Origin: Mycobacterium sp. ITM-2016-00316
GTDB lineage: Bacteria > Actinomycetota > Actinomycetes > Mycobacteriales > Mycobacteriaceae
Assembly: GCF_002968335.2 (NCBI RefSeq)
Contig: NZ_CP134398.1
Span: 1,240,001-1,304,000, forward strand
Length of the DNA: 64,000 nt
Direction of reading: 5' to 3'
In this document: positions 1-64,000 of the stretch, piece after piece
Position numbering within the stretch: the stretch's first letter is position 1
Layout of the letters: every line of letters starts with the position of its first letter
Notes under the pieces: generated by a model
What the model saw: only the letters and a program-made list of their open reading frames with translations
Told to the model about the DNA's origin: nothing
Databases searched by the model: none
Translations under genes and position numbers: made by a program

Positions 1-1316
1 CCGGATGGGCCGCCGCGACGCCGGCCGACCGCGCCGCCGTGCTGTTCAAGCTCGCCGAGCTGATGGACGCAGAGGCGGCCACCTTCATCGCCGAGGAAGT
101 GGCCCAGTGCGGTAAGCCGGTGCGCCTGGCCACCGAGTTCGACGTGCCCGGCAGCATCGACAACGTGTCGTTCTTCGCCGGTGCGGCACGGCATCTGGAG
201 GGCAAGGCCACCGCCGAATACTCGGCCGATCACACCTCGAGCATCCGGCGCGAAGCCGTCGGTGTCGTCGCGACCATCACGCCGTGGAACTATCCGCTGC
301 AGATGGCGGTGTGGAAGGTCATCCCGGCGCTGGCCGCCGGCTGCGCCGTCGTCATCAAACCGGCCGAGATCACCCCACTGACCACGCTGACCCTGGCGAG
401 GGTGGCCACGGCGGCCGGGCTGCCCGACGGCGTGCTCAACGTGGTGACCGGCTCGGGCACCGATGTCGGTACCGCGCTTGCCGGGCATCGCGATGTCGAC
501 GTGGTCACGTTCACCGGATCGACCGGGGTGGGACGCAAGGTGATGGCCGCGGCCGCCGTGCACGGTCACCGCACCCAGCTCGAACTCGGCGGCAAGGCGC
601 CCTTCGTGGTCTTCGATGACGCCGATCTCGACGCGGCCATCCAGGGTGCCGTCGCGGGTGCGTTGATCAACTCCGGTCAGGACTGCACGGCGGCGACCCG
701 GGCGATCGTGTCGCGGGATCTGTACGACGATTTCGTCGCTGGGGTCGGCGAGGTGATGGGCAAGATCGTCGTGGGCGACCCGAACGATCCGGATACCGAT
801 CTCGGGCCCCTGATCTCGTTCGCGCACCGGGAGAAGGTGGCGGCCATGGTGTCCCGCGCTCCCGGACAGGGCGGTCGCATCGTGACCGGTGGCGTCAGCC
901 CGGACCTGCCGGGTGCGTTCTACCGGCCAACGCTGATCGCCGATGTGGCAGAGGATTCCGAGATCTACCGCGACGAGGTGTTCGGTCCGGTGCTCACGGT
1001 GCGCGCGTTCACCGACGATGACGACGCGCTTCGCCAAGCCAATGACACCGTCTACGGACTGGCCGCCTCGGCGTGGACCCGCGATGTCTACCGCGCGCAG
1101 CGGGCGTCGCGCGAGATCAACGCCGGTTGCGTGTGGATCAACGACCACATCCCGATCATCTCCGAGATGCCGCACGGCGGTGTCGGGGCGTCCGGATTCG
1201 GCAAGGACATGAGCGACTACTCCTTCGAGGAGTACCTCACCATCAAGCACGTGATGAGCGATATCACCGGTGTGGCCGAAAAGGATTGGCACCGGACCAT
1301 CTTCACGAAGCGCTAG
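1..1316 (+). CDS. Aldehyde dehydrogenase, 5'-truncated by window edge
   Basis: NAD(P)-dependent oxidation of an aldehyde to its acid; cytoplasmic. The frame is open from nucleotide 3 (GWAAATPADRAAVLFK...), so the GTG at 39 is internal and the true start lies outside the window. Visible ALDH landmarks are the TPWNYP cofactor segment, FTGSTGVG, the general-base glutamate in LELGGKAP (codon 582-584) and the catalytic cysteine in GQDCTAATR (codon 684-686). The GQDC(T) context resembles gamma-aminobutyraldehyde and related aminoaldehyde dehydrogenases, so a polyamine or putrescine route is possible, but the substrate is not proven. The stop codon lies in the first unit of a tandem repeat shared with the convergent neighbour. 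Confidence 0.9.
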   Translation, partial: GWAAATPADRAAVLFKLAELMDAEAATFIAEEVAQCGKPVRLATEFDVPGSIDNVSFFAGAARHLEGKATAEYSADHTSSIRREAVGVVATITPWNYPLQMAVWKVIPALAAGCAVVIKPAEITPLTTLTLARVATAAGLPDGVLNVVTGSGTDVGTALAGHRDVDVVTFTGSTGVGRKVMAAAAVHGHRTQLELGGKAPFVVFDDADLDAAIQGAVAGALINSGQDCTAATRAIVSRDLYDDFVAGVGEVMGKIVVGDPNDPDTDLGPLISFAHREKVAAMVSRAPGQGGRIVTGGVSPDLPGAFYRPTLIADVAEDSEIYRDEVFGPVLTVRAFTDDDDALRQANDTVYGLAASAWTRDVYRAQRASREINAGCVWINDHIPIISEMPHGGVGASGFGKDMSDYSFEEYLTIKHVMSDITGVAEKDWHRTIFTKR

Positions 1317-1424
1317 CGGAGCTGAAGCATCGGAATCGGCACGAAGCGCTAGCGGAGCTGAAGCATCGGAATCGGCACGAACCGCTAGCGGAGCTGAAGC
1401 ATCGGAATCGGCACGAAGCGCTAG
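1304..1424. repeat. 36-bp tandem repeat array carrying both convergent stop codons
   Basis: CGCTAG recurs at 1311, 1347, 1383 and 1419, exactly 36 bp apart, with near-identical sequence between (one C/G change near 1382). This gives three full units plus a partial one. The palindrome CGCTAGCG contains TAG on both strands. The first unit supplies the stop of the aldehyde dehydrogenase, and the last supplies the stop of the gene coming the other way. Within each unit, GAGCTGAAGCATCGG looks like a degenerate copy of the GAGCGAAGCGACGGG element seen elsewhere in the window. Confidence 0.95.
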
Positions 1425-2668
1425 ACGACGGCGGGCTGCGCAGCGGCGAATGTCAGGGTGATCGCCGCGGTTCGGTAGTGCCCTCCGGAGTAGTCCCACA
1501 GTGCGAAATTGTGGAAGTGATCCCCGCTGTCCACGGCGGTCACCCAAGCTCGCCCCGTCCCGCTGAATCCGGCGTCTGCAAAGTAGGTGAAGGTGCCGTC
1601 CGGGTTCTGTTCGAAGTCGGGGATGCCCGACTCGAAGACAGTGAACGGATCGCCGTCGTAATCGCTGACGTCGAAACCGAGTCGCACGGCGACCCGGCCG
1701 TCGTCGGCGATGCTGGTGCCCAGTACGTGCACCGCCGTGATGTCGGGAGGGATGTTGGAGATGTACGACTCGGCTCTACGGTAGGTGTTCCAGATGCCCT
1801 GCAGCACCGGATTGTTGGTGCGATTCGGGTTGAACCCGAAGATGCCCAGCACACCGAGGACGACCGTCCGGATCAGTGACGACGGCCGAGTTGCCGCCGG
1901 ACTGCGATTGGTGATCGCGGCGGTGACCGAGGGCAGTGCGGTGGCGGCCATCGTTGCCGACGCAGCGGCCGCCGGGGCGGCGGAATCGCCGGGAGCTGTG
2001 CCGGCGGAGGCCGATTCGACGCGACGGTAGGCGCCCCAGACGGCCTCCGAAAGGACGCGGTTGTCGGTCCTGCCCGGCTCCGGGCTGAATCCGATGGCGG
2101 CCAACACGTTCAGCACGACGCCGCGAATCCCTGACGCAGCGGGACCCTGAGTCGGCGTCACCGAAACGGCCGATGTCTGGACCGCGGTCGGCTCGGCGGC
2201 GGGCGTGATGACGATGGGCCGCTGCGCTACGACCGGCTTATCTGCTGCTTCGCGACTTTCGGGCCGCCCAGCGCGGGTGATCGTCAGCGCAATGCCGTTC
2301 GCGGTCCGCGCCGACCGCGCGGTGGGACTGCCGAGGTCGACCTTCCTGAGCCCGGTCGGCGTCGGTTCGGGGGTGTCCTCGTCCGCGAGCTCATCGGGGG
2401 CCGCTGTCAGCGATTCGGCGTCATCGGCGGGCCTGCCGCCGTCGTCGAGAGCGGGCTCGGGCTTCGGGTGGTGATCCGCAGTGTCGGCGGCGGAGTCGGT
2501 GTCTGGTGGACCCGTCGTCGAGTGCGGCGATGCCGATGTGGCATCGCTCGACACCCCTTGGTCGGCCCAGGCGACCTGCGGTGCCGCGATCGCGCTGCCG
2601 ACCCCGAGGGCGACTGCCAACATGCCCACCCGGCCGATGAATGTCGAGTACGTGCCTGATGACGACAT
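1421..2668 (-). CDS. Secreted protein with duplicated module and Ig-like C-terminus
   Basis: 415 residues, function unknown. A signal peptide is visible at the N-terminus (hydrophobic stretch about 14-30, then AAPQVAWADQ). Residues about 37-180 are low-complexity and rich in Asp, Ala, Pro and Thr. A module IRxVVLxVLxxxGF...RTxNxVL...W..YRRxES occurs twice, at about 181-219 and 266-301. The last 100 residues (DITAVHVLGTSIADDGRV...FDVSDYDGDPF...) look like a beta-rich Ig/cadherin-like repeat, as found singly or in arrays in large mycobacterial exported proteins. The ATG at 2668 is chosen because it begins the signal peptide. It probably acts outside the cell or in the envelope; no enzyme motif was seen. 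Confidence 0.75.
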   Translation of the reverse strand: MSSSGTYSTFIGRVGMLAVALGVGSAIAAPQVAWADQGVSSDATSASPHSTTGPPDTDSAADTADHHPKPEPALDDGGRPADDAESLTAAPDELADEDTPEPTPTGLRKVDLGSPTARSARTANGIALTITRAGRPESREAADKPVVAQRPIVITPAAEPTAVQTSAVSVTPTQGPAASGIRGVVLNVLAAIGFSPEPGRTDNRVLSEAVWGAYRRVESASAGTAPGDSAAPAAAASATMAATALPSVTAAITNRSPAATRPSSLIRTVVLGVLGIFGFNPNRTNNPVLQGIWNTYRRAESYISNIPPDITAVHVLGTSIADDGRVAVRLGFDVSDYDGDPFTVFESGIPDFEQNPDGTFTYFADAGFSGTGRAWVTAVDSGDHFHNFALWDYSGGHYRTAAITLTFAAAQPAVV

Positions 2669-2775
2669 CGTGTGCCCCTGTTCGAAGGCAGGCGCGGGCC
2701 TGCACCACCGAGATTACGACAGCGTCAATTATGGAGGCCGTCTGTTCGGCGGGGGTGGGAACGGCCGAACTGTCG

Positions 2776-3636
2776 CTATTCCGCGCGCGGGATGACGATC
2801 ACCGGCGCATCGGTGCCGGCCAGAATCCGTGATGCGGTGGAGCCCAGGAATATCCGCTTGGGTGCGGCGAACCTGCTGGAGCCGACCACCAGCACGTCGG
2901 TGTCGTCCCAGTTGAGCTTCTTGAGCGCGGACTCCAGCGTCATGCCCTCGGCCACCAGTGATTCGATATCCGGAGACTCGGGGAGTGCACGGGCGGCCAC
3001 AGCCAGGTTCTCCTGCGCGGCATCGATCTGAATCTGCCGCAGTTCCTTGAGATCGGCGGCCTCGGCCAAGTTCTCGGCCGATACCAGGGACACCATCCGG
3101 ATCGAAAGGTTGGCCGCACTGGCCAAGGTGATGGCAAAGGGCAGCGGATTGTCGTCACCGGCCCTGCTGGGCACCGCGGCGGTGATGGCTTCGATGCGGT
3201 CGGGCGCATCGTCGGAGTAGCCACGCGGCGCCAGCGCGACGGGGATCGTCGAACTGTGCAGGAGCGCGCTCGACACCGGCCCGATGACATGCCCGCCGAA
3301 GAAGCCGTCGCGCGCGCCGCCGACCACGATGAGGTCCGATTCGTGTTCCTCGGCGAACTGCAGCAATGTCTCGGCGAACGACTCACCCACCAGGACGTTG
3401 GCGTTGACCGAATTCGCCACACCGGTCAGGTGAGACACCGCCTTGGCGATCCACTCCTGTCCGCGCTCGAGCAGGAACTCCTGGTACTGACCCCGTCCGG
3501 GATGGCCGTCCGGGAACTCTTCACGCACCACCAGCACGACGTCCACGTCTGCCCCGAAGGTGCGGGCCAGCGCGGCCGCCAGTGCGACACCGTCGTCGCC
3601 GGTCGGTGTCGCGAGATATCCGACAGTCAGATGCAT
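2776..3636 (-). CDS. Universal stress protein, two USP domains
   Basis: 286 residues with two tandem USP folds. The first runs from the N-terminal beta strand (LTVGYLATP) to VALAPRG around residue 135; the second ends VLVVGSSR...LGSTASRIL...VIVIPRAE. The second keeps the G-x2-(G/R)...G-S/T-A-S ATP-binding signature near residues 250-270, while the first has a looser GGARDG...GPVSS version. Mycobacterial tandem USPs bind ATP or cAMP and link to stress and persistence. The gene starts 21 bp downstream of the permease on the same strand, so the two are probably co-transcribed and this protein may modulate transport or sense its energy state. Confidence 0.88.
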   Translation of the reverse strand: MHLTVGYLATPTGDDGVALAAALARTFGADVDVVLVVREEFPDGHPGRGQYQEFLLERGQEWIAKAVSHLTGVANSVNANVLVGESFAETLLQFAEEHESDLIVVGGARDGFFGGHVIGPVSSALLHSSTIPVALAPRGYSDDAPDRIEAITAAVPSRAGDDNPLPFAITLASAANLSIRMVSLVSAENLAEAADLKELRQIQIDAAQENLAVAARALPESPDIESLVAEGMTLESALKKLNWDDTDVLVVGSSRFAAPKRIFLGSTASRILAGTDAPVIVIPRAE

Positions 3637-3657
3637 TGTGCTGCCTGTTCTTTCTTG

Positions 3658-5166
3658 TCAGTACACATCGGGGACTTTGACTTCGGTGCCGGCATTGAGT
3701 GTCTCGCCGCGGAAGAAGCGTTTGGTGCCGAAGGCGAAGCACGCCAGCATCAGCGGAACGCCGAGGACCAGCATGCCGACGCCGAGCACGAACACACCGC
3801 CGATGGGCCCAAAGGCGGTGTAACCGTAGTCCGGCGCGACCATGTCCTTCGCGCTGATCCCGAAGGCCACCGCCATCGCAGAACCACCCACCAGCGGGAA
3901 GATGCCGCGGAAGAACAGGTTTCGGGCCGAGGTGAACAGCGTCCTGCGGAAATACCAGACGCAGGCGAACGCGGTGATGCCGTAGTAGAAGGCCACCGCC
4001 AGGCCGAGTGAGGCCACCGAGTCGGCCAGCGCGTTCTCGGACAGGAACGTCAGCACGAGGTAGAAGAACAGAGCCATGCAGCCCATCACGATGGTGCCGA
4101 AGGCGGGTGTCATGTACTTGGGGTGGACGCTGGCGAAGCGCTTGGGCAGCGCCTCGTACACCGCCATCGACAGGGTGCCGCGCGCGGTCGGCAGGATGGT
4201 GGTCTGGGTGGACGACAGCGCCGACACCGACACGGTGAGCAGCAGCAGCGACGCCAGGATGGAGCCGCCCACCGGCCCCCCGAGCACGGTCAGCACGTCA
4301 TCGGTGTTGTTGGGGTTGTTGAGACCGATTCCGACGACTCCGAAGCCGGAGAACGACTGCACCGCGTAGGCCACCAGCACGTAGGTGCAGACCAGGATCA
4401 AGGTGGTGATGACCGCGGCGATACCGGGGGTCTTGCCGGGATTCTTGGTCTCCTCGCCGACCGCCAGGCAGGCGTCCCAGCCCCAGTAGATGAAGATGCA
4501 GAGGATGATCGCCGCCGCAATGGAGGACACGTCGAGACCGGACGGCCAGAGCCAGGACAGTTGCGGGCTGACGGCCTGGGCGCCCGCGGTGCCGCTGAAC
4601 ACCCGGATCAACGCCCAGATGCTGGCGATGATCAACACGCCGAATTGGATGGTGATCAGGACGTTCTGCATGCGCTCCGACACCACGACGCCGCGCGCGC
4701 TCACCAGCGTCATGGAGATGATGAAGAACGAACCGAGCGCCACCTTGGCGAACAGATTCTCCGCGAGCGCGTCCTGGCCGAGGAACTTGAACAGGTAGAT
4801 GGCCGCCACCTCGGCGACGTTGGCCAGCACGATGATCGCCGACACCGCCAGACCCCAGCCGCCGATCCAGCCCACCCACGGGCCGAAAGCCTTCGTGCCC
4901 CAGGTGAATGTCGTCCCGCAGTCCGGGGTGTCCTGCGACAACTCCTTGTACGCGAAGGCGACCAGCAGCATCGGGATGAAGGCCAGCACGAACATCGCCG
5001 GTGCCTTGTCTCCGACGTTGAGGACCACGTACCCCAACGTGGCGGCCAGGCTGTACGCGGGAGCCACCGCGGCGAGTCCGATCACCACATTGCCGACCAG
5101 ACCGAGCGCGCCGGCTTGCAGACCCTTGTCGGTGGTCATGGGTGCCGGCTGTTCCGCGATTGCCAT
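3658..5166 (-). CDS. APC-family amino acid permease
   Basis: 502 residues, about 12 hydrophobic segments, inner membrane. The N-terminal segment GALGLVGNVVIGLAAVAPAYSLAATLG is the substrate-site helix of APC transporters. Further APC features are the YKELSQDTPDCGTTFTW loop and WGWDACLAVGEETKNPGKTPG in the middle, which is typical of the amino acid/polyamine/organocation group. The frame is open to 5337, but that would run into the divergent sigma factor; ATG at 5166 (MAIAEQPAPMTTD) fits the family start. Upstream of the universal stress gene and probably first in that operon. With the nearby aldehyde dehydrogenase, an amine or amino-acid substrate is reasonable but unproven. Confidence 0.88.
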   Translation of the reverse strand: MAIAEQPAPMTTDKGLQAGALGLVGNVVIGLAAVAPAYSLAATLGYVVLNVGDKAPAMFVLAFIPMLLVAFAYKELSQDTPDCGTTFTWGTKAFGPWVGWIGGWGLAVSAIIVLANVAEVAAIYLFKFLGQDALAENLFAKVALGSFFIISMTLVSARGVVVSERMQNVLITIQFGVLIIASIWALIRVFSGTAGAQAVSPQLSWLWPSGLDVSSIAAAIILCIFIYWGWDACLAVGEETKNPGKTPGIAAVITTLILVCTYVLVAYAVQSFSGFGVVGIGLNNPNNTDDVLTVLGGPVGGSILASLLLLTVSVSALSSTQTTILPTARGTLSMAVYEALPKRFASVHPKYMTPAFGTIVMGCMALFFYLVLTFLSENALADSVASLGLAVAFYYGITAFACVWYFRRTLFTSARNLFFRGIFPLVGGSAMAVAFGISAKDMVAPDYGYTAFGPIGGVFVLGVGMLVLGVPLMLACFAFGTKRFFRGETLNAGTEVKVPDVY

Positions 5167-5289
5167 TCGCAGGAATATACGGTTTCCGTTGTTGTCGCGT
5201 GTAGATACGACGAAAAGGTTTTCTTTGAGGTAACACGACGACGGATTCGCTTCTTTGGGCGGTGTTTGCGGTGGTCCTAAACTCGGCGT

Positions 5290-6249
5290 ATGACCGCACG
5301 CGCCCGGGCCGCGGAATTCGAGGAGCTGCGACCGCATCTGCTCGCCGTCGGCTACCGGCTCACCGGGACGTACGCCGATGCCGAGGACATCGTGCAGGAC
5401 GCCTGGCTACGGTGGCGCGGTTCCGGCGATGATATCGCCGATCTACGGGCCTGGCTGACCACGGTGGTGAGCCGACTGGGTCTGGACCGGCTGCGTTCGG
5501 CCAGCCACCGGCGCGAGACCTATGTCGGGCAATGGCTGCCCGAGCCGGTCGTGACCGGTGTCGACCGTGACGATCCGCTGGCCGCCGTCGTCGCTGACGA
5601 GGACGCCCGGTTCGCGGCGATGGTGGTGCTGGAGCGCCTCACCCCGGATCAGCGGGTAGCCTTCGTGCTGCACGACGGCTTCGGCGTCCCGTTCGCCGAC
5701 ATCGCCGACGTGCTCGCCGTCAGCGCCGCTGCCGCCCGTCAGCTGGCCTCGCGGGCGCGCCGTGCCGTGCAGCACGCCGCACCATCGGCCTCTGATGACA
5801 CCCACGACGAGACGGCCGGCCTGCTGATGGCCGCACTGGCCGCGGGGAACATGGAGGCCGTCGTCCGGTTGCTGCACCCGGAGGTGACCTTCACCGGGGA
5901 CTCCAACCGCCGGGCCCCGACGGCGGCGCGTGTCATCCACGGACCGGACAAGGTGGCACGGTTCCTGTTCGGTCTGGCCGAGCGGTACGGGCCGAACTGG
6001 CTCGCGGGCAATCAGCTGGCCCTGATCAACGGCCAACTCGGTGCCTACACGCCGGGTGCGGCCGCCGTCGACGGATACCCCGAACTGATGCCGCGAATCA
6101 CCGCGATGACGATCCGGGACGGAAAGGTCTGTGCGCTATGGGATATCGCGAACCCGGACAAGTTCACCGCGTCTCCGCTTCGGCTCACCGATCCTCGCGC
6201 GAGCGCTCAGCGGGAGCCCAGGGCACCCGACAGGCGTCACCCGAGCTGA
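5290..6249 (+). CDS. sigJ: ECF41-group sigma factor (SigJ family)
   Basis: 319 residues. Sigma region 2 (VGYRLTGTYADAEDIVQDAWLRW, about 19-43) and region 4 (LTPDQRVAFVLHDGFGVPFADIADVL, about 117-142) are followed by a SnoaL/NTF2-like C-terminal extension. The WLPEP linker motif (residues 82-86) and the terminal NPDK motif (288-291) are hallmarks of the ECF41 group, whose extension controls sigma activity in place of a separate anti-sigma factor. The DGGGR-like motif of this group is degenerate here (TGDSNRRAP). It converges on a carboxymuconolactone-decarboxylase gene, the typical ECF41 target. Divergent from the permease across about 120 bp. Confidence 0.9.
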   Translation: MTARARAAEFEELRPHLLAVGYRLTGTYADAEDIVQDAWLRWRGSGDDIADLRAWLTTVVSRLGLDRLRSASHRRETYVGQWLPEPVVTGVDRDDPLAAVVADEDARFAAMVVLERLTPDQRVAFVLHDGFGVPFADIADVLAVSAAAARQLASRARRAVQHAAPSASDDTHDETAGLLMAALAAGNMEAVVRLLHPEVTFTGDSNRRAPTAARVIHGPDKVARFLFGLAERYGPNWLAGNQLALINGQLGAYTPGAAAVDGYPELMPRITAMTIRDGKVCALWDIANPDKFTASPLRLTDPRASAQREPRAPDRRHPS

Positions 6250-6817
6250 AGCCCTGTTCGGTGATACCCAGCGCCGCATACATCCGGGCCCGCATGTTCT
6301 CCACGCCGATCTGATAGGTCAGCTCGATGACACCGTCTGCGCCGAATCGCCGCCGCAGATCGGCCACCTGCTCGTCGGTCACGGTGTGCGGGTCGGTGGT
6401 CATGGCGTCGGCGTAGGCGATCGCGGCGCGCTCGTCATCATTGAACGACGGCGATGTCGCGTAGTCGTCGATGGATTTCAGCCGGTCGACGTCCAGGCCT
6501 TCCAGGCGCTGCAACATCGAACCGAAGTCCACGCACCAGGAGCAGCCCACCGTGCGCGCGGTCCAGAACACCGCGAGCTCGCGGACGTTGGTCGGTAGTG
6601 TCTTCGACCCGGCCTGCAGCAGCGCCTCGTGCACACCGTTGGCGATCAGCAGGCGTGGGTGGTGTGCCGCGACCGCGAACGGCTCGGGTACCTCACCGAA
6701 CCGCCGCTTGGCGTAGCGGTACATCATCCGGGTCAGTGGGCCGGCTTGTTGGGGGCTCAGTGCAGCGATTCTCGTCGTCATATGGGTCAGACGAGGCAGC
6801 ATGCGAGATTGTGACAT
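6185..6817 (-). CDS. AhpD-like carboxymuconolactone decarboxylase family protein
   Basis: 210 residues. It has the AhpD-type redox motif GCSWC with a following Asp/Phe (CVDFGS), preceded by ELAVFWTARTVG. This family acts as peroxidase or thiol-disulfide partner rather than as a true decarboxylase when the CxxC is present. ECF41 sigma factors usually sit next to, and activate, such a gene, so it is the likely SigJ target. Two starts are possible: ATG at 6817 (used) or ATG at 6781 (MTTRIAALSP); neither has a strong ribosome site. Its 3' end overlaps the end of the sigma gene by 65 bp, tail to tail, which allows antisense pairing of the two messages. Confidence 0.85.
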   Translation of the reverse strand: MSQSRMLPRLTHMTTRIAALSPQQAGPLTRMMYRYAKRRFGEVPEPFAVAAHHPRLLIANGVHEALLQAGSKTLPTNVRELAVFWTARTVGCSWCVDFGSMLQRLEGLDVDRLKSIDDYATSPSFNDDERAAIAYADAMTTDPHTVTDEQVADLRRRFGADGVIELTYQIGVENMRARMYAALGITEQGFSSGDACRVPWAPAERSREDR

Positions 6818-6859
6818 CAGAAGTCGTCTGAACCGGCCGTCGGGGGGTAGAGAAGAAGC

Positions 6860-8019
6860 GTGAAGGACATATTGCCGAGCCGGGGCTCGGTATTCGGGAC
6901 GCATCTTCGATCGGCGGCCGTGGTGTCCGTGCAGATCGTCGCGGTGTCGGCGCTGCTGTGGATTCTCGCCTGGGTCGTCGGCGAGATGTGGGTGATCATC
7001 CTGCCCGTCGCGCTGGCGGTGGTGCTGTGCACGGTGCTGTGGCCACCCGTGCGGTGGATGCGGGCCAAGGGTGTTCCGCCGGCCGCGGCGGCCTTGAGCA
7101 TGCTGCTGGTGGCGCTGGCCGTGATCGGCGGCCTGATCGCCGCGGTGGCGCCCGCCATCGTGGAGCAGTCCACCGAACTGGCCGAGCAGGCGAGTGCCGG
7201 CGTGGTGCAGGTGCGCGACTGGCTCGGCGGGCCGCCGCTGAACATCAGCCAGGCGCAACTCGATTCGGCGGTCACCGGGATCAACGACCAGCTGAACTCA
7301 GCAGCTCCCAGATCGCCTCGGGAGTGTTCACCGGGGTGGGCGCGGCGACGTCGGCACTGGTGACGGTCTTCACGACCGTCGTCGTGGTGTTTTTTCTGCT
7401 CAAGGACGGGCCGCAGTTCATCCCGTGGCTGCGGCGCTCGGTCGGGCATCCCTCCGCGCCACACCTTGCCGAGGTGCTGCAACGCATCTGGTCGACGCTC
7501 GGCGGGTTCATCCGGACCCAGGCGCTGGTCAGTTTCGTCGACGCCGTGCTGATCGGGATCGGTCTGGTGATCCTCGGGGTGCCGCTGGCCTACGCGCTGG
7601 CCATCGTCACCTTCATCGGTGGCTTCGTACCGATCGTCGGTGCGTTCGTCGCGGGCGGCCTGGCCGTGTTGATCGCGCTGGTGGCCAACGGTCCCATCGT
7701 GGCGCTGATCGTGCTGGGCATCATCGTCGCTGTGCAGCAGCTGGAGGGCAACGTGCTGCAGCCCTGGCTGCAGTCCAAGTCGATGAAGCTGCACGCGGTG
7801 ATCGTGCTGCTGGCCGTGACGCTGGGCGCGTCGACCTTCGGCGTCATCGGGGCTTTCCTGGCGGTCCCGGTGGCCGCGGCGCTGGCGGTCATCATCCGGT
7901 ACTACGACGAGCAGGTCGCCGAGCGGACCGGGGAGAACCAGCCCGATCAACTCGAACTCAACCTTGATCCCGATCCCGAAAACGCTCCGGACGCTCAGGA
8001 TGCACCGAACGTGAAGTAG
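6860..8019 (+). pseudogene. AI-2E family transporter, interrupted by a frameshift
   Basis: A membrane protein of the AI-2E/PerM exporter-like family, but split across two frames. Frame one starts at GTG 6860 after GAGAAGAAG and runs to GINDQLNS, with TM helices and an amphipathic middle. Frame two continues with SSSQIASGVFTGVGAATSA...VVFFLLKDGPQFIPWL...GFIRTQALVSFVDAVLIGIGL...FIGGFVPIVGAFVAGGLA...VQQLEGNVLQPWL, the conserved C-terminal half. The two join if one base is missing at about 7298-7300. No slippery heptamer is present, so programmed frameshifting is unlikely. This is either a real disruption or a sequencing error; joined, the product would be about 386 residues. Confidence 0.8.
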
Positions 8020-8062
8020 ATCTCGCGCTTTCGCCGAGATCTCGCTATCGACTTCACGTTCG
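8006..8062. terminator. Hairpin overlapping the transporter stop codon
   Basis: The outer arms CGAACGTGAAGT (8006-8017) and ACTTCACGTTCG (8051-8062) are perfect complements. An inner pair AGATCTCG (8018-8025) and CGAGATCT (8035-8042) stacks on them with a one-sided bulge of 8 nt. The left arm contains the last codons and stop of the transporter. It works as an intrinsic-type terminator without a U tract, as is usual in mycobacteria. Its sequence resembles the palindrome at the other end of the next gene. Confidence 0.6.
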
Positions 8063-8105
8063 ACGCGGATGGAACCCGACGCCGCTGGGCTGCGTCCAAG
8101 TTCAC

Positions 8106-9005
8106 ATGCTTTTGTTGGGAAGCGCGGCGCTGGCCGCCGGCACTGTGACCCGTTATCAACTGACCACCCGCTACGACATGCTGCACCGCGATGTCTACGT
8201 CCTGCGGGGGGCCGTGCTGACCCCGACCGACAAAGCGAAAGCCGCATGGCTGTGGTCAGGCGGGCGTGGTGTCGTGGCCGGACTTTCGGCCGCCGCGTTG
8301 CACGGGGCGAAATGGATCGACCCGGCACTGCCCGCCGAGATCAACCAAGCCAGTCGACACAAGGCCCCGGGAATTCTGCTGCACAGTGACTCGCTGCTCG
8401 ACGCCGAAATCTGCACTGTCGACGGGATCCGGACAACTACGCCGGCGCGGACCGCATTCGACCTCGGACGCCGGCGCGGAATTGTACGAGCGGTGATACG
8501 GGTCGACGCGCTGCTGGAGGCAACGGATCTGAAGATTGCCGATGTGCGGGAGCTTGCCGCTGGTCATCGCGGACTGCGGGGACTGGTGCAGTTGCGTCAT
8601 GTGCTGGACCTGGCCGAGTACGGCGCCGAATCGCCGCAGGAGACACGGCTTTGCCTGGTGCTGACCAAGGCGGATATGCGGCCGTCGCACACCCAGATCA
8701 GGGTCTTCGACGAGGAGTGCATCGTCGGGCGGCTCGATATGGGCTGGCCGCGGTGGAAGGTCGGGGTGCAGTATGACGGCTTCCAGCACTGGACCGATCC
8801 TCGACAGCGCACCCTCGATATCGAACAGGACGCGATCTATCGGGAACTGGGCTGGCGGATTGTCCGGGTCGGCGCCGACCTGTTGAGGTACCGACAGCCA
8901 ACGGTCATCCAGCGGGTTCGGGCAGAACTCGACGCGGCAGGCGCACCGCATCCCCTGCCCGACGTGAACAAGATCGCGAGAAATCTACGAAAACTCGCGA
9001 TCTAG
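8106..9005 (+). CDS. AbiEi-like / DUF559 (PD-(D/E)XK-fold) protein
   Basis: 299 residues. The N-terminal half (YDMLHRDVYVLRG...VVAGLSAAALHGAKWID...VDGIRTTTPARTAFDLGRR) follows the AbiEi antitoxin pattern: processed DNA-binding head, then the AbiEi C-terminal domain with its TTPARTAFDL signature. The C-terminal third (VGVQYDGFQHWTDPRQRTLDIEQDAIYRELGWRIVRV) is a DUF559/Vsr-like domain, a restriction-endonuclease fold with the YDG...H and D..R...LGWR pattern. Such fusions are common orphan genes in actinobacteria, with no AbiEii toxin beside them; none is seen here. Possible roles are a nuclease, a DNA-binding regulator, or a remnant defence element. Related palindromes flank it on both sides. 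Confidence 0.7.
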   Translation: MLLLGSAALAAGTVTRYQLTTRYDMLHRDVYVLRGAVLTPTDKAKAAWLWSGGRGVVAGLSAAALHGAKWIDPALPAEINQASRHKAPGILLHSDSLLDAEICTVDGIRTTTPARTAFDLGRRRGIVRAVIRVDALLEATDLKIADVRELAAGHRGLRGLVQLRHVLDLAEYGAESPQETRLCLVLTKADMRPSHTQIRVFDEECIVGRLDMGWPRWKVGVQYDGFQHWTDPRQRTLDIEQDAIYRELGWRIVRVGADLLRYRQPTVIQRVRAELDAAGAPHPLPDVNKIARNLRKLAI

Positions 9006-9010
9006 TTCAC
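8964..9010. terminator. Near-perfect palindrome at the 3' end of the AbiEi/DUF559 gene
   Basis: Arms GTGAACAAGATCGCGAG (8964-8980) and CTCGCGATCTAGTTCAC (8994-9010) pair over 17 bp with one mismatch, around a 13-nt A-rich loop. The left arm is coding (NKIARN) and the right arm holds the stop codon. It can stop transcription from both this gene and the convergent sdh operon. Its arms share the GAACGTGAA and AGATC(T/G)CG blocks with the hairpin at 8006-8062. Confidence 0.65.
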
Positions 9011-9028
9011 GTTCGGCAGAAGGAATAA

Positions 9029-9814
9029 CTAGCGCGCGAACATCAGGGCGCGCTTGACCTCTTGGATCGCCTGGGTCACCTGGATGCCACGCGGGCAAGC
9101 CTCGGTGCAGTTGAAGGTGGTGCGGCAGCGCCACACACCGTCGACCTCGTTGAGGATGTCCAGGCGCTCGGCGGCGCCCTCGTCGCGCGAATCGAAGATG
9201 AACCGGTGCGCGTTGACGATCGCGGCCGGGCCGAAGTAGGACCCCTCGCTCCAGTACACCGGGCAGCTGGTGGTGCAGCAGGCGCACAGGATGCACTTTG
9301 TGGTGTCGTCGTAGCGGGCCCGGTCGGTGGCGCTCTGGATGCGCTCCTTGGTGGGGGCGTTGCCGCTGGCGATCAGGAACGGCTTCACCGCGCGGTACGC
9401 GTCGAAGAACGGCTCCATGTTCACCACGAGGTCCTTTTCCACGGGCAGCCCGCGGATCGGCTCGATGGTGATGGTCAGCTGCTTGGAGGCCTTCTTGGGC
9501 AGCAGGTCACGCATCAGCACCTTGCACGCCAGCCGGTTCACCCCGTTGATACGCATGGCGTCAGACCCACACACCCCGTGCGCGCAGGACCGGCGGAACG
9601 TCAGGGTGCCGTCCAGGTACCACTTCGCGTAGTGCAGCAGGTTGAGCAGACGATCCGAGGGCAGACACGGCACCCGGTAGCTCTGGTAACCGGCGTCGTC
9701 GGGGCTGTCCGGGTTGAACCGGGCGATCTTGAGGGTGACCATGACCGCGCCGTCGGGCACCGGAGGAAGGTCCGGACCGCCGGTCTCTGGCTTGTCGATG
9801 ACCGAAGACGTCAT
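9029..9814 (-). CDS. sdhB: Succinate dehydrogenase iron-sulfur subunit
   Basis: 261 residues, carrying electrons from the flavoprotein to membrane quinone. The N-terminal plant-type ferredoxin domain has the [2Fe-2S] cysteines in CAHGVCGSDA and a further Cys in NRLACKVLM. The C-terminal domain has CILCACCTTSCP and CRTTFNCTEACPRG for the [4Fe-4S] and [3Fe-4S] clusters. It begins one base after the sdhA stop and is last in the sdhC-D-A-B operon. This order and neighbourhood match the M. tuberculosis Rv3316-Rv3319 enzyme (Sdh2), one of the two mycobacterial succinate dehydrogenases. Confidence 0.96.
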   Translation of the reverse strand: MTSSVIDKPETGGPDLPPVPDGAVMVTLKIARFNPDSPDDAGYQSYRVPCLPSDRLLNLLHYAKWYLDGTLTFRRSCAHGVCGSDAMRINGVNRLACKVLMRDLLPKKASKQLTITIEPIRGLPVEKDLVVNMEPFFDAYRAVKPFLIASGNAPTKERIQSATDRARYDDTTKCILCACCTTSCPVYWSEGSYFGPAAIVNAHRFIFDSRDEGAAERLDILNEVDGVWRCRTTFNCTEACPRGIQVTQAIQEVKRALMFAR

Positions 9815-9815
9815 G

Positions 9816-11570
9816 TCAGTACTTCCGTTCCATCGGCTCGTAGCGGGTCTGCACCACCGGCTTGTAGTCCAGCCGGATGTCCGAGATCAGATCCGGTCCA
9901 TCCTTGTAGGCCATGGTGTGGCGCATGTAGTTGGTGTCGTCGCGGTTGGGGTAGTCCTCGCGGGCGTGCCCGCCGCGGGATTCCTTGCGGTTCAGTGCGC
10001 CGACCACGGTGACCTCGGCCAGCTCCAGCAGGAAGCCGAGCTCGATGGCCTCCAGCAGATCACTGTTGTACCGCTTGCCCTTGTCCTGCACGGTGATCCG
10101 TGCGTACCGCTCCTTGAGGGCGTGGATGTCGGTGAGCGCCTGCTTGAGGGTCTCCTCGGTGCGGAACACCGCGGCGTTGTTGTCCATCGACTGCTGCAGC
10201 GAGGTACGGATGTCGGCGACGCGCTCGTTGCCGTGCTCGGAGAGGATGTCGCCGACCCACTCGACCACCATGCCGGCCGGGTTCTCCGGAAGGTCGACGT
10301 GGTTGTGGTTCAGCGCGTACTCCGCGGCGGCGATCCCGGCGCGGCGGCCGAAGACGTTGATGTCCAGTAGCGAGTTGGTGCCCAGCCGGTTGGAGCCGTG
10401 CACGGACACGCACGCACACTCACCGGCGGCGTACAGGCCCGGGATGATGTTGTTGTTGTCGCGCAGCACCTGACCGTTGACGTTGGTCGGGATACCACCC
10501 ATCACGTAGTGGCAGGTCGGGTAGACCGGCACCAGCTCGGTGACGGGGTCCACGCCCAGGTATGTCCGGGCGAACTCGGTGATGTCGGGCAGCTTGGCTT
10601 CCAGGACGTCGGCACCGAGGTGACGCACGTCGATGTAGACGTAGTCCTTGTTCGGTCCGGCGCCGCGGCCCTCGAGCACCTCGAGCACCATCGAGCGGGC
10701 CACGATGTCGCGCGGGGCCAGGTCGACGATGGTCGGCGCGTAGCGCTCCATGAAGCGCTCGCCCTCGCCGTTGAGCAGCCGGCCGCCCTCACCGCGCACG
10801 GCCTCGGAGATCAGGATCCCCAGCCCCGCCAGGCCTGTCGGGTGGAACTGGTGGAATTCCATGTCTTCCAAGGGAAGTCCCTTGCGGAAGATGATGCCCA
10901 GGCCGTCGCCGGTCAGGGTGTGCGCGTTGGAGGTGGTCTTGTACATCCGGCCCGAGCCGCCGGTGGCGAAGACGATCGATTTGGCGTGGAAGATGTGGAT
11001 GTCACCGGTGGCGAGCTCGTAGGCGATGACGCCGGTGGCCACCGGGCCGCCGGGGGTGTCGGTCAGCGCGATGTCGAGGGCGTAGAACTCGTTGAAGAAT
11101 TCCACGTCGTGCTTGACGCAGTTTTGGTACAGCGTCTGCAGGATCATGTGACCGGTGCGGTCGGCGGCGTAGCAGGCCCTGCGCACCGGGGCCTTGCCGT
11201 GGTCACGGGTGTGCCCGCCGAAGCGGCGTTGGTCGATACGGCCCTCGGGGGTGCGGTTGAACGGCATCCCCATCTTCTCCAGGTCGTAGACCGCGTCGAT
11301 GGCTTCCTTGCACATGATCTCGACGGCGTCCTGGTCGGCGAGGTAGTCGCCGCCCTTGACGGTGTCGAAGGTGTGCCATTCCCAGTTGTCCTCTTCGACG
11401 TTGGCCAGCGCGGCGCACATGCCGCCCTGGGCCGCGCCGGTGTGGCTACGGGTCGGGTACAGCTTGGTCAGCACCGCGGTGCGTGCCCGCGGCCCGGCCT
11501 CGACGGCTGCGCGCATCCCGGCGCCGCCGGCGCCGACGATGACGACGTCGTACCGATGTTCCTGAATCAT
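9816..11570 (-). CDS. sdhA: Succinate dehydrogenase flavoprotein subunit
   Basis: 584 residues, the normal length. Oxidises succinate to fumarate in the TCA cycle and respiratory chain. It starts with the FAD-binding fold (YDVVIVGAGGAGMRAAVEA). The histidine that takes covalent FAD is in TRSHTGAAQGG (about 41-51), and substrate-site residues are in HTRDHGKAPVRR and HQFHPTG. ATG at 11570 gives the family start MIQEHRYDVV. A short hairpin-forming element lies between this gene and sdhD, 41 bp upstream. Confidence 0.97.
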   Translation of the reverse strand: MIQEHRYDVVIVGAGGAGMRAAVEAGPRARTAVLTKLYPTRSHTGAAQGGMCAALANVEEDNWEWHTFDTVKGGDYLADQDAVEIMCKEAIDAVYDLEKMGMPFNRTPEGRIDQRRFGGHTRDHGKAPVRRACYAADRTGHMILQTLYQNCVKHDVEFFNEFYALDIALTDTPGGPVATGVIAYELATGDIHIFHAKSIVFATGGSGRMYKTTSNAHTLTGDGLGIIFRKGLPLEDMEFHQFHPTGLAGLGILISEAVRGEGGRLLNGEGERFMERYAPTIVDLAPRDIVARSMVLEVLEGRGAGPNKDYVYIDVRHLGADVLEAKLPDITEFARTYLGVDPVTELVPVYPTCHYVMGGIPTNVNGQVLRDNNNIIPGLYAAGECACVSVHGSNRLGTNSLLDINVFGRRAGIAAAEYALNHNHVDLPENPAGMVVEWVGDILSEHGNERVADIRTSLQQSMDNNAAVFRTEETLKQALTDIHALKERYARITVQDKGKRYNSDLLEAIELGFLLELAEVTVVGALNRKESRGGHAREDYPNRDDTNYMRHTMAYKDGPDLISDIRLDYKPVVQTRYEPMERKY

Positions 11571-11586
11571 CCTGCGTCCTTACTCT

Positions 11587-11611
11587 TCCCCGTCGCTTCG
11601 CTCGACCGGGG
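11587..11611. repeat. GAGCGAAGCGACGGGG element between sdhD and sdhA
   Basis: On the minus strand it reads GAGCGAAGCGACGGGGA directly after the sdhD stop. CCCC-GTCG and CGAC-C-GGGG can form a small stem. It is one copy of the dispersed element described in the findings. Its position inside an operon suggests it may tune sdhA/B expression relative to sdhC/D. Confidence 0.7.
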
Positions 11612-12103
11612 CTATATGTTGGCGTCGAAGGTGACCAGCACGTAGCTGCCCAGCACCAGGGTGAATCCGGTCGCCAGCAGCAGCAGTGAGTTCAGATAGA
11701 ACTTGGTGGTGTCCTTGCGGGCGTAGTCGCCGATGATGGTGCGCATGCCGTTGGCGCCGTGCAGCATCGCCAGCCACAGCAGGGCCATGTCCCAGATCTG
11801 CCAGAACGGTGAGGCCCACCGCTCGGCGACGTAGTTGAAGTCGATCCGGTACACGCCGTCCTCCCACATCAGCATGATGAAGAGGTGGCCGAGCGCCAGG
11901 AAGACCAGCGCCACACCGGAGAAGCGCATGAACAACCAGGCGTACTTCTCGAAGTACGGGATACCGCGCGGCTTGCGGGGGGCGCGCGGGTGATCCAGGC
12001 TCGCCGGGCGGTCGTGTTCCTTCTCCTGCACCGGGGCGATGCGCCCCTCCTTGTGGTGCGGAGTCCACTTCTCTCCCACCGACCCGCCCGCTGCCTCGCT
12101 CAC
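11612..12103 (-). CDS. sdhD: Succinate dehydrogenase membrane anchor subunit D
   Basis: 163 residues with three membrane helices: FMRFSGVALVFLALGHLFIMLMW, WDMALLWLAMLHGANGMRTI and the C-terminal LLLLATGFTLVLGSYVLVTF. The RFSG...H.FIM and HG.NG.R segments carry haem and quinone-site residues of mycobacterial SdhD. The frame is open further upstream, but GTG at 12103 is chosen: it overlaps the sdhC stop as GTGA and gives a protein of the expected size, with the soluble N-terminal stretch ending PRAPRKPRGIPYFEKYAW. Confidence 0.92.
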   Translation of the reverse strand: MSEAAGGSVGEKWTPHHKEGRIAPVQEKEHDRPASLDHPRAPRKPRGIPYFEKYAWLFMRFSGVALVFLALGHLFIMLMWEDGVYRIDFNYVAERWASPFWQIWDMALLWLAMLHGANGMRTIIGDYARKDTTKFYLNSLLLLATGFTLVLGSYVLVTFDANI

Positions 12104-12525
12104 AGGAAACGCTCCGCCATGTGCATGCCGATCACTCCTAGTGAGGGGATCATCACGGCCAGCCACACGCCGGCGATGACCCACAGCATCGTGCGCTGAT
12201 ACTTGGGACCCTTCTGCCAGAAGTCGATCAGGATGACCCGGATGCCGTTGAGTGCGTGATACAGCACCGCGGCCACCAGGCCGATCTCCATCAGGCCGAT
12301 GATCGGGGTCTTGTACGTCTCGATGATCGAGTTGTAGGCCTCGGGGCTCACCCGGACCAGTGCCGTGTCGAGCACGTGCACCAAGAGAAAGAAGAAGATC
12401 GTGGCACCGGTGATCCGGTGCAATACCCAGGACCACATGCCTGGGTCGCCGCGGTACAAACTGCGGCGACGCGCCGGTTTTGATCGCGGTGCCGGTATGG
12501 CGGAATCCGCGGCCACCTGGGTCAT
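12100..12525 (-). CDS. sdhC: Succinate dehydrogenase cytochrome b556 subunit C
   Basis: 141 residues, three membrane helices. The core MWSWVLHRITGATIFFFLLVHVLDTALVR contains the conserved HR-TG quinone/haem region and the haem-ligand-type histidine (VHVLD). YHALNGIRVILIDFW follows. The start at ATG 12525 (MTQVAADSAIP) is preferred over the longer frame and matches the basic N-terminus (RSKPARRRSLYRGDPGMWSW) of fast growers; the remembered M. tuberculosis entry begins later, at MWSW. First gene of the operon, divergent from cdd. Confidence 0.92.
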   Translation of the reverse strand: MTQVAADSAIPAPRSKPARRRSLYRGDPGMWSWVLHRITGATIFFFLLVHVLDTALVRVSPEAYNSIIETYKTPIIGLMEIGLVAAVLYHALNGIRVILIDFWQKGPKYQRTMLWVIAGVWLAVMIPSLGVIGMHMAERFL

Positions 12526-12753
12526 GTCAACGGCCCCATTTCGTACCTCCAACGCCTTCGGTGGACGGCGGGGACAAGGCTGAATCCGTCCCCAAACCTC
12601 GGGGGCGACTCTAATCCCAAATCGGGTGCTTGAAGAACTAGCGTTGGGGTGAAAGCGGGCCCCATACCACAAAGTTAGGGTGACCTATGTTGGTTCCCCG
12701 CTTCGGGAGTGGGGCTTTCGGAATGCATTCAGAACGTGGTGAACAGGGGTCCA
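12526..12753. promoter_or_regulatory. Divergent sdhC / cdd promoter region
   Basis: 228 bp without a gene. On the plus strand a small inverted repeat TAGG-GTGA-CCTA (12676-12687) lies about 70 bp before cdd, and AGGGG sits 6-10 bp before the cdd ATG. No convincing sigma-70 boxes could be assigned on the sdh side. The short palindrome is a candidate operator, but its spacing does not fit the IdeR iron box. Confidence 0.4.
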
Positions 12754-13152
12754 ATGACGGTTGAATTCGAGTGGAAGTCATTGCGGGACAGTGCGATCGG
12801 CGTGTCCGCGCATGCATACGCGCCGTATTCCGGGTTCCCGGTCGGTGCCGCGGCGATTGTCGACGATGGCCGGATCATCCTCGGATGCAATGTGGAGAAT
12901 GTCTCATATGGCCTAGGTCTCTGTGCCGAGTGCGCTGTGGTCTGCGCCCTGCATTCCAGCGGTGGCGGACGGCTGGTGGCGCTCAGTTGTGTGGCCGCCG
13001 ATGGCGCCCCGCTGATGCCCTGCGGACGGTGCCGGCAGGTGCTGTTGGAGCATGGTGGCCCCGAGTTGTTGATCGATCATCCCGACGGCCCCCGCACCCT
13101 CGCCGACCTGCTGCCGGATGCGTTCGGCCCGGCCGATCTGGAGCGCGCGTGA
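12754..13152 (+). CDS. cdd: Cytidine deaminase
   Basis: 132 residues, a tetrameric-type enzyme that deaminates cytidine and deoxycytidine to uridine forms in pyrimidine salvage. Zn ligands are the Cys of LCAECAVV (about residue 53-56) and the CxxC of PCGRCRQVLLEHGG; the catalytic glutamate is in CAEC. NVENVSYG is the substrate loop. The frame opens at 12709, but ATG 12754 after AGGGG gives the family length. Its stop overlaps the deoA start (GTGA), so the two are translationally coupled. Confidence 0.95.
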   Translation: MTVEFEWKSLRDSAIGVSAHAYAPYSGFPVGAAAIVDDGRIILGCNVENVSYGLGLCAECAVVCALHSSGGGRLVALSCVAADGAPLMPCGRCRQVLLEHGGPELLIDHPDGPRTLADLLPDAFGPADLERA

Positions 13153-14435
13153 GCCCGAGCGTGAGTTTCGATGCGCCCTCGGTGATCAGGACCAAGCGCG
13201 ACGGCGGCGTGCTCTCTGATGCCGCGATCGACTGGGTGATCGCCGCCTACACCGACGGTCGGGTCGCCGATGAGCAGATGTCGGCCCTGCTGATGGCGAT
13301 CTTCCTGCGCGGTATGACCAGCGCGGAGATCACCCGGTGGACGACGGCCATGATCGCCTCGGGGGAACGGTTCGACTTCGGCGATCTGGGCCGGCCGCTG
13401 GTCGACAAACACTCCACCGGGGGTGTCGGAGACAAGATCACCATCCCACTGGTACCGGTGGTACTGGCTTGCGGCGCTGCGGTTCCGCAGGCCGCCGGGC
13501 GCGGCCTCGGCCACACCGGCGGCACGCTCGACAAGCTGGAGGCCATTCCCGGTTTCACCGCCGAGCTATCCAAAAACCGCATCCGCCAACAACTGTCCGA
13601 GATCGGCGCCGCCATCTTCGCCGCCGGGGACCTGGCGCCCGCCGACCGCAAGATCTATGCCCTGCGTGATGTCACCGCGACCACCGAGTCGTTGCCGCTG
13701 ATCGCCAGTTCGGTCATGAGCAAGAAGCTGGCCGAGGGCGCCCGGTCGCTGGTGCTGGACGTGAAGGTGGGCAAGGGGGCGTTCCTGAAGACCGAGGCCG
13801 AGTCGCGGGAGCTGGCCGCGACGATGGTGGCGCTCGGTAACGACTCCGGGGTGCCGACGAGAGCCTTGCTCACCGATATGAACCGGCCGCTGGGCCGTGC
13901 GGTCGGCAACGCCGTCGAGGTCGTGGAGTCCCTGGAGGTGCTGGCCGGCGGCGGCCCGGACGACGTGGTGGAGCTGACGCTGGCGCTGGCCGCCGAGATG
14001 CTCGACGCCGCGGGTCTGGACGGGGTGGATCCGGCGCAGACGTTGCGGGACGGTACCGCGATGGACCGGTTCCGTGCGCTGGTCGCCGCGCAGGGCGGCG
14101 ATCTGTCCGCGCCGCTGCAGATCGGGGCCCATTCGGAGTCGGTGCCGGCCCCCACCGGTGGCGTGATGGGCGATATCGATGCGATGGCCGTCGCGATGGC
14201 GGCCTGGCGCCTCGGGGCCGGCCGGGCCGCACCGGGCCACCCCGTGCAGTTCGGCGCCGGCGTGCAGATCCATCGCCGGCCCGGCGAGCCGGTCGCCGCC
14301 GGCGAGACCCTGTTCACGCTCTACACCGACACCCCCGAACGGCTGGCGCCCGCGCTGGGTGAGCTCGACGGTGGCTGGACGGTCGGGCCGCAGGACCCGG
14401 TGATCGGACCGCTGATCATTGACCGCATCGGTTAG
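13149..14435 (+). CDS. deoA: Thymidine phosphorylase
   Basis: 428 residues. Phosphorolysis of thymidine (and deoxyuridine) to the base and deoxyribose-1-phosphate. The glycosyltransferase family 3 signature DKHSTGGVGDK and GRGLGHTGGTLDKLE (about 86-125) holds the phosphate- and base-binding residues; VMSKKLAEG and DVKVGKGAF are the second half of the active site. The GTG at 13149 overlapping the cdd stop is chosen because it gives the usual ~427-residue length; the longer open frame is a shadow across cdd. Works with cdd, add, upp, deoD and pmmB in nucleoside salvage. Confidence 0.95.
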   Translation: MSPSVSFDAPSVIRTKRDGGVLSDAAIDWVIAAYTDGRVADEQMSALLMAIFLRGMTSAEITRWTTAMIASGERFDFGDLGRPLVDKHSTGGVGDKITIPLVPVVLACGAAVPQAAGRGLGHTGGTLDKLEAIPGFTAELSKNRIRQQLSEIGAAIFAAGDLAPADRKIYALRDVTATTESLPLIASSVMSKKLAEGARSLVLDVKVGKGAFLKTEAESRELAATMVALGNDSGVPTRALLTDMNRPLGRAVGNAVEVVESLEVLAGGGPDDVVELTLALAAEMLDAAGLDGVDPAQTLRDGTAMDRFRALVAAQGGDLSAPLQIGAHSESVPAPTGGVMGDIDAMAVAMAAWRLGAGRAAPGHPVQFGAGVQIHRRPGEPVAAGETLFTLYTDTPERLAPALGELDGGWTVGPQDPVIGPLIIDRIG

Positions 14436-14502
14436 CGGTCAGGTCGGCGACGGTTGGGTGAACTGGCCTGCCGGATGGTGGCGCCGCGGGCAAGATGGAT
14501 AG

Positions 14503-15591
14503 ATGAGTACGCCATTGACGCTGGATCTCATCCAACAAGCCCCCAAGGCGCTGCTGCACGACCACCTCGACGGTGGTTTGCGGCCGGGCACCGTCGTCGA
14601 GCTCGCCGAGCAGTTCGGCTACGACGGGCTGCCGACCACCGACGTCGAGGAACTGGCCAACTGGTTCCGTACCCAGGCTCACAGCGGTTCCCTGGTGCGT
14701 TACCTCGAGCCGTTCGCGCACACCGTCGGCGTGATGCAGACACCGGAGGCGCTGTATCGGGTCGCCAGGGAGGCTGTCGAGGACCTGGCCGCCGACAACG
14801 TGGTGTACGCCGAGATCCGCTTCGCGCCGGAACTGCACATCGACCGTGGGTTGTCCCTGGACCAGGTCACCGAGGCCGTGCTGGCCGGGTTCGTCGACGG
14901 TGAGAAGGCGGCCGAGGCCGAAGGGCGCCCGATCGTGGTGCGGTGCCTGGTGACGGCGATGCGGCACGCGGCCCGGTCGCGGGAGATCGCCGAACTGGCG
15001 ATCCGCTTCCGCGACAAGGGTGTCGTGGGGTTCGACATCGCCGGAGCCGAAGCCGGCTACCCACCCTCACGGCACCTGGATGCGTTCGAGTGCATGCGGA
15101 ACAACAACGCGCGTTTCACGATTCATGCCGGAGAGGCGTTCGGGCTGCCCTCCATCCACGAGGCGATCGCGTTCTGCGGTGCCGATCGGCTGGGGCACGG
15201 AGTGCGCATCGTCGACGATATCGACGTGCATTCCGACGATGATGCGACGCTGGGCCGGCTCGCATCGCTGTTGCGGGACAAGCGGATTCCCTTGGAGTTG
15301 TGCCCGTCGTCGAACGTGCAGACCGGAGCGGTGCCCAGCATCGCCGAACACCCGTTCGCGTTGCTGGCCCGCCTGCGCTTCCGGGTGACGGTCAACACCG
15401 ACAACAGGTTGATGAGTGACACCACCATGAGCCAGGAGATGCTGCGGCTGGTGGAGGCGTTCGGCTACGGATGGAGCGATCTGGAGCGGTTCACCATCAA
15501 CGCGATGAAATCGGCGTTCGTGCCGTTCCGGGAACGGCTGGCGATCATCGACGGGGTGATCAAACCGCGATATGCGGTGCTGATCGGCTGA
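14503..15591 (+). CDS. add: Adenosine deaminase
   Basis: 362 residues. Hydrolytic deamination of adenosine and deoxyadenosine to inosine forms. Metal and catalytic motifs in order: HDHLDGG (residues 19-25, the HxH zinc site), [19 protein letters not shown] (catalytic glutamate), [13 protein letters not shown] and [11 protein letters not shown] (metal Asp). It follows deoA by 67 bp on the same strand and is probably in the same transcription unit. Same order as the M. tuberculosis add-deoA-cdd block. Confidence 0.95.
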
Positions 15592-15648
15592 GCACCCTTG
15601 CGACGTGTGGCGTCTGAGCCGTCATGGTGACGGCTCAGACTCCACGGA

Positions 15649-16920
15649 TCACTCGGTGCGCAGCCGGGATTCGACGAAGCGCTCCAGCTCTTCCCACTGC
15701 TCGACGGCGTCGACCGAGGAACCCTTGGGCCGGGGCTTCTTGGCGTCGAGCACATGGTCGACGAAGGCGCCCAACGGCTGATCGGACTCCAGGGCCTTCG
15801 ACACGCTCGGGTCCTCCGCGTAATCGCCGACGTCCCTGAGGAATTCCAGTGCGAGATCGAGCTGGTCACGGTCCACGGCTTCGGGGCCGTCGGCGATGTC
15901 GTCGGCCAGACCGGACAGCACGTAGATGTTCTCGTCGGTCACCTCGACGCGCAGCGAACCGTCGGTCGCCGCGGTGCGGATGATCTCGTAGGAGCTGAAA
16001 CCGGACAGATCGCTCTCGTGTTCGTCGGCCAGGTAACGGGCCAGGGCACGCTCGGAGCTGAACACGCTGATGCGGCCGTTGCGGCCCAGGAACCGCGGCT
16101 CGTCGCCGAAGTAGCAGCGCAGCGTGTACAGGGTGCCGCTGCTGGTCATGATCCGGATCGGGTCGATACCGACCTGGGTCCAGAAGTCCTCGTCGCTGCC
16201 GAGTACCTGGCGTTCGGCCTCGGCCTCCAGCGCGTCGCTCTCCTCGTCGGTGTCCACCACGCCCTCGATGACGACATCGTCGTCGTCGTCGTCATCGATG
16301 ATGATGTCGTCGATCTCGGGGGCGGGCTCGGCCAATTCGGCTTCGGCCTTCGCCGACTCCGCCTCGGGAACGTCCGGGGTCTTCACCAGGGCGTCGATGG
16401 CGTCGACGACACCGTCCCAGGCGCGGCCGATCACCGCCTCGATCTCGGCCCAGCGTTTGCGTCCGGCGCGGCCGCTGAAGGCCTCTAGGCCGCCGCCGAT
16501 CGTGCCCAGCACCGGGTTGCCGTTGAACATCTTGGTGACCGTCGGCAGGTCGCACACCGATCCGATCGCCGAGACGAAGCCCAGGGTGCCGCGCAGCGTC
16601 GTGATGGACTCCTCGGTGGGCTTCTCGGCGACGAGTTCCGGCACGCCGATCAGGTCGTGCTGCTGGTCCTCGGCGGGATCCAACCGGTGCGCGTTGGCCT
16701 GGGTGAGCTTCTCCCACGCCGGGTGATCGGTGAGGTCGTTGTCGCTGTCGGTGCGCACGAACGCCGCCAGGTCGGCAACCGACTCGAACGCGAAGATGTC
16801 CTCGTCCTTGCCGAGGAACGCCTCCCATTCGTCGCCGGCGTCGCGCCAGCGTGGTGCCCACAGGGTGTACAGGTCGCCGTTGGTCAGCCCGATCCGGACC
16901 GGGACGATGTCAGCCGCCAT
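15649..16920 (-). CDS. Conserved mycobacterial protein (Rv3311-like), acidic
   Basis: 423 residues, function unknown. Two similar halves: an N-terminal MAADIVPVRIGLTNGDLYTLWAPRW...FLGKDEDIFAFESVADLAAFVR and, after about residue 250, IRIMTSSGTLYTLRCYF...FLGRNGRISVFSSERALARYLADEHESDL, which looks like an internal duplication of a roughly 60-residue unit. Between them are an acidic spacer with a run of Asp (IIIDDDDDDDVVIEG, about 210-225) and Ala/Glu repeats. The ATG at 16920 gives a length matching the remembered M. tuberculosis Rv3311 (about 420). No signal peptide or catalytic motif. Located next to add as in M. tuberculosis. Confidence 0.8.
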   Translation of the reverse strand: MAADIVPVRIGLTNGDLYTLWAPRWRDAGDEWEAFLGKDEDIFAFESVADLAAFVRTDSDNDLTDHPAWEKLTQANAHRLDPAEDQQHDLIGVPELVAEKPTEESITTLRGTLGFVSAIGSVCDLPTVTKMFNGNPVLGTIGGGLEAFSGRAGRKRWAEIEAVIGRAWDGVVDAIDALVKTPDVPEAESAKAEAELAEPAPEIDDIIIDDDDDDDVVIEGVVDTDEESDALEAEAERQVLGSDEDFWTQVGIDPIRIMTSSGTLYTLRCYFGDEPRFLGRNGRISVFSSERALARYLADEHESDLSGFSSYEIIRTAATDGSLRVEVTDENIYVLSGLADDIADGPEAVDRDQLDLALEFLRDVGDYAEDPSVSKALESDQPLGAFVDHVLDAKKPRPKGSSVDAVEQWEELERFVESRLRTE

Positions 16921-17029
16921 GGCGCACAGCGTAGCGATGCCACCTGGGGTCTTCGGAGGGTCATCCACCCAAACGGTCGAGTCGTCCGGTTCATCTGCCG
17001 GCTCGAGCCACACCGCGGCGCACCGACGG

Positions 17030-18115
17030 TCACGCGGTGGGCCGCCAGAAACCCTGGAACCCCTGCCCGGCGTTGGCCGTTCGGATGGGGGACAGCTGCA
17101 CGGGGTCACCGGCCTCGATCATGGTGCCGTTCCCGACGATCATCGCGACGTGGCCGTCCCATACCGCCAGGTCGCCGGGTCGCAGTGAGCCACTGTCGAC
17201 GGCTGCGCCGATGTCCTGTTCCTGTGCCAGCCGCGGGATGTTCAGCCCGGCCTCACGGTAGGCCCACTGGGTCAGCCCGCTGCAGTCCAGTCCCACACCG
17301 GCGGCGGTGCCGCCCCACTGATAGGGCACACCGAGCTGGGTGAGTGCGTGCCGCACGGCGCCGGCGGCCACGGCGTTGGGTGCCATGGCGGTGCTGCCGT
17401 CCGGCAGCGTGACCGCCTCGCCGGCGCCGAACTGCGCGGCCTCGGGCAGGTCGCCGCGTTGGGCCGCCAGTATCGCCTCGGTGGGCGCGGCATCGAACCC
17501 CGGCGTCGGGCCCGGCGAGAACCCGGAGCCGAGACCGCCCGCCGGGGCGAACCCGCCGCCGCCCGCGGTGGACAGTCCCGCCGACGTGCCTGCCGGAGCG
17601 GGCGGAGCGGCCTGCGGCGACGCCGCGGTGACGGACTGTGCGCCGCCCGAGAGCTCGGCCCGCAAGCCGTCGAGCAACTCTTCGGCCGCCGCCAGGGCGC
17701 GACGCGCTTCCTCGGCGAGCTGCTCGGCCGCGCCCGGTGTGTCCAGCTCCGCTTCCAGGGAGGCTGCCCGGGCCTCGAAGTCGGCGATGAGGCGCTCCAA
17801 CGCGGCGCGCACCCGGGTCACCGCATCCGCGGCGGCGCGAACATCCTCGCCGAGTGCACCGACCCGGGCGGCGAACGTGTGGGTGTTCGCGATGGCGCGT
17901 TCCAGGCGGTCCCCGGCCGATGCTGCACCTGCTCCGGTCCACGACCCCAGCAGGTGTCCGGCGGTGCGCCCCAGGGCGGCCGCCTCCTCGTCGAGGCGCT
18001 GCTGTGCAGCGGCCAACGCGGCCGACGCCGGGGCGGCCTGCCCGCTGCCGACCAGCGCGAGCAGCCGGTGCAGCGGCGCGCTGAGCGCGGCAGCGACGGC
18101 GCCCGGCATCGTCAC
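17030..18115 (-). CDS. NlpC/P60 peptidoglycan hydrolase with WXG-type helical N-terminus
   Basis: 361 residues. The C-terminal domain (about 245-361) is NlpC/P60: GLDCSGLTQW with catalytic Cys278, and GHVAMIVG with His322, cutting peptide stems of peptidoglycan. The first 160 residues are alanine-rich helices with a W-T-G turn at 59-61 (HLLGSWTGAGAAS), like the helix-turn-helix hairpins of ESX substrates, followed by a Gly/Pro linker. There is no Sec signal. It starts with GTG overlapping the stop of the EspC-like gene by 4 bp. I infer a co-secreted pair exported by a type VII system encoded elsewhere. Alternative start: ATG at 18109. Confidence 0.82.
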   Translation of the reverse strand: MTMPGAVAAALSAPLHRLLALVGSGQAAPASAALAAAQQRLDEEAAALGRTAGHLLGSWTGAGAASAGDRLERAIANTHTFAARVGALGEDVRAAADAVTRVRAALERLIADFEARAASLEAELDTPGAAEQLAEEARRALAAAEELLDGLRAELSGGAQSVTAASPQAAPPAPAGTSAGLSTAGGGGFAPAGGLGSGFSPGPTPGFDAAPTEAILAAQRGDLPEAAQFGAGEAVTLPDGSTAMAPNAVAAGAVRHALTQLGVPYQWGGTAAGVGLDCSGLTQWAYREAGLNIPRLAQEQDIGAAVDSGSLRPGDLAVWDGHVAMIVGNGTMIEAGDPVQLSPIRTANAGQGFQGFWRPTA

Positions 18116-18402
18116 CCGCCGAGCACGACGACCGACCGCCGTTCGGTGTCGACGTAGGACGCGGCGGTCTGGGCGGCGATGCCCGCCGCCCCGGCAAGGT
18201 CCGCGCCCAGCCGGGCCAGCTCCCGCGCCGCCTCGCTCAACGCAGATGACAGCGCGGCCAGAAAATCCGCGCCGACCGGACCGAGGGCCTCAGCGCACGG
18301 ATCGGCGGCGGCGGGCAGCGCGGCGGCGATGGCCTCGAACTCGGCGGCCGTGCGGTGCAGGCCGGCGCCGGCGGCTCGGATGGCCGCGGTATCAGCGAAC
18401 AT
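18112..18402 (-). CDS. EspC-like type VII secretion substrate
   Basis: 96 residues, mostly helical and Ala/Leu-rich, matching the size and make-up of the T7SS EspC/DUF2580 family. The C-terminal SYVDTERR contains a Y-x-x-x-E motif, the type VII general secretion signal, placed just after the second long helix. ATG at 18402 (MFADTAAIRAAGAGL) is chosen as the family start over the longer upstream frame, which would run through the upp promoter. Likely partner and export signal carrier for the overlapping NlpC/P60 protein. Confidence 0.7.
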   Translation of the reverse strand: MFADTAAIRAAGAGLHRTAAEFEAIAAALPAAADPCAEALGPVGADFLAALSSALSEAARELARLGADLAGAAGIAAQTAASYVDTERRSVVVLGG

Positions 18403-18451
18403 GTGGTTATGACGCGCGCCGCGGCCGTTCGGTTCCATTAATCTTCGCCGT

Positions 18452-19075
18452 ATGGACTGTCGCGTCGTTGACCACCCGCTCGCCGCTGCCCGGCTCACCA
18501 CGCTGCGTGACGAGCGCACCGACAACGCGGGCTTCCGTGCGGCACTACGTGACCTGACACTGATGCTGATCTATGAGGCGACGCGCGATGCCGCGACCGA
18601 ACCGGTGCAGGTGCGTACCCCGCTCACCGAGACCACCGGCGCGCGGCTGGCCAATCCGCCGCTGCTGGTGCCGGTGTTGCGGGCCGGCCTGGGCATGGTG
18701 GACCAGGCGCATGCGCTGATCCCCGAGGCGCAGGTCGGTTTTGTCGGGATGGCGCGTAACGAAGAGACACATCAACCCACGCCGTATCTCGCGTCACTGC
18801 CCGACGATCTCAGTGCGCGTGCGGTTTTCGTCCTCGACCCCATGCTGGCCACGGGCGGGTCCATGGTCCATACCGTCGATCTGCTGCGTGAGCGCGGCGC
18901 CGTCGACATCACCGCGGTGTGCGTGGTGTGCGCGCCGGAAGGCATCGCCGCGCTGGAGAAGGCGGCTCCCGGGATCAGGCTGGTGACCGCGACCGTCGAC
19001 GACGGACTCAACGAGATCGCCTACATCGTGCCGGGTCTCGGGGATGCCGGGGACCGGCAGTTCGGGCCTCGCTGA
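18452..19075 (+). CDS. upp: Uracil phosphoribosyltransferase
   Basis: 207 residues, full length. Uracil + PRPP to UMP + PPi. The PRPP loop is [14 protein letters not shown] (about 129-142). The N-terminal [12 protein letters not shown] and [13 protein letters not shown] are conserved UPRT segments, and the terminal [11 protein letters not shown] binds uracil. ATG start is 49 bp from the divergent EspC-like gene. It meets pmmB tail to tail with 3 bp between stops. Confidence 0.96.
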
Positions 19076-19078
19076 GCG

Positions 19079-20668
19079 TCACCACATCGAGACGGCGGCC
19101 ACCAGTTCGGTGCGCAGCTGCTCGGCCCGCGCGCGTGCAGTGAACAGGTCGTCGGTCGGCGCGCGGCGCACCTCGATATACGACTTCAGTTTCGGCTCGG
19201 TGCCCGACGGCCGCACCACCACCCGGATTCCGTCGCCGGTGAACACCAGCGCATCGGTGCGTTGCAGGCCGCGGCGCTGCCCCAGGTCCTCCAGGTGCAC
19301 TGCGATACCGGCAAGACGGGCAGGGGGGTCGGCGCGCAGCGCCGCCATCGCCACACCCGCATCCTGCACCCGGCGCGAGACCGACGACGTGAGGTGCACA
19401 CCGTGCCGCCGGGCCAGCTCGTCCAGTGCGCCGGTCAGCGTGCGCCCCTGCGATCGCAGTGACGTCACCAGATCGCAGATCAGCACGGCGGCGCTGATGC
19501 CGTCCTTGTCGCGCACGGCATCCGGGTCGACGCAGTGCCCGATCGCCTCCTCGTAGGCATAGATCAGTGCGGCACCGGGCGCGGTGGCGCGGGCCAGCCA
19601 CTTGAACCCGGTGAGGGTCTCGGCGTGCTGAGCCCCGTATCCCGCGGCGATGGCGGCCAGCATCCGGGAGGACACCACCGTGCTGGCCACCAGTGCCGAT
19701 GCCGGATCGTTGCGCAGTGATAGCAGGTAATCGCCGAGCAGCCAACCTGTTTCGTCACCGGTCAGCATGCGCCAGCCGTGTGTTCCCCCGTCGGGTATGC
19801 CGACCGCGCAGCGATCCGCGTCGGGATCCAACGCGATCGCGACCTCGGCGCCCACTTCGGCGGCCAGCGTCAGCAGCAGGTCGGTGGCGCCGGGCTCCTC
19901 GGGGTTGGGGAAGGCGACGGTGGGGAAGTCCGGGTCGGGGGCGAACTGTGCATCGACGACGTGCACATCGTCGATTCCCGCCAACGCCAGTGCATCCAGT
20001 GCGAACTCACCACCGACCCCGTGCATCGGGGTGAGTGCCAGCCGGACGTTGCCGGCCGCACGGCGCACGGTCGCGACGCGCTCCAGGTAGGCCGCGACGA
20101 GGTCGGCGCCGGCCGGTTCGACCGGGGAGCGGGCGATTTCGTCGGCATACGGGGCGCGGGTGATCGCCGATTCGATCTCCCGGTCGGTGGGGGAGACGAT
20201 CTGCAGGCCGCCGTCGACGAAGACCTTGTAACCGTTGTCGGCCGGCGGGTTGTGCGATGCGGTGATCTGCACACCGGCCGCCGCGCCGAGGTGCCGCACG
20301 GCGAACGCCAGTACCGGCGTCGGCGCCGGGGTGTAGAGATAGGTGACGGTAAACCCTTCGGCGGCAAGGACTTCCGCCGCAGCCCTGGCGAACTGTTCGG
20401 AACCGTGCCGGGCGTCGCGGCCGACGACCACGGGCGAGCCGCCCAGGCAGCTGTCCTTGAGGACCCGGGCCAACGCCCAGGTGGTGCGCATGACGACGGC
20501 CAGGTTCATACCGTCCGGGCCGCCGCGCAGCGGTCCGCGCAATCCTGCGGTGCCGAACGTCAGCGGGTGCGCGAACCGGCGGGCGATCTCATCGGCATCG
20601 CAGGACGCCAGTTCCGCGGCGGTGACCGGGTCGGGGTCGTGCGCGATCCAGTCCTGTGCCGAGGTCAT
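19079..20668 (-). CDS. pmmB: Phosphomannomutase/phosphoglucomutase family enzyme
   Basis: 529 residues. Alpha-D-phosphohexomutase fold: phospho-serine loop ITASHNPPADNGYKVF, metal loop DPDADRCAVG, substrate loop AYEEAIGHCVDP and phosphate-binding RPSGTEPKLKSY near the end. LTFGTAGLRGPLRGGPDGMN at the N-terminus is typical of the PgmB/phosphopentomutase-like branch. In this salvage neighbourhood, conversion of ribose or deoxyribose 1-phosphate to the 5-phosphate is a plausible role beside hexose mutation. ATG 20668 is used; the frame is open further upstream but runs through the MarR gene, with which it overlaps as ATGA. Confidence 0.9.
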   Translation of the reverse strand: MTSAQDWIAHDPDPVTAAELASCDADEIARRFAHPLTFGTAGLRGPLRGGPDGMNLAVVMRTTWALARVLKDSCLGGSPVVVGRDARHGSEQFARAAAEVLAAEGFTVTYLYTPAPTPVLAFAVRHLGAAAGVQITASHNPPADNGYKVFVDGGLQIVSPTDREIESAITRAPYADEIARSPVEPAGADLVAAYLERVATVRRAAGNVRLALTPMHGVGGEFALDALALAGIDDVHVVDAQFAPDPDFPTVAFPNPEEPGATDLLLTLAAEVGAEVAIALDPDADRCAVGIPDGGTHGWRMLTGDETGWLLGDYLLSLRNDPASALVASTVVSSRMLAAIAAGYGAQHAETLTGFKWLARATAPGAALIYAYEEAIGHCVDPDAVRDKDGISAAVLICDLVTSLRSQGRTLTGALDELARRHGVHLTSSVSRRVQDAGVAMAALRADPPARLAGIAVHLEDLGQRRGLQRTDALVFTGDGIRVVVRPSGTEPKLKSYIEVRRAPTDDLFTARARAEQLRTELVAAVSMW

Positions 20669-21114
20669 GTCCCGATTGTGCCTGTGTCGGCGTCGGCCAG
20701 CTTGCGCAACACCGGGGCCACCAGAAGCAGCAGCCCGAACTCGAGTTCGGTGAGGCTCTCCCGCATGGCGGTATCCAGCCACGCGTCGCGTTCGGCACGG
20801 TCGGCGGCCAGCAGCGCGCGCCCTTCGCCGGTGAGTTCGACGAGTTGGCGTCGCCGATCACCGTCGTCGGCGCGGCGGGACACCAGTCCGGCCGCGGCGA
20901 GTCCGTTGATGCTGTCGGTCAGGGACTGCACGCGGACCTGCATCCGGGCGGCCAGTTCGGCAGGGGTGGCGGCGCCGGTGCGGGTCACTTCGGCCAGTAC
21001 CTGCATCTGGCTCAAGGTCAGGCCGTGATCGGGTCGATGACGCCGCAGTTGGCGGGCGACCGCCATCACCGATTCCCGCAATTCGGTCGCTGTCGAGGTG
21101 TCAGGCAGTGCCAT
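20665..21114 (-). CDS. MarR-family transcriptional regulator
   Basis: 149 residues. A winged helix-turn-helix is visible in LTLSQMQVLAEVTRTGAATPAELAARMQVRVQSLTDSINGLAAAGLVSRRADDGDRRRQLVELT, the usual MarR layout with the DRR wing. It overlaps the pmmB start by 4 bp, so pmmB is translationally coupled to it. It is divergent from an AbrB-type membrane protein across 95 bp containing a symmetric site, and is presumably the repressor of that transporter and of itself. A ligand cannot be inferred. Confidence 0.88.
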   Translation of the reverse strand: MALPDTSTATELRESVMAVARQLRRHRPDHGLTLSQMQVLAEVTRTGAATPAELAARMQVRVQSLTDSINGLAAAGLVSRRADDGDRRRQLVELTGEGRALLAADRAERDAWLDTAMRESLTELEFGLLLLVAPVLRKLADADTGTIGT

Positions 21115-21128
21115 ATACCAAGTTATAC

Positions 21129-21147
21129 CTTACTAATATTCAGTAAG
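21129..21147. promoter_or_regulatory. Candidate MarR operator
   Basis: CTTACT-N7-AGTAAG is a perfect 6-bp inverted repeat in an AT-rich patch midway between the divergent marR and transporter starts, preceded by two TATACC repeats. Size, symmetry and location fit a MarR dimer site. Confidence 0.55.
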
Positions 21148-21209
21148 ACCCCAGTTTGTGGCTCGATAAAGACAAGGGCATACTTGCTATCGAGGAGGAG
21201 GTCGTGTCG

Positions 21210-22301
21210 ATGGGGAAGTGGCGCGCGATGGCCAAGTGGGTACTGCTGGCGGCGGTCAGTGTCGCGGCCACGATTCCGCTCACCGCGCTCGGCGTGCCCT
21301 CGGCGGGCCTGTTCGCCGCCCTCGTGGTCGGCATCGTCCTCGCGCTGGCGAATCTGGCCCCCGCGGCGGTGCCGCGCACGGTGGGCATCGGTGCCCAAGG
21401 GGTGCTCGGTGCCTACATCGGCACCATGGTGTCGCGCGACGCCGTGGGCGCACTGGGGCCGCACTGGCTGATCGTGCTCGGCGTGGCCGTGGCGACCCTG
21501 TTCATCAGCGTGGTGTCCGGCGCGCTGCTCGGTCTGCGCCGCGACGTCAGTCCGTTGACCGGTTCGTTGGCCATGGTCGCCGGCGGGGCCTCCGGGCTGG
21601 TGGCCATCGCCCGCGAACTCGGTGCCGACGACCGCGTGGTGGCCGTCGTGCAGTATCTGCGGGTGGCACTGGTGACGGCCTCCATGCCGATCGCCGTCAC
21701 CGTGATCTATCGCGCCGAGCGCACCCATCACGCCGCACTGGTAGACCAATCCACCTCGTTACCTTGGTATCTCAGCGTCTTGGTGCTCGTCGGTCTGGTA
21801 TTGGTCGGAGCCACGGCCGGCAGATTGGTCCGGTTGCCCGGTGCCGGGCTGCTCGGGCCGCTGGCGCTGACGGTGGTGCTGCAACTGAGTCCGGTGCCCT
21901 TCGAGTTGACCGTGCCAGCCATGCTGGTTCAGGTCGGCTACCTGGTGATCGGATGGCAGGCCGGCGTGGCGTTCACCCGTGATTCGCTGCGTGCGGTCGG
22001 ACGCACGCTTCCGGCGGCGCTGGCACTGATCGTGGTGCTGACCGTCGCCACCGCCGGTCTCGGCGTGTTACTGGCCCGCTTCGCCGGGCTGACCCCGCTC
22101 GAGGGGTATCTGGCCACCAGTCCGGGTGGGGTGTATGCGGTCCTGGCCACCGCCGTCGAGACCGGGTCCAACGTCACCTTCATCATCGCCGCGCAGGTGG
22201 TGCGCATCCTGCTGATGTTGTTCGCCGCGCCGTTACTGGCCAAGGCCATCGTGCGGGTCAGCGACCGCTTGCGGCCTCGCGCCGCACTCGCCGGTAGATG
22301 A
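21210..22301 (+). CDS. AbrB-family membrane transporter-like protein
   Basis: 363 residues, about 10 hydrophobic segments, with the two-fold AbrB duplication. The unit GVPSAGLFAALVVGIVLAL...RTVGIGAQGVLGAYIG in the first half parallels LVRLPGAGLLGPLALTVVLQL...PAMLVQVGYLVIGWQAGVAF in the second. The family was once called putative ammonia monooxygenase; transport is more likely, but no substrate is known. GAGGAGGAG (21192-21200) sits 9 bp before ATG 21210, which decides the start over the upstream in-frame candidates. Together with MarR it separates pmmB from deoD. Confidence 0.8.
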   Translation: MGKWRAMAKWVLLAAVSVAATIPLTALGVPSAGLFAALVVGIVLALANLAPAAVPRTVGIGAQGVLGAYIGTMVSRDAVGALGPHWLIVLGVAVATLFISVVSGALLGLRRDVSPLTGSLAMVAGGASGLVAIARELGADDRVVAVVQYLRVALVTASMPIAVTVIYRAERTHHAALVDQSTSLPWYLSVLVLVGLVLVGATAGRLVRLPGAGLLGPLALTVVLQLSPVPFELTVPAMLVQVGYLVIGWQAGVAFTRDSLRAVGRTLPAALALIVVLTVATAGLGVLLARFAGLTPLEGYLATSPGGVYAVLATAVETGSNVTFIIAAQVVRILLMLFAAPLLAKAIVRVSDRLRPRAALAGR

Positions 22302-22317
22302 TCGGCTGTGCGGCAAC

Positions 22318-22450
22318 GTGGCCGCCTCACGGGTGCTCGGGATGGCGCACTACCGCTGTGTGCCGGCGTTCCCGCCGCTGCGTGAGATGACACGTCACGA
22401 GGTGGTCGAGTGGATCGGGCCGACCCTGCAGCGCTGTCTGACCGGATACT
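22318..22450 (+). pseudogene. Remnant of a TetR-family regulator C-terminus
   Basis: The short frame reads VAASRVLGMAHYRCVP..PPLREMTRHEVVEWIGPTLQRCLTG. This resembles the last helix of mycobacterial TetR regulators (LGMARY...PPL..M.RDEVV..IGP.LQRYL.G), without any upstream DNA-binding head; the AbrB stop lies just before. It runs straight into the end of deoD. I read it as a decayed fragment, not an expressed gene. Confidence 0.4.
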
Positions 22451-23245
22451 TCAGAGCCGCGCGATCACCCCGGCCAGCAGCGCGCCCATCCGGGCCGCCG
22501 ACTGACGGCCCGCCTCCAGCACCTCGTCATGGCTGAGCGGCTGACCCGTCATGCCCGCGGCCAGGTTCGTCACCAGCGACACCCCGAGCACCTCGGCACC
22601 GGCGGCGCGGGCGGCGATCGTCTCGTGCACCGTGGACATGCCGACCAGATCGGCGCCCAGGGTGCGCAGCATCCGGATCTCCGCGGGCGTCTCGTAGTGC
22701 GGCCCGGGCAGCCCGGCGTAGACACCCTCGGCCAGCGTGGGGTCGATCTCGCGCGCGATCGTGCGCAGGCGGGGGGCGTACGCGTCGACAAGGTCGACGA
22801 ACTGCGCACCGGCCAGCGGGGAGCGGGCCGTCAGGTTGAGGTGATCGCTGATCAGCACCGGCTGGCCGACGCCGTACTCGGGGCGCAACCCGCCCGCGGC
22901 GTTGGTGAGGATGACGGTGCCGGCCCCGGCGGCGCACGCGGTCCGCACCGGATGCACCACGTGCCGCAGGTCATGGCCCTCGTAGGCGTGGATGCGCCCG
23001 ACCAGCACCAGCACCCGGTGCGTGCCGACGGTGACCGAATGCACCTGACCGCGGTGCCCGGCCGCGGTGGGCGGGGTGAATCCGGGCAGGTCGGCCATCG
23101 GCACGGACGCCGTCGGCTCGCCCAGCGCGCTCAGCGCCGGCGCCCAGCCCGACCCGAGCACCAGGGCGATGTCGTGGGTGGGCACCCCGGTTTGTTCGCT
23201 GATCGCGGTGGCGGCCTCATTGGCGGCCGCTTGTGGATCTGACAC
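22451..23245 (-). CDS. deoD: Purine nucleoside phosphorylase
   Basis: 264 residues, trimeric type. Phosphorolysis of (deoxy)inosine and guanosine to base and (deoxy)ribose-1-phosphate. Landmarks: LVLGSGW phosphate loop, [48 protein letters not shown] (purine-site Glu/Met/Ser) and [11 protein letters not shown] at 23245 ([12 protein letters not shown]) gives the family length; the longer open frame runs antisense through the next gene. It is divergent from amiB with 18 bp between starts, a very tight shared promoter. Often called deoD or punA. Confidence 0.94.
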
Positions 23246-23263
23246 GAGTGAGATACTGCCAGG

Positions 23264-24448
23264 ATGTCCACGGGTAGCGCGTCGTCGATCGTCGAGGACA
23301 CCGTCAACCGCCGCCGCGGTGACCTCGTCGCTCTGTCGCACGACATCCACGCCGAACCGGAACTCGCATTCGACGAGCACCGCAGCTGCGCCAAGACTCA
23401 GGCGCTGGTCGCCGAACGGGGGTTCGCCATCGAGGCCGCGCCCGGCGGCCTGGACACCGCGTTCCGTGCCGAGTACGGCAGCGGCTCCCTGGTGATCGGC
23501 ATCTGCGCGGAATACGACGCGCTGCCCGAGATGGGGCACGCCTGCGGGCACAACATCATCGCGGCCTCGGCGGTGGGCACCGCGCTGGCGCTCGCCGAGG
23601 TAGCCGACGAACTGGATCTGACGGTCGTCCTCATCGGCACGCCCGCCGAGGAGGCCGGCGGCGGAAAGGTGTTGCTGCTCAACGCCGGAACATTCGACGA
23701 CATCGCCACGGCGGTCATGCTGCACCCGGGGCCCGCCGACATGGCCGCGGCCCGTTCGCTGGCGCTCTCCGAGGTCGCGGTCAGCTACACCGGGCGTGAG
23801 TCGCACGCCGCGGTCGCGCCCTACCTGGGTGTCAACGCCGCCGACGCGGTCACCGTAGCCCAGGTGGCCGTCGGGCTGCTGCGTCAGCAGCTCGCGCCCG
23901 GGCAGATGATGCACGGCATCGTCACCAACGGCGGTCAGGCCACCAATGTCATTCCTGCACATGCCGAAATGAAGTACACGATGCGCGCCACCGATATGGA
24001 TTCGCTTCGTCTGCTGGAGGCGAAGATGGCCGGGTGTTTCGCATCCGGCGCGGTGGCCACCGGTTGCGAGCACGGTGTCCGGGAGACCGCGCCACCCTAT
24101 GACGCGCTGGCGCCCGACCGGTTCCTGGCCGAGGTGTTCCGCGCCGAGATGATCCGCAACGGCCGGCATCCGCTGCCGGTGGAATTGGAGGCGGCCTTGC
24201 CGTTGGGGAGTACCGATATGGGCAACGTCACCCAGGTGCTGCCGGGTATCCACCCGGTGGTGGGCATCGACGCCGGCGGTGCCTCGCTGCACCAGCCGCA
24301 GTTCGCGGCCGCCGCTGCCGGGCCCAGCGCGGACAAGGCGGTCATCGACGGGTCGATCATGTTGGCGCGCACCGTCGTTGCGTTGGCGCAGAACGATGTC
24401 GAACGTGAACGGGTGTTGGAGGCACAGGTCCGGCGGAGGGCGTCATGA
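23264..24448 (+). CDS. amiB: M20-family amidohydrolase (AmiB1-like)
   Basis: 394 residues. Metal-dependent peptidase/deacylase fold: [17 protein letters not shown] holds the zinc Asp/His residues, [11 protein letters not shown] the catalytic glutamates, and [24 protein letters not shown] begins the dimerisation domain. Related enzymes hydrolyse N-acyl amino acids or aminobenzoyl-glutamate; the true substrate is unknown. Its stop overlaps the start of the paralogous amiA (ATGA). Order and orientation beside deoD match M. tuberculosis Rv3306c/Rv3305c. Confidence 0.88.
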
Positions 24449-25614
24449 CCCTGCGTACACACACCGACGCGTGGCTGGCCGCCCACCACGATGACCTGGT
24501 GGCCTGGCGCCGCCACATCCACACGCATCCCGAACTCGGCCGTCAGGAGTTCGCGACCACCGAATTCGTCGCGACCCGACTGGCCGATGCCGGCCTGAAC
24601 CCGAAGGTGTTGCCCGGGGGCACCGGCCTGACATGTGATTTCGGGCCGGAGGACCGTCCGCGTGTCGCGTTGCGCGCCGATATGGATGCACTGCCGATGG
24701 CGGAGCGCACCGGCCTGCCGTTCTCGTCGACGGTGCCCGGCGTGGCCCACGCCTGCGGGCACGACGGGCACACCGCCGTGCTGCTCGGAGCCGGGCTGGC
24801 GATGGCGTCGGCGCCCGAACTGCCGGTGGGCGTGCGGCTGATCTTCCAGCCGGCCGAGGAACTGATGCCCGGCGGCGCGATCGACGCCGTCGCGGCCGGA
24901 GCGGTGGCCGGTGTGGCGCGGATCTTCGCGCTGCACTGCGATCCCCGCCTGGAGGTGGGCAAGGTGGCGGTGCGACTGGGCCCGATCACCTCGGCGGCCG
25001 ATTCGATCGAGATCACCCTGCATTCGCCCGGTGGGCACACGTCCCGGCCGCACCTGACCGGTGACCTGGTGTACGCGCTGGGCACCCTGATCACCGGTGT
25101 GCCCGGGGTGTTGTCACGGCGTATCGACCCCCGTAAGAGCACCGTCATGGTGTGGGGCGCGGTCAACGCCGGCGTGGCGGCCAATGCGATCCCGCAGACC
25201 GGCACGCTGGCGGGCACCATCCGGACCTCCAGCCGCGAAACCTGGCTGACTCTGGAATCGCTTGTCGGCGATATTGTTTCGTCCTTGCTGGCGCCGCTGG
25301 CCGTGGAGTACAGCGTGAACTACCGCCGGGGCGTGCCGCCGGTGGTCAACGAAGAGGTGTCCACCCGCATCCTCACCCATGCGATCGAGGCGCTCGGGCC
25401 GACCGCGCTGGCCGACACCCATCAGTCCGGGGGCGGCGAGGACTTTTCCTGGTACCTGGAGGAGGTGCCCGGCGCGATGGCACGCCTGGGGGTGTGGTCG
25501 GGGAAGGGCGCTCAGCTGGACCTGCACCAGCCGACCTTCGACCTGGACGAGCGTGCACTGGCGGTGGGTGTGCGCACGATGGTCAACCTGGTCGAGCAGT
25601 CCGGCCTCGTGTAG
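24445..25614 (+). CDS. amiA: M20-family amidohydrolase (AmiA1-like)
   Basis: 389 residues, a paralogue of the preceding gene with a more canonical hippurate hydrolase/N-acyl-amino-acid amidohydrolase pattern: WRRHIHTHPELGRQEF, LRADMDALPM, HACGHDGHTAVLLG, FQPAEELMPGG, and SPGGHTSRPH in the dimerisation domain. SGGGEDFSWYLEEVPG at the C-terminus carries the last metal ligand region. Translationally coupled to amiB; the two may form one amide-hydrolysing pathway. A strong hairpin follows the stop. Confidence 0.9.
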   Translation: MTLRTHTDAWLAAHHDDLVAWRRHIHTHPELGRQEFATTEFVATRLADAGLNPKVLPGGTGLTCDFGPEDRPRVALRADMDALPMAERTGLPFSSTVPGVAHACGHDGHTAVLLGAGLAMASAPELPVGVRLIFQPAEELMPGGAIDAVAAGAVAGVARIFALHCDPRLEVGKVAVRLGPITSAADSIEITLHSPGGHTSRPHLTGDLVYALGTLITGVPGVLSRRIDPRKSTVMVWGAVNAGVAANAIPQTGTLAGTIRTSSRETWLTLESLVGDIVSSLLAPLAVEYSVNYRRGVPPVVNEEVSTRILTHAIEALGPTALADTHQSGGGEDFSWYLEEVPGAMARLGVWSGKGAQLDLHQPTFDLDERALAVGVRTMVNLVEQSGLV

Positions 25615-25622
25615 CGCGGGCA

Positions 25623-25684
25623 AATGTCACTCTGACAGCGTCGCCGTGGATATATATGCATGACGACGCTGTCAGAGTGACATT
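25623..25684. terminator. Perfect 21-bp inverted repeat, bidirectional terminator
   Basis: Arms at 25623-25643 and 25664-25684 are perfect complements over 21 bp (left arm begins AATGTCACTCTGACAG), around a 20-nt AT-rich loop. It lies 8 bp after the amiA stop and 18 bp before the stop of the convergent gene, so it can end transcripts from both sides. It is much longer and more perfect than other hairpins here. Confidence 0.8.
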
Positions 25685-25702
25685 GCGACTTGGCCGAGTG
25701 GT

Positions 25703-26176
25703 CTAAGTGCCGGGCCCGACGTTGCCCGCGGGACGGATGCGCAGTTCGTGCACGTACTCCGCGGGGGCGCCTGCGATCTCCGCGGCGTCGGCCATCACCC
25801 CGAGGTAGCGCGCCGACGGCACACCGCCCTCCCAGGCGTCCACGACGTACAGCCAGGCGAGCACCGGGTCGGTGGTGGTGTCGGAGGTCAGGCGGTCCAC
25901 CCGGCAGCGGATCTTCTTGTGGAACCCGAGCTCGGACCCCTCCCAGCGGTCCAGGTTCTCCTCGTCCTCGGGGGTGACGTCGTAGAGCACGACGAACACC
26001 CGGGACAACGGGTCCTCGACCAGGGTCGCCAGCGCGCCCTCCCAGCTGAGGTCCTCACCGCCGAAGGTCAGCCGCCAGCCATACAGCCAGCCGGTCCCCG
26101 CCATCGGTGAATGCGGAGCCCGCTGCAGCATCTGTTCCGGATGCATGTTCGATCCGTAAGCGGCGTAGAGCGGCAC
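25703..26176 (-). CDS. Gamma-glutamylcyclotransferase-fold protein (Rv3304-like)
   Basis: 157 residues. The N-terminal LYAAYGSNM is the GGCT/AIG2 phosphate-loop motif (YGSN at 7-10), followed by GWRLTFGGEDLSWEGALATLVED and a central LDRWEGSELGFHKKIRCRV, where the Glu of the EGxxxGxY-type motif falls. The family releases 5-oxoproline from gamma-glutamyl compounds or acts on isopeptides. Divergent from lpdA, with a 36-bp repeat array between them. Confidence 0.75.
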   Translation of the reverse strand: MPLYAAYGSNMHPEQMLQRAPHSPMAGTGWLYGWRLTFGGEDLSWEGALATLVEDPLSRVFVVLYDVTPEDEENLDRWEGSELGFHKKIRCRVDRLTSDTTTDPVLAWLYVVDAWEGGVPSARYLGVMADAAEIAGAPAEYVHELRIRPAGNVGPGT

Positions 26177-26192
26177 GGGCCCAACTTTAAAG

Positions 26193-26292
26193 GGTACGGC
26201 GGGCAGGAGCGCAGCGACCCGGGAGATAGGTACGGCGGGCAGGAGCGCAGCGACCCGGCGGATCGGTCATGTGGGCGCGAGCGCAGCGACCC
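26193..26292. repeat. 36-bp-period repeat array before lpdA
   Basis: The core GAGCGCAGCGACCC starts at 26207 and 26243, and GAGCGCAGCGACCC again at 26279: three copies exactly 36 bp apart. The first two units are near-identical (GGTACGGCGGGCA precedes both) and the third keeps only the core. The array ends 15 bp before the lpdA GTG, so it occupies the shared promoter region. Same period as the array at 1304-1424. Confidence 0.9.
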
Positions 26293-26307
26293 ACTACGTT
26301 TATCACC

Positions 26308-27720
26308 GTGCCCACCCGCATCGTGATCATCGGCGGCGGTCCCGCCGGATATGAGGCAGCCCTCGTCGCCGCGGCCCGCGGACCGGCCGTCCAGGTGACC
26401 GTCGTCGACTCCGACGGCATCGGCGGCGCCTGCGTGCTGTTCGACTGCGTCCCGTCCAAGACGTTCATCGCGTCCACCGGTGTGCGCACCGAACTGCGCC
26501 GCGCCAACGGCCTGGGCTTCGACATCGCCATCGACGACGCCAAGATCTCGCTGGGACAGATCCACAACAGGGTCAAGACGTTGGCCAGGTCCCAGTCCGC
26601 GGATATCGGCTCACAGCTGCTCAGCCAAGGGGTCTCGGTCGTGCGCGGCCGCGGCGAGCTCGTCGACGACGTCCCCGGCATGGCGCACCACCGGGTCAAG
26701 GTCACCGCCACCGACGGCAAGAGCGGCGTGCTCAAGGCCGACGTGGTCCTCATCGCCACCGGTGCCACGCCGCGGGTACTTCCCAACGCCCGGCCCGACG
26801 GTGAGCGCATCCTGAACTGGCGCCAGCTCTACGACCTGACCGAGCTGCCCGAGCACCTGGTGATCGTGGGCTCGGGTGTGACCGGCGCGGAGTTCTGCAG
26901 CGCCTACACCGAGCTCGGGGTGAAGGTGACGGTGGTGGCCAGCCGCGACCAGATCCTGCCGCACGAGGATTCCGATGCCGCCGCCGTGCTGGAGGAGGCC
27001 TTCGCCGAACGCGGCGTGAAGCTGGTGAAGAACGCCCGCGCCGACTCGGTGACCCGCACGGAGAACGGCATCAAGGTCGCGATGGCCGACGGGCGCGTGG
27101 TCGAGGGCAGCCATGCCCTGATGACGGTCGGCTCGGTGCCCAACACCGGCGGCCTGGGCCTGGACCGGGTCGGCATCGAGCTCGGACCGGGCAACTACCT
27201 GAGTGTGGACCGGGTGTCGCGCACCACCGCGCCGGGGATCTACGCCGCCGGCGACTGCACCGGTCTGCTGCCGCTGGCCTCGGTCGCCGCGATGCAGGGC
27301 CGCATCGCGATGTACCACGCACTCGGTGAGGGCGTGTCGCCGATCCGGTTGCGCACGGTGGCAGCCGCGGTGTTCACCCGCCCGGAGATCGCTGCCGTCG
27401 GCGTCCCGCAGACCTCGATCGACAGCGGCGCGGTACCGGCGCGCACCTTGATGCTGCCGTTGACCACCAATGCCCGCGCGAAGATGTCGCTGCTGCGGCG
27501 CGGCTTCGTCAAGATCTTCTGTCGGCCGGCCACCGGTGTAGTGATCGGCGGCGTGGTGGTGGCGCCGATCGCCTCCGAGCTCATCCTGCCAATCGCCTTG
27601 GCGGTGCAGAACAACCTGACCGTCACCGACCTGGCCCAGACTCTTTCGGTGTACCCGTCGCTGTCCGGTTCGACGGTGGAAGCCGCGCGCCGTCTGATGG
27701 CCCACGACGACCTCGACTAA
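26308..27720 (+). CDS. lpdA: LpdA-type NAD(P)H flavoprotein (quinone reductase / disulfide reductase family)
   Basis: 470 residues. FAD fold RIVIIGGGPAGYEAAL, NAD(P) fold LVIVGSGVTGAEF, and FAD-ribityl motif GIYAAGDCTGLLPLAS. The redox segment GGACVLFDCVPSK has two cysteines (42 and 47, C-x4-C). The C-terminal dimer helix reads VYPSLSGS where true lipoamide dehydrogenases have HPTxSE, so the catalytic His/Glu pair is absent. The M. tuberculosis orthologue Rv3303c is known to reduce quinones rather than lipoamide. GTG at 26308 (VPTRIVIIGG) is chosen as the fold begins there. Confidence 0.9.
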   Translation: MPTRIVIIGGGPAGYEAALVAAARGPAVQVTVVDSDGIGGACVLFDCVPSKTFIASTGVRTELRRANGLGFDIAIDDAKISLGQIHNRVKTLARSQSADIGSQLLSQGVSVVRGRGELVDDVPGMAHHRVKVTATDGKSGVLKADVVLIATGATPRVLPNARPDGERILNWRQLYDLTELPEHLVIVGSGVTGAEFCSAYTELGVKVTVVASRDQILPHEDSDAAAVLEEAFAERGVKLVKNARADSVTRTENGIKVAMADGRVVEGSHALMTVGSVPNTGGLGLDRVGIELGPGNYLSVDRVSRTTAPGIYAAGDCTGLLPLASVAAMQGRIAMYHALGEGVSPIRLRTVAAAVFTRPEIAAVGVPQTSIDSGAVPARTLMLPLTTNARAKMSLLRRGFVKIFCRPATGVVIGGVVVAPIASELILPIALAVQNNLTVTDLAQTLSVYPSLSGSTVEAARRLMAHDDLD

Positions 27721-27780
27721 AGGCGAGGACTGGTCCCTGACGGCCCACATCGGCCGGTTGTGCCACGTAGGCTCGAAGGC

Positions 27781-29520
27781 GTGACCGACCCGATCTCAGG
27801 CACTGCGCAAGCCCAGCTCGGGCCCACCCAGCGAGCGGCAGCCTGGGAACGGCTCGGCAGCGAACAGTTCGACGTCGTCGTCATCGGCGGTGGTGTGGTC
27901 GGTGCCGGTGCGGCCCTGGACGCGGCGACCCGCGGACTGAAGGTCGCGCTCGTCGAGGCCCGCGACTTCGCGTCGGGTACGTCCAGCCGGAGCTCCAAAA
28001 TGTTCCACGGCGGCCTTCGCTATCTGGAACAGCTGGAGTTCGGTCTGGTGCGCGAGGCGCTGCACGAACGCGAGTTGTCGCTCACGACCCTGGCCCCGCA
28101 CCTGGTGAAGCCGCTGCCGTTCCTGTTCCCGCTGACCAAGCGGGTGTGGGAACGCCCCTACATCGCGGCCGGCATCTTCCTCTACGACCAGCTGGGTGGC
28201 GCGAAATCCGTGCCGGCGCAGAAGCATCTGCTCAGGGCGGGCGCGCTGAGGCTGGCGCCTGGGCTCAAGCGCAGTTCACTCATCGGCGGAATCCGCTACT
28301 ACGACACCGTGGTCGACGACGCCCGGCACACCATGATGGTGGCCAGGACCGCAGCGCACTACGGTGCCGTGGTGCGGACCTCCACGCAGGTGGTGGCGCT
28401 GCTGCGCGAGGGTGACCGGGTGACCGGGGTGAAGGTGCGTGACTCCGAGAACGGCGCGGTGACCGACGTTCGCGGGCATGTCGTGGTGAACGCCACGGGT
28501 GTGTGGACCGACGAGATCCAGGCGTTGTCCAAGGAACGCGGCCGATTCCGGGTGCGCGCCTCCAAGGGGGTGCACATCGTGGTCCCGCGTGACCGCGTCG
28601 TCAGCGAGGTCGCGATCATCCTGCGCACCGAGAAGTCGGTGCTCTTCGTCATTCCGTGGGGCACGCACTGGATCATCGGCACCACCGACACCGACTGGAA
28701 TCTCGACCTTGCCCATCCGGCGGCGACCAAAGCGGATATCGACTACATCCTCGAGACGGTCAACACGGTGCTGGCGACGCCGTTGACCCACGACGACATC
28801 GACGGTGTGTACGCCGGTCTGCGTCCGCTGCTGGCCGGTGAGAGCGAGTCGACGTCGAAGCTCTCGCGGGAACACGCCGTCGCGGTGCCCTCGCCCGGGT
28901 TGGTCGCGATCGCCGGCGGGAAGTACACCACCTACCGGGTGATGGGGCAGGACGCGATCGACGCGGCCGCCGAATTCGTGCCCACCCGGGTGGCGCCGTC
29001 CATCACCGAGAAGGTGCCACTGGTCGGCGCCGACGGGTATTTCGCGCTGGTGAACCAGACCGAGCACGTCGGCACACACTACGGCCTGCATCCGTACCGG
29101 GTGCGCCACCTTCTGGACCGTTACGGTTCGCTGATCAGCGAGGTGCTCTCGACTGCCGACGGCAAACCCGAACTGCTGGAACCGATCACCGACGCACCGG
29201 TCTATCTGAAGGTGGAGGCGGTGTATGCCGCGGCCGCCGAGGGGGCGCTGCACCTGGAGGACGTCCTGGCCAGGCGGATGCGGATCTCCATCGAGTACCC
29301 ACACCGCGGTGTGGACTGTGCGCGCGAGGTGGCCGAGACGATAGCGCCCGTTCTGGGGTGGAGCGCCGAGGACGTCGACCGCGAGGTGGCGACGTACCTG
29401 GCCCGCGTCGAGGCCGAGGTGATGTCGCAGACGCAGCCCGATGACGAATCTGCGGACGCCCTGCGGGCCGCGGCACCCGAGGCGCGCGCGGAGATTCTGG
29501 AACCGGTCCCACTGAATTGA
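27781..29520 (+). CDS. glpD2: Glycerol-3-phosphate dehydrogenase (FAD, aerobic)
   Basis: 579 residues. Oxidises glycerol-3-phosphate to DHAP and passes electrons to quinone at the membrane. FAD fold FDVVVIGGGVVGAGAALDAATRG, the GTSSRSSKMFHGGLRYLEQ substrate/FAD loop, IGTTDTDW and the AGGKYTTYRVMGQDAID motif; the C-terminal DAO_C domain follows. GTG 27781 after GAAGG gives the expected length; it lies 60 bp after lpdA on the same strand and is probably co-transcribed, as in M. tuberculosis. Its stop overlaps the next start (TTGA). Confidence 0.94.
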   Translation: MTDPISGTAQAQLGPTQRAAAWERLGSEQFDVVVIGGGVVGAGAALDAATRGLKVALVEARDFASGTSSRSSKMFHGGLRYLEQLEFGLVREALHERELSLTTLAPHLVKPLPFLFPLTKRVWERPYIAAGIFLYDQLGGAKSVPAQKHLLRAGALRLAPGLKRSSLIGGIRYYDTVVDDARHTMMVARTAAHYGAVVRTSTQVVALLREGDRVTGVKVRDSENGAVTDVRGHVVVNATGVWTDEIQALSKERGRFRVRASKGVHIVVPRDRVVSEVAIILRTEKSVLFVIPWGTHWIIGTTDTDWNLDLAHPAATKADIDYILETVNTVLATPLTHDDIDGVYAGLRPLLAGESESTSKLSREHAVAVPSPGLVAIAGGKYTTYRVMGQDAIDAAAEFVPTRVAPSITEKVPLVGADGYFALVNQTEHVGTHYGLHPYRVRHLLDRYGSLISEVLSTADGKPELLEPITDAPVYLKVEAVYAAAAEGALHLEDVLARRMRISIEYPHRGVDCAREVAETIAPVLGWSAEDVDREVATYLARVEAEVMSQTQPDDESADALRAAAPEARAEILEPVPLN

Positions 29521-30380
29521 GCGCCCCGCTGCCCGACCGTGACGGGCTGGGACCGACGCGGATACGCCTGCGCGGTGGTGCGGTGCTCGTCGAACTCGCC
29601 GACCGGTTCGGCGAGGGCGCAGCCACCAAAGTTCTTGCCGGGGAAGTGGTCTGCGCGAACGGCACGGTGGTCGAGGCGTCGACGGTGCTGCCGCCCGGTG
29701 CCGTCGTCTACCTCTATCGCGACCTGCCCGACGAGGTTCCGGTCCCGTTCGAGATGCCGATCCTGCACCGCGACAACGACATTGTGGTGGTCGACAAGCC
29801 GCATTTCCTGGCCACCATGCCCCGCGGCGGGCACGTCGTGCAGACCGCGGTGGTGCGCCTGCGGCGCGAGCTCGGCCTGCCGGAATTGAGCCCCGCACAC
29901 CGGTTGGACCGGCTCACGGCCGGGGTGCTGCTGTTCACGGTGCGGCGCGAGGTGCGTGGCGCGTACCAGACCCTGTTCGCCGAGCAAAAAACTCGTAAGA
30001 CCTATCTCGCCCGCGCCACCGGCACACCCACGATCGAGCTTCCGGCGGTGGTGAGCAGCCGGATCATCAAGGTGCGCGGCCAATTACAGGCCTACGAGGA
30101 GCCCGGTGATCCGAACGCCGAAACCTACGTCGAACGCCTCCACGGCGGGTTGTACCGGCTGACACCGCGCACCGGCCGCACCCACCAACTGCGGGTGCAC
30201 ATGGCCTCGCTCGGTGTGCCGATCGACAACGACTCCCTGTATCCGCACGTGATCGAGGTGGCAGCCGACGATTTCACCCGGCCGTTGCAGCTGCTGGCGC
30301 ACACGCTCGAGTTCGAGGACCCGCTCAGCGGCGAGCCGCGACGGTTCACCAGCGGCAGGGCATTGCTCGCCGGGACGTAG
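29517..30380 (+). CDS. RluA-family pseudouridine synthase
   Basis: 287 residues. Isomerises a uridine in rRNA or tRNA. The catalytic aspartate is in HRLDRLTAGVLLF (Asp131); DNDIVVVDKPHFLATMP and RTGRTHQLRVHMASLG are the other RluA signatures. An N-terminal S4-like segment (AVLVELADRFGEGAATKVLAGEVVCANG) may bind RNA. It starts with TTG overlapping the glpD2 stop, so it is likely translationally coupled. The target site cannot be told from sequence. Confidence 0.88.
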   Translation: MSAPLPDRDGLGPTRIRLRGGAVLVELADRFGEGAATKVLAGEVVCANGTVVEASTVLPPGAVVYLYRDLPDEVPVPFEMPILHRDNDIVVVDKPHFLATMPRGGHVVQTAVVRLRRELGLPELSPAHRLDRLTAGVLLFTVRREVRGAYQTLFAEQKTRKTYLARATGTPTIELPAVVSSRIIKVRGQLQAYEEPGDPNAETYVERLHGGLYRLTPRTGRTHQLRVHMASLGVPIDNDSLYPHVIEVAADDFTRPLQLLAHTLEFEDPLSGEPRRFTSGRALLAGT

Positions 30381-30452
30381 GTCTTGCCGGGCGGCCTCCG
30401 ACGTGGTCTGGTGGGCCACGGGTCGGCTCGATTGTTTCGGAAGGGTTCGTTC

Positions 30453-30878
30453 ATGCGTGCTGCGGTGGCTGCGTTGTCGATGTTGGCTGTGGGGGTCATG
30501 GGTGGGACGGGTGCTGCGTGGGCTGCGCCCGTGGCCCCCAGCGCGCAGGAGCTGACCGCGGAGTTGCAGCAGGTACTGAATACCGGTGCCCCGGCCGCCG
30601 TCCGCGCCGCCAAGCTGGCAGGCGGGGACGCCGCGGTACCGACCGCGGACAACATCGCCAACCGGCTGAATGCCTATAGCGGCATGGTCAACTGGCAGGT
30701 GCAGAATCCGGTGCTCAACGGCGAACAGGTGGACGCGCAGATCGCGGTGACGATCCCGCTGTTCGGCACCAAGACGCACAACATCTACTGGATCAATCAG
30801 GACGGCGCATGGAAGTTGTCCAACCCGTCGGCGTGCGTCATCGCGCGTGACGTCGCCGGCGTCGATTGCACCGTCTGA
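30453..30878 (+). CDS. Secreted low-molecular-weight antigen (MTB12-like)
   Basis: 141 residues. A signal peptide is clear (MRAAVAALSMLAVGVMGGTGAAWA, cut near AWA-AP). The mature part SAQELTAELQQVLNTG...VNWQVQNPVLNGEQVDAQIAVTIPLFGTKTHNIYWINQDGAWKLSNPSAC is the alpha/beta cone fold of mycobacterial MTB12/CFP-2-type antigens, with two Cys near the C-terminus that may pair. ATG 30453 follows AAGGG. Ends 5 bp before the convergent methyltransferase. Function of the family is not established. Confidence 0.75.
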   Translation: MRAAVAALSMLAVGVMGGTGAAWAAPVAPSAQELTAELQQVLNTGAPAAVRAAKLAGGDAAVPTADNIANRLNAYSGMVNWQVQNPVLNGEQVDAQIAVTIPLFGTKTHNIYWINQDGAWKLSNPSACVIARDVAGVDCTV

Positions 30879-30883
30879 GGAGG

Positions 30884-31651
30884 TCAGCTCTCCTTGAGCG
30901 TGAACTGGGCGATACCGCCCCAGTGCTGCAACGTGTGCGTCTGTGCCAGCGGGTTCTCGGCGAAGAGCCATTCGACGTAGAGCTTTTTGATATTGCGCGC
31001 CAAATCGACCGGAATATTGCCGATGACGGCCGCTTCCAATCCTTCGATATCGATCTTCAGGATGTCGATATGGCCGTGCTTTTCCACCACGTCGCGCAAA
31101 ATCTGCTGCGAATTGACACATGTCACGGTCAGTGAATTGCCGAGTTCGGCGTTCACGCCGCCATAGCGGCCGGTTTCCTCGAAGCCGAATTCGACCTCGC
31201 CCGCAACGGCGCCGACCGCCACTTCCTGCAGCGCGTAGCGATCCTCGAACGGGCGCAGGTTGTTCTGCAGGCGCGCGACGTTGCGTGGCAGCGGCTCGAA
31301 GAGGTAGGTGAACGCCTCCGGGCTTCGGGACAGGAAGTACGCCGCCGAAATGCCGATGTTGGAGCCGAAATCGACGATGACGCGGTCGGTGGTGTCGGCG
31401 TGGTAGTCGGATCGGCAGAAGATCTCGTTCACCGTCAACACGTCATGCGCGGTGTACAACTGCAGCGACACCCAGCCCAGCGGGGTACGGACGCGGACGA
31501 TGGTGGGATAGGTGCCAGAGCCGGTGAGGTAGCGCCGGAAGATCTCCCAGGGATGCTCGTAAACCCGCAGCATGTTGCGTGCAGCGAGGTAGTTGCGGCG
31601 ATGCAGAACAGAACCGGCAATTTTGCCGAACCCGCGCCCAGCGATCTGCAT
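30884..31651 (-). CDS. FkbM-family methyltransferase
   Basis: 255 residues. SAM-binding motif I is VIVDFGSNIGISAAYFL (about 91-107), followed by AFTYLFEPLPRNVARLQNNL (acidic loop) and HIDILKIDIEGLEAAVIGNI, the FkbM signature. Family members O-methylate sugars, macrolides or lipids; in mycobacteria several modify surface glycolipids. It stands alone, with 205 bp of non-coding DNA upstream in which I see no clear motif. Confidence 0.85.
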   Translation of the reverse strand: MQIAGRGFGKIAGSVLHRRNYLAARNMLRVYEHPWEIFRRYLTGSGTYPTIVRVRTPLGWVSLQLYTAHDVLTVNEIFCRSDYHADTTDRVIVDFGSNIGISAAYFLSRSPEAFTYLFEPLPRNVARLQNNLRPFEDRYALQEVAVGAVAGEVEFGFEETGRYGGVNAELGNSLTVTCVNSQQILRDVVEKHGHIDILKIDIEGLEAAVIGNIPVDLARNIKKLYVEWLFAENPLAQTHTLQHWGGIAQFTLKES

Positions 31652-31856
31652 TCCACCTCCAGAGTGACGGGATCAACCTTGCGGTAGGTATCCCCGGTTC
31701 CGACTGAGATTAGTCGCAAGCGCGGTGTTTCACAGCGGAGGGCCACCTATGTGTGACGTAGCAGTGACCTTGCCAGGGCTGCCATCGTCGTTCGCCGATG
31801 GTTGCTGAACGGCGGGTCACTGCACCTGACAGCAATGATCTGATCTACTGACCGGC

Positions 31857-32627
31857 GTGGATCGCACCGGATTTGACCAACTGTTCGACATGTCGGATCG
31901 CACGGTGATTGTGACCGGCGGCACTCGCGGCATCGGTCTGGCGCTGGCGCAGGGATTCATCTTGGCCGGTGCGCGAGTGGTGGTGGCAAGTCGGAAGGAC
32001 GACGCGTGCGAGGCGGCCGCCGAGCACTTGCGTGGGCTGGGCGGGCAGGCTCTCGGCGTCCCGACACACGTCGGTGATCCCGACTCGCTTGCCGCGTTGG
32101 TCTCGGCCACCGTGGAGGAGTTCGGCGGTGTCGACGTGGTGGTCAACAACGCCGCCAACGCCCTCGCTCAGCCGCTGGGTGAGATGACGCCCGAAGCGTG
32201 GACCAAGTCGTATTCCGTCAATCTGCAGGGCCCGGTATTTCTGGTGCAGCATGCATTACCGCACCTCAAAGAGAGTTCGTCGGCCGCGGTGCTGAACATG
32301 GTGTCCGTCGGCGCTTTCAATTTCGCACCGTCATTGGCGATATACGCGTCCGGCAAAGCGGCGTTGATGTCGGTGACCCGGTCGATGGCGGCCATACTCG
32401 CGCCGTCGGGAATCCGGGTCAACGCCATTGCGCCCGGGCCCGTCGACACCGACATGATGCGCAACAACCCTCAGCAGGCCATCGACGCGATGGCCGCGGG
32501 CACCCTGATGAAGCGGCTCGCCTCGCCCGACGAGATGGTCGGTGCGGCGCTGCTGCTGTGTTCGGGTGCCGGCAGCTATATGACCGGTCAGGTCGTCATC
32601 GTCGATGGTGGCGGGACGCCCCGCTAG
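31857..32627 (+). CDS. SDR-family oxidoreductase
   Basis: 256 residues, classical short-chain dehydrogenase. Cofactor loop VTGGTRGIG, NNAAN, catalytic Ser in NMVSVGAFNF and Y-x-x-x-K in YASGKAALMS; C-terminal GSYMTGQVVIVDGGG. The basic residue after the first strand (SRKDD) hints at NADP preference. It starts with GTG and ends sharing CTAG with the convergent crotonase stop. Together with that crotonase it may belong to an acyl-CoA or fatty-acid route, but this is inference from location. Confidence 0.87.
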   Translation: MDRTGFDQLFDMSDRTVIVTGGTRGIGLALAQGFILAGARVVVASRKDDACEAAAEHLRGLGGQALGVPTHVGDPDSLAALVSATVEEFGGVDVVVNNAANALAQPLGEMTPEAWTKSYSVNLQGPVFLVQHALPHLKESSSAAVLNMVSVGAFNFAPSLAIYASGKAALMSVTRSMAAILAPSGIRVNAIAPGPVDTDMMRNNPQQAIDAMAAGTLMKRLASPDEMVGAALLLCSGAGSYMTGQVVIVDGGGTPR

Positions 32628-33412
32628 TCCTTCTTGCGGTCGGCGAAGGCCTGGGCGAAGGCCCGCATCTCACCGCTGGTGCCGGCCAGGATCTGGCTGC
32701 GGTTCTCGACGTGCAGCGCGTTCTCCAGGCTGCCGGCGTCGAGGTTGGCCCACAGCACCTGCTTGGTGGACTCCAGGCCGAACTTGCCGTAACCGCACAG
32801 CGTTACCGCGATCTCGAGGGCGTCCTGCAGGACCGCGTCGTCCGGGGAGATCCGGGACACCAGGCCCAGGCGCAGGGCTTCATCGGCCTCCACGGTGCGC
32901 GCGGTGAGGATCAGATCGAACGCGGGTCCGGCGCCGATGATGCGCGGCAGGGTGTAGCTGACGCCGATATCGCAGCCCCCGATGCCCAGCTTGATGAACT
33001 GTGTGCACAATCGCGCCGAGCGGGCCGCGATCTGGATATCGGCGGCCATGGCCAGCGCGAAGCCGCCGCCGTAGGCGGGGCCGTTCACCGCGGCGATCAC
33101 CGGCTGGCGCAACCGATGCAGTTTCACGGTCAGCTCGGCGATACGTTCCTGCCAGCGCATCCCGGCGCGGGGCGCCTCCAGGCCTGCCGAGACCGCCGGC
33201 GGGTTGGGGTCGGTGAGGTCCAGGCCGGCACAGAATCCGCGACCGGCACCGGTCAGCACCACCACCCGGCAGTCGTTGTCGGCCTTGATGGCGTCGAGGG
33301 TGCCGTGCAGCTCTTCCACCAGCGTCGAGGACAACGCGTTGAGTTTCTCCGGTCGGTTGAGCGTGATCACGGCGATCTCGGGCCGCGGATGGGTCAGCTC
33401 CAGTTGTGACAT
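32624..33412 (-). CDS. Crotonase-superfamily protein, non-canonical active site
   Basis: 262 residues. The CoA and oxyanion-hole segments are conserved (GAGRGFCAGLDL, about 55-65; NGPAYGGGFALAMAADI, about 110-126), so it binds acyl-CoA. The two glutamates used by true enoyl-CoA hydratases are missing: Phe118 stands where GGCEL has Glu, and Ile140 where PE has Glu. An Asp148 in GGCDIGVSYTLPR could serve instead, as in isomerase-type members. I therefore do not call it a hydratase. ATG 33412 fits the family start. Confidence 0.82.
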   Translation of the reverse strand: MSQLELTHPRPEIAVITLNRPEKLNALSSTLVEELHGTLDAIKADNDCRVVVLTGAGRGFCAGLDLTDPNPPAVSAGLEAPRAGMRWQERIAELTVKLHRLRQPVIAAVNGPAYGGGFALAMAADIQIAARSARLCTQFIKLGIGGCDIGVSYTLPRIIGAGPAFDLILTARTVEADEALRLGLVSRISPDDAVLQDALEIAVTLCGYGKFGLESTKQVLWANLDAGSLENALHVENRSQILAGTSGEMRAFAQAFADRKKD

Positions 33413-33422
33413 GTGCGACACA

Positions 33423-34115
33423 CTATGTGGCGTCGCTGCGCCATCCTCGGACACCGACGGCGATCATCAGCATCTGTTTGATCGCGGTCTGTTTGATCGC
33501 CTCCAGCGCTGCCGGGTCGGCGACATCCTCGACCAGTTCGGCGATGGAGATCATCGCGTTGACGAACAGGTTGGCCAGGATGTTGAGGTCCTCGCTGCTC
33601 CAGTTCTTCAGCCCGGGAAACCGGGCCAGGTCGATCGCGAGTTCGGAAGTGAGCAGCCGTATTTCGGTACGGATCGCGTAGCGCAGGGAGGCGGTGCCGC
33701 TGGACCGTTCGCGGGTGATGAAGCGCCAGTGCTCGCGGCGCTCGCTGATACCGGCGATCAGGATCTCGGCGGACGAGTCGATGACATGGTTGGGGTCGAG
33801 CTTGCCGGCCCGTGCGCCGCGGAGCATGTCCCGCAGGGAGCGGAACGATTCGTCGATGAGAACGAGGCCGAGGGACTCCATGGAATCGAAGTGCCGGTAG
33901 AACGCGGCGGGCACGATGCCCGCTTCGCGGGTGACCTCGCGCAGGCTCAGGCCGGTGAAGCTGCCTTCCTCCAGCAGATGCAGGGCGGCGGCGACGATCG
34001 CGCGGCGGGTGACTTCCTTGCGTTCGTCGCGCGACAGCGTGTCTCGCGAGCGTGACTTGCTTGAGCGGTCTGATCGACCCGCTCGCGATCTCGAAACGTC
34101 ACTTGCCACAACCAC
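33423..34115 (-). CDS. TetR-family regulator, beside the desaturase operon
   Basis: About 230 residues. After a basic, serine/arginine-rich head comes the TetR DNA-binding domain: RRAIVAAALHLLEEGSFTGLSLREVTREAGIVPAAFYRHFDSMESLGLVLIDE. Several starts are possible. GTG 34115 is used, with a second GTG at 34109; the ATG at 34265 would lie back to back with the divergent reductase ATG (CATATG) and is unlikely. Divergent from the reductase/desaturase pair, so it is the probable controller of membrane fatty-acid desaturation. Confidence 0.85.
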   Translation of the reverse strand: MVVASDVSRSRAGRSDRSSKSRSRDTLSRDERKEVTRRAIVAAALHLLEEGSFTGLSLREVTREAGIVPAAFYRHFDSMESLGLVLIDESFRSLRDMLRGARAGKLDPNHVIDSSAEILIAGISERREHWRFITRERSSGTASLRYAIRTEIRLLTSELAIDLARFPGLKNWSSEDLNILANLFVNAMISIAELVEDVADPAALEAIKQTAIKQMLMIAVGVRGWRSDAT

Positions 34116-34265
34116 AGAGCCTACCGGCGTATACCCGGCCTGAGCTCCGTCGATGCCGTTATCAGTTGTTTGTGATTCAAGAGTACGAGTGTTCACTATG
34201 TTGCGCCCATCACAGCCTGCAGATTTTCCTTGACCAACAACCTCTAGCACGATCAGAGTGTACAT
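34116..34265. promoter_or_regulatory. TetR / desaturase divergent control region
   Basis: 150 bp of lower G+C than its surroundings. AGTG-TT-CACT (34188-34197) is a short perfect palindrome about 70 bp before the reductase start, and GAGTGTACATATGTTCAC surrounds that start. Either could bind the TetR protein. No confident -35/-10 pair was seen. Confidence 0.4.
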
Positions 34266-35321
34266 ATGTTCACCGAAACATTGACGCGGCGGATGTCCCG
34301 GTCCTCGCTGCTGAACCTGCTCACCGGACCCCATGGTGTCGACCGCTACACCGAGATCGTCGACCCGACCTGGACGCAGGGACAGGCCCGCGCACGCGTC
34401 GTCGCCGTCCGCCGTCAGACGTCACGCAGCGTCACCCTGACGCTGCAGCCCAACCGCGCCTTCGCCGGCTTTCGCGCCGGCCAGCACATCAACCTCTCCG
34501 TCGAGATCGACGGCCGTCGCCGCACCCGCTGCTACTCACCGGCAAGCGCCGAAGGCAGCCCGCTGATCGAACTGACCATCGGCCGGCACGACGAGGGCCT
34601 GGTGTCCACCTACCTCTGCGATCACGCCCGGCCCGGCATGGTCGTGGGCCTGGACTCCGTCGGCGGCGACTTCGTGATGCCGGCCGTTCGTCCGCGGCGC
34701 ATCCTGTTCGTCTCCGGCGGCAGCGGCATCACCCCGGTGCTGTCCATGGTGCGCACGCTGCGTACCGAGGGATTCTCCGGAGAGATCGCCTTCATTCACT
34801 ACGCGCGTTCCGCCGCGGAGGCCTGCTATCGGCAGGAACTCGACGCGCTGCCCGGCGTCCGGGTGCTGCACGGCTACACCCGCGACACCGCCGGCTCCGA
34901 GCTGGACGGCCGGTTCGGGCCCGAGCACCTGGCGGCCGCGATGCCCGACCCGGATGCCGTGTTCGTATGCGGTCCCGCGGTGCTCATCGAGGCCGTGCGG
35001 GAGCTCTTCCCGCAGGCGTACTCGGAGAGCTTCGTGCCCCCCGAGTTCGCGCTACCCACCGAAACCAGCGGCGGCACCATCACCTTCGCCGACAGCGGCG
35101 TGGAGGTCGTCGATGACGGTCAGCCGCTGCTGGCCCAGGCCGAGGCCGCCGGGCTCAACCCGGAGAGCGGCTGCCGAATGGGCATCTGCCACAGCTGCAC
35201 CCGCTTCAAGAAGAGCGGTGCCGTACGAAACCTCATCACCGGAGCGGTGTCCACCGCTGATGGTGAAGACATCCAGATATGCGTCACCGCCGCCGTCGGT
35301 GACGTCGCCATCGATCTCTGA
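34266..35321 (+). CDS. Ferredoxin reductase (FAD, NAD(P)H, 2Fe-2S), desaturase partner
   Basis: 351 residues. Domains in order: FAD domain with RRRTRCYSPAS (RxYS), NAD domain ILFVSGGSGITPVLSMVR and CGPAVLIEAVREL, and a C-terminal plant-type ferredoxin with CRMGICHSCTRFKKSG...ICV, giving the four cluster cysteines. It passes electrons from NADPH to the downstream desaturase 17 bp away, like the M. tuberculosis Rv3230c/DesA3 pair, which makes oleoyl-CoA from stearoyl-CoA. A divergent TetR lies upstream. Confidence 0.92.
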   Translation: MFTETLTRRMSRSSLLNLLTGPHGVDRYTEIVDPTWTQGQARARVVAVRRQTSRSVTLTLQPNRAFAGFRAGQHINLSVEIDGRRRTRCYSPASAEGSPLIELTIGRHDEGLVSTYLCDHARPGMVVGLDSVGGDFVMPAVRPRRILFVSGGSGITPVLSMVRTLRTEGFSGEIAFIHYARSAAEACYRQELDALPGVRVLHGYTRDTAGSELDGRFGPEHLAAAMPDPDAVFVCGPAVLIEAVRELFPQAYSESFVPPEFALPTETSGGTITFADSGVEVVDDGQPLLAQAEAAGLNPESGCRMGICHSCTRFKKSGAVRNLITGAVSTADGEDIQICVTAAVGDVAIDL

Positions 35322-35338
35322 GACCGGAAGGAACAGCA

Positions 35339-36532
35339 ATGACTGACACAATTTCCGTTCGCCCCGAGGATATTTCCCGTCGCTCCGCTCGCCCGGAAGA
35401 CATTTCCCAGGCCACCATCCGCAACCGCGCGGTGCGCTCCGACAAGTACTCCCTGACCCCCGAGCAGGCCGACGCGTTCGGTGCCGAACTCGACGCGATC
35501 CGCGAGCGCGTGGTCGCCGATCTCGGCGAGCGCGACACCACCTACATCCGCAAGGTCATCAAGGCTCAGCGCACCCTCGAGGTCGGTGGCCGGGCCCTGC
35601 TGTTCGGTGGCATCTTCCCGCCGTTCTGGCTGGCCGGCACCGCCATGCTCGGGATCGCCAAGATCCTCGACAACATGGAGATCGGCCACAACATCATGCA
35701 CGGCCAGTACGACTGGACCGGTGATCCGGCGTTGGCCAGCAAGGCGTTCGAGTGGGACAACGCCTGCCCGTCCGATCAGTGGCGGCACTCGCACAACTAC
35801 ATGCACCACACCTACACCAATATCGTCGACATGGATCGCGACATCGGCTACGGCGTCCTGCGGATGAGCGAGGACCAGCGGTGGTCGCCGTACTACCTGG
35901 GTAACCCGGTGTACGCGTTCCTGCTGATGGTGCTGTTCCAGTACGGCGTGGCGCTGCATGAGCTGGAGACCGAACGCATCCGCTCCGGCGAGATCAGCGT
36001 TGCCGACAAGCGCGACATCATCCGCGGCATCTGGCAGAAGACCAAGAAGCAGACGCTGAAGGATTATGTGGCGTTCCCGCTGCTGGCCGGGCCGTTCGCG
36101 CCGTGGGTGTTCACCGGCAATCTGACCGCGAATCTGATGCGCAACGTGTGGTCCTACATGATCATCTTCTGCGGGCATTTCCCGGAAGGGACGCAGGAAT
36201 TCTCCATCGAGGAGACCAAGAGCGAATCACGCGGCCAGTGGTACTTCCGCCAGCTGCTCGGCTCGGCGAACCTGACGGGCGGCAAGTGGTTCCACATTCT
36301 GTCGGGCAATCTGTCCTTCCAGATCGAGCACCACCTGTTCCCGGACATCCCGGCCCACCGGCACGCCGAGATCTCGGTGGAGGTCCGCGAGATCTGCGAG
36401 CGCTACGGCCTGCCCTACAACAGTGGACCGCTGTACAAGCAGTTCGGGACGGTGGTCAAGAAGATCCTGCGGCTGGCTCTGCCGGACCGTAAGCCGGCCA
36501 CTGCGGAATCCGAAGTGTTTCAGGCTGCTTGA
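35339..36532 (+). CDS. desA3: Membrane acyl-CoA delta-9 desaturase (DesA3-like)
   Basis: 397 residues, membrane di-iron desaturase. Histidine boxes: HNIMHG (about 118-123), HSHNYMHH (about 151-158) and, near the C-terminus, [14 protein letters not shown]. Two hydrophobic regions lie between. It introduces a cis double bond into stearoyl-CoA with the upstream reductase. AAGGAA sits before the ATG. Oddity: residues 8-23 read [16 protein letters not shown], a duplicated hexapeptide around a copy of the dispersed GC element, so the N-terminus has been extended. Its end overlaps nei by 13 bp. Confidence 0.92.
35360..35408. repeat. 30-bp duplication around a GC element inside desA3
   Basis: CGCCCCGAGGATATTTCCC (35360-35378) and CGCCCGGAAGACATTTCCC (35390-35408) are imperfect direct repeats 30 bp apart. 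Between them lies GTCGCTCCGCT, part of the dispersed element GAGCGGAGCGACGGG (minus strand, 35376-35390). The reading frame is kept. Confidence 0.85.
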
Positions 36533-37275
36533 CAGTTCGGGCACCAATATCTGATCCGGTCGCCGCTGTCGTCCCTCCTGATGGGGGTACGGCAGCGGCG
36601 ACATGGCTCTCCGGCCCGGCCGTACACCCAGAACTGCTGACCGCGGCGGGTATTGCCGGTGATGATGCGATTCGGCCGGTTCCTGTTCACCCACAACATC
36701 TCCCGCGCGCGCTGCACGACTCGTAGGGGATCGGCAAGGGAGCTCACGGGTGCTTCGGGGCCGCGGCCCAACACGAAACACAGTTCGTTGGCGAAGACGT
36801 TTCCGACACCGGCCATCACCTGCTGATCCAGCAGGGCGTCGGCGAGTTGGCGATCCGGCTCGGCGATCAGGTTCGCCGCCGCACGTTGCGGATCCCAGTC
36901 CGGGCCGAGCAGGTCGGGTCCGAGGTGGGCGACCACGTCCTGATCATGGTCGCGTGCCAGGACGTCCAGGATGCCCAGATCGATCCCGAACGCCGCGGTG
37001 TCGGCGGTGCCCAGCACGATCCGGATCCGGTGCTGGGGACCGCGGAACCCGCCGATCACCCAGCTGCCGTCCATCTTGAGATGAGAATGGATGCTGGCCT
37101 CGCCCACCCGGATGAACAGATGCTTCCCGCGGCTGAGGACCTCCTCGACGACCTGCCCGGTCAGGTCCACCGTCGCATGGCGGGGTACCCGGATGTCGCA
37201 ACGGGTCAGCGTTTTCCCGACCAGCGCCTCGCGCAGCTTGGCGGCAGTACGGAAGACGGTGTCACCTTCGGGCAT
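36520..37275 (-). CDS. nei: Endonuclease VIII / Fpg-Nei DNA glycosylase
   Basis: 251 residues. Removes oxidised pyrimidines and cuts the abasic site. [11 protein letters not shown] supplies the N-terminal Pro2 nucleophile and Glu3. The helix-two-turn-helix region is [16 protein letters not shown], and the C-terminal zinc finger is CRRC...CPNC with the conserved Arg/Gly-rich [22 protein letters not shown] before it. Neighbour of lhr, as Rv3297 (nei2) is of Rv3296 in M. tuberculosis; here both are on the minus strand with one gene between. Confidence 0.93.
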
Positions 37276-37311
37276 AACCCATTGAACATGCTCACGCCTT
37301 CGCGAACAGAT

Positions 37312-37791
37312 TCAGACGGTGGTGAGCGCCTTCTGCTGCCGGTGCACCCGGTCCAGGGTGGCGAAGTAGAACGCGTAGGCGAACGCGCAGCTGGTGAACA
37401 GGCTGGACACGAAGTACAGCCACGGGCGTTTGATGCCGCGCCGGTGACCGTCGATGATCGTGAACAGCGGCAACAGGATGACGTTGATGATGGTGTAGTC
37501 CTGGCTGGCCGATGCGGCTGCCGGGTTCGCGTAACCGAGCACGATGAACTGTTGCCAGCTGCCGGGACCCCAGATCGGGTTGCCGCCCTCGACTGCATAG
37601 GTCGCGACGAACTGGTGGTTGAAGTAGTAGCCGAGAGCGACCGATGCCATGCCGATGACGTAGAACAGGATTTCGAGCGGTGAGAACATCGCGCCGCCAT
37701 CGGCGGGGCGGGCGAAAACCTGGTGGTTGGCGCGCACGATCCAGGCGATGACGCCGATGCCCAGAACGAGGTGAACGATGAGCGAGACCAT
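37312..37791 (-). CDS. DUF2834-like small membrane protein
   Basis: 159 residues with the ATG used; a TTG start at 37839 would add 16 residues (MSKVTKLAARLADTPS). About four hydrophobic segments: VSLIVHLVLGIGVIAWIV, MFSPLEILFYVIGMASVALGYYF, YTIINVILLPLFTIIDG and WLYFVSSLFTSCAFAYAFYFA. No catalytic motif; function unknown. It lies between lhr and nei on the same strand, with only a few bases after lhr if the TTG start is used, so it is probably co-transcribed with the repair genes. Confidence 0.7.
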   Translation of the reverse strand: MVSLIVHLVLGIGVIAWIVRANHQVFARPADGGAMFSPLEILFYVIGMASVALGYYFNHQFVATYAVEGGNPIWGPGSWQQFIVLGYANPAAASASQDYTIINVILLPLFTIIDGHRRGIKRPWLYFVSSLFTSCAFAYAFYFATLDRVHRQQKALTTV

Positions 37792-37841
37792 GCTCGGAGT
37801 ATCGGCCAGCCGCGCCGCAAGTTTTGTCACTTTTGACAAGT

Positions 37842-40800
37842 TCAGCGCAGGCGAAGCCCCCGCGGTGTGCGGGCGAAACCGGCGGTGACAAGTGCCTCCA
37901 TCACGATGGCGTGCTCCGCACCGGCGCCGGGATCGAGCACGGTCACCGCATTGATGCGTTCCACCAGCAGTGACGGGATCCGTCCCGACGCGACCAGGTT
38001 CGCCAGAGCGGCTGCGGCGGCCGCCTGGGCTTCGGGCTCGGCGCCGAAGCTGAGCAGCGACTTACCGCCGCGCTCCAGGAACCACACCAGCTGTCCGTCG
38101 ACCAGCGCGACGAGTGCCCCGGCCTTGCGTCCCGGGCGGTGTGTCACCTCGGTGTCATCCGGCCACGGCAGCGCCATGCCGTACGGATTGGCGGGGTCGG
38201 TGGCTGCCAGCACCACGGCGTGCAACTCCGGACGCTGCGGGTCGATACCGTCCAGATACGACCGCAGCCGGTCGACGGTGGACGCCGCGGCGAACTGGGC
38301 GCCGCCGAGTGATTCCACGAAATAGCCGCGCTGGCAGCGCCCGGCGTCCTCGAAGGCGGTGAGCACCTTGTACAGCATCGCGAAGCCGCCGGGCACGCCA
38401 TCGGCGGCACCTCGGGTGAGCACGCCGAAGCGGTTCAGCAGCAGCTCGGCCTGGAAGTGTGCGCGCACCGTGGAATCCGGGGTGGCGGCGGGCAATGCCG
38501 ACCAGCGGCCGGCCACCGTCGGGTCGGTGCGCGGCTGGCCCTGGGTCAGGCTGTAGCGGCTCAGTCGTGGGGGGCGCTGGCGTTGACGGTGTGACGGGGC
38601 GCCGGTGCGGCGTGGGCCCGACAGCAGGGCGCGCACCGGGGCGAACGTGTCACCGGTCACCCAGCCGGCCCAGATCAGTTCCCACAGCGCTGTTTTCAGG
38701 TCGCCCTCGGACGATCCGTCGACCAGTTGGCGGAAGAAGTAGGCGCCACCGTGGCCGAGTGACGCCATGATGGCGCGGTGATGGTCGTTGAACTCGATCT
38801 CGGCGGGCGGAGCGAGCGTCATCGGCGCCGAATCGCCGAGGTGGAAGGCGATCCAGCCGTCGGACCCGGCGATCTGACCCATACCCGACCAGGTCACCTC
38901 ACCGGAGGCCAGCAGCTCGTCGAGCATGGCGGGTTGGTAGTCGGCCACCCGCTGGGGGAACACCAGTGTCTCGATCGCCGAGGCCGGCAGTGCCTGGCCG
39001 GCCAACTGCTCGATCACGACGGCCAGACCGTCCACCCCACGGTTGCGGGTGGAGCCGACATGCTGCCAAGCAGGTAGGAACCGGCCGTACGCCGCGGTGC
39101 TGACCGGTTCCACCGCGGCGCGCAAGGCCGCCAATGACCGGCGCCGGAGAATCTTGAGAACCGTGGTGTCACACCACTGCCCGGAGGATCCGGCGATCGC
39201 CTCGGTGAACTCGCCGCGGATCAACCGGCCGTCACCGGCAAGTCTGCCCAACACGTCGGCGGTCACCCGGATACCCAGCCCGAACCGGGCGGCAGCATCC
39301 TCGGTGCTGAAGGGTCCGCGGGTGCGCGCGTAGCGCCCGAGCAGATCGCCAAGGGGGTCGGTGACGGTTTCGGTGAGGCTGGCCGGCACCCAGACCGGTA
39401 CCGCGACCCCGACTCCGTCCCGGAGCAGCGCGACGTCTTCGACAGTCACCCACCACGTCGAGCCCGCGTAGGACACCGTCAGTGCCCGGCGGGCTGCCCG
39501 CAACCCTTCCAGCCAACCGCCGATATCGTCCTGCACGCAGCGTTCGACGATCTCGGCCTCGGTGAGCGGCCCGAGCAGGCGCAGCAGATCGGCAACCCCC
39601 TCGGCGTCGCGGACGGCTCGATCGACATCGAGATGTTGCAGCTGCCTGGTCGTCGCGGTGACGACATCGGGGTCGAGCAGGTCGCGCAGTTCCACCCGGC
39701 CCAGCAACTCGGCCAGCAGCACGGTGTCCAACGACAGTGCGGCGGCGCGCCTTTCGGCCAGCGGGCTGTCGCCCTCATACATGAATGCGCCGACGTACCC
39801 GAACAGTGCGGCGGCGGCGAACGGTGAGGGCGTGGCGGTCTCGACCTCCAACAGCCGGATCTTGCGCTGGGCGACCCTGTTCATCACCTCCGTCAGCGCG
39901 GGCACATCGTAGACATCCTGCAGGCATTCCCGGACGGTCTCGAGCACGATGGGGAATTCGGGATACTTGCGGGCCACGTCGAGCAGCTGCGCGGCGCGTT
40001 GGCGTTGGTGCCACAGCGGGGACCGCTTTCCGGGGTGGCGGCGGGGCAGCAGCAGTGCCCGGGCGGCGCACTCACGGAAGCGGGATGCGAACAGCGCCGA
40101 GCCTCCGACCTCGTCGGTGATGATCGGTTCCAGCTCGTCGGCGTCGAACACGAAGAGCTCAGCCCCGGGTGGATCGTCGCCGCCATCGGGCAGGCGCACG
40201 ATGATGCCGTCGTCGGAGGCGGTCGGTTTCTCATCGATGCCGTAGCGTTCCCGCAGCCGCCGCGCGACCGCCAGCGCCAACGGGCCGTGCACGCGTAAGC
40301 CGTAGGGCGAGTGCAGAATCACCCGCCAGTCGCCCAACTCGTCGTGGAAGCGCTCCACGATCAGGGTGGTGTCGCTGGGGACCGCGCCGGTGGCCTGGCG
40401 CTGCTCGTCGAGCAGTTGCCACAGATTATCGGTGGCAAACTCGTCGAATCCGGTTTCCTGGCATCGTTTCCGGAAGTCGTCAGAGCTCAGTTGGGCGAGT
40501 TCGCCGGTGAACGCGCCGACCGCCGCGCCGAGTTCGGCGGGGCGGCCGACACTGTCACCACGCCAGAACGGTAGCCGCGCGGGCAGGCCCGGTGCGGGCA
40601 CCACCAGCACCCGGTCGTGAGTGATCTCGGTGATGCGCCAACTGGTGGCCCCCAGCGAGATCACATCGCCGGGCCGCGACTCGTAGACCATCTCTTCGTC
40701 GAGTTCACCTACGCGTGAGGGCTTTTCGGACTCGGACGCGAGGTAGACGGTGAACATGCCGCGGTCCGGGATGGCACCACCGGAGGTGACCGCCAGCCGC

Positions 40801-42359
40801 TGGGCGCCGGGCCGTGCGTTCAGGGTTCCGGCATCGCGGTCATAGACCAGTCGCGGGCGTAGCTCGGCGAATTCGGTCGATGGGTACTTCCCTGACAGCA
40901 GATCCAGCGTCGCCTCGAAGGCGCTGCGCGGCAGGCTCGCAAAGGGGGCGCTCCGCCGCACCGTATCGAACCAGGCATCGGCGTCCAGCGGTTCGAGTGC
41001 CGCGGCGGCCACGGTGTGCTGGGCGAGCACGTCCAGTGGGTTCGCCGGCACCCGCATGGTCTCGATCTGGCCGGCCCGCATCCGCTCCACCGTGACGGCG
41101 CAATCGATCAGATCGGTGCGATGCTTGGGGAAGAGCACGCCTTGGGATATCTCACCGACCTGGTGCCCGGCCCGGCCGACGCGCTGCAGGCCGCTGGCCA
41201 CCGACGGCGGCGCCGACACCTGGATGACCAGGTCCACGGCGCCCATATCGATACCGAGTTCCAGGCTGGAGGTGGCGACGACTGCCTTGAGCCGCCCACT
41301 CTTGAGGTCATCTTCGACCAGGGCGCGCTGCTCCTTGCTGACCGAGCCGTGGTGGGCCTTGGCCAGCACCGTCGGGGCGCCGAAGCTCTGCCCGCTGGCC
41401 ATGACGTGTGCCGGCGCGCCGCCGGCCACCTTCGTGTTGTGCCCGCCCGACAGTTCGACACCGTTGCGTTCGGCGTGAATCTCGTTGAGCCGTGAGGTGA
41501 GACGTTCGGCGAGGCGGCGCGAATTGGCGAACACGATCGACGAGTGGTGCGCCTCGACCAGGTCGACGATGCGTTCCTCGACATCGGGCCAGATCGAGCC
41601 CTCGGTCAGATTCGTCATGTCCGGCACCGGAACCTGGACCTGCAGTTCGAAGGTCTTGTCCGCAGGCGGGGCGACGATGGTGGTCGGAGCCGTCCCGGCC
41701 AGGAACCGGGCGACCTCCTCGGCGGGGCGCACCGTCGCCGACAACCCGATCCGCTGCGCCGGCCGCTCCAACATGGCGTCCAGCCGTTCCAGCGAAACGG
41801 CAAGGTGTGCACCGCGTTTGGTGGCGGCGACGGCGTGCACCTCGTCGATGATCACGGTGCGCACATCGGCCAGGGTGTCGCGCGCCGCCGAGGTGAGCAT
41901 CAGGAACAGTGATTCGGGGGTGGTGATCAGGATGTCGGGGGGCCTGGAGATCAGGTCGCGGCGGTCCTTGGGGGTGGTGTCCCCGGAGCGGACGCCGACC
42001 GTGATGCTCGGTGCGGGCACCTCCGCGCGTTCGGCCACCCGGGCCAGTCCGGTCAGCGGGGTGCGCAGATTGCGTTCGACGTCGACGGCCAGTGCCTTGA
42101 GCGGTGAGACGTAGAGGACACGGGTACCGGCAGCCGGCTCGCCGGGATGCTGGGCCAGGTCGTCGATCGCCCACAGGAAGGCGGCCAATGTCTTGCCCGA
42201 GCCGGTGGGGGCGATGACCAGCGTGTTGTCCCCGTCGGCGATCGCCGACCAGGCCTGTTCCTGGGCCGCGGTGGGGGCCGGGAAGGTGCCACGGAACCAG
42301 TCCCGGGTCAGCGGACTGAACCGGGCCAGCGGGTCGATCTGGGCGGGCACGTCCTCCAT
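37842..42359 (-). CDS. lhr: Lhr ATP-dependent DNA helicase
   Basis: 1505 residues, full Lhr length. A 3'-5' superfamily 2 translocase that unwinds DNA:RNA and DNA during repair. Walker A is PTGSGKT (51-57), motif II is DEVH (IIDEVHAVAATKRGAHL), then SATVRP, ATSSLELGIDMGAVD and QRVGRAGHQVG (motif VI). Beyond about residue 850 is the long Lhr C-terminal part with winged-helix and Lhr-CTD segments. ATG 42359 follows GGGGTG; an in-frame TTG lies 7 codons upstream. Antisense frames of several hundred codons in this gene are shadows. Confidence 0.96.
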   Translation of the reverse strand: MEDVPAQIDPLARFSPLTRDWFRGTFPAPTAAQEQAWSAIADGDNTLVIAPTGSGKTLAAFLWAIDDLAQHPGEPAAGTRVLYVSPLKALAVDVERNLRTPLTGLARVAERAEVPAPSITVGVRSGDTTPKDRRDLISRPPDILITTPESLFLMLTSAARDTLADVRTVIIDEVHAVAATKRGAHLAVSLERLDAMLERPAQRIGLSATVRPAEEVARFLAGTAPTTIVAPPADKTFELQVQVPVPDMTNLTEGSIWPDVEERIVDLVEAHHSSIVFANSRRLAERLTSRLNEIHAERNGVELSGGHNTKVAGGAPAHVMASGQSFGAPTVLAKAHHGSVSKEQRALVEDDLKSGRLKAVVATSSLELGIDMGAVDLVIQVSAPPSVASGLQRVGRAGHQVGEISQGVLFPKHRTDLIDCAVTVERMRAGQIETMRVPANPLDVLAQHTVAAAALEPLDADAWFDTVRRSAPFASLPRSAFEATLDLLSGKYPSTEFAELRPRLVYDRDAGTLNARPGAQRLAVTSGGAIPDRGMFTVYLASESEKPSRVGELDEEMVYESRPGDVISLGATSWRITEITHDRVLVVPAPGLPARLPFWRGDSVGRPAELGAAVGAFTGELAQLSSDDFRKRCQETGFDEFATDNLWQLLDEQRQATGAVPSDTTLIVERFHDELGDWRVILHSPYGLRVHGPLALAVARRLRERYGIDEKPTASDDGIIVRLPDGGDDPPGAELFVFDADELEPIITDEVGGSALFASRFRECAARALLLPRRHPGKRSPLWHQRQRAAQLLDVARKYPEFPIVLETVRECLQDVYDVPALTEVMNRVAQRKIRLLEVETATPSPFAAAALFGYVGAFMYEGDSPLAERRAAALSLDTVLLAELLGRVELRDLLDPDVVTATTRQLQHLDVDRAVRDAEGVADLLRLLGPLTEAEIVERCVQDDIGGWLEGLRAARRALTVSYAGSTWWVTVEDVALLRDGVGVAVPVWVPASLTETVTDPLGDLLGRYARTRGPFSTEDAAARFGLGIRVTADVLGRLAGDGRLIRGEFTEAIAGSSGQWCDTTVLKILRRRSLAALRAAVEPVSTAAYGRFLPAWQHVGSTRNRGVDGLAVVIEQLAGQALPASAIETLVFPQRVADYQPAMLDELLASGEVTWSGMGQIAGSDGWIAFHLGDSAPMTLAPPAEIEFNDHHRAIMASLGHGGAYFFRQLVDGSSEGDLKTALWELIWAGWVTGDTFAPVRALLSGPRRTGAPSHRQRQRPPRLSRYSLTQGQPRTDPTVAGRWSALPAATPDSTVRAHFQAELLLNRFGVLTRGAADGVPGGFAMLYKVLTAFEDAGRCQRGYFVESLGGAQFAAASTVDRLRSYLDGIDPQRPELHAVVLAATDPANPYGMALPWPDDTEVTHRPGRKAGALVALVDGQLVWFLERGGKSLLSFGAEPEAQAAAAAALANLVASGRIPSLLVERINAVTVLDPGAGAEHAIVMEALVTAGFARTPRGLRLR

Positions 42360-42402
42360 GGTGCACCCCGGTACCGACAAGTGACGATGACCTGCGCAAA
42401 CA

Positions 42403-42425
42403 CCTGTTCATGGCGCTCGAACAGG
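42403..42425. promoter_or_regulatory. Palindrome in the lhr upstream region
   Basis: CCTGTTC (42403-42409) and GAACAGG (42419-42425) form a 7-bp inverted repeat with a 9-bp spacer, midway between the divergent lhr and small secreted protein. It may be an operator, but it does not fit the TCGAAC-N4-GTTCGA LexA box. Confidence 0.4.
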
Positions 42426-42480
42426 CATATGCTCTTTTCGAAGCCGTCAGTTTCGCTCACGACGACTGAAGGAGTCAGTG

Positions 42481-42846
42481 ATGCGACTGTTCAAGATGCT
42501 CGCCGTGCCCGTGCTGATCGGCGCGGGCCTCACCGCAACCCCCACCCCCCTCGCCGTCGCCGACTGCACCAGCGCCGGTGGCACGACCATCTGCTCGCAG
42601 GGCGATGTCCGCGGCTCGAACACCGGCGACGGTCCGAGCGGATCGTCGGGGCCCTACGTGCCCTACCCCTGCGACTACGACTGGACGGACTGCAACGACG
42701 CCTGGGGATGGGAGATCGACGTCAATCTGGACCCGGACTTCGGCGGGCCGGGTGGACCTGTCGGACCTGATATCGGACTGCCCGGTGGCGGCCGGCCCAA
42801 CGCCGGCGGTGGCCGCGGTGGCGGGCGAGGAGGCGGCCGTCGATGA
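42481..42846 (+). CDS. Small secreted protein with Gly/Arg-rich tail
   Basis: 121 residues. Signal peptide MRLFKMLAVPVLIGAGLTATPTPLAVA, cut before DCTSAGG. The mature protein has four cysteines (two near the start, two in the YPCDYDWTDCNDAWGW region), which may form two disulfides, an acidic middle, then a GGPGGPVGPD stretch and a tail of GGGR repeats. GAAGGAG lies 6 bp before the ATG; a GTG one codon upstream is the longer reading. Overlaps the haemophore gene by ATGA, so the two are made together. Not recognised beyond this. Confidence 0.7.
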   Translation: MRLFKMLAVPVLIGAGLTATPTPLAVADCTSAGGTTICSQGDVRGSNTGDGPSGSSGPYVPYPCDYDWTDCNDAWGWEIDVNLDPDFGGPGGPVGPDIGLPGGGRPNAGGGRGGGRGGGRR

Positions 42847-43229
42847 ACGACCAGAGATCGATCGAGGAGAGCGGCATGCTGATCAATCCCATCCCGGCAC
42901 GGCGGGTAGTGGCGGGGGCGTTCGCTGCGCTCGCCGTGTTCTGCTCCGTCGCAACGGCATCCGCGGAGCCGCTGCCTCCGCCTCCACCACCGCCCAACTG
43001 CACCGCCGCAGATCTGGCCGGGGTGATCGCCGGAGTCACCGCGGCGACATCGGCCTATCTGTTCACCCACCCTCCGGTGAACGATTTCTTCACCGGTCTG
43101 AAGGGTAAGACACAGGACGAGCGCCGAGCCGAGCTCGGCACCTACCTGGACGCCAATCCGCAAGTCCGCGACGAACTTCGGGGTATCCGACAACCCACCA
43201 GGGACTTCCGCGCGCGCTGCGGCGGCTAA
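42843..43229 (+). CDS. MHB-domain haemophore-like secreted protein
   Basis: 128 residues. A basic head, a signal segment VVAGAFAALAVFCSVATASAEP, a proline run, then the mycobacterial haem-binding (MHB) helical domain: NCTAADLAGVIAGVTAATSAYLFTHPPVNDFFTGLKGK...YLDANPQVRDELRGIRQPTRDFRARCGG, with the two bracketing cysteines. Family members bind haem in the cell wall and pass it to MmpL-type importers; none lies nearby. Start at ATG 42843 overlapping the previous stop; a second ATG 11 codons later is also possible. Confidence 0.82.
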   Translation: MNDQRSIEESGMLINPIPARRVVAGAFAALAVFCSVATASAEPLPPPPPPPNCTAADLAGVIAGVTAATSAYLFTHPPVNDFFTGLKGKTQDERRAELGTYLDANPQVRDELRGIRQPTRDFRARCGG

Positions 43230-43885
43230 CGGTTCGCGGCCGATACCGCCGCGGCGAGGGGTGCCGGGATACCCGGCACCCGCCCGACGGCGTCGAGCAG
43301 GCTGTGGGTGCAGGTGTCGGCGACGACATCGGCGTCCAGGGTGGGGTCGAGCACACGCTGGCGGCACAGCTCGAAGGTGAACGCCAGCCAGCCGTACACG
43401 GTGGCCCGCAGGTCGCGGGCCGTGGTGCCGTCCAACGGTCGGCCCGCGGCGGCGCACAGGCGATCGATGATCCGTTCGGCCTGTTTGGCATTGGCCGTCT
43501 CGACCAGATCGTCCACGCCGCCCAGCACCGGATCGGCCCGCCCCATCCCCAGGTATGCCGCCCACGCGCCGTGCGGATGCTGCTCGTCGTAGTGCAGATA
43601 GGCCAGCACGCCTGCGCGGACCTGGTCGAACAGCGACTGTCCGGGATCGGCCGGGGCGTTGGTGGCTTCGAACAACCGCTCGCCCTCGGCCCGGACCACC
43701 GCGGCGAAGAAGGCGCGTTTGTCCGGGAAGTAGTGATACATCAGGGCGCGGGACACCCCGGCACGTTCGGCGATCTCGTCGATCCGGACTTCGTCATATG
43801 GGCGTTGACCGAAGACCTCGGCGCCCAGGATCAGCAGTTCGCTGCGTCGATCGCCGGGGGAGAGCCGGCGCCGGGTTTCGCCCAC
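43226..43885 (-). CDS. TetR-family regulator
   Basis: 219 residues. DNA-binding domain RRSELLILGAEVFGQRPYDEVRIDEIAERAGVSRALMYHYFPDKRAFFAAVVRAEGERL at the N-terminus, with the ligand domain after. Divergent from a VOC protein across 82 bp, which is the most likely target besides itself. Its stop overlaps the haemophore stop (CTAA), tail to tail. Confidence 0.87.
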   Translation of the reverse strand: MGETRRRLSPGDRRSELLILGAEVFGQRPYDEVRIDEIAERAGVSRALMYHYFPDKRAFFAAVVRAEGERLFEATNAPADPGQSLFDQVRAGVLAYLHYDEQHPHGAWAAYLGMGRADPVLGGVDDLVETANAKQAERIIDRLCAAAGRPLDGTTARDLRATVYGWLAFTFELCRQRVLDPTLDADVVADTCTHSLLDAVGRVPGIPAPLAAAVSAANR

Positions 43886-43967
43886 GCAGGCATCGTAGTG
43901 CGCACGCGTGCCACCGTAGATCCGGACCAGCGACCGTGCGAGCCTCCCGGTCTGTCACACTCCAGTC

Positions 43968-44462
43968 ATGATCCAGGGCTTCTCCCATATCGGCATCGGT
44001 GTCACCGATCTCGACCGTTCGATCCGCTTCTACACCGAGGTATTCGGGTTCGCGCAGCTCTACCAGCTCGACTTCGACAACAACGAAGTGGCCGCCACCA
44101 TGGAGCAGGAGGGGCGATTCCGTTCCGCGATGCTCATCCGCGACGACATCCGGATCGAATTGTTGCAGTGGGTCGACGTCCCGATCACCGGGTCGGGGCA
44201 GCGCAAGCCGATGACGGAGCTCGGTTTCACCCACCTCTCGTTCCGGGTGGAAGACGTCGACGGCCTCACCGAGGCGATCCTTGCCGCGGGCGGGACTCTG
44301 GTGGAGTCGACGCGCACCGTGCTGGGTGATGCCGCGGACCCGACCTCGGGCCGGTTCATCTATCTGACCGACCCCGACGGCACGCGCATCGAACTCATGC
44401 AGAACGTGCCCGATCTCTCCGGGATCAGCGCCGCCGACATCGCGGCGGCGGCCGGCGGTTAG
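43968..44462 (+). CDS. VOC-superfamily (glyoxalase-like) protein
   Basis: 164 residues with two beta-alpha-beta-beta-beta modules. The metal-ligand positions are His in FSHIGIGV, Glu in IRIELLQW, His in FTHLSFRVEDV and Glu in TRIELMQN, the His/Glu-His/Glu set of glyoxalase I and methylmalonyl-CoA epimerase. The substrate is unknown. Divergent TetR upstream suggests induction by a small molecule. The stop overlaps the lipoprotein stop (TTAG). Confidence 0.8.
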   Translation: MIQGFSHIGIGVTDLDRSIRFYTEVFGFAQLYQLDFDNNEVAATMEQEGRFRSAMLIRDDIRIELLQWVDVPITGSGQRKPMTELGFTHLSFRVEDVDGLTEAILAAGGTLVESTRTVLGDAADPTSGRFIYLTDPDGTRIELMQNVPDLSGISAADIAAAAGG

Positions 44463-45370
44463 ATCGTGCCGCCCGGGAACATCGTCTTGACGGCCTGGGT
44501 GATGTCCTGGCGGGCGGCGGACTCACTGGTGGGGTCCAGCGAGCTGATCGCCATCACGTAGCGGCGGTCGGCGCCGATCACGCCGGTGGACACGTGTAGC
44601 TGGTTGGGGCCGCTCCAGCAGCAGAACCAGCCCTGCTTGACCGCCACCGGTTCGGCGTAGAGCCCCTCGGGGATGCCGAACCGCTGTGGGTAGCCGTCGT
44701 TGCCGGTCGGGGTGGATTGCGCGAGGTTGCTCATGATGATGCTGGCCTGTTGGGGCGGCAGCCCGCCGCTGCCGTTGAGCAGCATGTCGTAGTAACGCAC
44801 CAGATCGCCTGCGGTGCTTGTGGTTACGTCCCAGCGCCCGTTGTAGGGCGCTGTGGTGCCGGCCAACCCGTACCGTGCCTTGATGCGGGCGATGACGGCG
44901 TTGCCGCCGCTACGATCCCAGAAGTTCTGGGCCGCGCTGTCGTCCGAGGAGCGCAGCATGGCGTCGAGGGAGCTGCGATCGGCAGCCGAGAGTGTGGTCT
45001 TGCCTTCCGCTTCCTGCAGCAGCAGATCGTCGGCGATGAACAGCTTCACCACGGACGCGATCGGAAAGGACTGGTTCGCCCCGGTCGCAGCGGTCTGGCC
45101 CGTGTTGCGGTCCAGCACGACCGCCGTGATGTCGGCGCCGGACCTGGCCGCATCCGCGGCAGCCTGCTGCACGCGCGCCTCGAGTCCGGCGAACGTGGGA
45201 GGCGGGCCGGGCGGCGCCTCGGGCGGAGCGGGAGCGACGACCGGAGCCTGCGGGACGTTCTCGGTGGCCGGTGGCGCACCCCAGGACCGCGCCTCGCAAC
45301 CGTTGACGAGCAGCGCCACACCTACGATTGCCATCGCTGTCATCGTGCGATGACGAAGCCGCCGACGCAT
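44459..45370 (-). CDS. LppW-like lipoprotein, beta-lactamase fold
   Basis: 303 residues. Lipoprotein signal: MTAMAIVGVALLVNGC with lipobox LVNGC (Cys25). A proline-rich linker (PQAPVVAPAPPEAPPGPPP) leads to a class A beta-lactamase/transpeptidase-like domain with SVVK (Ser106-Lys109, S-x-x-K), SSDDSA at the SxN position, and KQGWFCCW near KTG. The double Cys and the C-terminal TQAVKTMFPGGTI closely follow the remembered M. tuberculosis LppW (Rv2905). It probably does not destroy beta-lactams; a cell-wall role is likely. AGAGGAG before ATG 45370 decides the start. Confidence 0.85.
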   Translation of the reverse strand: MRRRLRHRTMTAMAIVGVALLVNGCEARSWGAPPATENVPQAPVVAPAPPEAPPGPPPTFAGLEARVQQAAADAARSGADITAVVLDRNTGQTAATGANQSFPIASVVKLFIADDLLLQEAEGKTTLSAADRSSLDAMLRSSDDSAAQNFWDRSGGNAVIARIKARYGLAGTTAPYNGRWDVTTSTAGDLVRYYDMLLNGSGGLPPQQASIIMSNLAQSTPTGNDGYPQRFGIPEGLYAEPVAVKQGWFCCWSGPNQLHVSTGVIGADRRYVMAISSLDPTSESAARQDITQAVKTMFPGGTI

Positions 45371-45992
45371 ATTTCTCCTCTGAGCAATCCTGAACCGGGA
45401 ACGCGGTACCAACGCTGTACCCATCCGTCACCCCAGCCTAAACGGCGGACCCGACGGTGGCTCATCGGCGACAGCGACACCGTTCCATCACGGTAGGACC
45501 GGCAGTGCCGTGCTGACTGGTACTGGCGATGCCTGTGTCCTCGCGTCCTCCCACTCGACAAGATCGGAGCCTGGTTTCGGGGGTCACCGTCCTCGTGACG
45601 TTCGGCCGCGACCTCCCCGAGGAGTTGCTCTGCGCGCTGTCGCATATTCCGCGCATCGAATGCGGTGCGCGAGGCTCTGATCCGCTGTCGGGCTGACACC
45701 GCCGATTCCTGCTCCCGACCGGGAAGCGCCGGCGCCGAAAGCTCCTTCTCCGGAGAAGTATTGGTAGTTCCTATGAGTCCCATGACAGTGTCCGGGTGAG
45801 CCCATACCGTTGAGGGTGTGAGAGGACCGGTTTCGCGAGGTGCGAATCGTCGAACTCAAAGCCTCTGAGAAACAATCGAATATGTCGGCAGCAACAACGC
45901 TCTGCGCCGTCCGGCGCACACTCACCCGGACCACTCCCGCTGTCGCATTGACATATCAGCAGGGAATGGCCGAACAAGAAGAGGATTTCGAC
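45371..45992. other. Non-coding stretch of about 620 bp
   Basis: Several overlapping open frames exist here, but none has a plausible ribosome site, codon pattern or recognisable protein. It holds the upstream region of the LppW-like gene and, at its right end, that of a small secreted protein. TTGACA (45948-45953) could be a -35 box, but no matching -10 was found. Confidence 0.5.
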
Positions 45993-46265
45993 ATGAAGAA
46001 GACACTCATCTCCGCGGCGACCTTTATCACGTTGGCAGTCACAGCATTTGGGATGGCGAGTACCGCCTCGGCGGCGCCGTCGGGTGCATCGGCCACCGAG
46101 ACCGTCGAGGACCTGCGCGCCCGGGGGTACAACGTGCAGGTGAACGGCACCCGCAGTGGGCCGCTGTCCAACTGCTCGGTGGATGCGGTGCGCGGAATGT
46201 CAAGCGACGCTCCTGGTTCCACCGTGTACGTGGATCTGTCCTGTTCCACCGAGTACATGGACTGA
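45993..46265 (+). CDS. Small secreted protein, two cysteines
   Basis: 90 residues. Signal peptide MKKTLISAATFITLAVTAFGMASTASA then AP. Mature part about 63 residues: ETVEDLRARGYNVQVNGTRSGPLSNCSVDAVRG...VYVDLSCSTEYMD, with one likely disulfide. This size and the DLxxxGYxVQVNG...L..C pattern recur among unassigned mycobacterial exported proteins. GAAGAGG lies about 10 bp before ATG 45993, favouring it over the longer upstream frame. Stands alone. Confidence 0.7.
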   Translation: MKKTLISAATFITLAVTAFGMASTASAAPSGASATETVEDLRARGYNVQVNGTRSGPLSNCSVDAVRGMSSDAPGSTVYVDLSCSTEYMD

Positions 46266-46377
46266 GTCTCGGAAGGACCAGCGCCGAGGCCGCGTCAGGC
46301 GTTCACGTCACTGACGCTGCCTATCGGCGGAGCCCGTGGCAACGAGTTGTCGGTCTTCACCGGATGATCGCGCGGGC

Positions 46378-47175
46378 TCAGCCACCCAACGCCCGCTGAT
46401 AACGGCGCATCCCGGAGATCCAGCGGTCGTAATCTGCGCCCTTGCCGCGGTACATGTCGAGTACCGACGCGTGCGGTAGCACCAGGAAGCGGCCTTCGCG
46501 GATGCCGTCCAGGGTCGCCGACGCCACGTCCTCGGCGCTCAGCACGTCACCGGCGGTGGTGATGGATGCGGCCGCGACCCGCGCGGTGGCATCGGCGGAG
46601 TCGGTGATGGCGTCCAACAGTGGGGTGGCCACCCCCATCGGGCACACGCACGTCACGCCGATACCGTTGTCGCCGTGTGTGATCGACAGCCATTCGGCGA
46701 ACCCGACCGCGGCGTGCTTGGACACCGCGTAGCCGGCGGCCCCGACCTGGGTGAGTAGACCGGCCGCCGAGGCGACGCTCACGAAGTGGCCACTGCCGCG
46801 GGCGATCCAGTCCGGCAGCAGCGCATCGGCGGCCCGAATGTGTGCGCGTAGGTTCACCTCCAATACCCGGTCCCAGTCGCCATCGGACCCCAACCCGGAA
46901 GCGCCGATGACACCCGCGTTGGCCACGTAGATGTCGACAGGGCCGAACCCCTCCCGTGCGGCGTCGAGCAGGGTGGCGATACCCGCGACGGAGGCGGCGT
47001 CCGCGCCGACACCTGCCGCGCGCTCGCCGATCCCGGCAGCGGTCGCGTCGGCGGCGTCGGCATCGATGTCCCCGGCGACCACCGAGGCCCCGGCGTCAGC
47101 GAATTGCTGCGCCAGGGCGCGACCGATTCCGGAACCCGCCCCGGTGATGACCACGACCTTGCCTTCGATCTGCAT
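46378..47175 (-). CDS. SDR-family oxidoreductase (last gene of leftward catabolic run)
   Basis: 265 residues. [19 protein letters not shown] cofactor loop, [10 protein letters not shown] after strand two (Asp, favouring NAD), VANAGV, catalytic Ser in FVSVASAAG and YAVSKHAA (YxxxK). A C-terminal extension [22 protein letters not shown] is typical of a mycobacterial SDR group acting on hydroxyacyl or alcohol substrates. It begins 9 bp after the acyl-CoA synthetase and closes a six-gene leftward run with GntR and SMP-30-like genes. Confidence 0.87.
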
Positions 47176-47184
47176 GGGACGTGT

Positions 47185-48714
47185 CTACCGCATCGATCCC
47201 CGTCGCTTCGCTCGCCCCGCCACCAGTTCGCGCAACTCCCGCTTGAGCACCTTGCCGTAACTGTTCTTCGGCAATTCGTCCACGTAGACGTAGCGTTTCG
47301 GCCGCTTGAACCGGGCGATCCGCTCGAGCAGATGGGCATCGAGGGCATCCTCGGCAGCCGTGCCCACGATGAACGCCACCACCACCTCGCCCCACTCCTC
47401 ATCGAGTGCACCGACGACACAGGCCTCGATGACTCCGGGGTGCTCGATGAGCACCTCTTCCACCTCGCGCGGGTAGATATTGCTGCCGCCGCTGATCACC
47501 ACGTCCTTGCTGCGGTCGCGCAGGGTGAGGTATCCGCGCGCGTCGAACGATCCCATGTCCCCGGTGTGCAGCCAGCCGCCGACCAGGGTGGCCGCCGTGG
47601 CCGCCGGGTTGTTCCAGTAGCCCGACATGACGACGTCGCCACGACAGGCGATCTCGCCGATCTCGTCGACGGCGGCCGGGTTGCCGTCGGCGTCGAGTAC
47701 CGCGACTTCGACACCCGAGCGCGGGTAGCCGACCGAGCCGAGCACCGCGTCATCGGCATCCGGGTGATCCTGCTTACGCAACCCGGTGATGGTCATCGGG
47801 GCCTCGCCCTGGCCGTAGAGCTGGACGAAGATCGGGCCGAACGCCGCCATCGCCTTCTTGAGACTGTCCACGTACATCGGGCCGCCACCGTAGACGACGG
47901 TCGTGAGGTTCGCCGGGCGTGGCCGGCCGGTGGCGACCAGCCGCTGCACCATCGTGGGCGCCAGAAAGCAACTGGCGCCGGGGTGATGGTCACAGAGGTC
48001 GAGGAACTCGTCGGGTTCGAAGCCGGACGATGCCGGAATGACCTGCCGGGCACCACGCAGGATGTACGGCGCGATGTAGAGACCAGAGCCGTGCGACATC
48101 GGTGCGCCGTGCACCAAGCTGGAATTCTCGTCCGGCGAGTCGAAGTCGGCCAGATGCGACACCGTCATCGCCATCAGGTTGCGGTGCGAGAGCATCGCGC
48201 CCTTGGACCTGCCGGTGGTACCGCTGGTGTAGAACAGCCAGGCCAGGGCGCCGGGATCGGTGTTGGCCGGGACCGCGGGGTCGAATCCCAGGCGGGCGGC
48301 GTAGGCGGGGGAGTCGATGTCCTCGACCGGAACGCCGGTGACCCCCGCGAGCGCGGCGGCGATCTTCGGTGACGCGAACACCACCGCGGCGCCGGAATCA
48401 TCGAGGATCTGCGCCATTTCCAGCGGGTGCAGTTTGAAGTTGATCGGGACCACGGCGCAGCCGGCGGCCCACACGGCGAACATCAGCTCGATGATCTCGG
48501 GCCGGTTCTCGCTGGCGATGGCGATTCGGGCGCCGGTATCGAGGCCGCGCGGGGCGACCGCAGCGACAGGGGAATGGCCTGTCACCGACGTGGCCAGCCG
48601 CAGCGCGCGGTCCCGGAGTTCGGCGAAGGTGTGCAACTGTTCAGTACCGCGGTACACCGCGCCGCGCTCCCCGAAGCGCGCCGCGGCCTGGTCGAGTACC
48701 GCAAACAGATTCAC
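47185..48714 (-). CDS. Acyl-CoA synthetase (AMP-forming) 1
   Basis: 509 residues. Activates a carboxylic acid with ATP and CoA. A3-type motif LFYTSGTTGRSKGAML, then YGQGEAPMTITG, GWLHTGDMG, RSKDVVISGGSNIYPREVE and the adenylation lysine in NSYGKVLKREL. GTG 48714 (VNLFAVLDQAAARFG) overlaps the stop of the preceding SDR and is preferred to the longer frame. The C-terminal residues AGRAKRRGSMR are encoded by a copy of the GAGCGAAGCGACGGGGA element (47197-47213), so its tail was altered by that repeat. Confidence 0.9.
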   Translation of the reverse strand: MNLFAVLDQAAARFGERGAVYRGTEQLHTFAELRDRALRLATSVTGHSPVAAVAPRGLDTGARIAIASENRPEIIELMFAVWAAGCAVVPINFKLHPLEMAQILDDSGAAVVFASPKIAAALAGVTGVPVEDIDSPAYAARLGFDPAVPANTDPGALAWLFYTSGTTGRSKGAMLSHRNLMAMTVSHLADFDSPDENSSLVHGAPMSHGSGLYIAPYILRGARQVIPASSGFEPDEFLDLCDHHPGASCFLAPTMVQRLVATGRPRPANLTTVVYGGGPMYVDSLKKAMAAFGPIFVQLYGQGEAPMTITGLRKQDHPDADDAVLGSVGYPRSGVEVAVLDADGNPAAVDEIGEIACRGDVVMSGYWNNPAATAATLVGGWLHTGDMGSFDARGYLTLRDRSKDVVISGGSNIYPREVEEVLIEHPGVIEACVVGALDEEWGEVVVAFIVGTAAEDALDAHLLERIARFKRPKRYVYVDELPKNSYGKVLKRELRELVAGRAKRRGSMR

Positions 48715-49485
48715 CTGGCAACCCACTCGGAGGTAAGCGCGAAGTCCGACAGGTACTTCGTCGAGCTCCAGCCGCCGTCGACGACGATGGTCTGGCCGTT
48801 GATGAAAGCGCCTCCGGGAGAACACAGGAACGCCACCGTGCTGGCGATATCGTCGACCGTGCCGAGGCGGGTGTGCGGTGTCATCTCGGTGTTGATCTTG
48901 CGGAAGCGCTCGTCCTCCAACCGGGTGGCGACCATCGGCGTCAGGGTGACTCCGGGCGCCACCGCGTTGCAGCGGATGCCTTCGGCGCCGTACTGACAGG
49001 CGATGTGGCCGGTCAGCGCGGTCAGTCCGCCCTTGGCCGCGGAATAGGCGCCGCCACGCATCCCACCGACCACCGCGAATGTCGATGTCACGTTGATGAT
49101 CGCCGAGCCCGGCCCCATGTGCGGAAGCACATCGCGGGCCAACCGGAACGGTGCCCGCAGCATCAGGCCCAGAAAGTAGTCCAGCGACTCGTCATCGGTC
49201 TCGTGCAGCGGTTTCGGACTGCCCACGCCGGCGTTGTTGACCAGGAAATCAACATGACCCCAACGGGACACCGCGGCCTCGACGATCTGCGCCGGTGCCT
49301 CGTCGGCGGTGAGGTCCACGGCCAGCGTCGCGATCCGGTCCGGATCGCCGACCGCGGTCTTCGAGTTCGGCCAGCCGGTCCCGGTCCCGGCCCGCGCCCA
49401 GCACCGCCATGCCTGCCTCGGCAAGTTTGACGGCGCAGCCGAAGCCGATCCCGCTGCTGGCTCCGGTCACGATCGCTACCTGCAT
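48711..49485 (-). pseudogene. SDR-family oxidoreductase, frameshifted
   Basis: Two frames together make one SDR. The start frame gives MQVAIVTGASSGIGFGCAVKLAEAGMAVLGAGRDRDRLAELE; a second frame then gives TAVGDPDRIATLAVDLT...VDFLVNNAGVG...INVTSTFA...YSAAKGGLTAL...FINGQTIVVDGGW. The switch is at about 49356-49362 (GAAGACC on the coding strand), where one base too many is present. All SDR motifs (GxxxGIG, NNAG, Ser, YxxxK) remain. Either a recent inactivation or a sequencing error; joined product about 257 residues. In the middle of the leftward run, between two acyl-CoA synthetases. Confidence 0.85.
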
Positions 49486-49486
49486 A

Positions 49487-50986
49487 TCAGTGGAGCCCTT
49501 TCGTCAGCGTCGCTCGGATCTGGTGTTTGAGGACTTTCCCGGCGTCGTTCTTGGGCAGTGCATCCCAGATGGCCACCTGCTCGGGGGCCTTGAACGTGGC
49601 CAGGCCGTGCGCGCTCAGCAGATCCCGCAGATCCTGAACCCCGGGCGTGCTCTCTGCCGCGGGAATGATCACCGCGCAGGCCCGCTCACCGGTGCGGGAG
49701 TCCGGAATCCCCACGACGGCGATCTCGGCGATACCGGGATGCCCGATCAGGATGTCCTCGACTTCCTTCGGGGAAATGTTCTCGCCGTTGCGGATGATGA
49801 TGTCCTTGGCGCGTCCGGTCACCACCAGGTGGCCGTCCTCGGTGAGGTGGCCGAGATCGCCGGTGCGGAAGTAGCCTTCGTCATCAAAGGCCTCCGAGGC
49901 GTCCTCCTCGTGCAGGTAGCCCGTGAGCATCTGGGGTCCGCGAACCCTGATCTCGCCGTCGACGACCCTGATGTCGGCGACCCCGGGGTGGCCGTCGGTG
50001 TCCGCCGCGCGCTCCGCGTCCTCCGGCGAGCCGACGGTGGACACCGGGACCTCGGTGGAGCCGTACACCCGGGTGACGATCGCCTTGTCGAAATACCCGG
50101 TGGCCTTGCGGATGAGCGAGGGCGGCACCGACGCGCCTCCACAGACGAACACTTTGAGATCGGGCAACCGGCTGCCGGCGCGTTCGGCCGCATCGAGCAG
50201 CCCGACCAGAAACGGTGTGGCGCCGGCCGTGTGGGTGCAGCGGTGGGTGCGCATCAGGGTCACGGCCTCGTCGGGATCCCACTTCTCCATGAGGACGGCG
50301 ACCGATCCGAGCAGCAGCGGACACTCGAAGGCGTAGATCGAACCGCCGATATGGGCGATGGGGGAGGGCACCAGGAAGGCGTCACCCTCGTCAATGCGCC
50401 AGTGCTCACCGAGCTGGCGTATCAGGGCATGGAGCGAAACATGGCTGTGCAGAACCCCCTTGGGTCGCCCGGTGGTGCCGGAGGTGTACATGATCATCCG
50501 CACCGCGTCGGAGTCCAGGTCCACGGGATCGGCGGGCGGTGCGGCGAGAAGCTCCGGCAGCGGTGTCTGCCCCGGATGTTCCCCGCGGACCACGACGACC
50601 TCCGGTGGCGAGGACACGGTGGTCGCCACCCGCGACACCATGGCGGCATAGTCGAATCCTCGGAACTGCCCGGGAATGAAGATCATTCGGACGTCGGCGT
50701 CGGTGAGGATGAACTGCAGCTCGCGGTCGCGCAGCGACGGCAGGATCGGGTTGACCACCATGCCCGCCATGGTCGCGGCCAGATAGACGATCGCGGCCTC
50801 GTGCCAATTGGGCAGCATGAAGGACACCACGCTGCCGGTGGGCATCCGTCGCGCCATCTCGGTGGCCAGAGCCCCGGCCTGCCGGTGCAACGCGGCGACC
50901 GTCAGGTCGACGTCGCCGTCGACGATGAGGACCCGGTCCGGAGTGTCCTGCGCCGCAACGCGAAGCGCGTCGGCGAGTGTGCTCAC
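49487..50986 (-). CDS. Acyl-CoA synthetase (AMP-forming) 2
   Basis: 499 residues. MIMYTSGTTGRPKGVLHSH phosphate loop, IAHIGGSIYAF (substrate-pocket segment), VYGSTEVPV, YFRTGDLGHL, GRAKDIIIRNGENISPKEVE and NDAGKVLKHQ with the catalytic Lys. The pocket lacks any motif that would name the acid; the cyclohexanecarboxylate/benzoate-like CoA ligase group is a possible relative. GTG 50986 overlaps the GntR stop, so the two are coupled. Its stop lies one base before the frameshifted SDR start. Confidence 0.9.
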   Translation of the reverse strand: MSTLADALRVAAQDTPDRVLIVDGDVDLTVAALHRQAGALATEMARRMPTGSVVSFMLPNWHEAAIVYLAATMAGMVVNPILPSLRDRELQFILTDADVRMIFIPGQFRGFDYAAMVSRVATTVSSPPEVVVVRGEHPGQTPLPELLAAPPADPVDLDSDAVRMIMYTSGTTGRPKGVLHSHVSLHALIRQLGEHWRIDEGDAFLVPSPIAHIGGSIYAFECPLLLGSVAVLMEKWDPDEAVTLMRTHRCTHTAGATPFLVGLLDAAERAGSRLPDLKVFVCGGASVPPSLIRKATGYFDKAIVTRVYGSTEVPVSTVGSPEDAERAADTDGHPGVADIRVVDGEIRVRGPQMLTGYLHEEDASEAFDDEGYFRTGDLGHLTEDGHLVVTGRAKDIIIRNGENISPKEVEDILIGHPGIAEIAVVGIPDSRTGERACAVIIPAAESTPGVQDLRDLLSAHGLATFKAPEQVAIWDALPKNDAGKVLKHQIRATLTKGLH

Positions 50987-51726
50987 GGCCGGCCCTTGAC
51001 GCGGCGCATCGTCATCGAATGGCGGTACCGGGCCGCCGGGTGGGTGTTCACGGTGACCTGAGCGACCTCACCATCGGAGGTCGTGTAGCTGCGCTGCATC
51101 TGCAGGGCGGGGGCACCCGTCTCGATGCACAGCAGGTCGGCCAGTTCGGCCGAAAGCGCGATCGCGGTGATCTCCTGGTGCACCTCGGTGATGCTGACAC
51201 CGTAGAGATCCTCGATCAGCGGGAAGATCGGTCCCGAATGACGTTGCAGCATCCGGCCGACGGCGGCGAAAGCCCGATTGATGTAGTACTCGGTGCGGCA
51301 GATCGGAGTGTTGGTCGCGGCATCCCGCCGGTATCCCCGCACGGCCAGCCATTGCTCGCCGAGCCCCAAGCCGGTGCGGTCGGCCAGCTCGGCGTCGATG
51401 GTGACCATCGCATGGGAGTCGATCTCGAACTGTGCGCCCGCCGCGAACGCCAGCAGGTCATCGATCGACATCACGTCCTGGGCATAGGAACTCGACGACG
51501 GACGCGGTACGACCAGGGTGCCGGTCCGCGGACGCGAGGACACCAGGTTGTCGTCGCGCAGCCGGCGCAGCGCCTCGCGCACGGTGTACCGGCTGACCGC
51601 GAAGCGATCGCACAGTTCGTGCTCGGTGGGCAGCTGGGAGCCGACGGGGTAGACCCCGTCCACGATCTCCTTGCGCAGCGTCCGCGCCACCTGCAGATAG
51701 CGGTGTTCTGTCGCTTCAGTGGTCAT
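50983..51726 (-). CDS. GntR-family regulator with UTRA ligand domain
   Basis: 247 residues. The winged helix is at the N-terminus: YLQVARTLRKEIVDGVYPVGSQLPTEHELCDRFAVSRYTVREALRRLRDDNLVSSRPRTGTLVV (HutC subgroup). The rest is a UTRA effector domain (EQWLAVRGYRRDAATNTPICRTEYYIN...IALSAELADLL...ALQMQRSYTTSDGEVAQVTVNTHPAARYRHSM). It probably represses both arms of the surrounding catabolic cluster and responds to a pathway intermediate such as an acid or CoA ester. A 13-bp copy of its start region lies 71 bp upstream. Confidence 0.9.
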   Translation of the reverse strand: MTTEATEHRYLQVARTLRKEIVDGVYPVGSQLPTEHELCDRFAVSRYTVREALRRLRDDNLVSSRPRTGTLVVPRPSSSSYAQDVMSIDDLLAFAAGAQFEIDSHAMVTIDAELADRTGLGLGEQWLAVRGYRRDAATNTPICRTEYYINRAFAAVGRMLQRHSGPIFPLIEDLYGVSITEVHQEITAIALSAELADLLCIETGAPALQMQRSYTTSDGEVAQVTVNTHPAARYRHSMTMRRVKGRP

Positions 51727-51797
51727 AGCTCGGCTCCCGGTCGCTCCGGTCCTCGCTCCGCTGCGATCTTCACTTCGCGCTCGCCTTCAGTGGTCAT
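51723..51797 (-). other. 24-codon upstream frame created by a GC-element insertion
   Basis: ATGACCACTGAAG, the first 13 bases of gntR, is repeated exactly at 51785-51797. The 58 bp between the two copies is rich in GAGCG/GCGAC words. From the upstream ATG an open frame (MTTEGEREVK...PGAEL) runs 24 codons and its TGA overlaps the gntR ATG (ATGA). It may couple translation to gntR or be a by-product of the insertion. Confidence 0.45.
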
Positions 51798-51806
51798 GTT
51801 TCGGCG

Positions 51807-53399
51807 TCACCACTTCCGCAGCGCGTACACGCTTCCCTCGCCGTCGGCCGAAACATACAGCGTGCCATCGGGTCCGGCGGCGATACCGGCGAACGGGCCC
51901 TGCGGTCCGGAGAACGGTGGCATGCCGCGCAGCGGCTTGACGCTCACCCCGGGTGGCGCGCCGACCGGCAGCCCGGCGGCGATGGTGTGGCGGGCTCCGG
52001 TGGCCAACTCGACTGCGATGACCGCCTTGCTGCCGGCGTCCACGATGTAGAGCAGGCCGTCGCGCACCAGGATGCCCTGCGGGGTGATCAGCCCGTCGAC
52101 GACGGTGTCGGTACCTGATGCCGTCACCCGCAGCACCGCGGAGTTCACCGAGACCAGCATGCTGCCATCGGCGTCGGTGGTCACCCCGACCGGGGTGTCC
52201 AGATCGGCGGCCAGCACCTGGATGCCGTTGTCGGTGATGGCGAGCACTCGCCCGGTGCCCTGTTCGGCGACGACCGCGGTGCCGTCGGGCAGCAGGGTTA
52301 CCCCGTAGAGCTGATCCAAACCGTCTGCCAGATAGTCGGTTTCGTTGTCGGCGGGTCGGTAGCGGGCCACCTGCCCGCCGGAGGTGGTGACCACGAACTC
52401 GCCGGGGCCCGCCGGGGTCAGCCCGCGGACGAATCCCGGGTAGCCGGGGCTGAACAACATGCCCACCGTCTGCAGTGCGCCTCCGTCACCCAGACTGTAG
52501 AGATAGGTGCCGTCGGCGATGTAGAGCACGCCGTCGGCGCCGACGGTGATGTCCAGCGGCCAGTTCAGCCCGCCCGGCAGCAGCGCGCGGGTGTCTCCGC
52601 CGCCGAGGATCTCGGTGATGGCGCCGGTGAAGTGAGAGACGAACAGCCGCCCGTCGACGAACGCGCAGTTGTCCAGCCCCGGTGTCAGGGTGGCCAGCAC
52701 GGTCTGGGCGCCGGTGCGCGGATCGATGCGCAGCACCTGACCGCTGGCGACCTGGGTGGAAACGATGCTGCCGTCGGCGTCGAACTTGACCGAATCCGGC
52801 ACCCCGAGGTCGCCGGCGACCACTTCGGCGTCCCCGCCATCGGGGTGCACCCGCCAGATCTGATTGGCGTTCATCACCGGGAAGTACAACAGCCCGTCCG
52901 GTCCAAATTCCATGGCATTGGGGGAGGGTAGGTCGGCCAGGATCAGCCGCGGCTCGCCGCCGTCGAGGTCCATCTCGACCAGGCGGCCGCCGTCGCGGCA
53001 CTCGTTGACGAACAGCCGGCCCTGATGGGTGGTGATGCCGTTGGCCGAGGGCAGATCGTCGCGTAGCACCCGGGTGGTCCCGGACGCATCGCGCGCGCTG
53101 ACCCGGCCGTCCATCACCTCGGTGGCGAAGAGGCTGCCGTCGGCTCCGAAGGCCAGATCGTCGGGGGCGATGATGTCGCCGCCCTTGGCGCTGATCGTCT
53201 CGATCTCGCCGGTGGTCACGTCCAGCGCGCTGATCTGGCTGCCGGTCACCTGCGCGATGTAGAGCCGGCCGTCGGGGCCGGTGCGCAGGCCGTTGGCGCC
53301 GAACAGCCGGCTGGGCTGGGTGAGGCGGGTGAGGGTCCAGCCGGTGGCGGCTTCCGGTGACGACGCGGCCGGGTACCGGCCGGCCTGCGGGGTGCTCAT
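51807..53399 (-). CDS. SMP-30/gluconolactonase-like beta-propeller protein
   Basis: 530 residues with about ten repeats of the pattern GPDGxLYIAxxxxxxIxxxDxxTG (for example LRTGPDGRLYIAQVTG, AFGADGSLFATEVMDG, EFGPDGLLYFPVMNANQIW, TVGADGVLYIADG, AAGPDGTLYVSADGEG). This is NHL/SMP-30-type propeller sequence, long enough for one large or two six-bladed propellers. No signal peptide. In this cluster a lactonase role after the Baeyer-Villiger step is attractive, but the metal-binding Glu/Asn/Asp set was not verified. First gene of the leftward run; divergent from the rightward SDR. Confidence 0.75.
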   Translation of the reverse strand: MSTPQAGRYPAASSPEAATGWTLTRLTQPSRLFGANGLRTGPDGRLYIAQVTGSQISALDVTTGEIETISAKGGDIIAPDDLAFGADGSLFATEVMDGRVSARDASGTTRVLRDDLPSANGITTHQGRLFVNECRDGGRLVEMDLDGGEPRLILADLPSPNAMEFGPDGLLYFPVMNANQIWRVHPDGGDAEVVAGDLGVPDSVKFDADGSIVSTQVASGQVLRIDPRTGAQTVLATLTPGLDNCAFVDGRLFVSHFTGAITEILGGGDTRALLPGGLNWPLDITVGADGVLYIADGTYLYSLGDGGALQTVGMLFSPGYPGFVRGLTPAGPGEFVVTTSGGQVARYRPADNETDYLADGLDQLYGVTLLPDGTAVVAEQGTGRVLAITDNGIQVLAADLDTPVGVTTDADGSMLVSVNSAVLRVTASGTDTVVDGLITPQGILVRDGLLYIVDAGSKAVIAVELATGARHTIAAGLPVGAPPGVSVKPLRGMPPFSGPQGPFAGIAAGPDGTLYVSADGEGSVYALRKW

Positions 53400-53424
53400 G
53401 GGCTGGACGCTATCAAGCCCCTGC

Positions 53425-53532
53425 TAGTCCAGACAATAGTCCGGCAGTGGCGACGGCCCGCCCTTGACGAGCAGATAAGTGCTGCGGAATAGTGTTCTCC
53501 GTTGTGCAGAGTGACATATGTTGTACGGACAA
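53425..53532. promoter_or_regulatory. Paired candidate GntR sites in the cluster's divergent promoter
   Basis: TTGTACGGACAA (53521-53532) lies 27 bp before the rightward SDR start and has TTGT/ACAA symmetry. TAGTCCAGACAA (53425-53436), read on the minus strand as TTGTCTGGACTA, matches it at 9 of 12 positions and lies close to the leftward start. One site per promoter fits repression by the cluster's GntR. A TTGACG (53464-53469) may be a -35 for the rightward unit. Confidence 0.45.
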
Positions 53533-53558
53533 ATAGAGACACCTGACCGAAGGCGGTT

Positions 53559-54404
53559 ATGACTGATCTCCTGAGCCTGGATGGCCGCATTGTGGTGGTC
53601 TCCGGCGCCGGTGGTGGTGGAATCGGCACCACCGTGACTCGACTGGCGGCCGAGGCCGGAGCGACGGTGATCGCGGTGAGCCGCTCCAAGGACAATCTCG
53701 ACACCCACGTCACCCCGCTGGCCGACCGCGGCCTGCCGGTGATCCCGGTGGCCGCCGACGCCTCGACCGATGAAGGCATCGAGACGGTGCTGGACGCGAC
53801 GCGCACGGCCGACGGCACGCTCTACGGTCTGGTGAACATCGCCGGCGGTGCCGCACCGGGAACCTGGATGCCGGCCACCCGAGTCTCCCGCTCGGACTGG
53901 CGTGAGCTGTTCACCGCGAACCTGGAGACCATGTTCTTCATGAGCCAGGCGGTGGCCGCCGAGATCCGCGCCGCCGGTCACCCCGGCTCCATCGTGTCGG
54001 TGTCCTCGATCAGCGGGATGAACAGCGCACCGTTCCACATCGCGTACGGCACTGCGAAGGCCGCGATCGTGGCCGCCACCCGAACCTTGGCCGTCGAGCT
54101 GGCCCCCCACGACATCCGTGTCAATGCGGTGGCGCCCGGGGTCACCGAGACCGCGGCATCGGCCACCTACGTCGACGCGGACCCGGACCGCGATCAGCGG
54201 GCCATTGCCATGGGCCGCCGGGGCACCCCCGAGGAACAGGCCGGGGCGATCCTGTTCCTGCTGTCGGATCTTTCTGGCTATGTCACCGGGCAGACGCTGC
54301 TGGTCGACGGTGGACTCAATCTGCGGTGGACGCATCTGGGAGCAGACAACACGTCGTTGTTCTTGAAAGACCAGAACTTCCGCGAAGCGATCAGCCGGAT
54401 CTGA
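53559..54404 (+). CDS. SDR-family oxidoreductase (first gene of rightward run)
   Basis: 281 residues. Cofactor segment VVVSGAGGGGIGTTVTRL, NIAGGAA, Ser in SIVSVSSISGMN, YGTAKAAIVAATRT (YxxxK) and YVTGQTLLVDGGLNL. The C-terminal extension RWTHLGADNTSLFLKDQNFREAIS is unusual in length. GAAGG precedes the ATG by about 8 bp. It probably oxidises an alcohol group produced by, or fed into, the oxygenases that follow. Confidence 0.87.
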   Translation: MTDLLSLDGRIVVVSGAGGGGIGTTVTRLAAEAGATVIAVSRSKDNLDTHVTPLADRGLPVIPVAADASTDEGIETVLDATRTADGTLYGLVNIAGGAAPGTWMPATRVSRSDWRELFTANLETMFFMSQAVAAEIRAAGHPGSIVSVSSISGMNSAPFHIAYGTAKAAIVAATRTLAVELAPHDIRVNAVAPGVTETAASATYVDADPDRDQRAIAMGRRGTPEEQAGAILFLLSDLSGYVTGQTLLVDGGLNLRWTHLGADNTSLFLKDQNFREAISRI

Positions 54405-54416
54405 GAGGACAGGCAC

Positions 54417-55829
54417 ATGACCCACACCGAATCCGATCTCGACGCCGCGATCGAGATCGACGCCGAACCCGACGATTCCACGGGTGAGATCGCCGAGGAT
54501 CTGTCGACGGCGATGACCATCCCGGTCGATGCCTATATCTCTCCGGAGTATGCGCGCAACGAACGAGACAGGTTGTGGCGCAAAGTCTGGCAGCAGGTCG
54601 GACGGGTCGAGGAGATCCCCGAGGTGGGTAGCTACCTGACCTACGACATCCTCGACGACTCGATCATCGTGGTGCGCACCGGAGCGGACACTTTTGCCGC
54701 CCACCACAACGTCTGCATGCACCGCGGTCGCAAACTGATCGACAACCCCGAGGGCGCCAAGAACGCGACCGGCCGCGCACGCAAGTCCTTCGTCTGCGGT
54801 TTCCACGGCTGGACCTACGGTCTGGACGGTGCCTGCACCCATATCCGTGAACAGGACGACTGGCAGGGCAAGCTCACCCCGGGCACCACTCATCTGGCCC
54901 CGGTGCAGGTGGACACCTGGGGTGGATGGCTTTTCGTCAACATGGACCCGCACTGCGAGTCCTTGGTCGATTACCTGCACCCGGCCGCGAAGATCCTCGA
55001 CCCGTTCGGCCTGGAGAACATGCGCTACAAATGGCGCAAATGGCTGCACTTCGACTGCAACTGGAAAGTCGCGATGGAGGCCTTCAACGAGACCTACCAC
55101 GTGTTCACCACCCATCCGGAATTCAACAAGTTCGGTGAATTCAAGGGCTGGGCCAAGGCGCAGGGCAAGCACAGCAACATCGGCTACGACGCCCCGAAGG
55201 GGATGGACGAGACCAAGTCCAAGATCCGCCTGGGCACCGGCGATCCGCGTATCTCCACCGCCGAGATGCAGGTCTACACCATGGAAGAGACCAACGCCAC
55301 GACGACCAAGACTCTGGTCAACGCCGCCAAGCGACTCGTGGACGAACTGCCCGAAGGCACCCCGGCCGATCAGGTGCTGCAGCACTGGCTGGCCTCGGCC
55401 CGCCGTGACGACGAGGCCCGAGGCGTGATCTGGCCGACCATTCCGCCCGACATTCTCGGCCAGAGCGGCACCGCGTGGCAGATCTTCCCGAATTTCCAGG
55501 TGGGACAGGGCCTGACCAGTGCTTTGTGCTATTCCGCACGCCCCGACCCGAGCTATGACCCGAACAAGTGCATCTTCGAGGTCGCGGTGTTCGAGCTGTA
55601 TCCCAAGGGCGAAGAGCCCGCGACGGAGTGGGCCTACACCCCCAAGGATTCACCGAACTGGCTGTCGGTGCTACCGCAGGACTTCTCCAATATGGCTGCG
55701 GTGCAACAGGGTATGAAGTCGGCGGGATTCCCCGGCACATTGCCCAATCCATACCGCGAGCGCAGCACCGTGAATCTGCATCTACAGCTGTCCAAGTACA
55801 TGGGCAGCGGCGAACCTCAAGATATTTAG
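54417..55829 (+). CDS. Rieske non-haem iron oxygenase, alpha subunit
   Basis: 470 residues. The Rieske cluster is C100-x-H102 (VCMHRG) and C127-x2-H130 (VCGFHGW). The catalytic iron site NETYHVFTTHPEF gives His228 and His233; at 225, where most family members have the bridging Asp, there is Glu. The C-terminal half has about 40 extra acidic/basic residues typical of single-component-alpha, homotrimeric enzymes. It hydroxylates or demethylates a ring or amine substrate; no beta subunit, ferredoxin or reductase gene is nearby, so electrons must come from elsewhere. Confidence 0.92.
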   Translation: MTHTESDLDAAIEIDAEPDDSTGEIAEDLSTAMTIPVDAYISPEYARNERDRLWRKVWQQVGRVEEIPEVGSYLTYDILDDSIIVVRTGADTFAAHHNVCMHRGRKLIDNPEGAKNATGRARKSFVCGFHGWTYGLDGACTHIREQDDWQGKLTPGTTHLAPVQVDTWGGWLFVNMDPHCESLVDYLHPAAKILDPFGLENMRYKWRKWLHFDCNWKVAMEAFNETYHVFTTHPEFNKFGEFKGWAKAQGKHSNIGYDAPKGMDETKSKIRLGTGDPRISTAEMQVYTMEETNATTTKTLVNAAKRLVDELPEGTPADQVLQHWLASARRDDEARGVIWPTIPPDILGQSGTAWQIFPNFQVGQGLTSALCYSARPDPSYDPNKCIFEVAVFELYPKGEEPATEWAYTPKDSPNWLSVLPQDFSNMAAVQQGMKSAGFPGTLPNPYRERSTVNLHLQLSKYMGSGEPQDI

Positions 55830-55830
55830 C

Positions 55831-55879
55831 GATTTCGGCCTGATCGGACGCGCTGAGCGCAGCGAATCACGCCGAAATC
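55831..55879. terminator. Hairpin after the Rieske gene with a GC element in its loop
   Basis: GATTTCGGCCTGAT (55831-55844) and ATCACGCCGAAATC (55866-55879) pair over 14 bp with one mismatch. The loop contains GAGCGCAGCGA (55855-55865), the core of the dispersed element. It follows the stop by a few bases and may cause partial termination inside the operon. Confidence 0.6.
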
Positions 55880-55899
55880 ACCTCAGCAAGGAGACGATT

Positions 55900-57081
55900 A
55901 TGAAGGTCAATCTCGGTACCGGTGCGCAGAACTCGCAGGACTGGGAACGGGTCATGGCGGGCGATTTCAGCAGCCCGCCCGCGACGCCGGACTACACGTG
56001 TGTGCAAGCCGCGCTGGCATTGGGTGACCTGGCCGAGCCGCTCGGTTACGACGGCATCTGGTTCCCCGAGCATCAGGGCACTCCGTACGGCATGACGCCC
56101 AACCCGATTCAGGCGCTCACCTACTTCGCGGGCCGCACCGAGCGGGTCAGCCTGGGCACCTTCGTCGCCGTCGCGCCGTGGTGGAACCCGGTGCGGCTGG
56201 CCCACCAGATCGCCTACCTCGACATCGTCTCCAATGGCCGCTACAACACCATCGGCATCGGCCGCGGGGTGTCCAAGAGCGAGTTCGACGCCGTCGGTGT
56301 ACCCCGCGAGCAGAGCAGACAACGGTTCAACGAGACGCTGGACATCCTCGAACTGGCATTCTCCGGCGAGCGGTTCTCCTACGACGGTGAGATCTTCAAG
56401 TTCCCGGAGATGTCGCTGCGCCCCGAGCCGCTCAGCAAGGATCTGTTCTCCCGCATCTTCAGCTCGTCTTCGACCGCCGAATCGTTGGAGATCCTGTCCC
56501 GGCGCGGCATGGTGCCGCTGTTCGTCGGCAACAAGCCCATCTGGGATGCCGGCGAGGAGGTCCGCAAGGTCAACACCTTCCGCGCGGAGGAGGGCTTCGA
56601 GCCCTGTCAGCCCAAGAACGTGATGTTCATGTACGTCACGGAGAAGGAGGACGACACCCTCGCCGCACTCACCGAGCAGTGGATCTGGACCGCCAATCGC
56701 GACGTCAACGTCCACTACGGCTTCGCCGACGCGTCGAACTTCAAGGGCGTCAGCGGCTATGAGGCCTACGCGGCCCGCGAGGCGACCGCCACCGCGGTGC
56801 TCGCCTCCTCGGTCACCGGCGACCAGAAGAAGGGCGGCCCGCCCGGGTACCACGCCTCCAACCTGCTCATCGGCACCCCCGAGGTGGTCTTCGAGAAGCT
56901 CAAGGCCGCCCAGGAGGCGTGCTCGTTCTCCGAGGTGACCATCGTCCCGCAGTTCGGCACCATGCCCTACGAGGACGCCTTCGAGAGCACCAAGCTGTTC
57001 GCCAAGGAGGTGCTGCCGGCCGTACACGAACTCGCAGCCCCGCTGCATCCCGCCGCCCTGCCGGAGAACGCCACCGTATGA
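55900..57081 (+). CDS. LLM-class flavin-dependent monooxygenase
   Basis: 393 residues, bacterial luciferase-like TIM barrel. Family segments: GYDGIWFPEHQGTPYGMTPNPIQALTYFAGRTERVSLGTFVAVAPWWNPVRLAHQIAYLDIVSNGRYNTIGIGRGVSKSEF, with the NGR...GxGRG motif. Uses reduced FMN or F420, which the sequence alone does not settle; the FMN type needs a separate reductase. AAGGAGACG is a strong ribosome site before the ATG. Its stop overlaps the next start (ATGA). Likely a ring or side-chain oxygenation step. Confidence 0.88.
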   Translation: MKVNLGTGAQNSQDWERVMAGDFSSPPATPDYTCVQAALALGDLAEPLGYDGIWFPEHQGTPYGMTPNPIQALTYFAGRTERVSLGTFVAVAPWWNPVRLAHQIAYLDIVSNGRYNTIGIGRGVSKSEFDAVGVPREQSRQRFNETLDILELAFSGERFSYDGEIFKFPEMSLRPEPLSKDLFSRIFSSSSTAESLEILSRRGMVPLFVGNKPIWDAGEEVRKVNTFRAEEGFEPCQPKNVMFMYVTEKEDDTLAALTEQWIWTANRDVNVHYGFADASNFKGVSGYEAYAAREATATAVLASSVTGDQKKGGPPGYHASNLLIGTPEVVFEKLKAAQEACSFSEVTIVPQFGTMPYEDAFESTKLFAKEVLPAVHELAAPLHPAALPENATV

Positions 57082-58925
57082 CCGACCAGCAGACCTGCGG
57101 GCCGACCGACACCCCGACCGATATCGACATCCCGGCGATCCGGGAGAAGTACGCCGCCGAGCGGGCGAAGCGGTTGCGCTCCGAGGGCGCCGATCAATAC
57201 CTGGAACTGGAAGGCGATTTCGCCGAATTCTACGAGGTCGACCCGTACACGACGGTCACCGAACGGGACGCCGTCACCGAAGACGTCGACGTGGTGATCC
57301 TCGGCGGTGGCTTCGCCGGGCTGCTGGCCGGGGCCCACCTGAAGAAGGCCGGCGTCGAGGGTATCCGCGTCATCGAGATGGCCGGCGATTTCGGCGGTGT
57401 CTGGTACTGGAACCGTTTCCCGGGCATCCAGTGCGACAACGACGCCTACTGCTACGTCCCGCTGCTCGAGGAACTCGGCTTCATGCCGTCGAAGAAGTTC
57501 GCCGACGGCGCCGAAATCTTCCAGCACTGCCGCAACATCGGCAAGCACTTCGGGTTGTACGACGGCGCGCTGTTCTCGACGCAGGTACGCGATCTGCGCT
57601 GGGAGGATTCCACCCAGCGCTGGCAGATCAGCACCGATCGCGGCGACGATATCCGGGCCCGGTTCGTGGTGATGGCGCAGGGGTCCTACAACCGTCCGAA
57701 ACTGCCCGGAATCCCCGGGATCAAGGACTATGAGGGGCACGTGTTCCATTCCGCCCGCTGGGATTACGACTACACCGGCGGTGACGCCGACGGCGGGTTG
57801 GGCAAGCTGGCCGACAAACGTGTCGCGCTGGTGGGCACCGGTGCGACCGGCATCCAGCTGGTGCCGCATCTGGGTCGGGACGCCAAGGAGCTCTTCGTGT
57901 TCCAGCGGACACCGTCCTCGGTCGATGCGCGGTCCAATCCGCCCACCGATCCGGAGTGGGCGGCGTCCCTGCAACCGGGCTGGCAGGCGGAGCGCAAGCG
58001 CAACTTCCACAACTGGTCACCGTTCGTCGGCGTGGTGTTCGGTGAACCGGATCTGGTCTGCGACTTCTGGACCGAGCTCGGACGCAACCTGACGGCCCGG
58101 ATCGCGGCCAGCGAGGATCCCGCGTCGGTGACCATCGAACAGATCATGGCGTTCCGGGAGGAAGAGGACTACAAGATCATGGAGCGGCTGCGCCGCCGGG
58201 TCGCCGAGATCGTCGAGGATCCCGAGACTGCCGAGGCGCTGAAGCCGTACTACCGCTTCATGTGCAAGCGGCCGACCTCCAGTGAGCAGTACCTGGCGTC
58301 CTTCAACCGGCCGAATGTGACACTCGTCGACGTGTCGGCCTCCAAGGGCGTGGAACGGCTGACCGCCAACGGCATCGTCGCCGACGGTGTCGAATACGAG
58401 GTCGACTGCGTGATCTTCGCCAGCGGTTTCGAGATCTCCACCGAGATCAGTCGGCGTTTCGCGATCGACAGCATCGTCGGCCGGGATGGGTTGTCGCTCT
58501 TCGACTATTGGCAGAACGACTACAAGACGCTGCACGGGATGACCACCCGCGGGTTCCCGAACCAGTTCTTCATGGGCTTCATCCAGGGCGGCGTGTCGGC
58601 CAACACCACCGCGATGTTCGAGCAGCAGGCCGAGCACATCGCTTACATCATTGCCGAAGCTCAGAACCGCGGCGCCAGGACGGTCGAACCCAGCCAGCAG
58701 GGCCAGGATGCCTGGGTCGCCACGGTTCGCGAACTGTCGATCGACAACTCGGCATTCGAATTATCTTGCACGCCGGGATATTACAACAACGAGGGCCGCG
58801 GTGGCGCGGAGCGCAACGGCTCCTTCCTCGGTGACTTCTACTCGCCGGGTTTCTACGCCTTCGACGACCTGATCGCGCAATGGCGGGCCGCGGGCGACCT
58901 CGACGGACTGGAGCTCACCCCATGA
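57078..58925 (+). CDS. Baeyer-Villiger monooxygenase, type I
   Basis: 615 residues, with the long N-terminal extension of the PAMO/CPDMO branch (KYAAERAKRLRSEGADQYLELEGDFAEFYEVDPYT). FAD fold GGGFAG (76-81), signature GGVWYWNRFPGIQCD (106-120), BVMO fingerprint YEGHVFHSARW (218-228, with Tyr in place of Phe), and NADP fold GTGATG (253-258). Inserts oxygen next to a ketone to give an ester or lactone. ATG 57078 overlaps the LLM stop, which fixes the start. An SMP-30-like protein in the divergent arm could hydrolyse the lactone. Confidence 0.92.
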   Translation: MTDQQTCGPTDTPTDIDIPAIREKYAAERAKRLRSEGADQYLELEGDFAEFYEVDPYTTVTERDAVTEDVDVVILGGGFAGLLAGAHLKKAGVEGIRVIEMAGDFGGVWYWNRFPGIQCDNDAYCYVPLLEELGFMPSKKFADGAEIFQHCRNIGKHFGLYDGALFSTQVRDLRWEDSTQRWQISTDRGDDIRARFVVMAQGSYNRPKLPGIPGIKDYEGHVFHSARWDYDYTGGDADGGLGKLADKRVALVGTGATGIQLVPHLGRDAKELFVFQRTPSSVDARSNPPTDPEWAASLQPGWQAERKRNFHNWSPFVGVVFGEPDLVCDFWTELGRNLTARIAASEDPASVTIEQIMAFREEEDYKIMERLRRRVAEIVEDPETAEALKPYYRFMCKRPTSSEQYLASFNRPNVTLVDVSASKGVERLTANGIVADGVEYEVDCVIFASGFEISTEISRRFAIDSIVGRDGLSLFDYWQNDYKTLHGMTTRGFPNQFFMGFIQGGVSANTTAMFEQQAEHIAYIIAEAQNRGARTVEPSQQGQDAWVATVRELSIDNSAFELSCTPGYYNNEGRGGAERNGSFLGDFYSPGFYAFDDLIAQWRAAGDLDGLELTP

Positions 58926-59755
58926 CGACCGCCACTGAGGCATTGCAGACACGGGCTATCAAGGAGCGCATCGGATCGGAGGTGCGCGCCGACAAAGACA
59001 CCTTGCTGTCAGGAGAATACGCCGGTGAGATCCGGGAGCTGCTGGAGCAGCGGGGAGTGCTGGTCCTCCCGCAGATCGGATTCAGCGATGAGGAGCAGAT
59101 CGCCTTCACCGAGACGCTCGGTACCTTCGCCCCCGAGGCTCGCGGTGAGAAGCTGTACAAGGTGTCGTTGGACACCGAAGTCAACAAGCAGGCGGATTAT
59201 CTGAAGGGGTCGCTGTACTGGCACCTGGACGGCACCATGAACGAGGTGCCGATCCTCGCCTCGCTGCTGCAGAGCGTGGCGCTGGGGAACCCGGATGAAG
59301 GCGACACCGAATTCTGCAACACCTACGCCGCCTATGACGACCTGCCCGATGAGGACAAGGCCGAGATCGCGGATCTGCGGGTGATGCACTCGGCGTGGAA
59401 CACGTTGTTCTACTACAACCCAGAGCCTTCGGTGAAGACCCTCAAGCAGATGATGGCCATCGGTGACCGGGAGCTGCCGTTGGTGTGGACCCACAAATCG
59501 GGTCGCAAGTCGCTGGTGCTGGGGGCGACCGCGCGCCACATCACCGACATCGACTACACCCGGAGTGCGGAACTGCTGGTGCGCCTGCGCGATTGGGCGA
59601 CCCAACCGCAGTTCACCTACCGGCACAAGTGGACCGTCGGGGACCTGGTGATCTGGGACAACACCGGCACCATGCACCGGGCCACACCGTATGATCCCAG
59701 CTCGGGGCGGCTGTTGCAGCGCACCAAGCTCGAGGGCGAGGAACCGTTCGCTTGA
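58922..59755 (+). CDS. TauD/TfdA-family Fe(II)/2-oxoglutarate dioxygenase
   Basis: 277 residues. Iron ligands are His101 and Asp103 (YWHLDGT) and His252 (TGTMHRATPYD); the 2-oxoglutarate arginine is in RLLQRT near 263-267. RGVLVLPQIGFSDEEQIAFTETLGTFAPEARG at the N-terminus is the usual TauD opening. Relatives hydroxylate beside a sulfonate, ether or amine and so release small fragments. ATG 58922 overlaps the preceding stop. In this cluster it may cleave an ether or hydroxylate a side chain. Confidence 0.9.
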   Translation: MTTATEALQTRAIKERIGSEVRADKDTLLSGEYAGEIRELLEQRGVLVLPQIGFSDEEQIAFTETLGTFAPEARGEKLYKVSLDTEVNKQADYLKGSLYWHLDGTMNEVPILASLLQSVALGNPDEGDTEFCNTYAAYDDLPDEDKAEIADLRVMHSAWNTLFYYNPEPSVKTLKQMMAIGDRELPLVWTHKSGRKSLVLGATARHITDIDYTRSAELLVRLRDWATQPQFTYRHKWTVGDLVIWDNTGTMHRATPYDPSSGRLLQRTKLEGEEPFA

Positions 59756-60663
59756 CCAGCCAGCTGCGCTTCGACGACCGCGTCGCCGTCATCACCGGTG
59801 GTGGACGCGGTCTGGGCCGGGAGTACGCGCTGCTGCTGGCATCGCGGGGCGCCAGGATCGTCGTCAATGATCCCGGCGGCAGCCTGACCGGCGACGGGTC
59901 GGATGAGGGCCCGGCCCATGACGTGGCGCGCGAGATCATCGCTGCCGGTGGGCAAGCCGTCGCCTGCACTGAATCGGTCGCCACCCCTGACGGCGGCAAG
60001 GCCATCATCGACGCCGCCATTGCGAACTTCGGGCGCATCGACATCCTCATTCACAATGCGGGTATCGTGCGCCGCGGCTCACTCAAGGAATTGAGCTATC
60101 AGGATTTCGAGTCCGTACTCGATGTGCACCTGCGCGGCGCTTTCCATGTGGTGCGTCCGGCGTTTCCGCTCATGTGTGCCGCCGGCTACGGGCGGATCGT
60201 GCTCACCTCCTCGATCGGCGGTCTGTACGGCAACCACGGTGTCGCGAATTACGCCGCTGCCAAGGCCGGAATCATCGGTCTCACCAACGTGGCCGCACTC
60301 GAAGGCGCCGCCGAGGGCGTGACCTGCAATGCGATCGTCCCGGGCGCGGTCACGAGAATGGCTGAGGGACTGGACACCTCGGCATACCCGCCGATGGGAT
60401 CGGATCTGGTGGCGCCTGCTGTCGGCTGGCTGGCGCATGAATCGTGTTCGGTGAGTGGCGAACTGTTCGTGGCGATCGCCGGCCGGGTCGCCCGCGCGTT
60501 CATAGCGGAGACGCCCGGGGTGTATCAGCCATCTTGGTCCATCGAGGACGTCGCGACCAACATCGATGCCATCCGCGGTGGCACCGCACCGTTGGAGTTC
60601 GCGCCGGTGCCCGACGGACACACCGACCACATCCGCTTCTCATTCGGGATGGCCGCCCAATGA
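59752..60663 (+). CDS. SDR, (3R)-hydroxyacyl-CoA dehydrogenase-like (MFE-2 type)
   Basis: 303 residues. VAVITGGGRGLGREYALLLASRGARIVVNDPGGSLTGDG is the hallmark opening of the MFE-2/HSD17B4-like SDR group, followed by IHNAGIVRRGSL, LTSSIGGLYGNHG and YAAAKAGIIGLT (YxxxK). The length beyond 280 and VAPAVGWLAHE fit the group. It would oxidise a 3-hydroxyacyl-CoA in a beta-oxidation-like step. TTG start overlaps the previous stop (TTGA); no better start is seen. Confidence 0.87.
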   Translation: MTSQLRFDDRVAVITGGGRGLGREYALLLASRGARIVVNDPGGSLTGDGSDEGPAHDVAREIIAAGGQAVACTESVATPDGGKAIIDAAIANFGRIDILIHNAGIVRRGSLKELSYQDFESVLDVHLRGAFHVVRPAFPLMCAAGYGRIVLTSSIGGLYGNHGVANYAAAKAGIIGLTNVAALEGAAEGVTCNAIVPGAVTRMAEGLDTSAYPPMGSDLVAPAVGWLAHESCSVSGELFVAIAGRVARAFIAETPGVYQPSWSIEDVATNIDAIRGGTAPLEFAPVPDGHTDHIRFSFGMAAQ

Positions 60664-61814
60664 CCGAATTCCAGGGGCCGCTCAAAGGGGTGCGGGTCAT
60701 CGACCTCACCGCCATGGTGATGGGGCCGTACTGCACCCAGATCATGGCCGATATGGGCGCCGATGTGATCAAGGTGGAACCGCCGGCCGGCGACAACACC
60801 CGCTACATCTCGGTCGGTCCCGTGGCCGGGTTGAGCGGTGTCTTCATCAACGTGAACCGCGGCAAGCGGGGCGTGATGCTGGACCTGCAGACCGATGCGG
60901 GCAAGGCCGCGTTGCGGTCGTTGATCGAAACCGCCGACGTGTTCATCCACTCGATGCGGGCCAAGGCCATCGCCAAGCTGGGGTTCGCCTATGAGGACGT
61001 CGCCGCGCTGAACCCGTCCATCGTCTACACGAACTGCTACGGGTACGGCAGGCGGGGCCCGGACGCCGACCGCCCCGCCTACGACGACACCATCCAGGCC
61101 GAATGCGGATTGCCTGCGGTGCAAGAACAATTGACCGGTGAGGCCAGCTATGTCGGCACCATCATGGCCGACAAGGTGGCGGGTCTGACGGCCCTGTACG
61201 CCACCACGATGGCGCTGTTCCACCGCGAGCGCACCGGTGAGGGGCAGGAGGTGGAGGTCAGCATGTTCGAGACTATGGCATCGTTCATGTTGGTCGAGCA
61301 TGCCAACGGCGCCATGTTCGACCCCGCGCTCGGCCCGGCCGTGTATCCCCGCGCGGTGGCGCCCAACCGCAAGCCGTACGAGACCAAGGACGGTCAGATC
61401 GCGGCGCTGATCTACAACGACAAGCACTGGCACGCCTTCATCGAGCGGGTGCAGCCCGTCTGGAACAGCGTCGAGTTCGCCACGCTCGAGCAGCGCGCCA
61501 AGCAGATCGACACCGTGTACGGGCTGGTGGCGCAGACGCTCAAGGAACGCACCACCGAAGAGTGGCTGCAACTGTTCCGCGAACTGGAGATCCCGGCCGC
61601 CGCCGTCAACACCCCGGACGCCTTGTTCGACAACGAACATCTCAATGCCGTCGGACTGTTCGAGACCATCCAGACCGCGCACGGCCCGATTCGTCTGCCG
61701 GGCGTGCCGACCTGGTTCTCCCGGACACCCGGCCGCGTGCACGGGCCGGCACCGGAGCTGGGCGCCGACACCGAGAAGGTGATGGCTGAACTTCAGGCGC
61801 TGCCGCGGCATTAG
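60660..61814 (+). CDS. Class III (CaiB/BaiF) CoA-transferase
   Basis: 384 residues. GVRVIDLTAMVMGPYCTQIMADMGADVIKVEPPAGD is the family opening, then NVNRGKRGVMLDL, and YDDTIQAECGL, where the catalytic Asp of this family falls. Moves CoA between carboxylic acids, so it can prime the acid made by the oxygenases without ATP. ATG 60660 overlaps the SDR stop (ATGA); the longer frame is a shadow. Last gene of the seven-gene rightward run. Confidence 0.92.
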   Translation: MTEFQGPLKGVRVIDLTAMVMGPYCTQIMADMGADVIKVEPPAGDNTRYISVGPVAGLSGVFINVNRGKRGVMLDLQTDAGKAALRSLIETADVFIHSMRAKAIAKLGFAYEDVAALNPSIVYTNCYGYGRRGPDADRPAYDDTIQAECGLPAVQEQLTGEASYVGTIMADKVAGLTALYATTMALFHRERTGEGQEVEVSMFETMASFMLVEHANGAMFDPALGPAVYPRAVAPNRKPYETKDGQIAALIYNDKHWHAFIERVQPVWNSVEFATLEQRAKQIDTVYGLVAQTLKERTTEEWLQLFRELEIPAAAVNTPDALFDNEHLNAVGLFETIQTAHGPIRLPGVPTWFSRTPGRVHGPAPELGADTEKVMAELQALPRH

Positions 61815-61896
61815 CAGGTGTTTGTCGTACGGGAATGGTGTTGCTCACCGGTGTCCTGACCATCACCCTTGCACGGGGCGAAGACTCGGCGTAGCA

Positions 61897-61912
61897 TCGA
61901 ACACAAGTTCGA
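61897..61912. promoter_or_regulatory. Perfect mycobacterial LexA (SOS) box
   Basis: TCGAAC-ACAA-GTTCGA matches the mycobacterial SOS consensus TCGAAC-N4-GTTCGA at every fixed base. It lies 142 bp before the ATG of the HNH/13E12 gene and 82 bp after the CoA-transferase stop. The HNH gene is therefore expected to be induced by DNA damage through LexA/RecA. Confidence 0.88.
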
Positions 61913-62054
61913 ATGCGACGTTGCTCCCATCACCACTCGGTGAGCACAGACCGCGACTCCGGTCGCCGCGAGGTTCGATGGCTCCTGTGGGGACCCCCGG
62001 ACCGTATTGACTGATCGTGCCCGTTGGGCACCTTCTGTGAAAGTCGGTATCCAC

Positions 62055-63365
62055 ATGGACGCCACTGATCTCGACACGTTCATTGATGCGTTGATTGATG
62101 ACCTCACCCCGGTGCCTGCACCCGAGGATGACGCCGATCGCCGGTTGTGTCATCTGCTCGACAGTCCCCGCCGGATCGTTGATGAACCACCCCTGTTGGC
62201 GGTGCTGGCGGCGGCGGTGACCTTGCGCAATCTGTTCGATCATGTGATCGCCCAAGCGGTCGCGGCCGCCGAGCGGGCTGGGATCCCGCCACGCAAGCAC
62301 CTGCGCACGGGGGCCGATCTGCTCACCAGTCTGGGTGTGGCGCCGGGTGCGGCGTACCGGGCTGCGCGGGTGGGCCGGGCGGCGCACACCTTGCCGGCGT
62401 TGACGCAGTTGCAGCGCCTTGGTGGGGTCGGTATCGAGTTCGCCGACGCGGTCGGCAAGGGCGTCGCGCATGTGTCCGGCAGGGTCGCGTTGTCTGATGA
62501 GGACCGGGCCGCTGTCGTGACGACGCTGATGATCGAGACCACACCCTCCGGTGTCGATAAGAAGGCCCGCGAGATCGCCATCGCGAAGGCCGCCGTATCG
62601 CCGCAGGCTGAGGATGTGGTGCCGGTCGCCGAAAACACTGACCTCAACGACATGACTGTGGTGCAGACCGAGGACGGGCGGGTCGCGGCCAGCCTGGATC
62701 TCGACGCGCTCACCGCGGAAGAACTGCTCGCCGCGCTGGACCCGTTGTGCCGGCCGATACCGCTGCCCGACGGGTCCCCGGACCCACGCCCGACCGGGCG
62801 CCGCCGCGCCGACGCGTTCGGTCAGATCATGCGGACCTACCTGTCGAGCTCCCTGCGCCCGATGAGCGGGGGCGTGCTCCCGCACGTCACCCTCACCCGC
62901 CCCGCCGCAGCTGGATCCGTGGACTTTCTCGGATTCGGCGGGCCCGTCAGCACCCGCACCGCCGACCTCATCATGTGCGACAGCACCCTGACCTCGGTGA
63001 CCATCGACGCCGCCGGCGCACCGCTGGACGTCGGGCGCAGCGAGCGACTGTTCACACCCGCCATCCGGAAAGGGTTGGCGGTCCGCGATCGTGGGTGCGC
63101 GCACCCCGGGTGCGGGCGTCCGGTGTCGTGGTGCGACGCCCACCACATCCAACCCTGGAGCAGCGGCGGGCGCACCAGCATCGACAACGGGGTGCTGCTG
63201 TGCCGACTGCACCACACCGCGATCCACCACGGCGGCTGGCAGGTCTACCTCGGCGCCGACCGCCACCCCTGGTTCATCCCGCCCCATGACCCGGCCGGCC
63301 CCGAACCGGCACATCTGCGATCCCACGCCCGACGCACCATGACCGACCTGCCCACCGCCGCATAA
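62055..63365 (+). CDS. 13E12-family protein, DUF222 + HNH nuclease domain
   Basis: 436 residues from ATG 62055 (MDATDLDTFIDALIDDL); GTG 62037 and TTG 62007 are in-frame alternatives. The N-terminal half is the helical DUF222 domain (TLRNLFDHVIAQAVAAAERAG...GADLLTSLGVAPGAAYRAARVG). The C-terminal HNH domain is RDRGCAHPGCGRPVSWCDAHHIQPWSSGGRTSIDNGVLLCRLHHTAIHHGGW, with the zinc cysteines and His-Asn-His set. Present in many copies in mycobacteria and linked to mobile repeats. The perfect LexA box upstream makes it part of the SOS response. Confidence 0.92.
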   Translation: MDATDLDTFIDALIDDLTPVPAPEDDADRRLCHLLDSPRRIVDEPPLLAVLAAAVTLRNLFDHVIAQAVAAAERAGIPPRKHLRTGADLLTSLGVAPGAAYRAARVGRAAHTLPALTQLQRLGGVGIEFADAVGKGVAHVSGRVALSDEDRAAVVTTLMIETTPSGVDKKAREIAIAKAAVSPQAEDVVPVAENTDLNDMTVVQTEDGRVAASLDLDALTAEELLAALDPLCRPIPLPDGSPDPRPTGRRRADAFGQIMRTYLSSSLRPMSGGVLPHVTLTRPAAAGSVDFLGFGGPVSTRTADLIMCDSTLTSVTIDAAGAPLDVGRSERLFTPAIRKGLAVRDRGCAHPGCGRPVSWCDAHHIQPWSSGGRTSIDNGVLLCRLHHTAIHHGGWQVYLGADRHPWFIPPHDPAGPEPAHLRSHARRTMTDLPTAA

Positions 63366-63422
63366 CCAAACCCGCACGGCACCTTGACAACTCCACAGAG
63401 AACACCGCCCACGCAGGCGGGG

Positions 63423-63444
63423 CCGGCGGGGAGCACGCCGCCGG
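63423..63444. terminator. GC-rich hairpin between the HNH gene and htpG
   Basis: CCGGCGG (63423-63429) and CCGCCGG (63438-63444) pair perfectly around an 8-nt loop. No U tract. It lies in the 145-bp gap between the convergent HNH and htpG genes and can serve both. Confidence 0.45.
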
Positions 63445-63510
63445 ACCCGCCACGGCGAACCACGCCAACGTGCCCCGGTCAGAGGCGACCCGTGGCCTGT
63501 GTGGCCGGCC

Positions 63511-64000
63511 CTAGAAGGTCTTGGCCAACCGGTCAGCGAGAATGGCAGCGAAGCGCGCCGGGTCGTCGAGGGACCCGCCCTCGGCGAGAAGAGCGGTGCC
63601 GTACAGCAACTCGGCGGTATCGGCGAGCCTGTCCGGTGACGACGCCAGGGCGTCCCGCAGACCCGCGACGAGGGCGTGATCGGGGTTGAGCTCCAGGATC
63701 CGCTTGCCCACGGGCACCTCCTGACCGGAGGCGCGGTACATGCGCGCCAACTGCGGGGTGATGCCGAAGGCGTCGGTGATCAGGCAGGCCGGCGACGACG
63801 TCAGTCGGGTTGACAGCCGCACTTCCTTGACGTGTTCGTCGAGCGTCTCCTGCAGCCAAGTGAGCAGATCGGCGAAGTCGCTGCGGTCGGTATCGGCCTT
63901 GTCGTCTGCGGAGCCGAGATCGACCTCGCCCTTGGCCACCGACTGCAGTGCCTTGCCGCCGAACTCCGGCACCGATTCGACCCACACCTCGTCGACCGGG
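63511..64000 (-). CDS. htpG: Chaperone HtpG (Hsp90), C-terminal part
   Basis: Only about 163 C-terminal residues are inside the window; the frame continues past the edge (PVDEVWVESVPEFGGKALQSV). This is the end of the Hsp90 middle domain and the dimerisation domain: LLTWLQETLDEHVKEVRLSTRLTSSPACLITDAFGITPQLARMYRASGQEVPVGKRILELNPDHALV, which is conserved in bacterial HtpG, ending DPARFAAILADRLAKTF. It aids folding under stress in the cytoplasm. ATP-binding residues are outside the window. Confidence 0.93.
   Translation of the reverse strand, partial: PVDEVWVESVPEFGGKALQSVAKGEVDLGSADDKADTDRSDFADLLTWLQETLDEHVKEVRLSTRLTSSPACLITDAFGITPQLARMYRASGQEVPVGKRILELNPDHALVAGLRDALASSPDRLADTAELLYGTALLAEGGSLDDPARFAAILADRLAKTF

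Follow-up and report, generated by a model that had tools for sequence, protein, structure and literature searches.

The window (the whole stretch of DNA analysed here, 64,000 nucleotides) contains a divergent cluster of oxygenase and CoA-ligase genes. We think it rather likely that the cluster forms a single catabolic regulon, directed at a cyclic natural compound that gives rise to a ketone, and that within it a luciferase-like flavin monooxygenase (LLM) takes the place of C–C cleavage by a ThDP enzyme. Computation gave its gene content, a conserved core, an operator pair linked to the GntR gene, and a strict exclusivity between the LLM and ThDP genes in the sampled genomes of the genus. The substrate class that we favor, as a conjecture, is a cyclic terpenoid or norisoprenoid.

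Gene calls from codon-position GC, together with Pfam and NCBIfam scans, recovered exactly the 13 genes named in the initial annotation. They comprise one GntR/UTRA regulator, four short-chain dehydrogenases (SDRs), two AMP-forming acyl-CoA ligases, one class III CoA-transferase, one SMP-30/Vgb/ScyE-like propeller, and four oxygenases (Rieske, LLM, type I Baeyer-Villiger [BVMO], and TauD/TfdA):

46378..47175, minus strand: SDR1, short-chain dehydrogenase, outside the conserved core (PF00106, 138 bits)
47185..48714, minus strand: ACS1, AMP-forming acyl-CoA ligase (PF00501, 230 bits; putative GTG start)
48711..49485, minus strand: SDR2, short-chain dehydrogenase, frame broken here (ORF 48711-49424)
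49487..50986, minus strand: ACS2, acyl-CoA ligase (PF00501, 223 bits)
50983..51726, minus strand: GntR/UTRA (HutC-like) regulator (PF00392, PF07702)
51807..53399, minus strand: PROP, double beta-propeller, candidate lactonase or ester hydrolase
53559..54404, plus strand: SDR3, short-chain dehydrogenase, core (PF13561, 187 bits)
54417..55829, plus strand: RIES, Rieske oxygenase alpha subunit, core (PF00848, PF00355)
55900..57081, plus strand: LLM, luciferase-like flavin monooxygenase (PF00296, 166 bits)
57078..58925, plus strand: BVMO, type I Baeyer-Villiger monooxygenase, core (likely ATG at 57078)
58922..59755, plus strand: TAUD, Fe(II)/2-oxoglutarate dioxygenase, optional gene (PF02668, 178 bits; likely ATG at 58922)
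59752..60663, plus strand: SDR4, short-chain dehydrogenase, core (PF00106, 149 bits)
60660..61814, plus strand: CAIB, class III CoA-transferase (PF02515, 375 bits; likely ATG at 60660)

Relative to the likely starts, the homology queries began 20 residues inside BVMO, 8 inside CAIB, and 14 before TAUD. The genes had been described as packed with 4-bp overlaps. This is true of six junctions (ACS1/SDR2, ACS2/GntR, TAUD/SDR4, LLM/BVMO, BVMO/TAUD, and SDR4/CAIB), but the remaining junctions are gapped, by 9 bp for SDR1/ACS1, 80 bp for GntR/propeller, 12 bp for SDR3/Rieske, 70 bp for Rieske/LLM, and 1 bp for SDR2/ACS2, provided that SDR2 starts at 49485. The frameshift reported in one SDR was confirmed: the N-terminal Rossmann part of SDR2 lies in a frame different from that of the rest of the gene, and in ORF 48711-49424 the first ~48 profile positions are missing. 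All 128 of 128 rows of relatives that passed the alignment filter, drawn from sets that overlap, have an uninterrupted frame at this point. The break therefore belongs to this sequence alone or is a sequencing error, and is not a matter of design. Since SDR2 is broken here, the pathway may be failing in this strain, unless another SDR serves.

No enzyme examined, whether from the cluster or the ThDP enzyme of its relatives, passed a substrate-naming equivalog cut-off in NCBIfam. RIES is above the Pfam cut-offs for both the Rieske [2Fe-2S] domain (53.8 bits; cut-off, 20.3) and the catalytic domain (58.7; 24.9), and its nearest named relatives are CntA/GbcA. The pattern C.H.{14,20}C..H found no match in RIES, as its spacing is too short for this protein. 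There is no reductase or ferredoxin gene among the 13. Type I BVMOs are marked by two Rossmann GxGxxG motifs and the fingerprint FxGxxxHxxxW(P/D). BVMO carries both Rossmann motifs (GGGFAG and GTGATG) and, by eye, the fingerprint as YEGHVFHSARWD, with Y replacing F; the strict F-form pattern had no match. Judged by these motifs, it belongs to the type I enzymes. LLM scored 115.4 bits with the F420-dependent model TIGR03619 (cut-off, 166.9) and 89 bits with luciferase alpha (cut-off, 600), and by sequence is assignable to superfamily PF00296 only. For the SDRs and ligases, all NCBIfam matches among the best 25 of each were under their cut-offs, including the nearest models for ACS2, the medium-chain and cyclohexanecarboxylate ligases. 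CAIB gave 205 bits with the succinate-glutarate CoA-transferase model NF052585 (cut-off, 750). The regulator has a HutC-type UTRA domain (63.2 bits; cut-off, 23.8). The propeller matches the ScyD/ScyE family model NF033206 (117.1 bits; cut-off, 80), and a signal peptide was not evident in it by eye. Lactonases of the SMP-30 type have six propeller blades and a catalytic site that binds metal. Among the 50 Foldseek matches listed for the propeller here, most are receptor and sensor propellers; the VIA rows gave a tie between NHL, designed, and lactonase propellers, and the sequence profile matched mostly designed propellers.

This gene content supports the oxygenation and CoA-activation chemistry originally suggested for the cluster. 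Because BVMO and the TauD enzyme resemble PtlE and PtlD (697 bits with NF045818 and 76 bits with NF045815, respectively), we also considered that the cluster might make or tailor a terpenoid lactone of the pentalenolactone type. However, both scores are under the equivalog cut-offs (1100 and 550), the 13 genes include neither a terpene synthase nor a P450, and TauD is optional. Furthermore, the ligases, the CoA-transferase, and the acyl-CoA dehydrogenase (ACAD) pairs of the relatives fit breakdown, and we regard a biosynthetic role as very improbable.

The cluster is not unique to this strain. The Rieske gene was found in 72 of 98 genomes of the same genus, and in 68 of the 90 more complete ones. 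A core of propeller, SDR3, Rieske, BVMO, and SDR4 recurs in other actinobacterial genera at 59–80% identity, and it is kept in other families too. The 13 genes are nevertheless not the natural unit that they had been taken for, since SDR1, LLM, TauD, and ACS1 differ by species. An SDR1 orthologue (76–93% identity) occurs in 5 of 80 named loci, whose available flank covers the SDR1 position incompletely. More distant relatives have an operon with an added ThDP enzyme and mostly also an aldehyde dehydrogenase (ALDH), and many mycobacterial copies add two ACAD pairs; this strain lacks the ThDP enzyme, and its ACAD set is located at 4.21 Mb. The locus sets share genomes (the 80 named loci and the operator and alignment rows versus the later stretches; L009 and L166, for example, derive from a record of identical length, 6086872), so the counts given here are not independent, and a gene missing from a row that ends at a contig end (e.g., L038, L045, L068, and L077) does not mean absence. 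The wide occurrence in the genus, and the lack of a transporter among the 13 genes, would suit a cluster that modifies the cell's own envelope or sterol-derived lipid, with no growth on an outside compound. However, the cluster is absent from 22 of the 90 more complete genomes, its GntR control is local, and Rhodococcus and Sphingobium have relatives on large plasmids, in Rhodococcus next to ABC transporter genes. We thus consider a role in own-lipid modification improbable.

All 72 Rieske-positive genomes have exactly one of the LLM and ThDP genes (LLM in 25, including the window, and ThDP in 47), and at the cut-offs used neither gene was found in the 26 Rieske-negative genomes. The two genes are unrelated to each other. 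Outside the genus, 7 of 7 genomes whose Rieske protein is 65–67% identical have the ThDP orthologue, and none of these 7 has an LLM orthologue. On the Rieske tree, the LLM/ThDP label changes six times, and four changes are forced by starred branches, giving at least four swaps; the tree was built by a quick method (LG+G4, with SH-aLRT support only), and recombined clusters may be mixed in. A single LLM clade was rejected (p-AU 3e-101). The starred branches provide only four independent LLM/ThDP contrasts, with a sign-test p of 0.125. One locus, L086, contains the LLM gene together with ACAD1-4 and ALDH, and its ALDH gene stands directly after ACAD4, the ThDP gene being missing there. Because L086 keeps ALDH beside LLM, replacement of the ThDP enzyme is favored, and replacement of ALDH is disfavored. 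Taken by itself, the presence of ALDH carries little weight, since 8 of 25 LLM genomes have an unlinked homologue (69–75% identity), and a homologue above the cut-off also occurs in 8 of 26 Rieske-less genomes. The LLM/ThDP exclusivity suggests that LLM and the ThDP enzyme perform the same step. With ThDP missing here and LLM seemingly in its place, the four oxygenases do not represent four fixed steps; LLM seems to be a stand-in for an enzyme that is not an oxygenase.

Alternatively, the LLM-type and ThDP-type clusters might degrade different, related compounds, and the two genes would then be alternatives of substrate, not of mechanism. TauD, the ACAD pairs, SDR1, and ACS1 likewise vary between species, and BVMO identity to the window copy ranges from ~67 to 99% without tracking the Rieske protein. 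However, Rieske, SDR3, SDR4, propeller, GntR, and operator are common to both types, the swaps occur between close relatives on the Rieske tree, ALDH directly follows ACAD4 in L086, and neither TauD nor ACAD1 has a comparably strict either/or pattern. A difference of substrate therefore seems to us fairly unlikely, and we prefer the exchange of two enzymes for one step.

The divergent intergenic region contains a pair of predicted operator sites:

53425..53436, minus strand: site 1, TTGTCTGGACTA, the only exact match in the genome to TTGTCNGGACWA
53521..53532, plus strand: site 2, TTGTACGGACAA, 96 bp from site 1 (family consensus, TTGTCCGGACAA)

The pair is present in 68 of 68 loci in which propeller, SDR3, and GntR are adjacent, in 3 of 3 with inserted genes, and, in a second set, in 65 of 65 propeller-bearing stretches, with a spacing of 95–97 bp in 61. 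Mycolicibacter carries the cluster as two separate loci, and the pair is found at both halves: in 3 of 3 propeller-side stretches, in 6 of 6 named SDR3-side loci, and, in the second set, in 5 of 7 propeller-less stretches, the two exceptions being contigs whose sequence starts within SDR3 or shortly ahead of it. The pair was found in none of 7 distant relatives without a GntR gene, but as these loci are also the most distant, the missing sites may reflect ancestry. From this co-occurrence, the GntR protein is predicted to bind the paired operator. HutC-type GntR regulators have an operator of the GTNTANAC type, which was found in 0 of 69 intergenic sequences and was set aside; a different palindrome is conserved there. 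Two-mismatch operator matches in the window are no commoner than chance (10 found, 9.7 expected), and one-mismatch matches in the genome (13 and 14) are fewer than those of the reversed control pattern (32 and 33). Thus, it is conservation and placement, and not abundance, that argue for the operator. Both arms, which the initial annotation had treated as one co-regulated unit, fall under this single predicted pair, kept at both Mycolicibacter halves, and are probably one regulon. There is no operator with ≤1 mismatch near the ACAD set at 4.21 Mb, so the role of that set in the pathway here is a guess.

For the chemistry, the order of the steps, and the mode of the repressor, we propose the following. 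The GntR protein on the two phased operators would control both arms and release them upon sensing a pathway compound. The Rieske enzyme would hydroxylate the ring, SDRs would convert the alcohols to ketones, and BVMO would insert oxygen to give a lactone or ester, possibly hydrolysed by the propeller. The C–C bond adjoining the carbonyl would then be cleaved, in most species by the ThDP enzyme with the aldehyde dehydrogenase, and in this strain by LLM instead, using O2. The resulting acids would be activated by the two ligases and the CoA-transferase, and beta-oxidation-like steps would follow with the two ACAD pairs, here at another locus. Less confidently, we suggest that LLM may be a C–C cleaving flavin monooxygenase that has repeatedly displaced the ThDP enzyme, at one and the same step, in an undescribed, widespread mycobacterial cyclic-isoprenoid pathway. 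Candidate substrates would include norisoprenoids, such as abscisic acid or a relative, and a single GntR protein would loop the two phased operators to switch the pathway as a whole.

Of the species sampled in the genus, about three quarters would thus have a conserved pathway for which we met no substrate in the open-licence literature, and a specific predicted operator and regulator are now defined for testing. The genomes also single out LLM and the ThDP enzyme as two enzymes that are apparently interchangeable. Should this exchange prove functional, the known ThDP reaction type would reveal the role of an uncharacterised luciferase-like monooxygenase, and conversely. Such an exchange would also clearly exemplify repeated non-orthologous displacement, here between two types of C–C cleavage, the one oxygen-dependent and the other oxygen-independent.

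No named pathway with this gene set was met in the open-licence full-text literature, in agreement with the original impression that the set matches none. The mymA operon of M. tuberculosis combines a BVMO, an SDR, and an acyl-CoA ligase; to our knowledge, it has no Rieske, LLM, ThDP enzyme, or propeller. The closest named relatives of BVMO are PtlE (pentalenolactone/neopentalenolactone D synthase) and PDB 5mq6 (394 bits), which we take to be the enzyme trivially named polycyclic ketone monooxygenase. Both act on bulky polycyclic ketones, whereas the BVMO here has Rieske and CoA genes as neighbors in a CoA-linked cluster. In a known ring-opening route, a flavin monooxygenase leads from 2-hydroxycyclohexanone to 6-oxohexanoate; that enzyme is a type I BVMO, whereas the flavin enzyme proposed for cleavage here is luciferase-like. 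Cyclohexane-1,2-dione hydrolase, according to the available text, is a ThDP enzyme that cuts a C–C bond of a cyclic 1,2-dione (PMC12247030). By analogy, these ThDP and flavin routes are a precedent for one cut made by two chemistries, though none of the 43 PDB sequences listed at 1e-30 carries the name of the hydrolase. The actinobacterial 2-hydroxyacyl-CoA lyase (HCL) cluster is also GntR-linked and has a CoA ligase, a ThDP enzyme, and an aldehyde dehydrogenase, but the available part of its description does not mention Rieske, BVMO, or propeller genes (PMC7176365). The ThDP enzyme of the relatives differs from the HCL-cluster lyase, scoring 160 bits with the lyase model (cut-off, 600); it is also under the cut-offs for acetolactate synthase (264 bits; 509) and oxalyl-CoA decarboxylase (208; 557). 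For abscisic acid breakdown in Rhodococcus sp. P1Y, a BVMO step yielding an acetic-acid side chain has been suggested, and the available text names no pathway genes; the substrate is a trimethylcyclohexenone, and in this it resembles the cyclic substrate proposed here (PMC9599779).

Gene calling and family scans of the window (contig bases 1240001-1304000; the genome is a single contig of 5.99 Mb) recovered the 13 genes in two divergent arms described in the initial annotation, including the frameshifted short-chain dehydrogenase (SDR), which is SDR2; the tight packing with 4-bp overlaps was found at six junctions. The SDR2 frame is open in all 128 of the relatives' rows that passed the filter, and thus its break in the window is not part of the system. 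Just outside the cluster, window 44459-45424 encodes a serine beta-lactamase-like protein (PF13354, 49 bits), which scores 29 bits on the class A beta-lactamase equivalog, with a cut-off of 200. A 141-aa open frame without any Pfam or NCBIfam match adjoins the cluster at 45840-46265. After the cluster come a DUF222/HNH protein (62007-63365) and the C-terminal part of HtpG (63511-63987), a neighbour common to a subset of species that marks one chromosomal place of the cluster.

The tblastn table and gene maps show that most of the genes recur in nearly every uncut stretch, namely SDR2, the acyl-CoA ligase ACS2, GntR and the propeller in the minus arm, and SDR3, Rieske, the Baeyer-Villiger monooxygenase (BVMO), SDR4 and the class III CoA-transferase CAIB in the plus arm. 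The set does not hold together as a whole, however, since the presence of SDR1, ACS1, the luciferase-like flavin monooxygenase (LLM) and TauD differs among relatives. 3' of CAIB, many relatives have two pairs of acyl-CoA dehydrogenases together with a ThDP enzyme and an aldehyde dehydrogenase (ALDH), and others the ThDP enzyme and ALDH only. In the window strain, one stretch located at 4.21 Mb contains homologues (55-76% identity) of each of the four acyl-CoA dehydrogenase subunits, and no ThDP orthologue was found in the strain's genome (best match 29%).

One scan of named genomes gave Mycolicibacterium frederiksbergense LB 501T as the nearest named relative, with SDR3-to-CAIB genes 95-99% identical to those of the window. 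The same scan gave 477 loci with a close BVMO; of the 80 best, which were kept, 79 are mycobacterial by name and the remaining one belongs to a MAG with the label Acidobacteria. This contig, L059, carries a mycobacterial-type cluster copy with the predicted operator, and it is probably mis-binned. The Rieske gene is present in 72 of 98 same-genus genomes (68/90 among the more complete ones) and in 24 of 296 genomes sampled across the class, comprising 16 same-genus, 7 others at 65-67% identity, and one distant relative at 41%. Of the seven distant stretches that were retrieved, six (L121, L122, L123, L125, L126 and L133) keep the order propeller-SDR3-Rieske-BVMO-SDR4. The ThDP gene comes next after SDR4 in four of these (L121, L123, L125 and L126), followed by ALDH in three; L122 and L133 are at the ends of contigs. 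The seventh stretch, L124, is without BVMO; its core variant (2554-6780 and 14139-15476) stands beside old-yellow-enzyme-like, HMG-CoA-lyase-like and ecdysteroid-kinase-like proteins, with the ThDP gene immediately beyond the stretch.

Similar genes occur on plasmids of Mycobacterium branderi, Rhodococcus sp. USK13 and Sphingobium. The annotated order in USK13 is propeller, SDR, Rieske, NAD(P)/FAD oxidoreductase, SDR, ThDP enzyme, ALDH and TauD. Sphingobium sp. RAC03 plasmid pBSY17_1 (L238, L239) has Rieske, ThDP and propeller relatives; adjacent to the ThDP copy are genes for an NAD(P)/FAD oxidoreductase, a further Rieske protein, an IclR regulator and an AMP-binding protein. This occurrence suggests transfer between phyla. 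A second Rieske relative (52-54%) was seen in two genomes, in stretches L128 (13763-14503 and 9205-10629) and L129 (10347-11735), in one of which a GntR protein 53% identical to that of the window is nearby. Neither stretch has an operator site at ≤1 mismatch, and a sister system is possible.

The 98 same-genus genomes were searched for the ThDP enzyme at E ≤1e-120 and for LLM at E ≤1e-90, giving 47 and 25 genomes, respectively. By set arithmetic, these make up exactly the 72 Rieske-positive genomes, none having both or neither, and neither enzyme was found at these cut-offs in the 26 Rieske-negative genomes. The two never occur together over 151 overlapping locus rows (44 LLM, 82 ThDP, 25 neither in the available stretch). 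The Rieske tree, built by a quick method, requires six LLM/ThDP changes, four on starred branches, and rejects a single LLM clade. Only four contrasts are strictly independent, each pointing the expected way (p 0.125), so the strength of the exclusivity is the absence of exceptions. Outside the genus, seven of eight genomes tested have a ThDP orthologue (76-79%), the eighth having a 41% Rieske only, and the best LLM matches are at 32%, and at 44% over 150 residues; the ThDP enzyme is therefore probably the ancestral state. In 25/25 stretches LLM is placed between Rieske and BVMO, whereas the ThDP gene is found at several positions. In L086, a MAG contig with LLM, ALDH (74%) directly follows ACAD4 with no ThDP gene there, an arrangement that points to replacement of the ThDP enzyme itself by LLM.

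Alignment of 20 of the 69 propeller/SDR3 intergenic sequences (window and 68 loci) showed two conserved blocks, which form a predicted paired operator:

Before SDR3: palindrome TTGTCCGGACAA
Before the propeller, other strand: near copy TTGTCTGGACTA

Exactly two sites (≤1 mismatch) are present in all 68 loci having propeller, SDR3 and GntR together. Both are also present in the three loci that have ThDP and ALDH genes inserted between propeller and SDR3, and no site was found in the 7/7 distant loci without GntR at this setting. A second fetch gave at least two sites inside 320 bp in 65/65 propeller-bearing stretches (window included), spaced 95-97 bp apart in 61 of them although the intergenic length varies, and six sites elsewhere in its 1.25 Mb. 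The sole exact match in the window's genome is at this cluster. The site count by itself is not significant at looser mismatch settings; the operator claim is carried by conservation, placement and co-occurrence. We infer that the GntR regulator is a repressor, and the even spacing may reflect looping.

The cluster is split into two distant loci in Mycolicibacter and genomes of like arrangement. SDR3, Rieske, BVMO, TauD (some only), SDR4 and ALDH make up one of them. The second comprises ACS1, SDR2, ACS2, GntR and propeller, opposite which lie CAIB, the dehydrogenase pairs and the ThDP gene. The site pair is retained at both (L163, L164, L165 and L237 versus L079, L212, L214, L215, L218 and L219), making the split a natural experiment on regulon integrity. 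Five of the seven propeller-less stretches of the second fetch have two sites before SDR3; the other two are contigs that begin too late to include them.

What is the chemistry of the exchange? The relatives' ThDP enzyme resembles acetolactate synthase, oxalyl-CoA decarboxylase and 2-hydroxyacyl-CoA lyase, below all three cut-offs. Enzymes of these types form or cleave a bond adjoining a carbonyl. The nearest solved structures to LLM are alkanal monooxygenases of the luciferase family. In the simplest account, both enzymes would cut one common alpha-oxygenated carbonyl intermediate, LLM with O2 and the ThDP enzyme without it. BVMO is of the PtlE/polycyclic-ketone type, with the fingerprint in a Y-for-F form. 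Ring opening to dicarboxylic CoA esters is suggested by CAIB and by the pairs that resemble pimeloyl-CoA dehydrogenase, which all score under the model cut-offs. The propeller protein has no signal peptide evident by eye. Its fold comprises two NHL/SMP-30-like propellers, and the VIA comparison covered mainly the first; that it acts as a lactonase is a guess.

The literature searched, mostly open-licence, contained no description of this cluster, in agreement with the initial view that the gene set matches no known pathway. Abscisic acid is one candidate substrate: a BVMO step en route to a trimethylcyclohexenone acid has been suggested for its bacterial breakdown (PMC9599779), but no genes tie that breakdown to this cluster. 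Cyclohexane-1,2-dione hydrolase is a ThDP enzyme that cuts a ring at a carbonyl-adjacent bond (PMC12247030).
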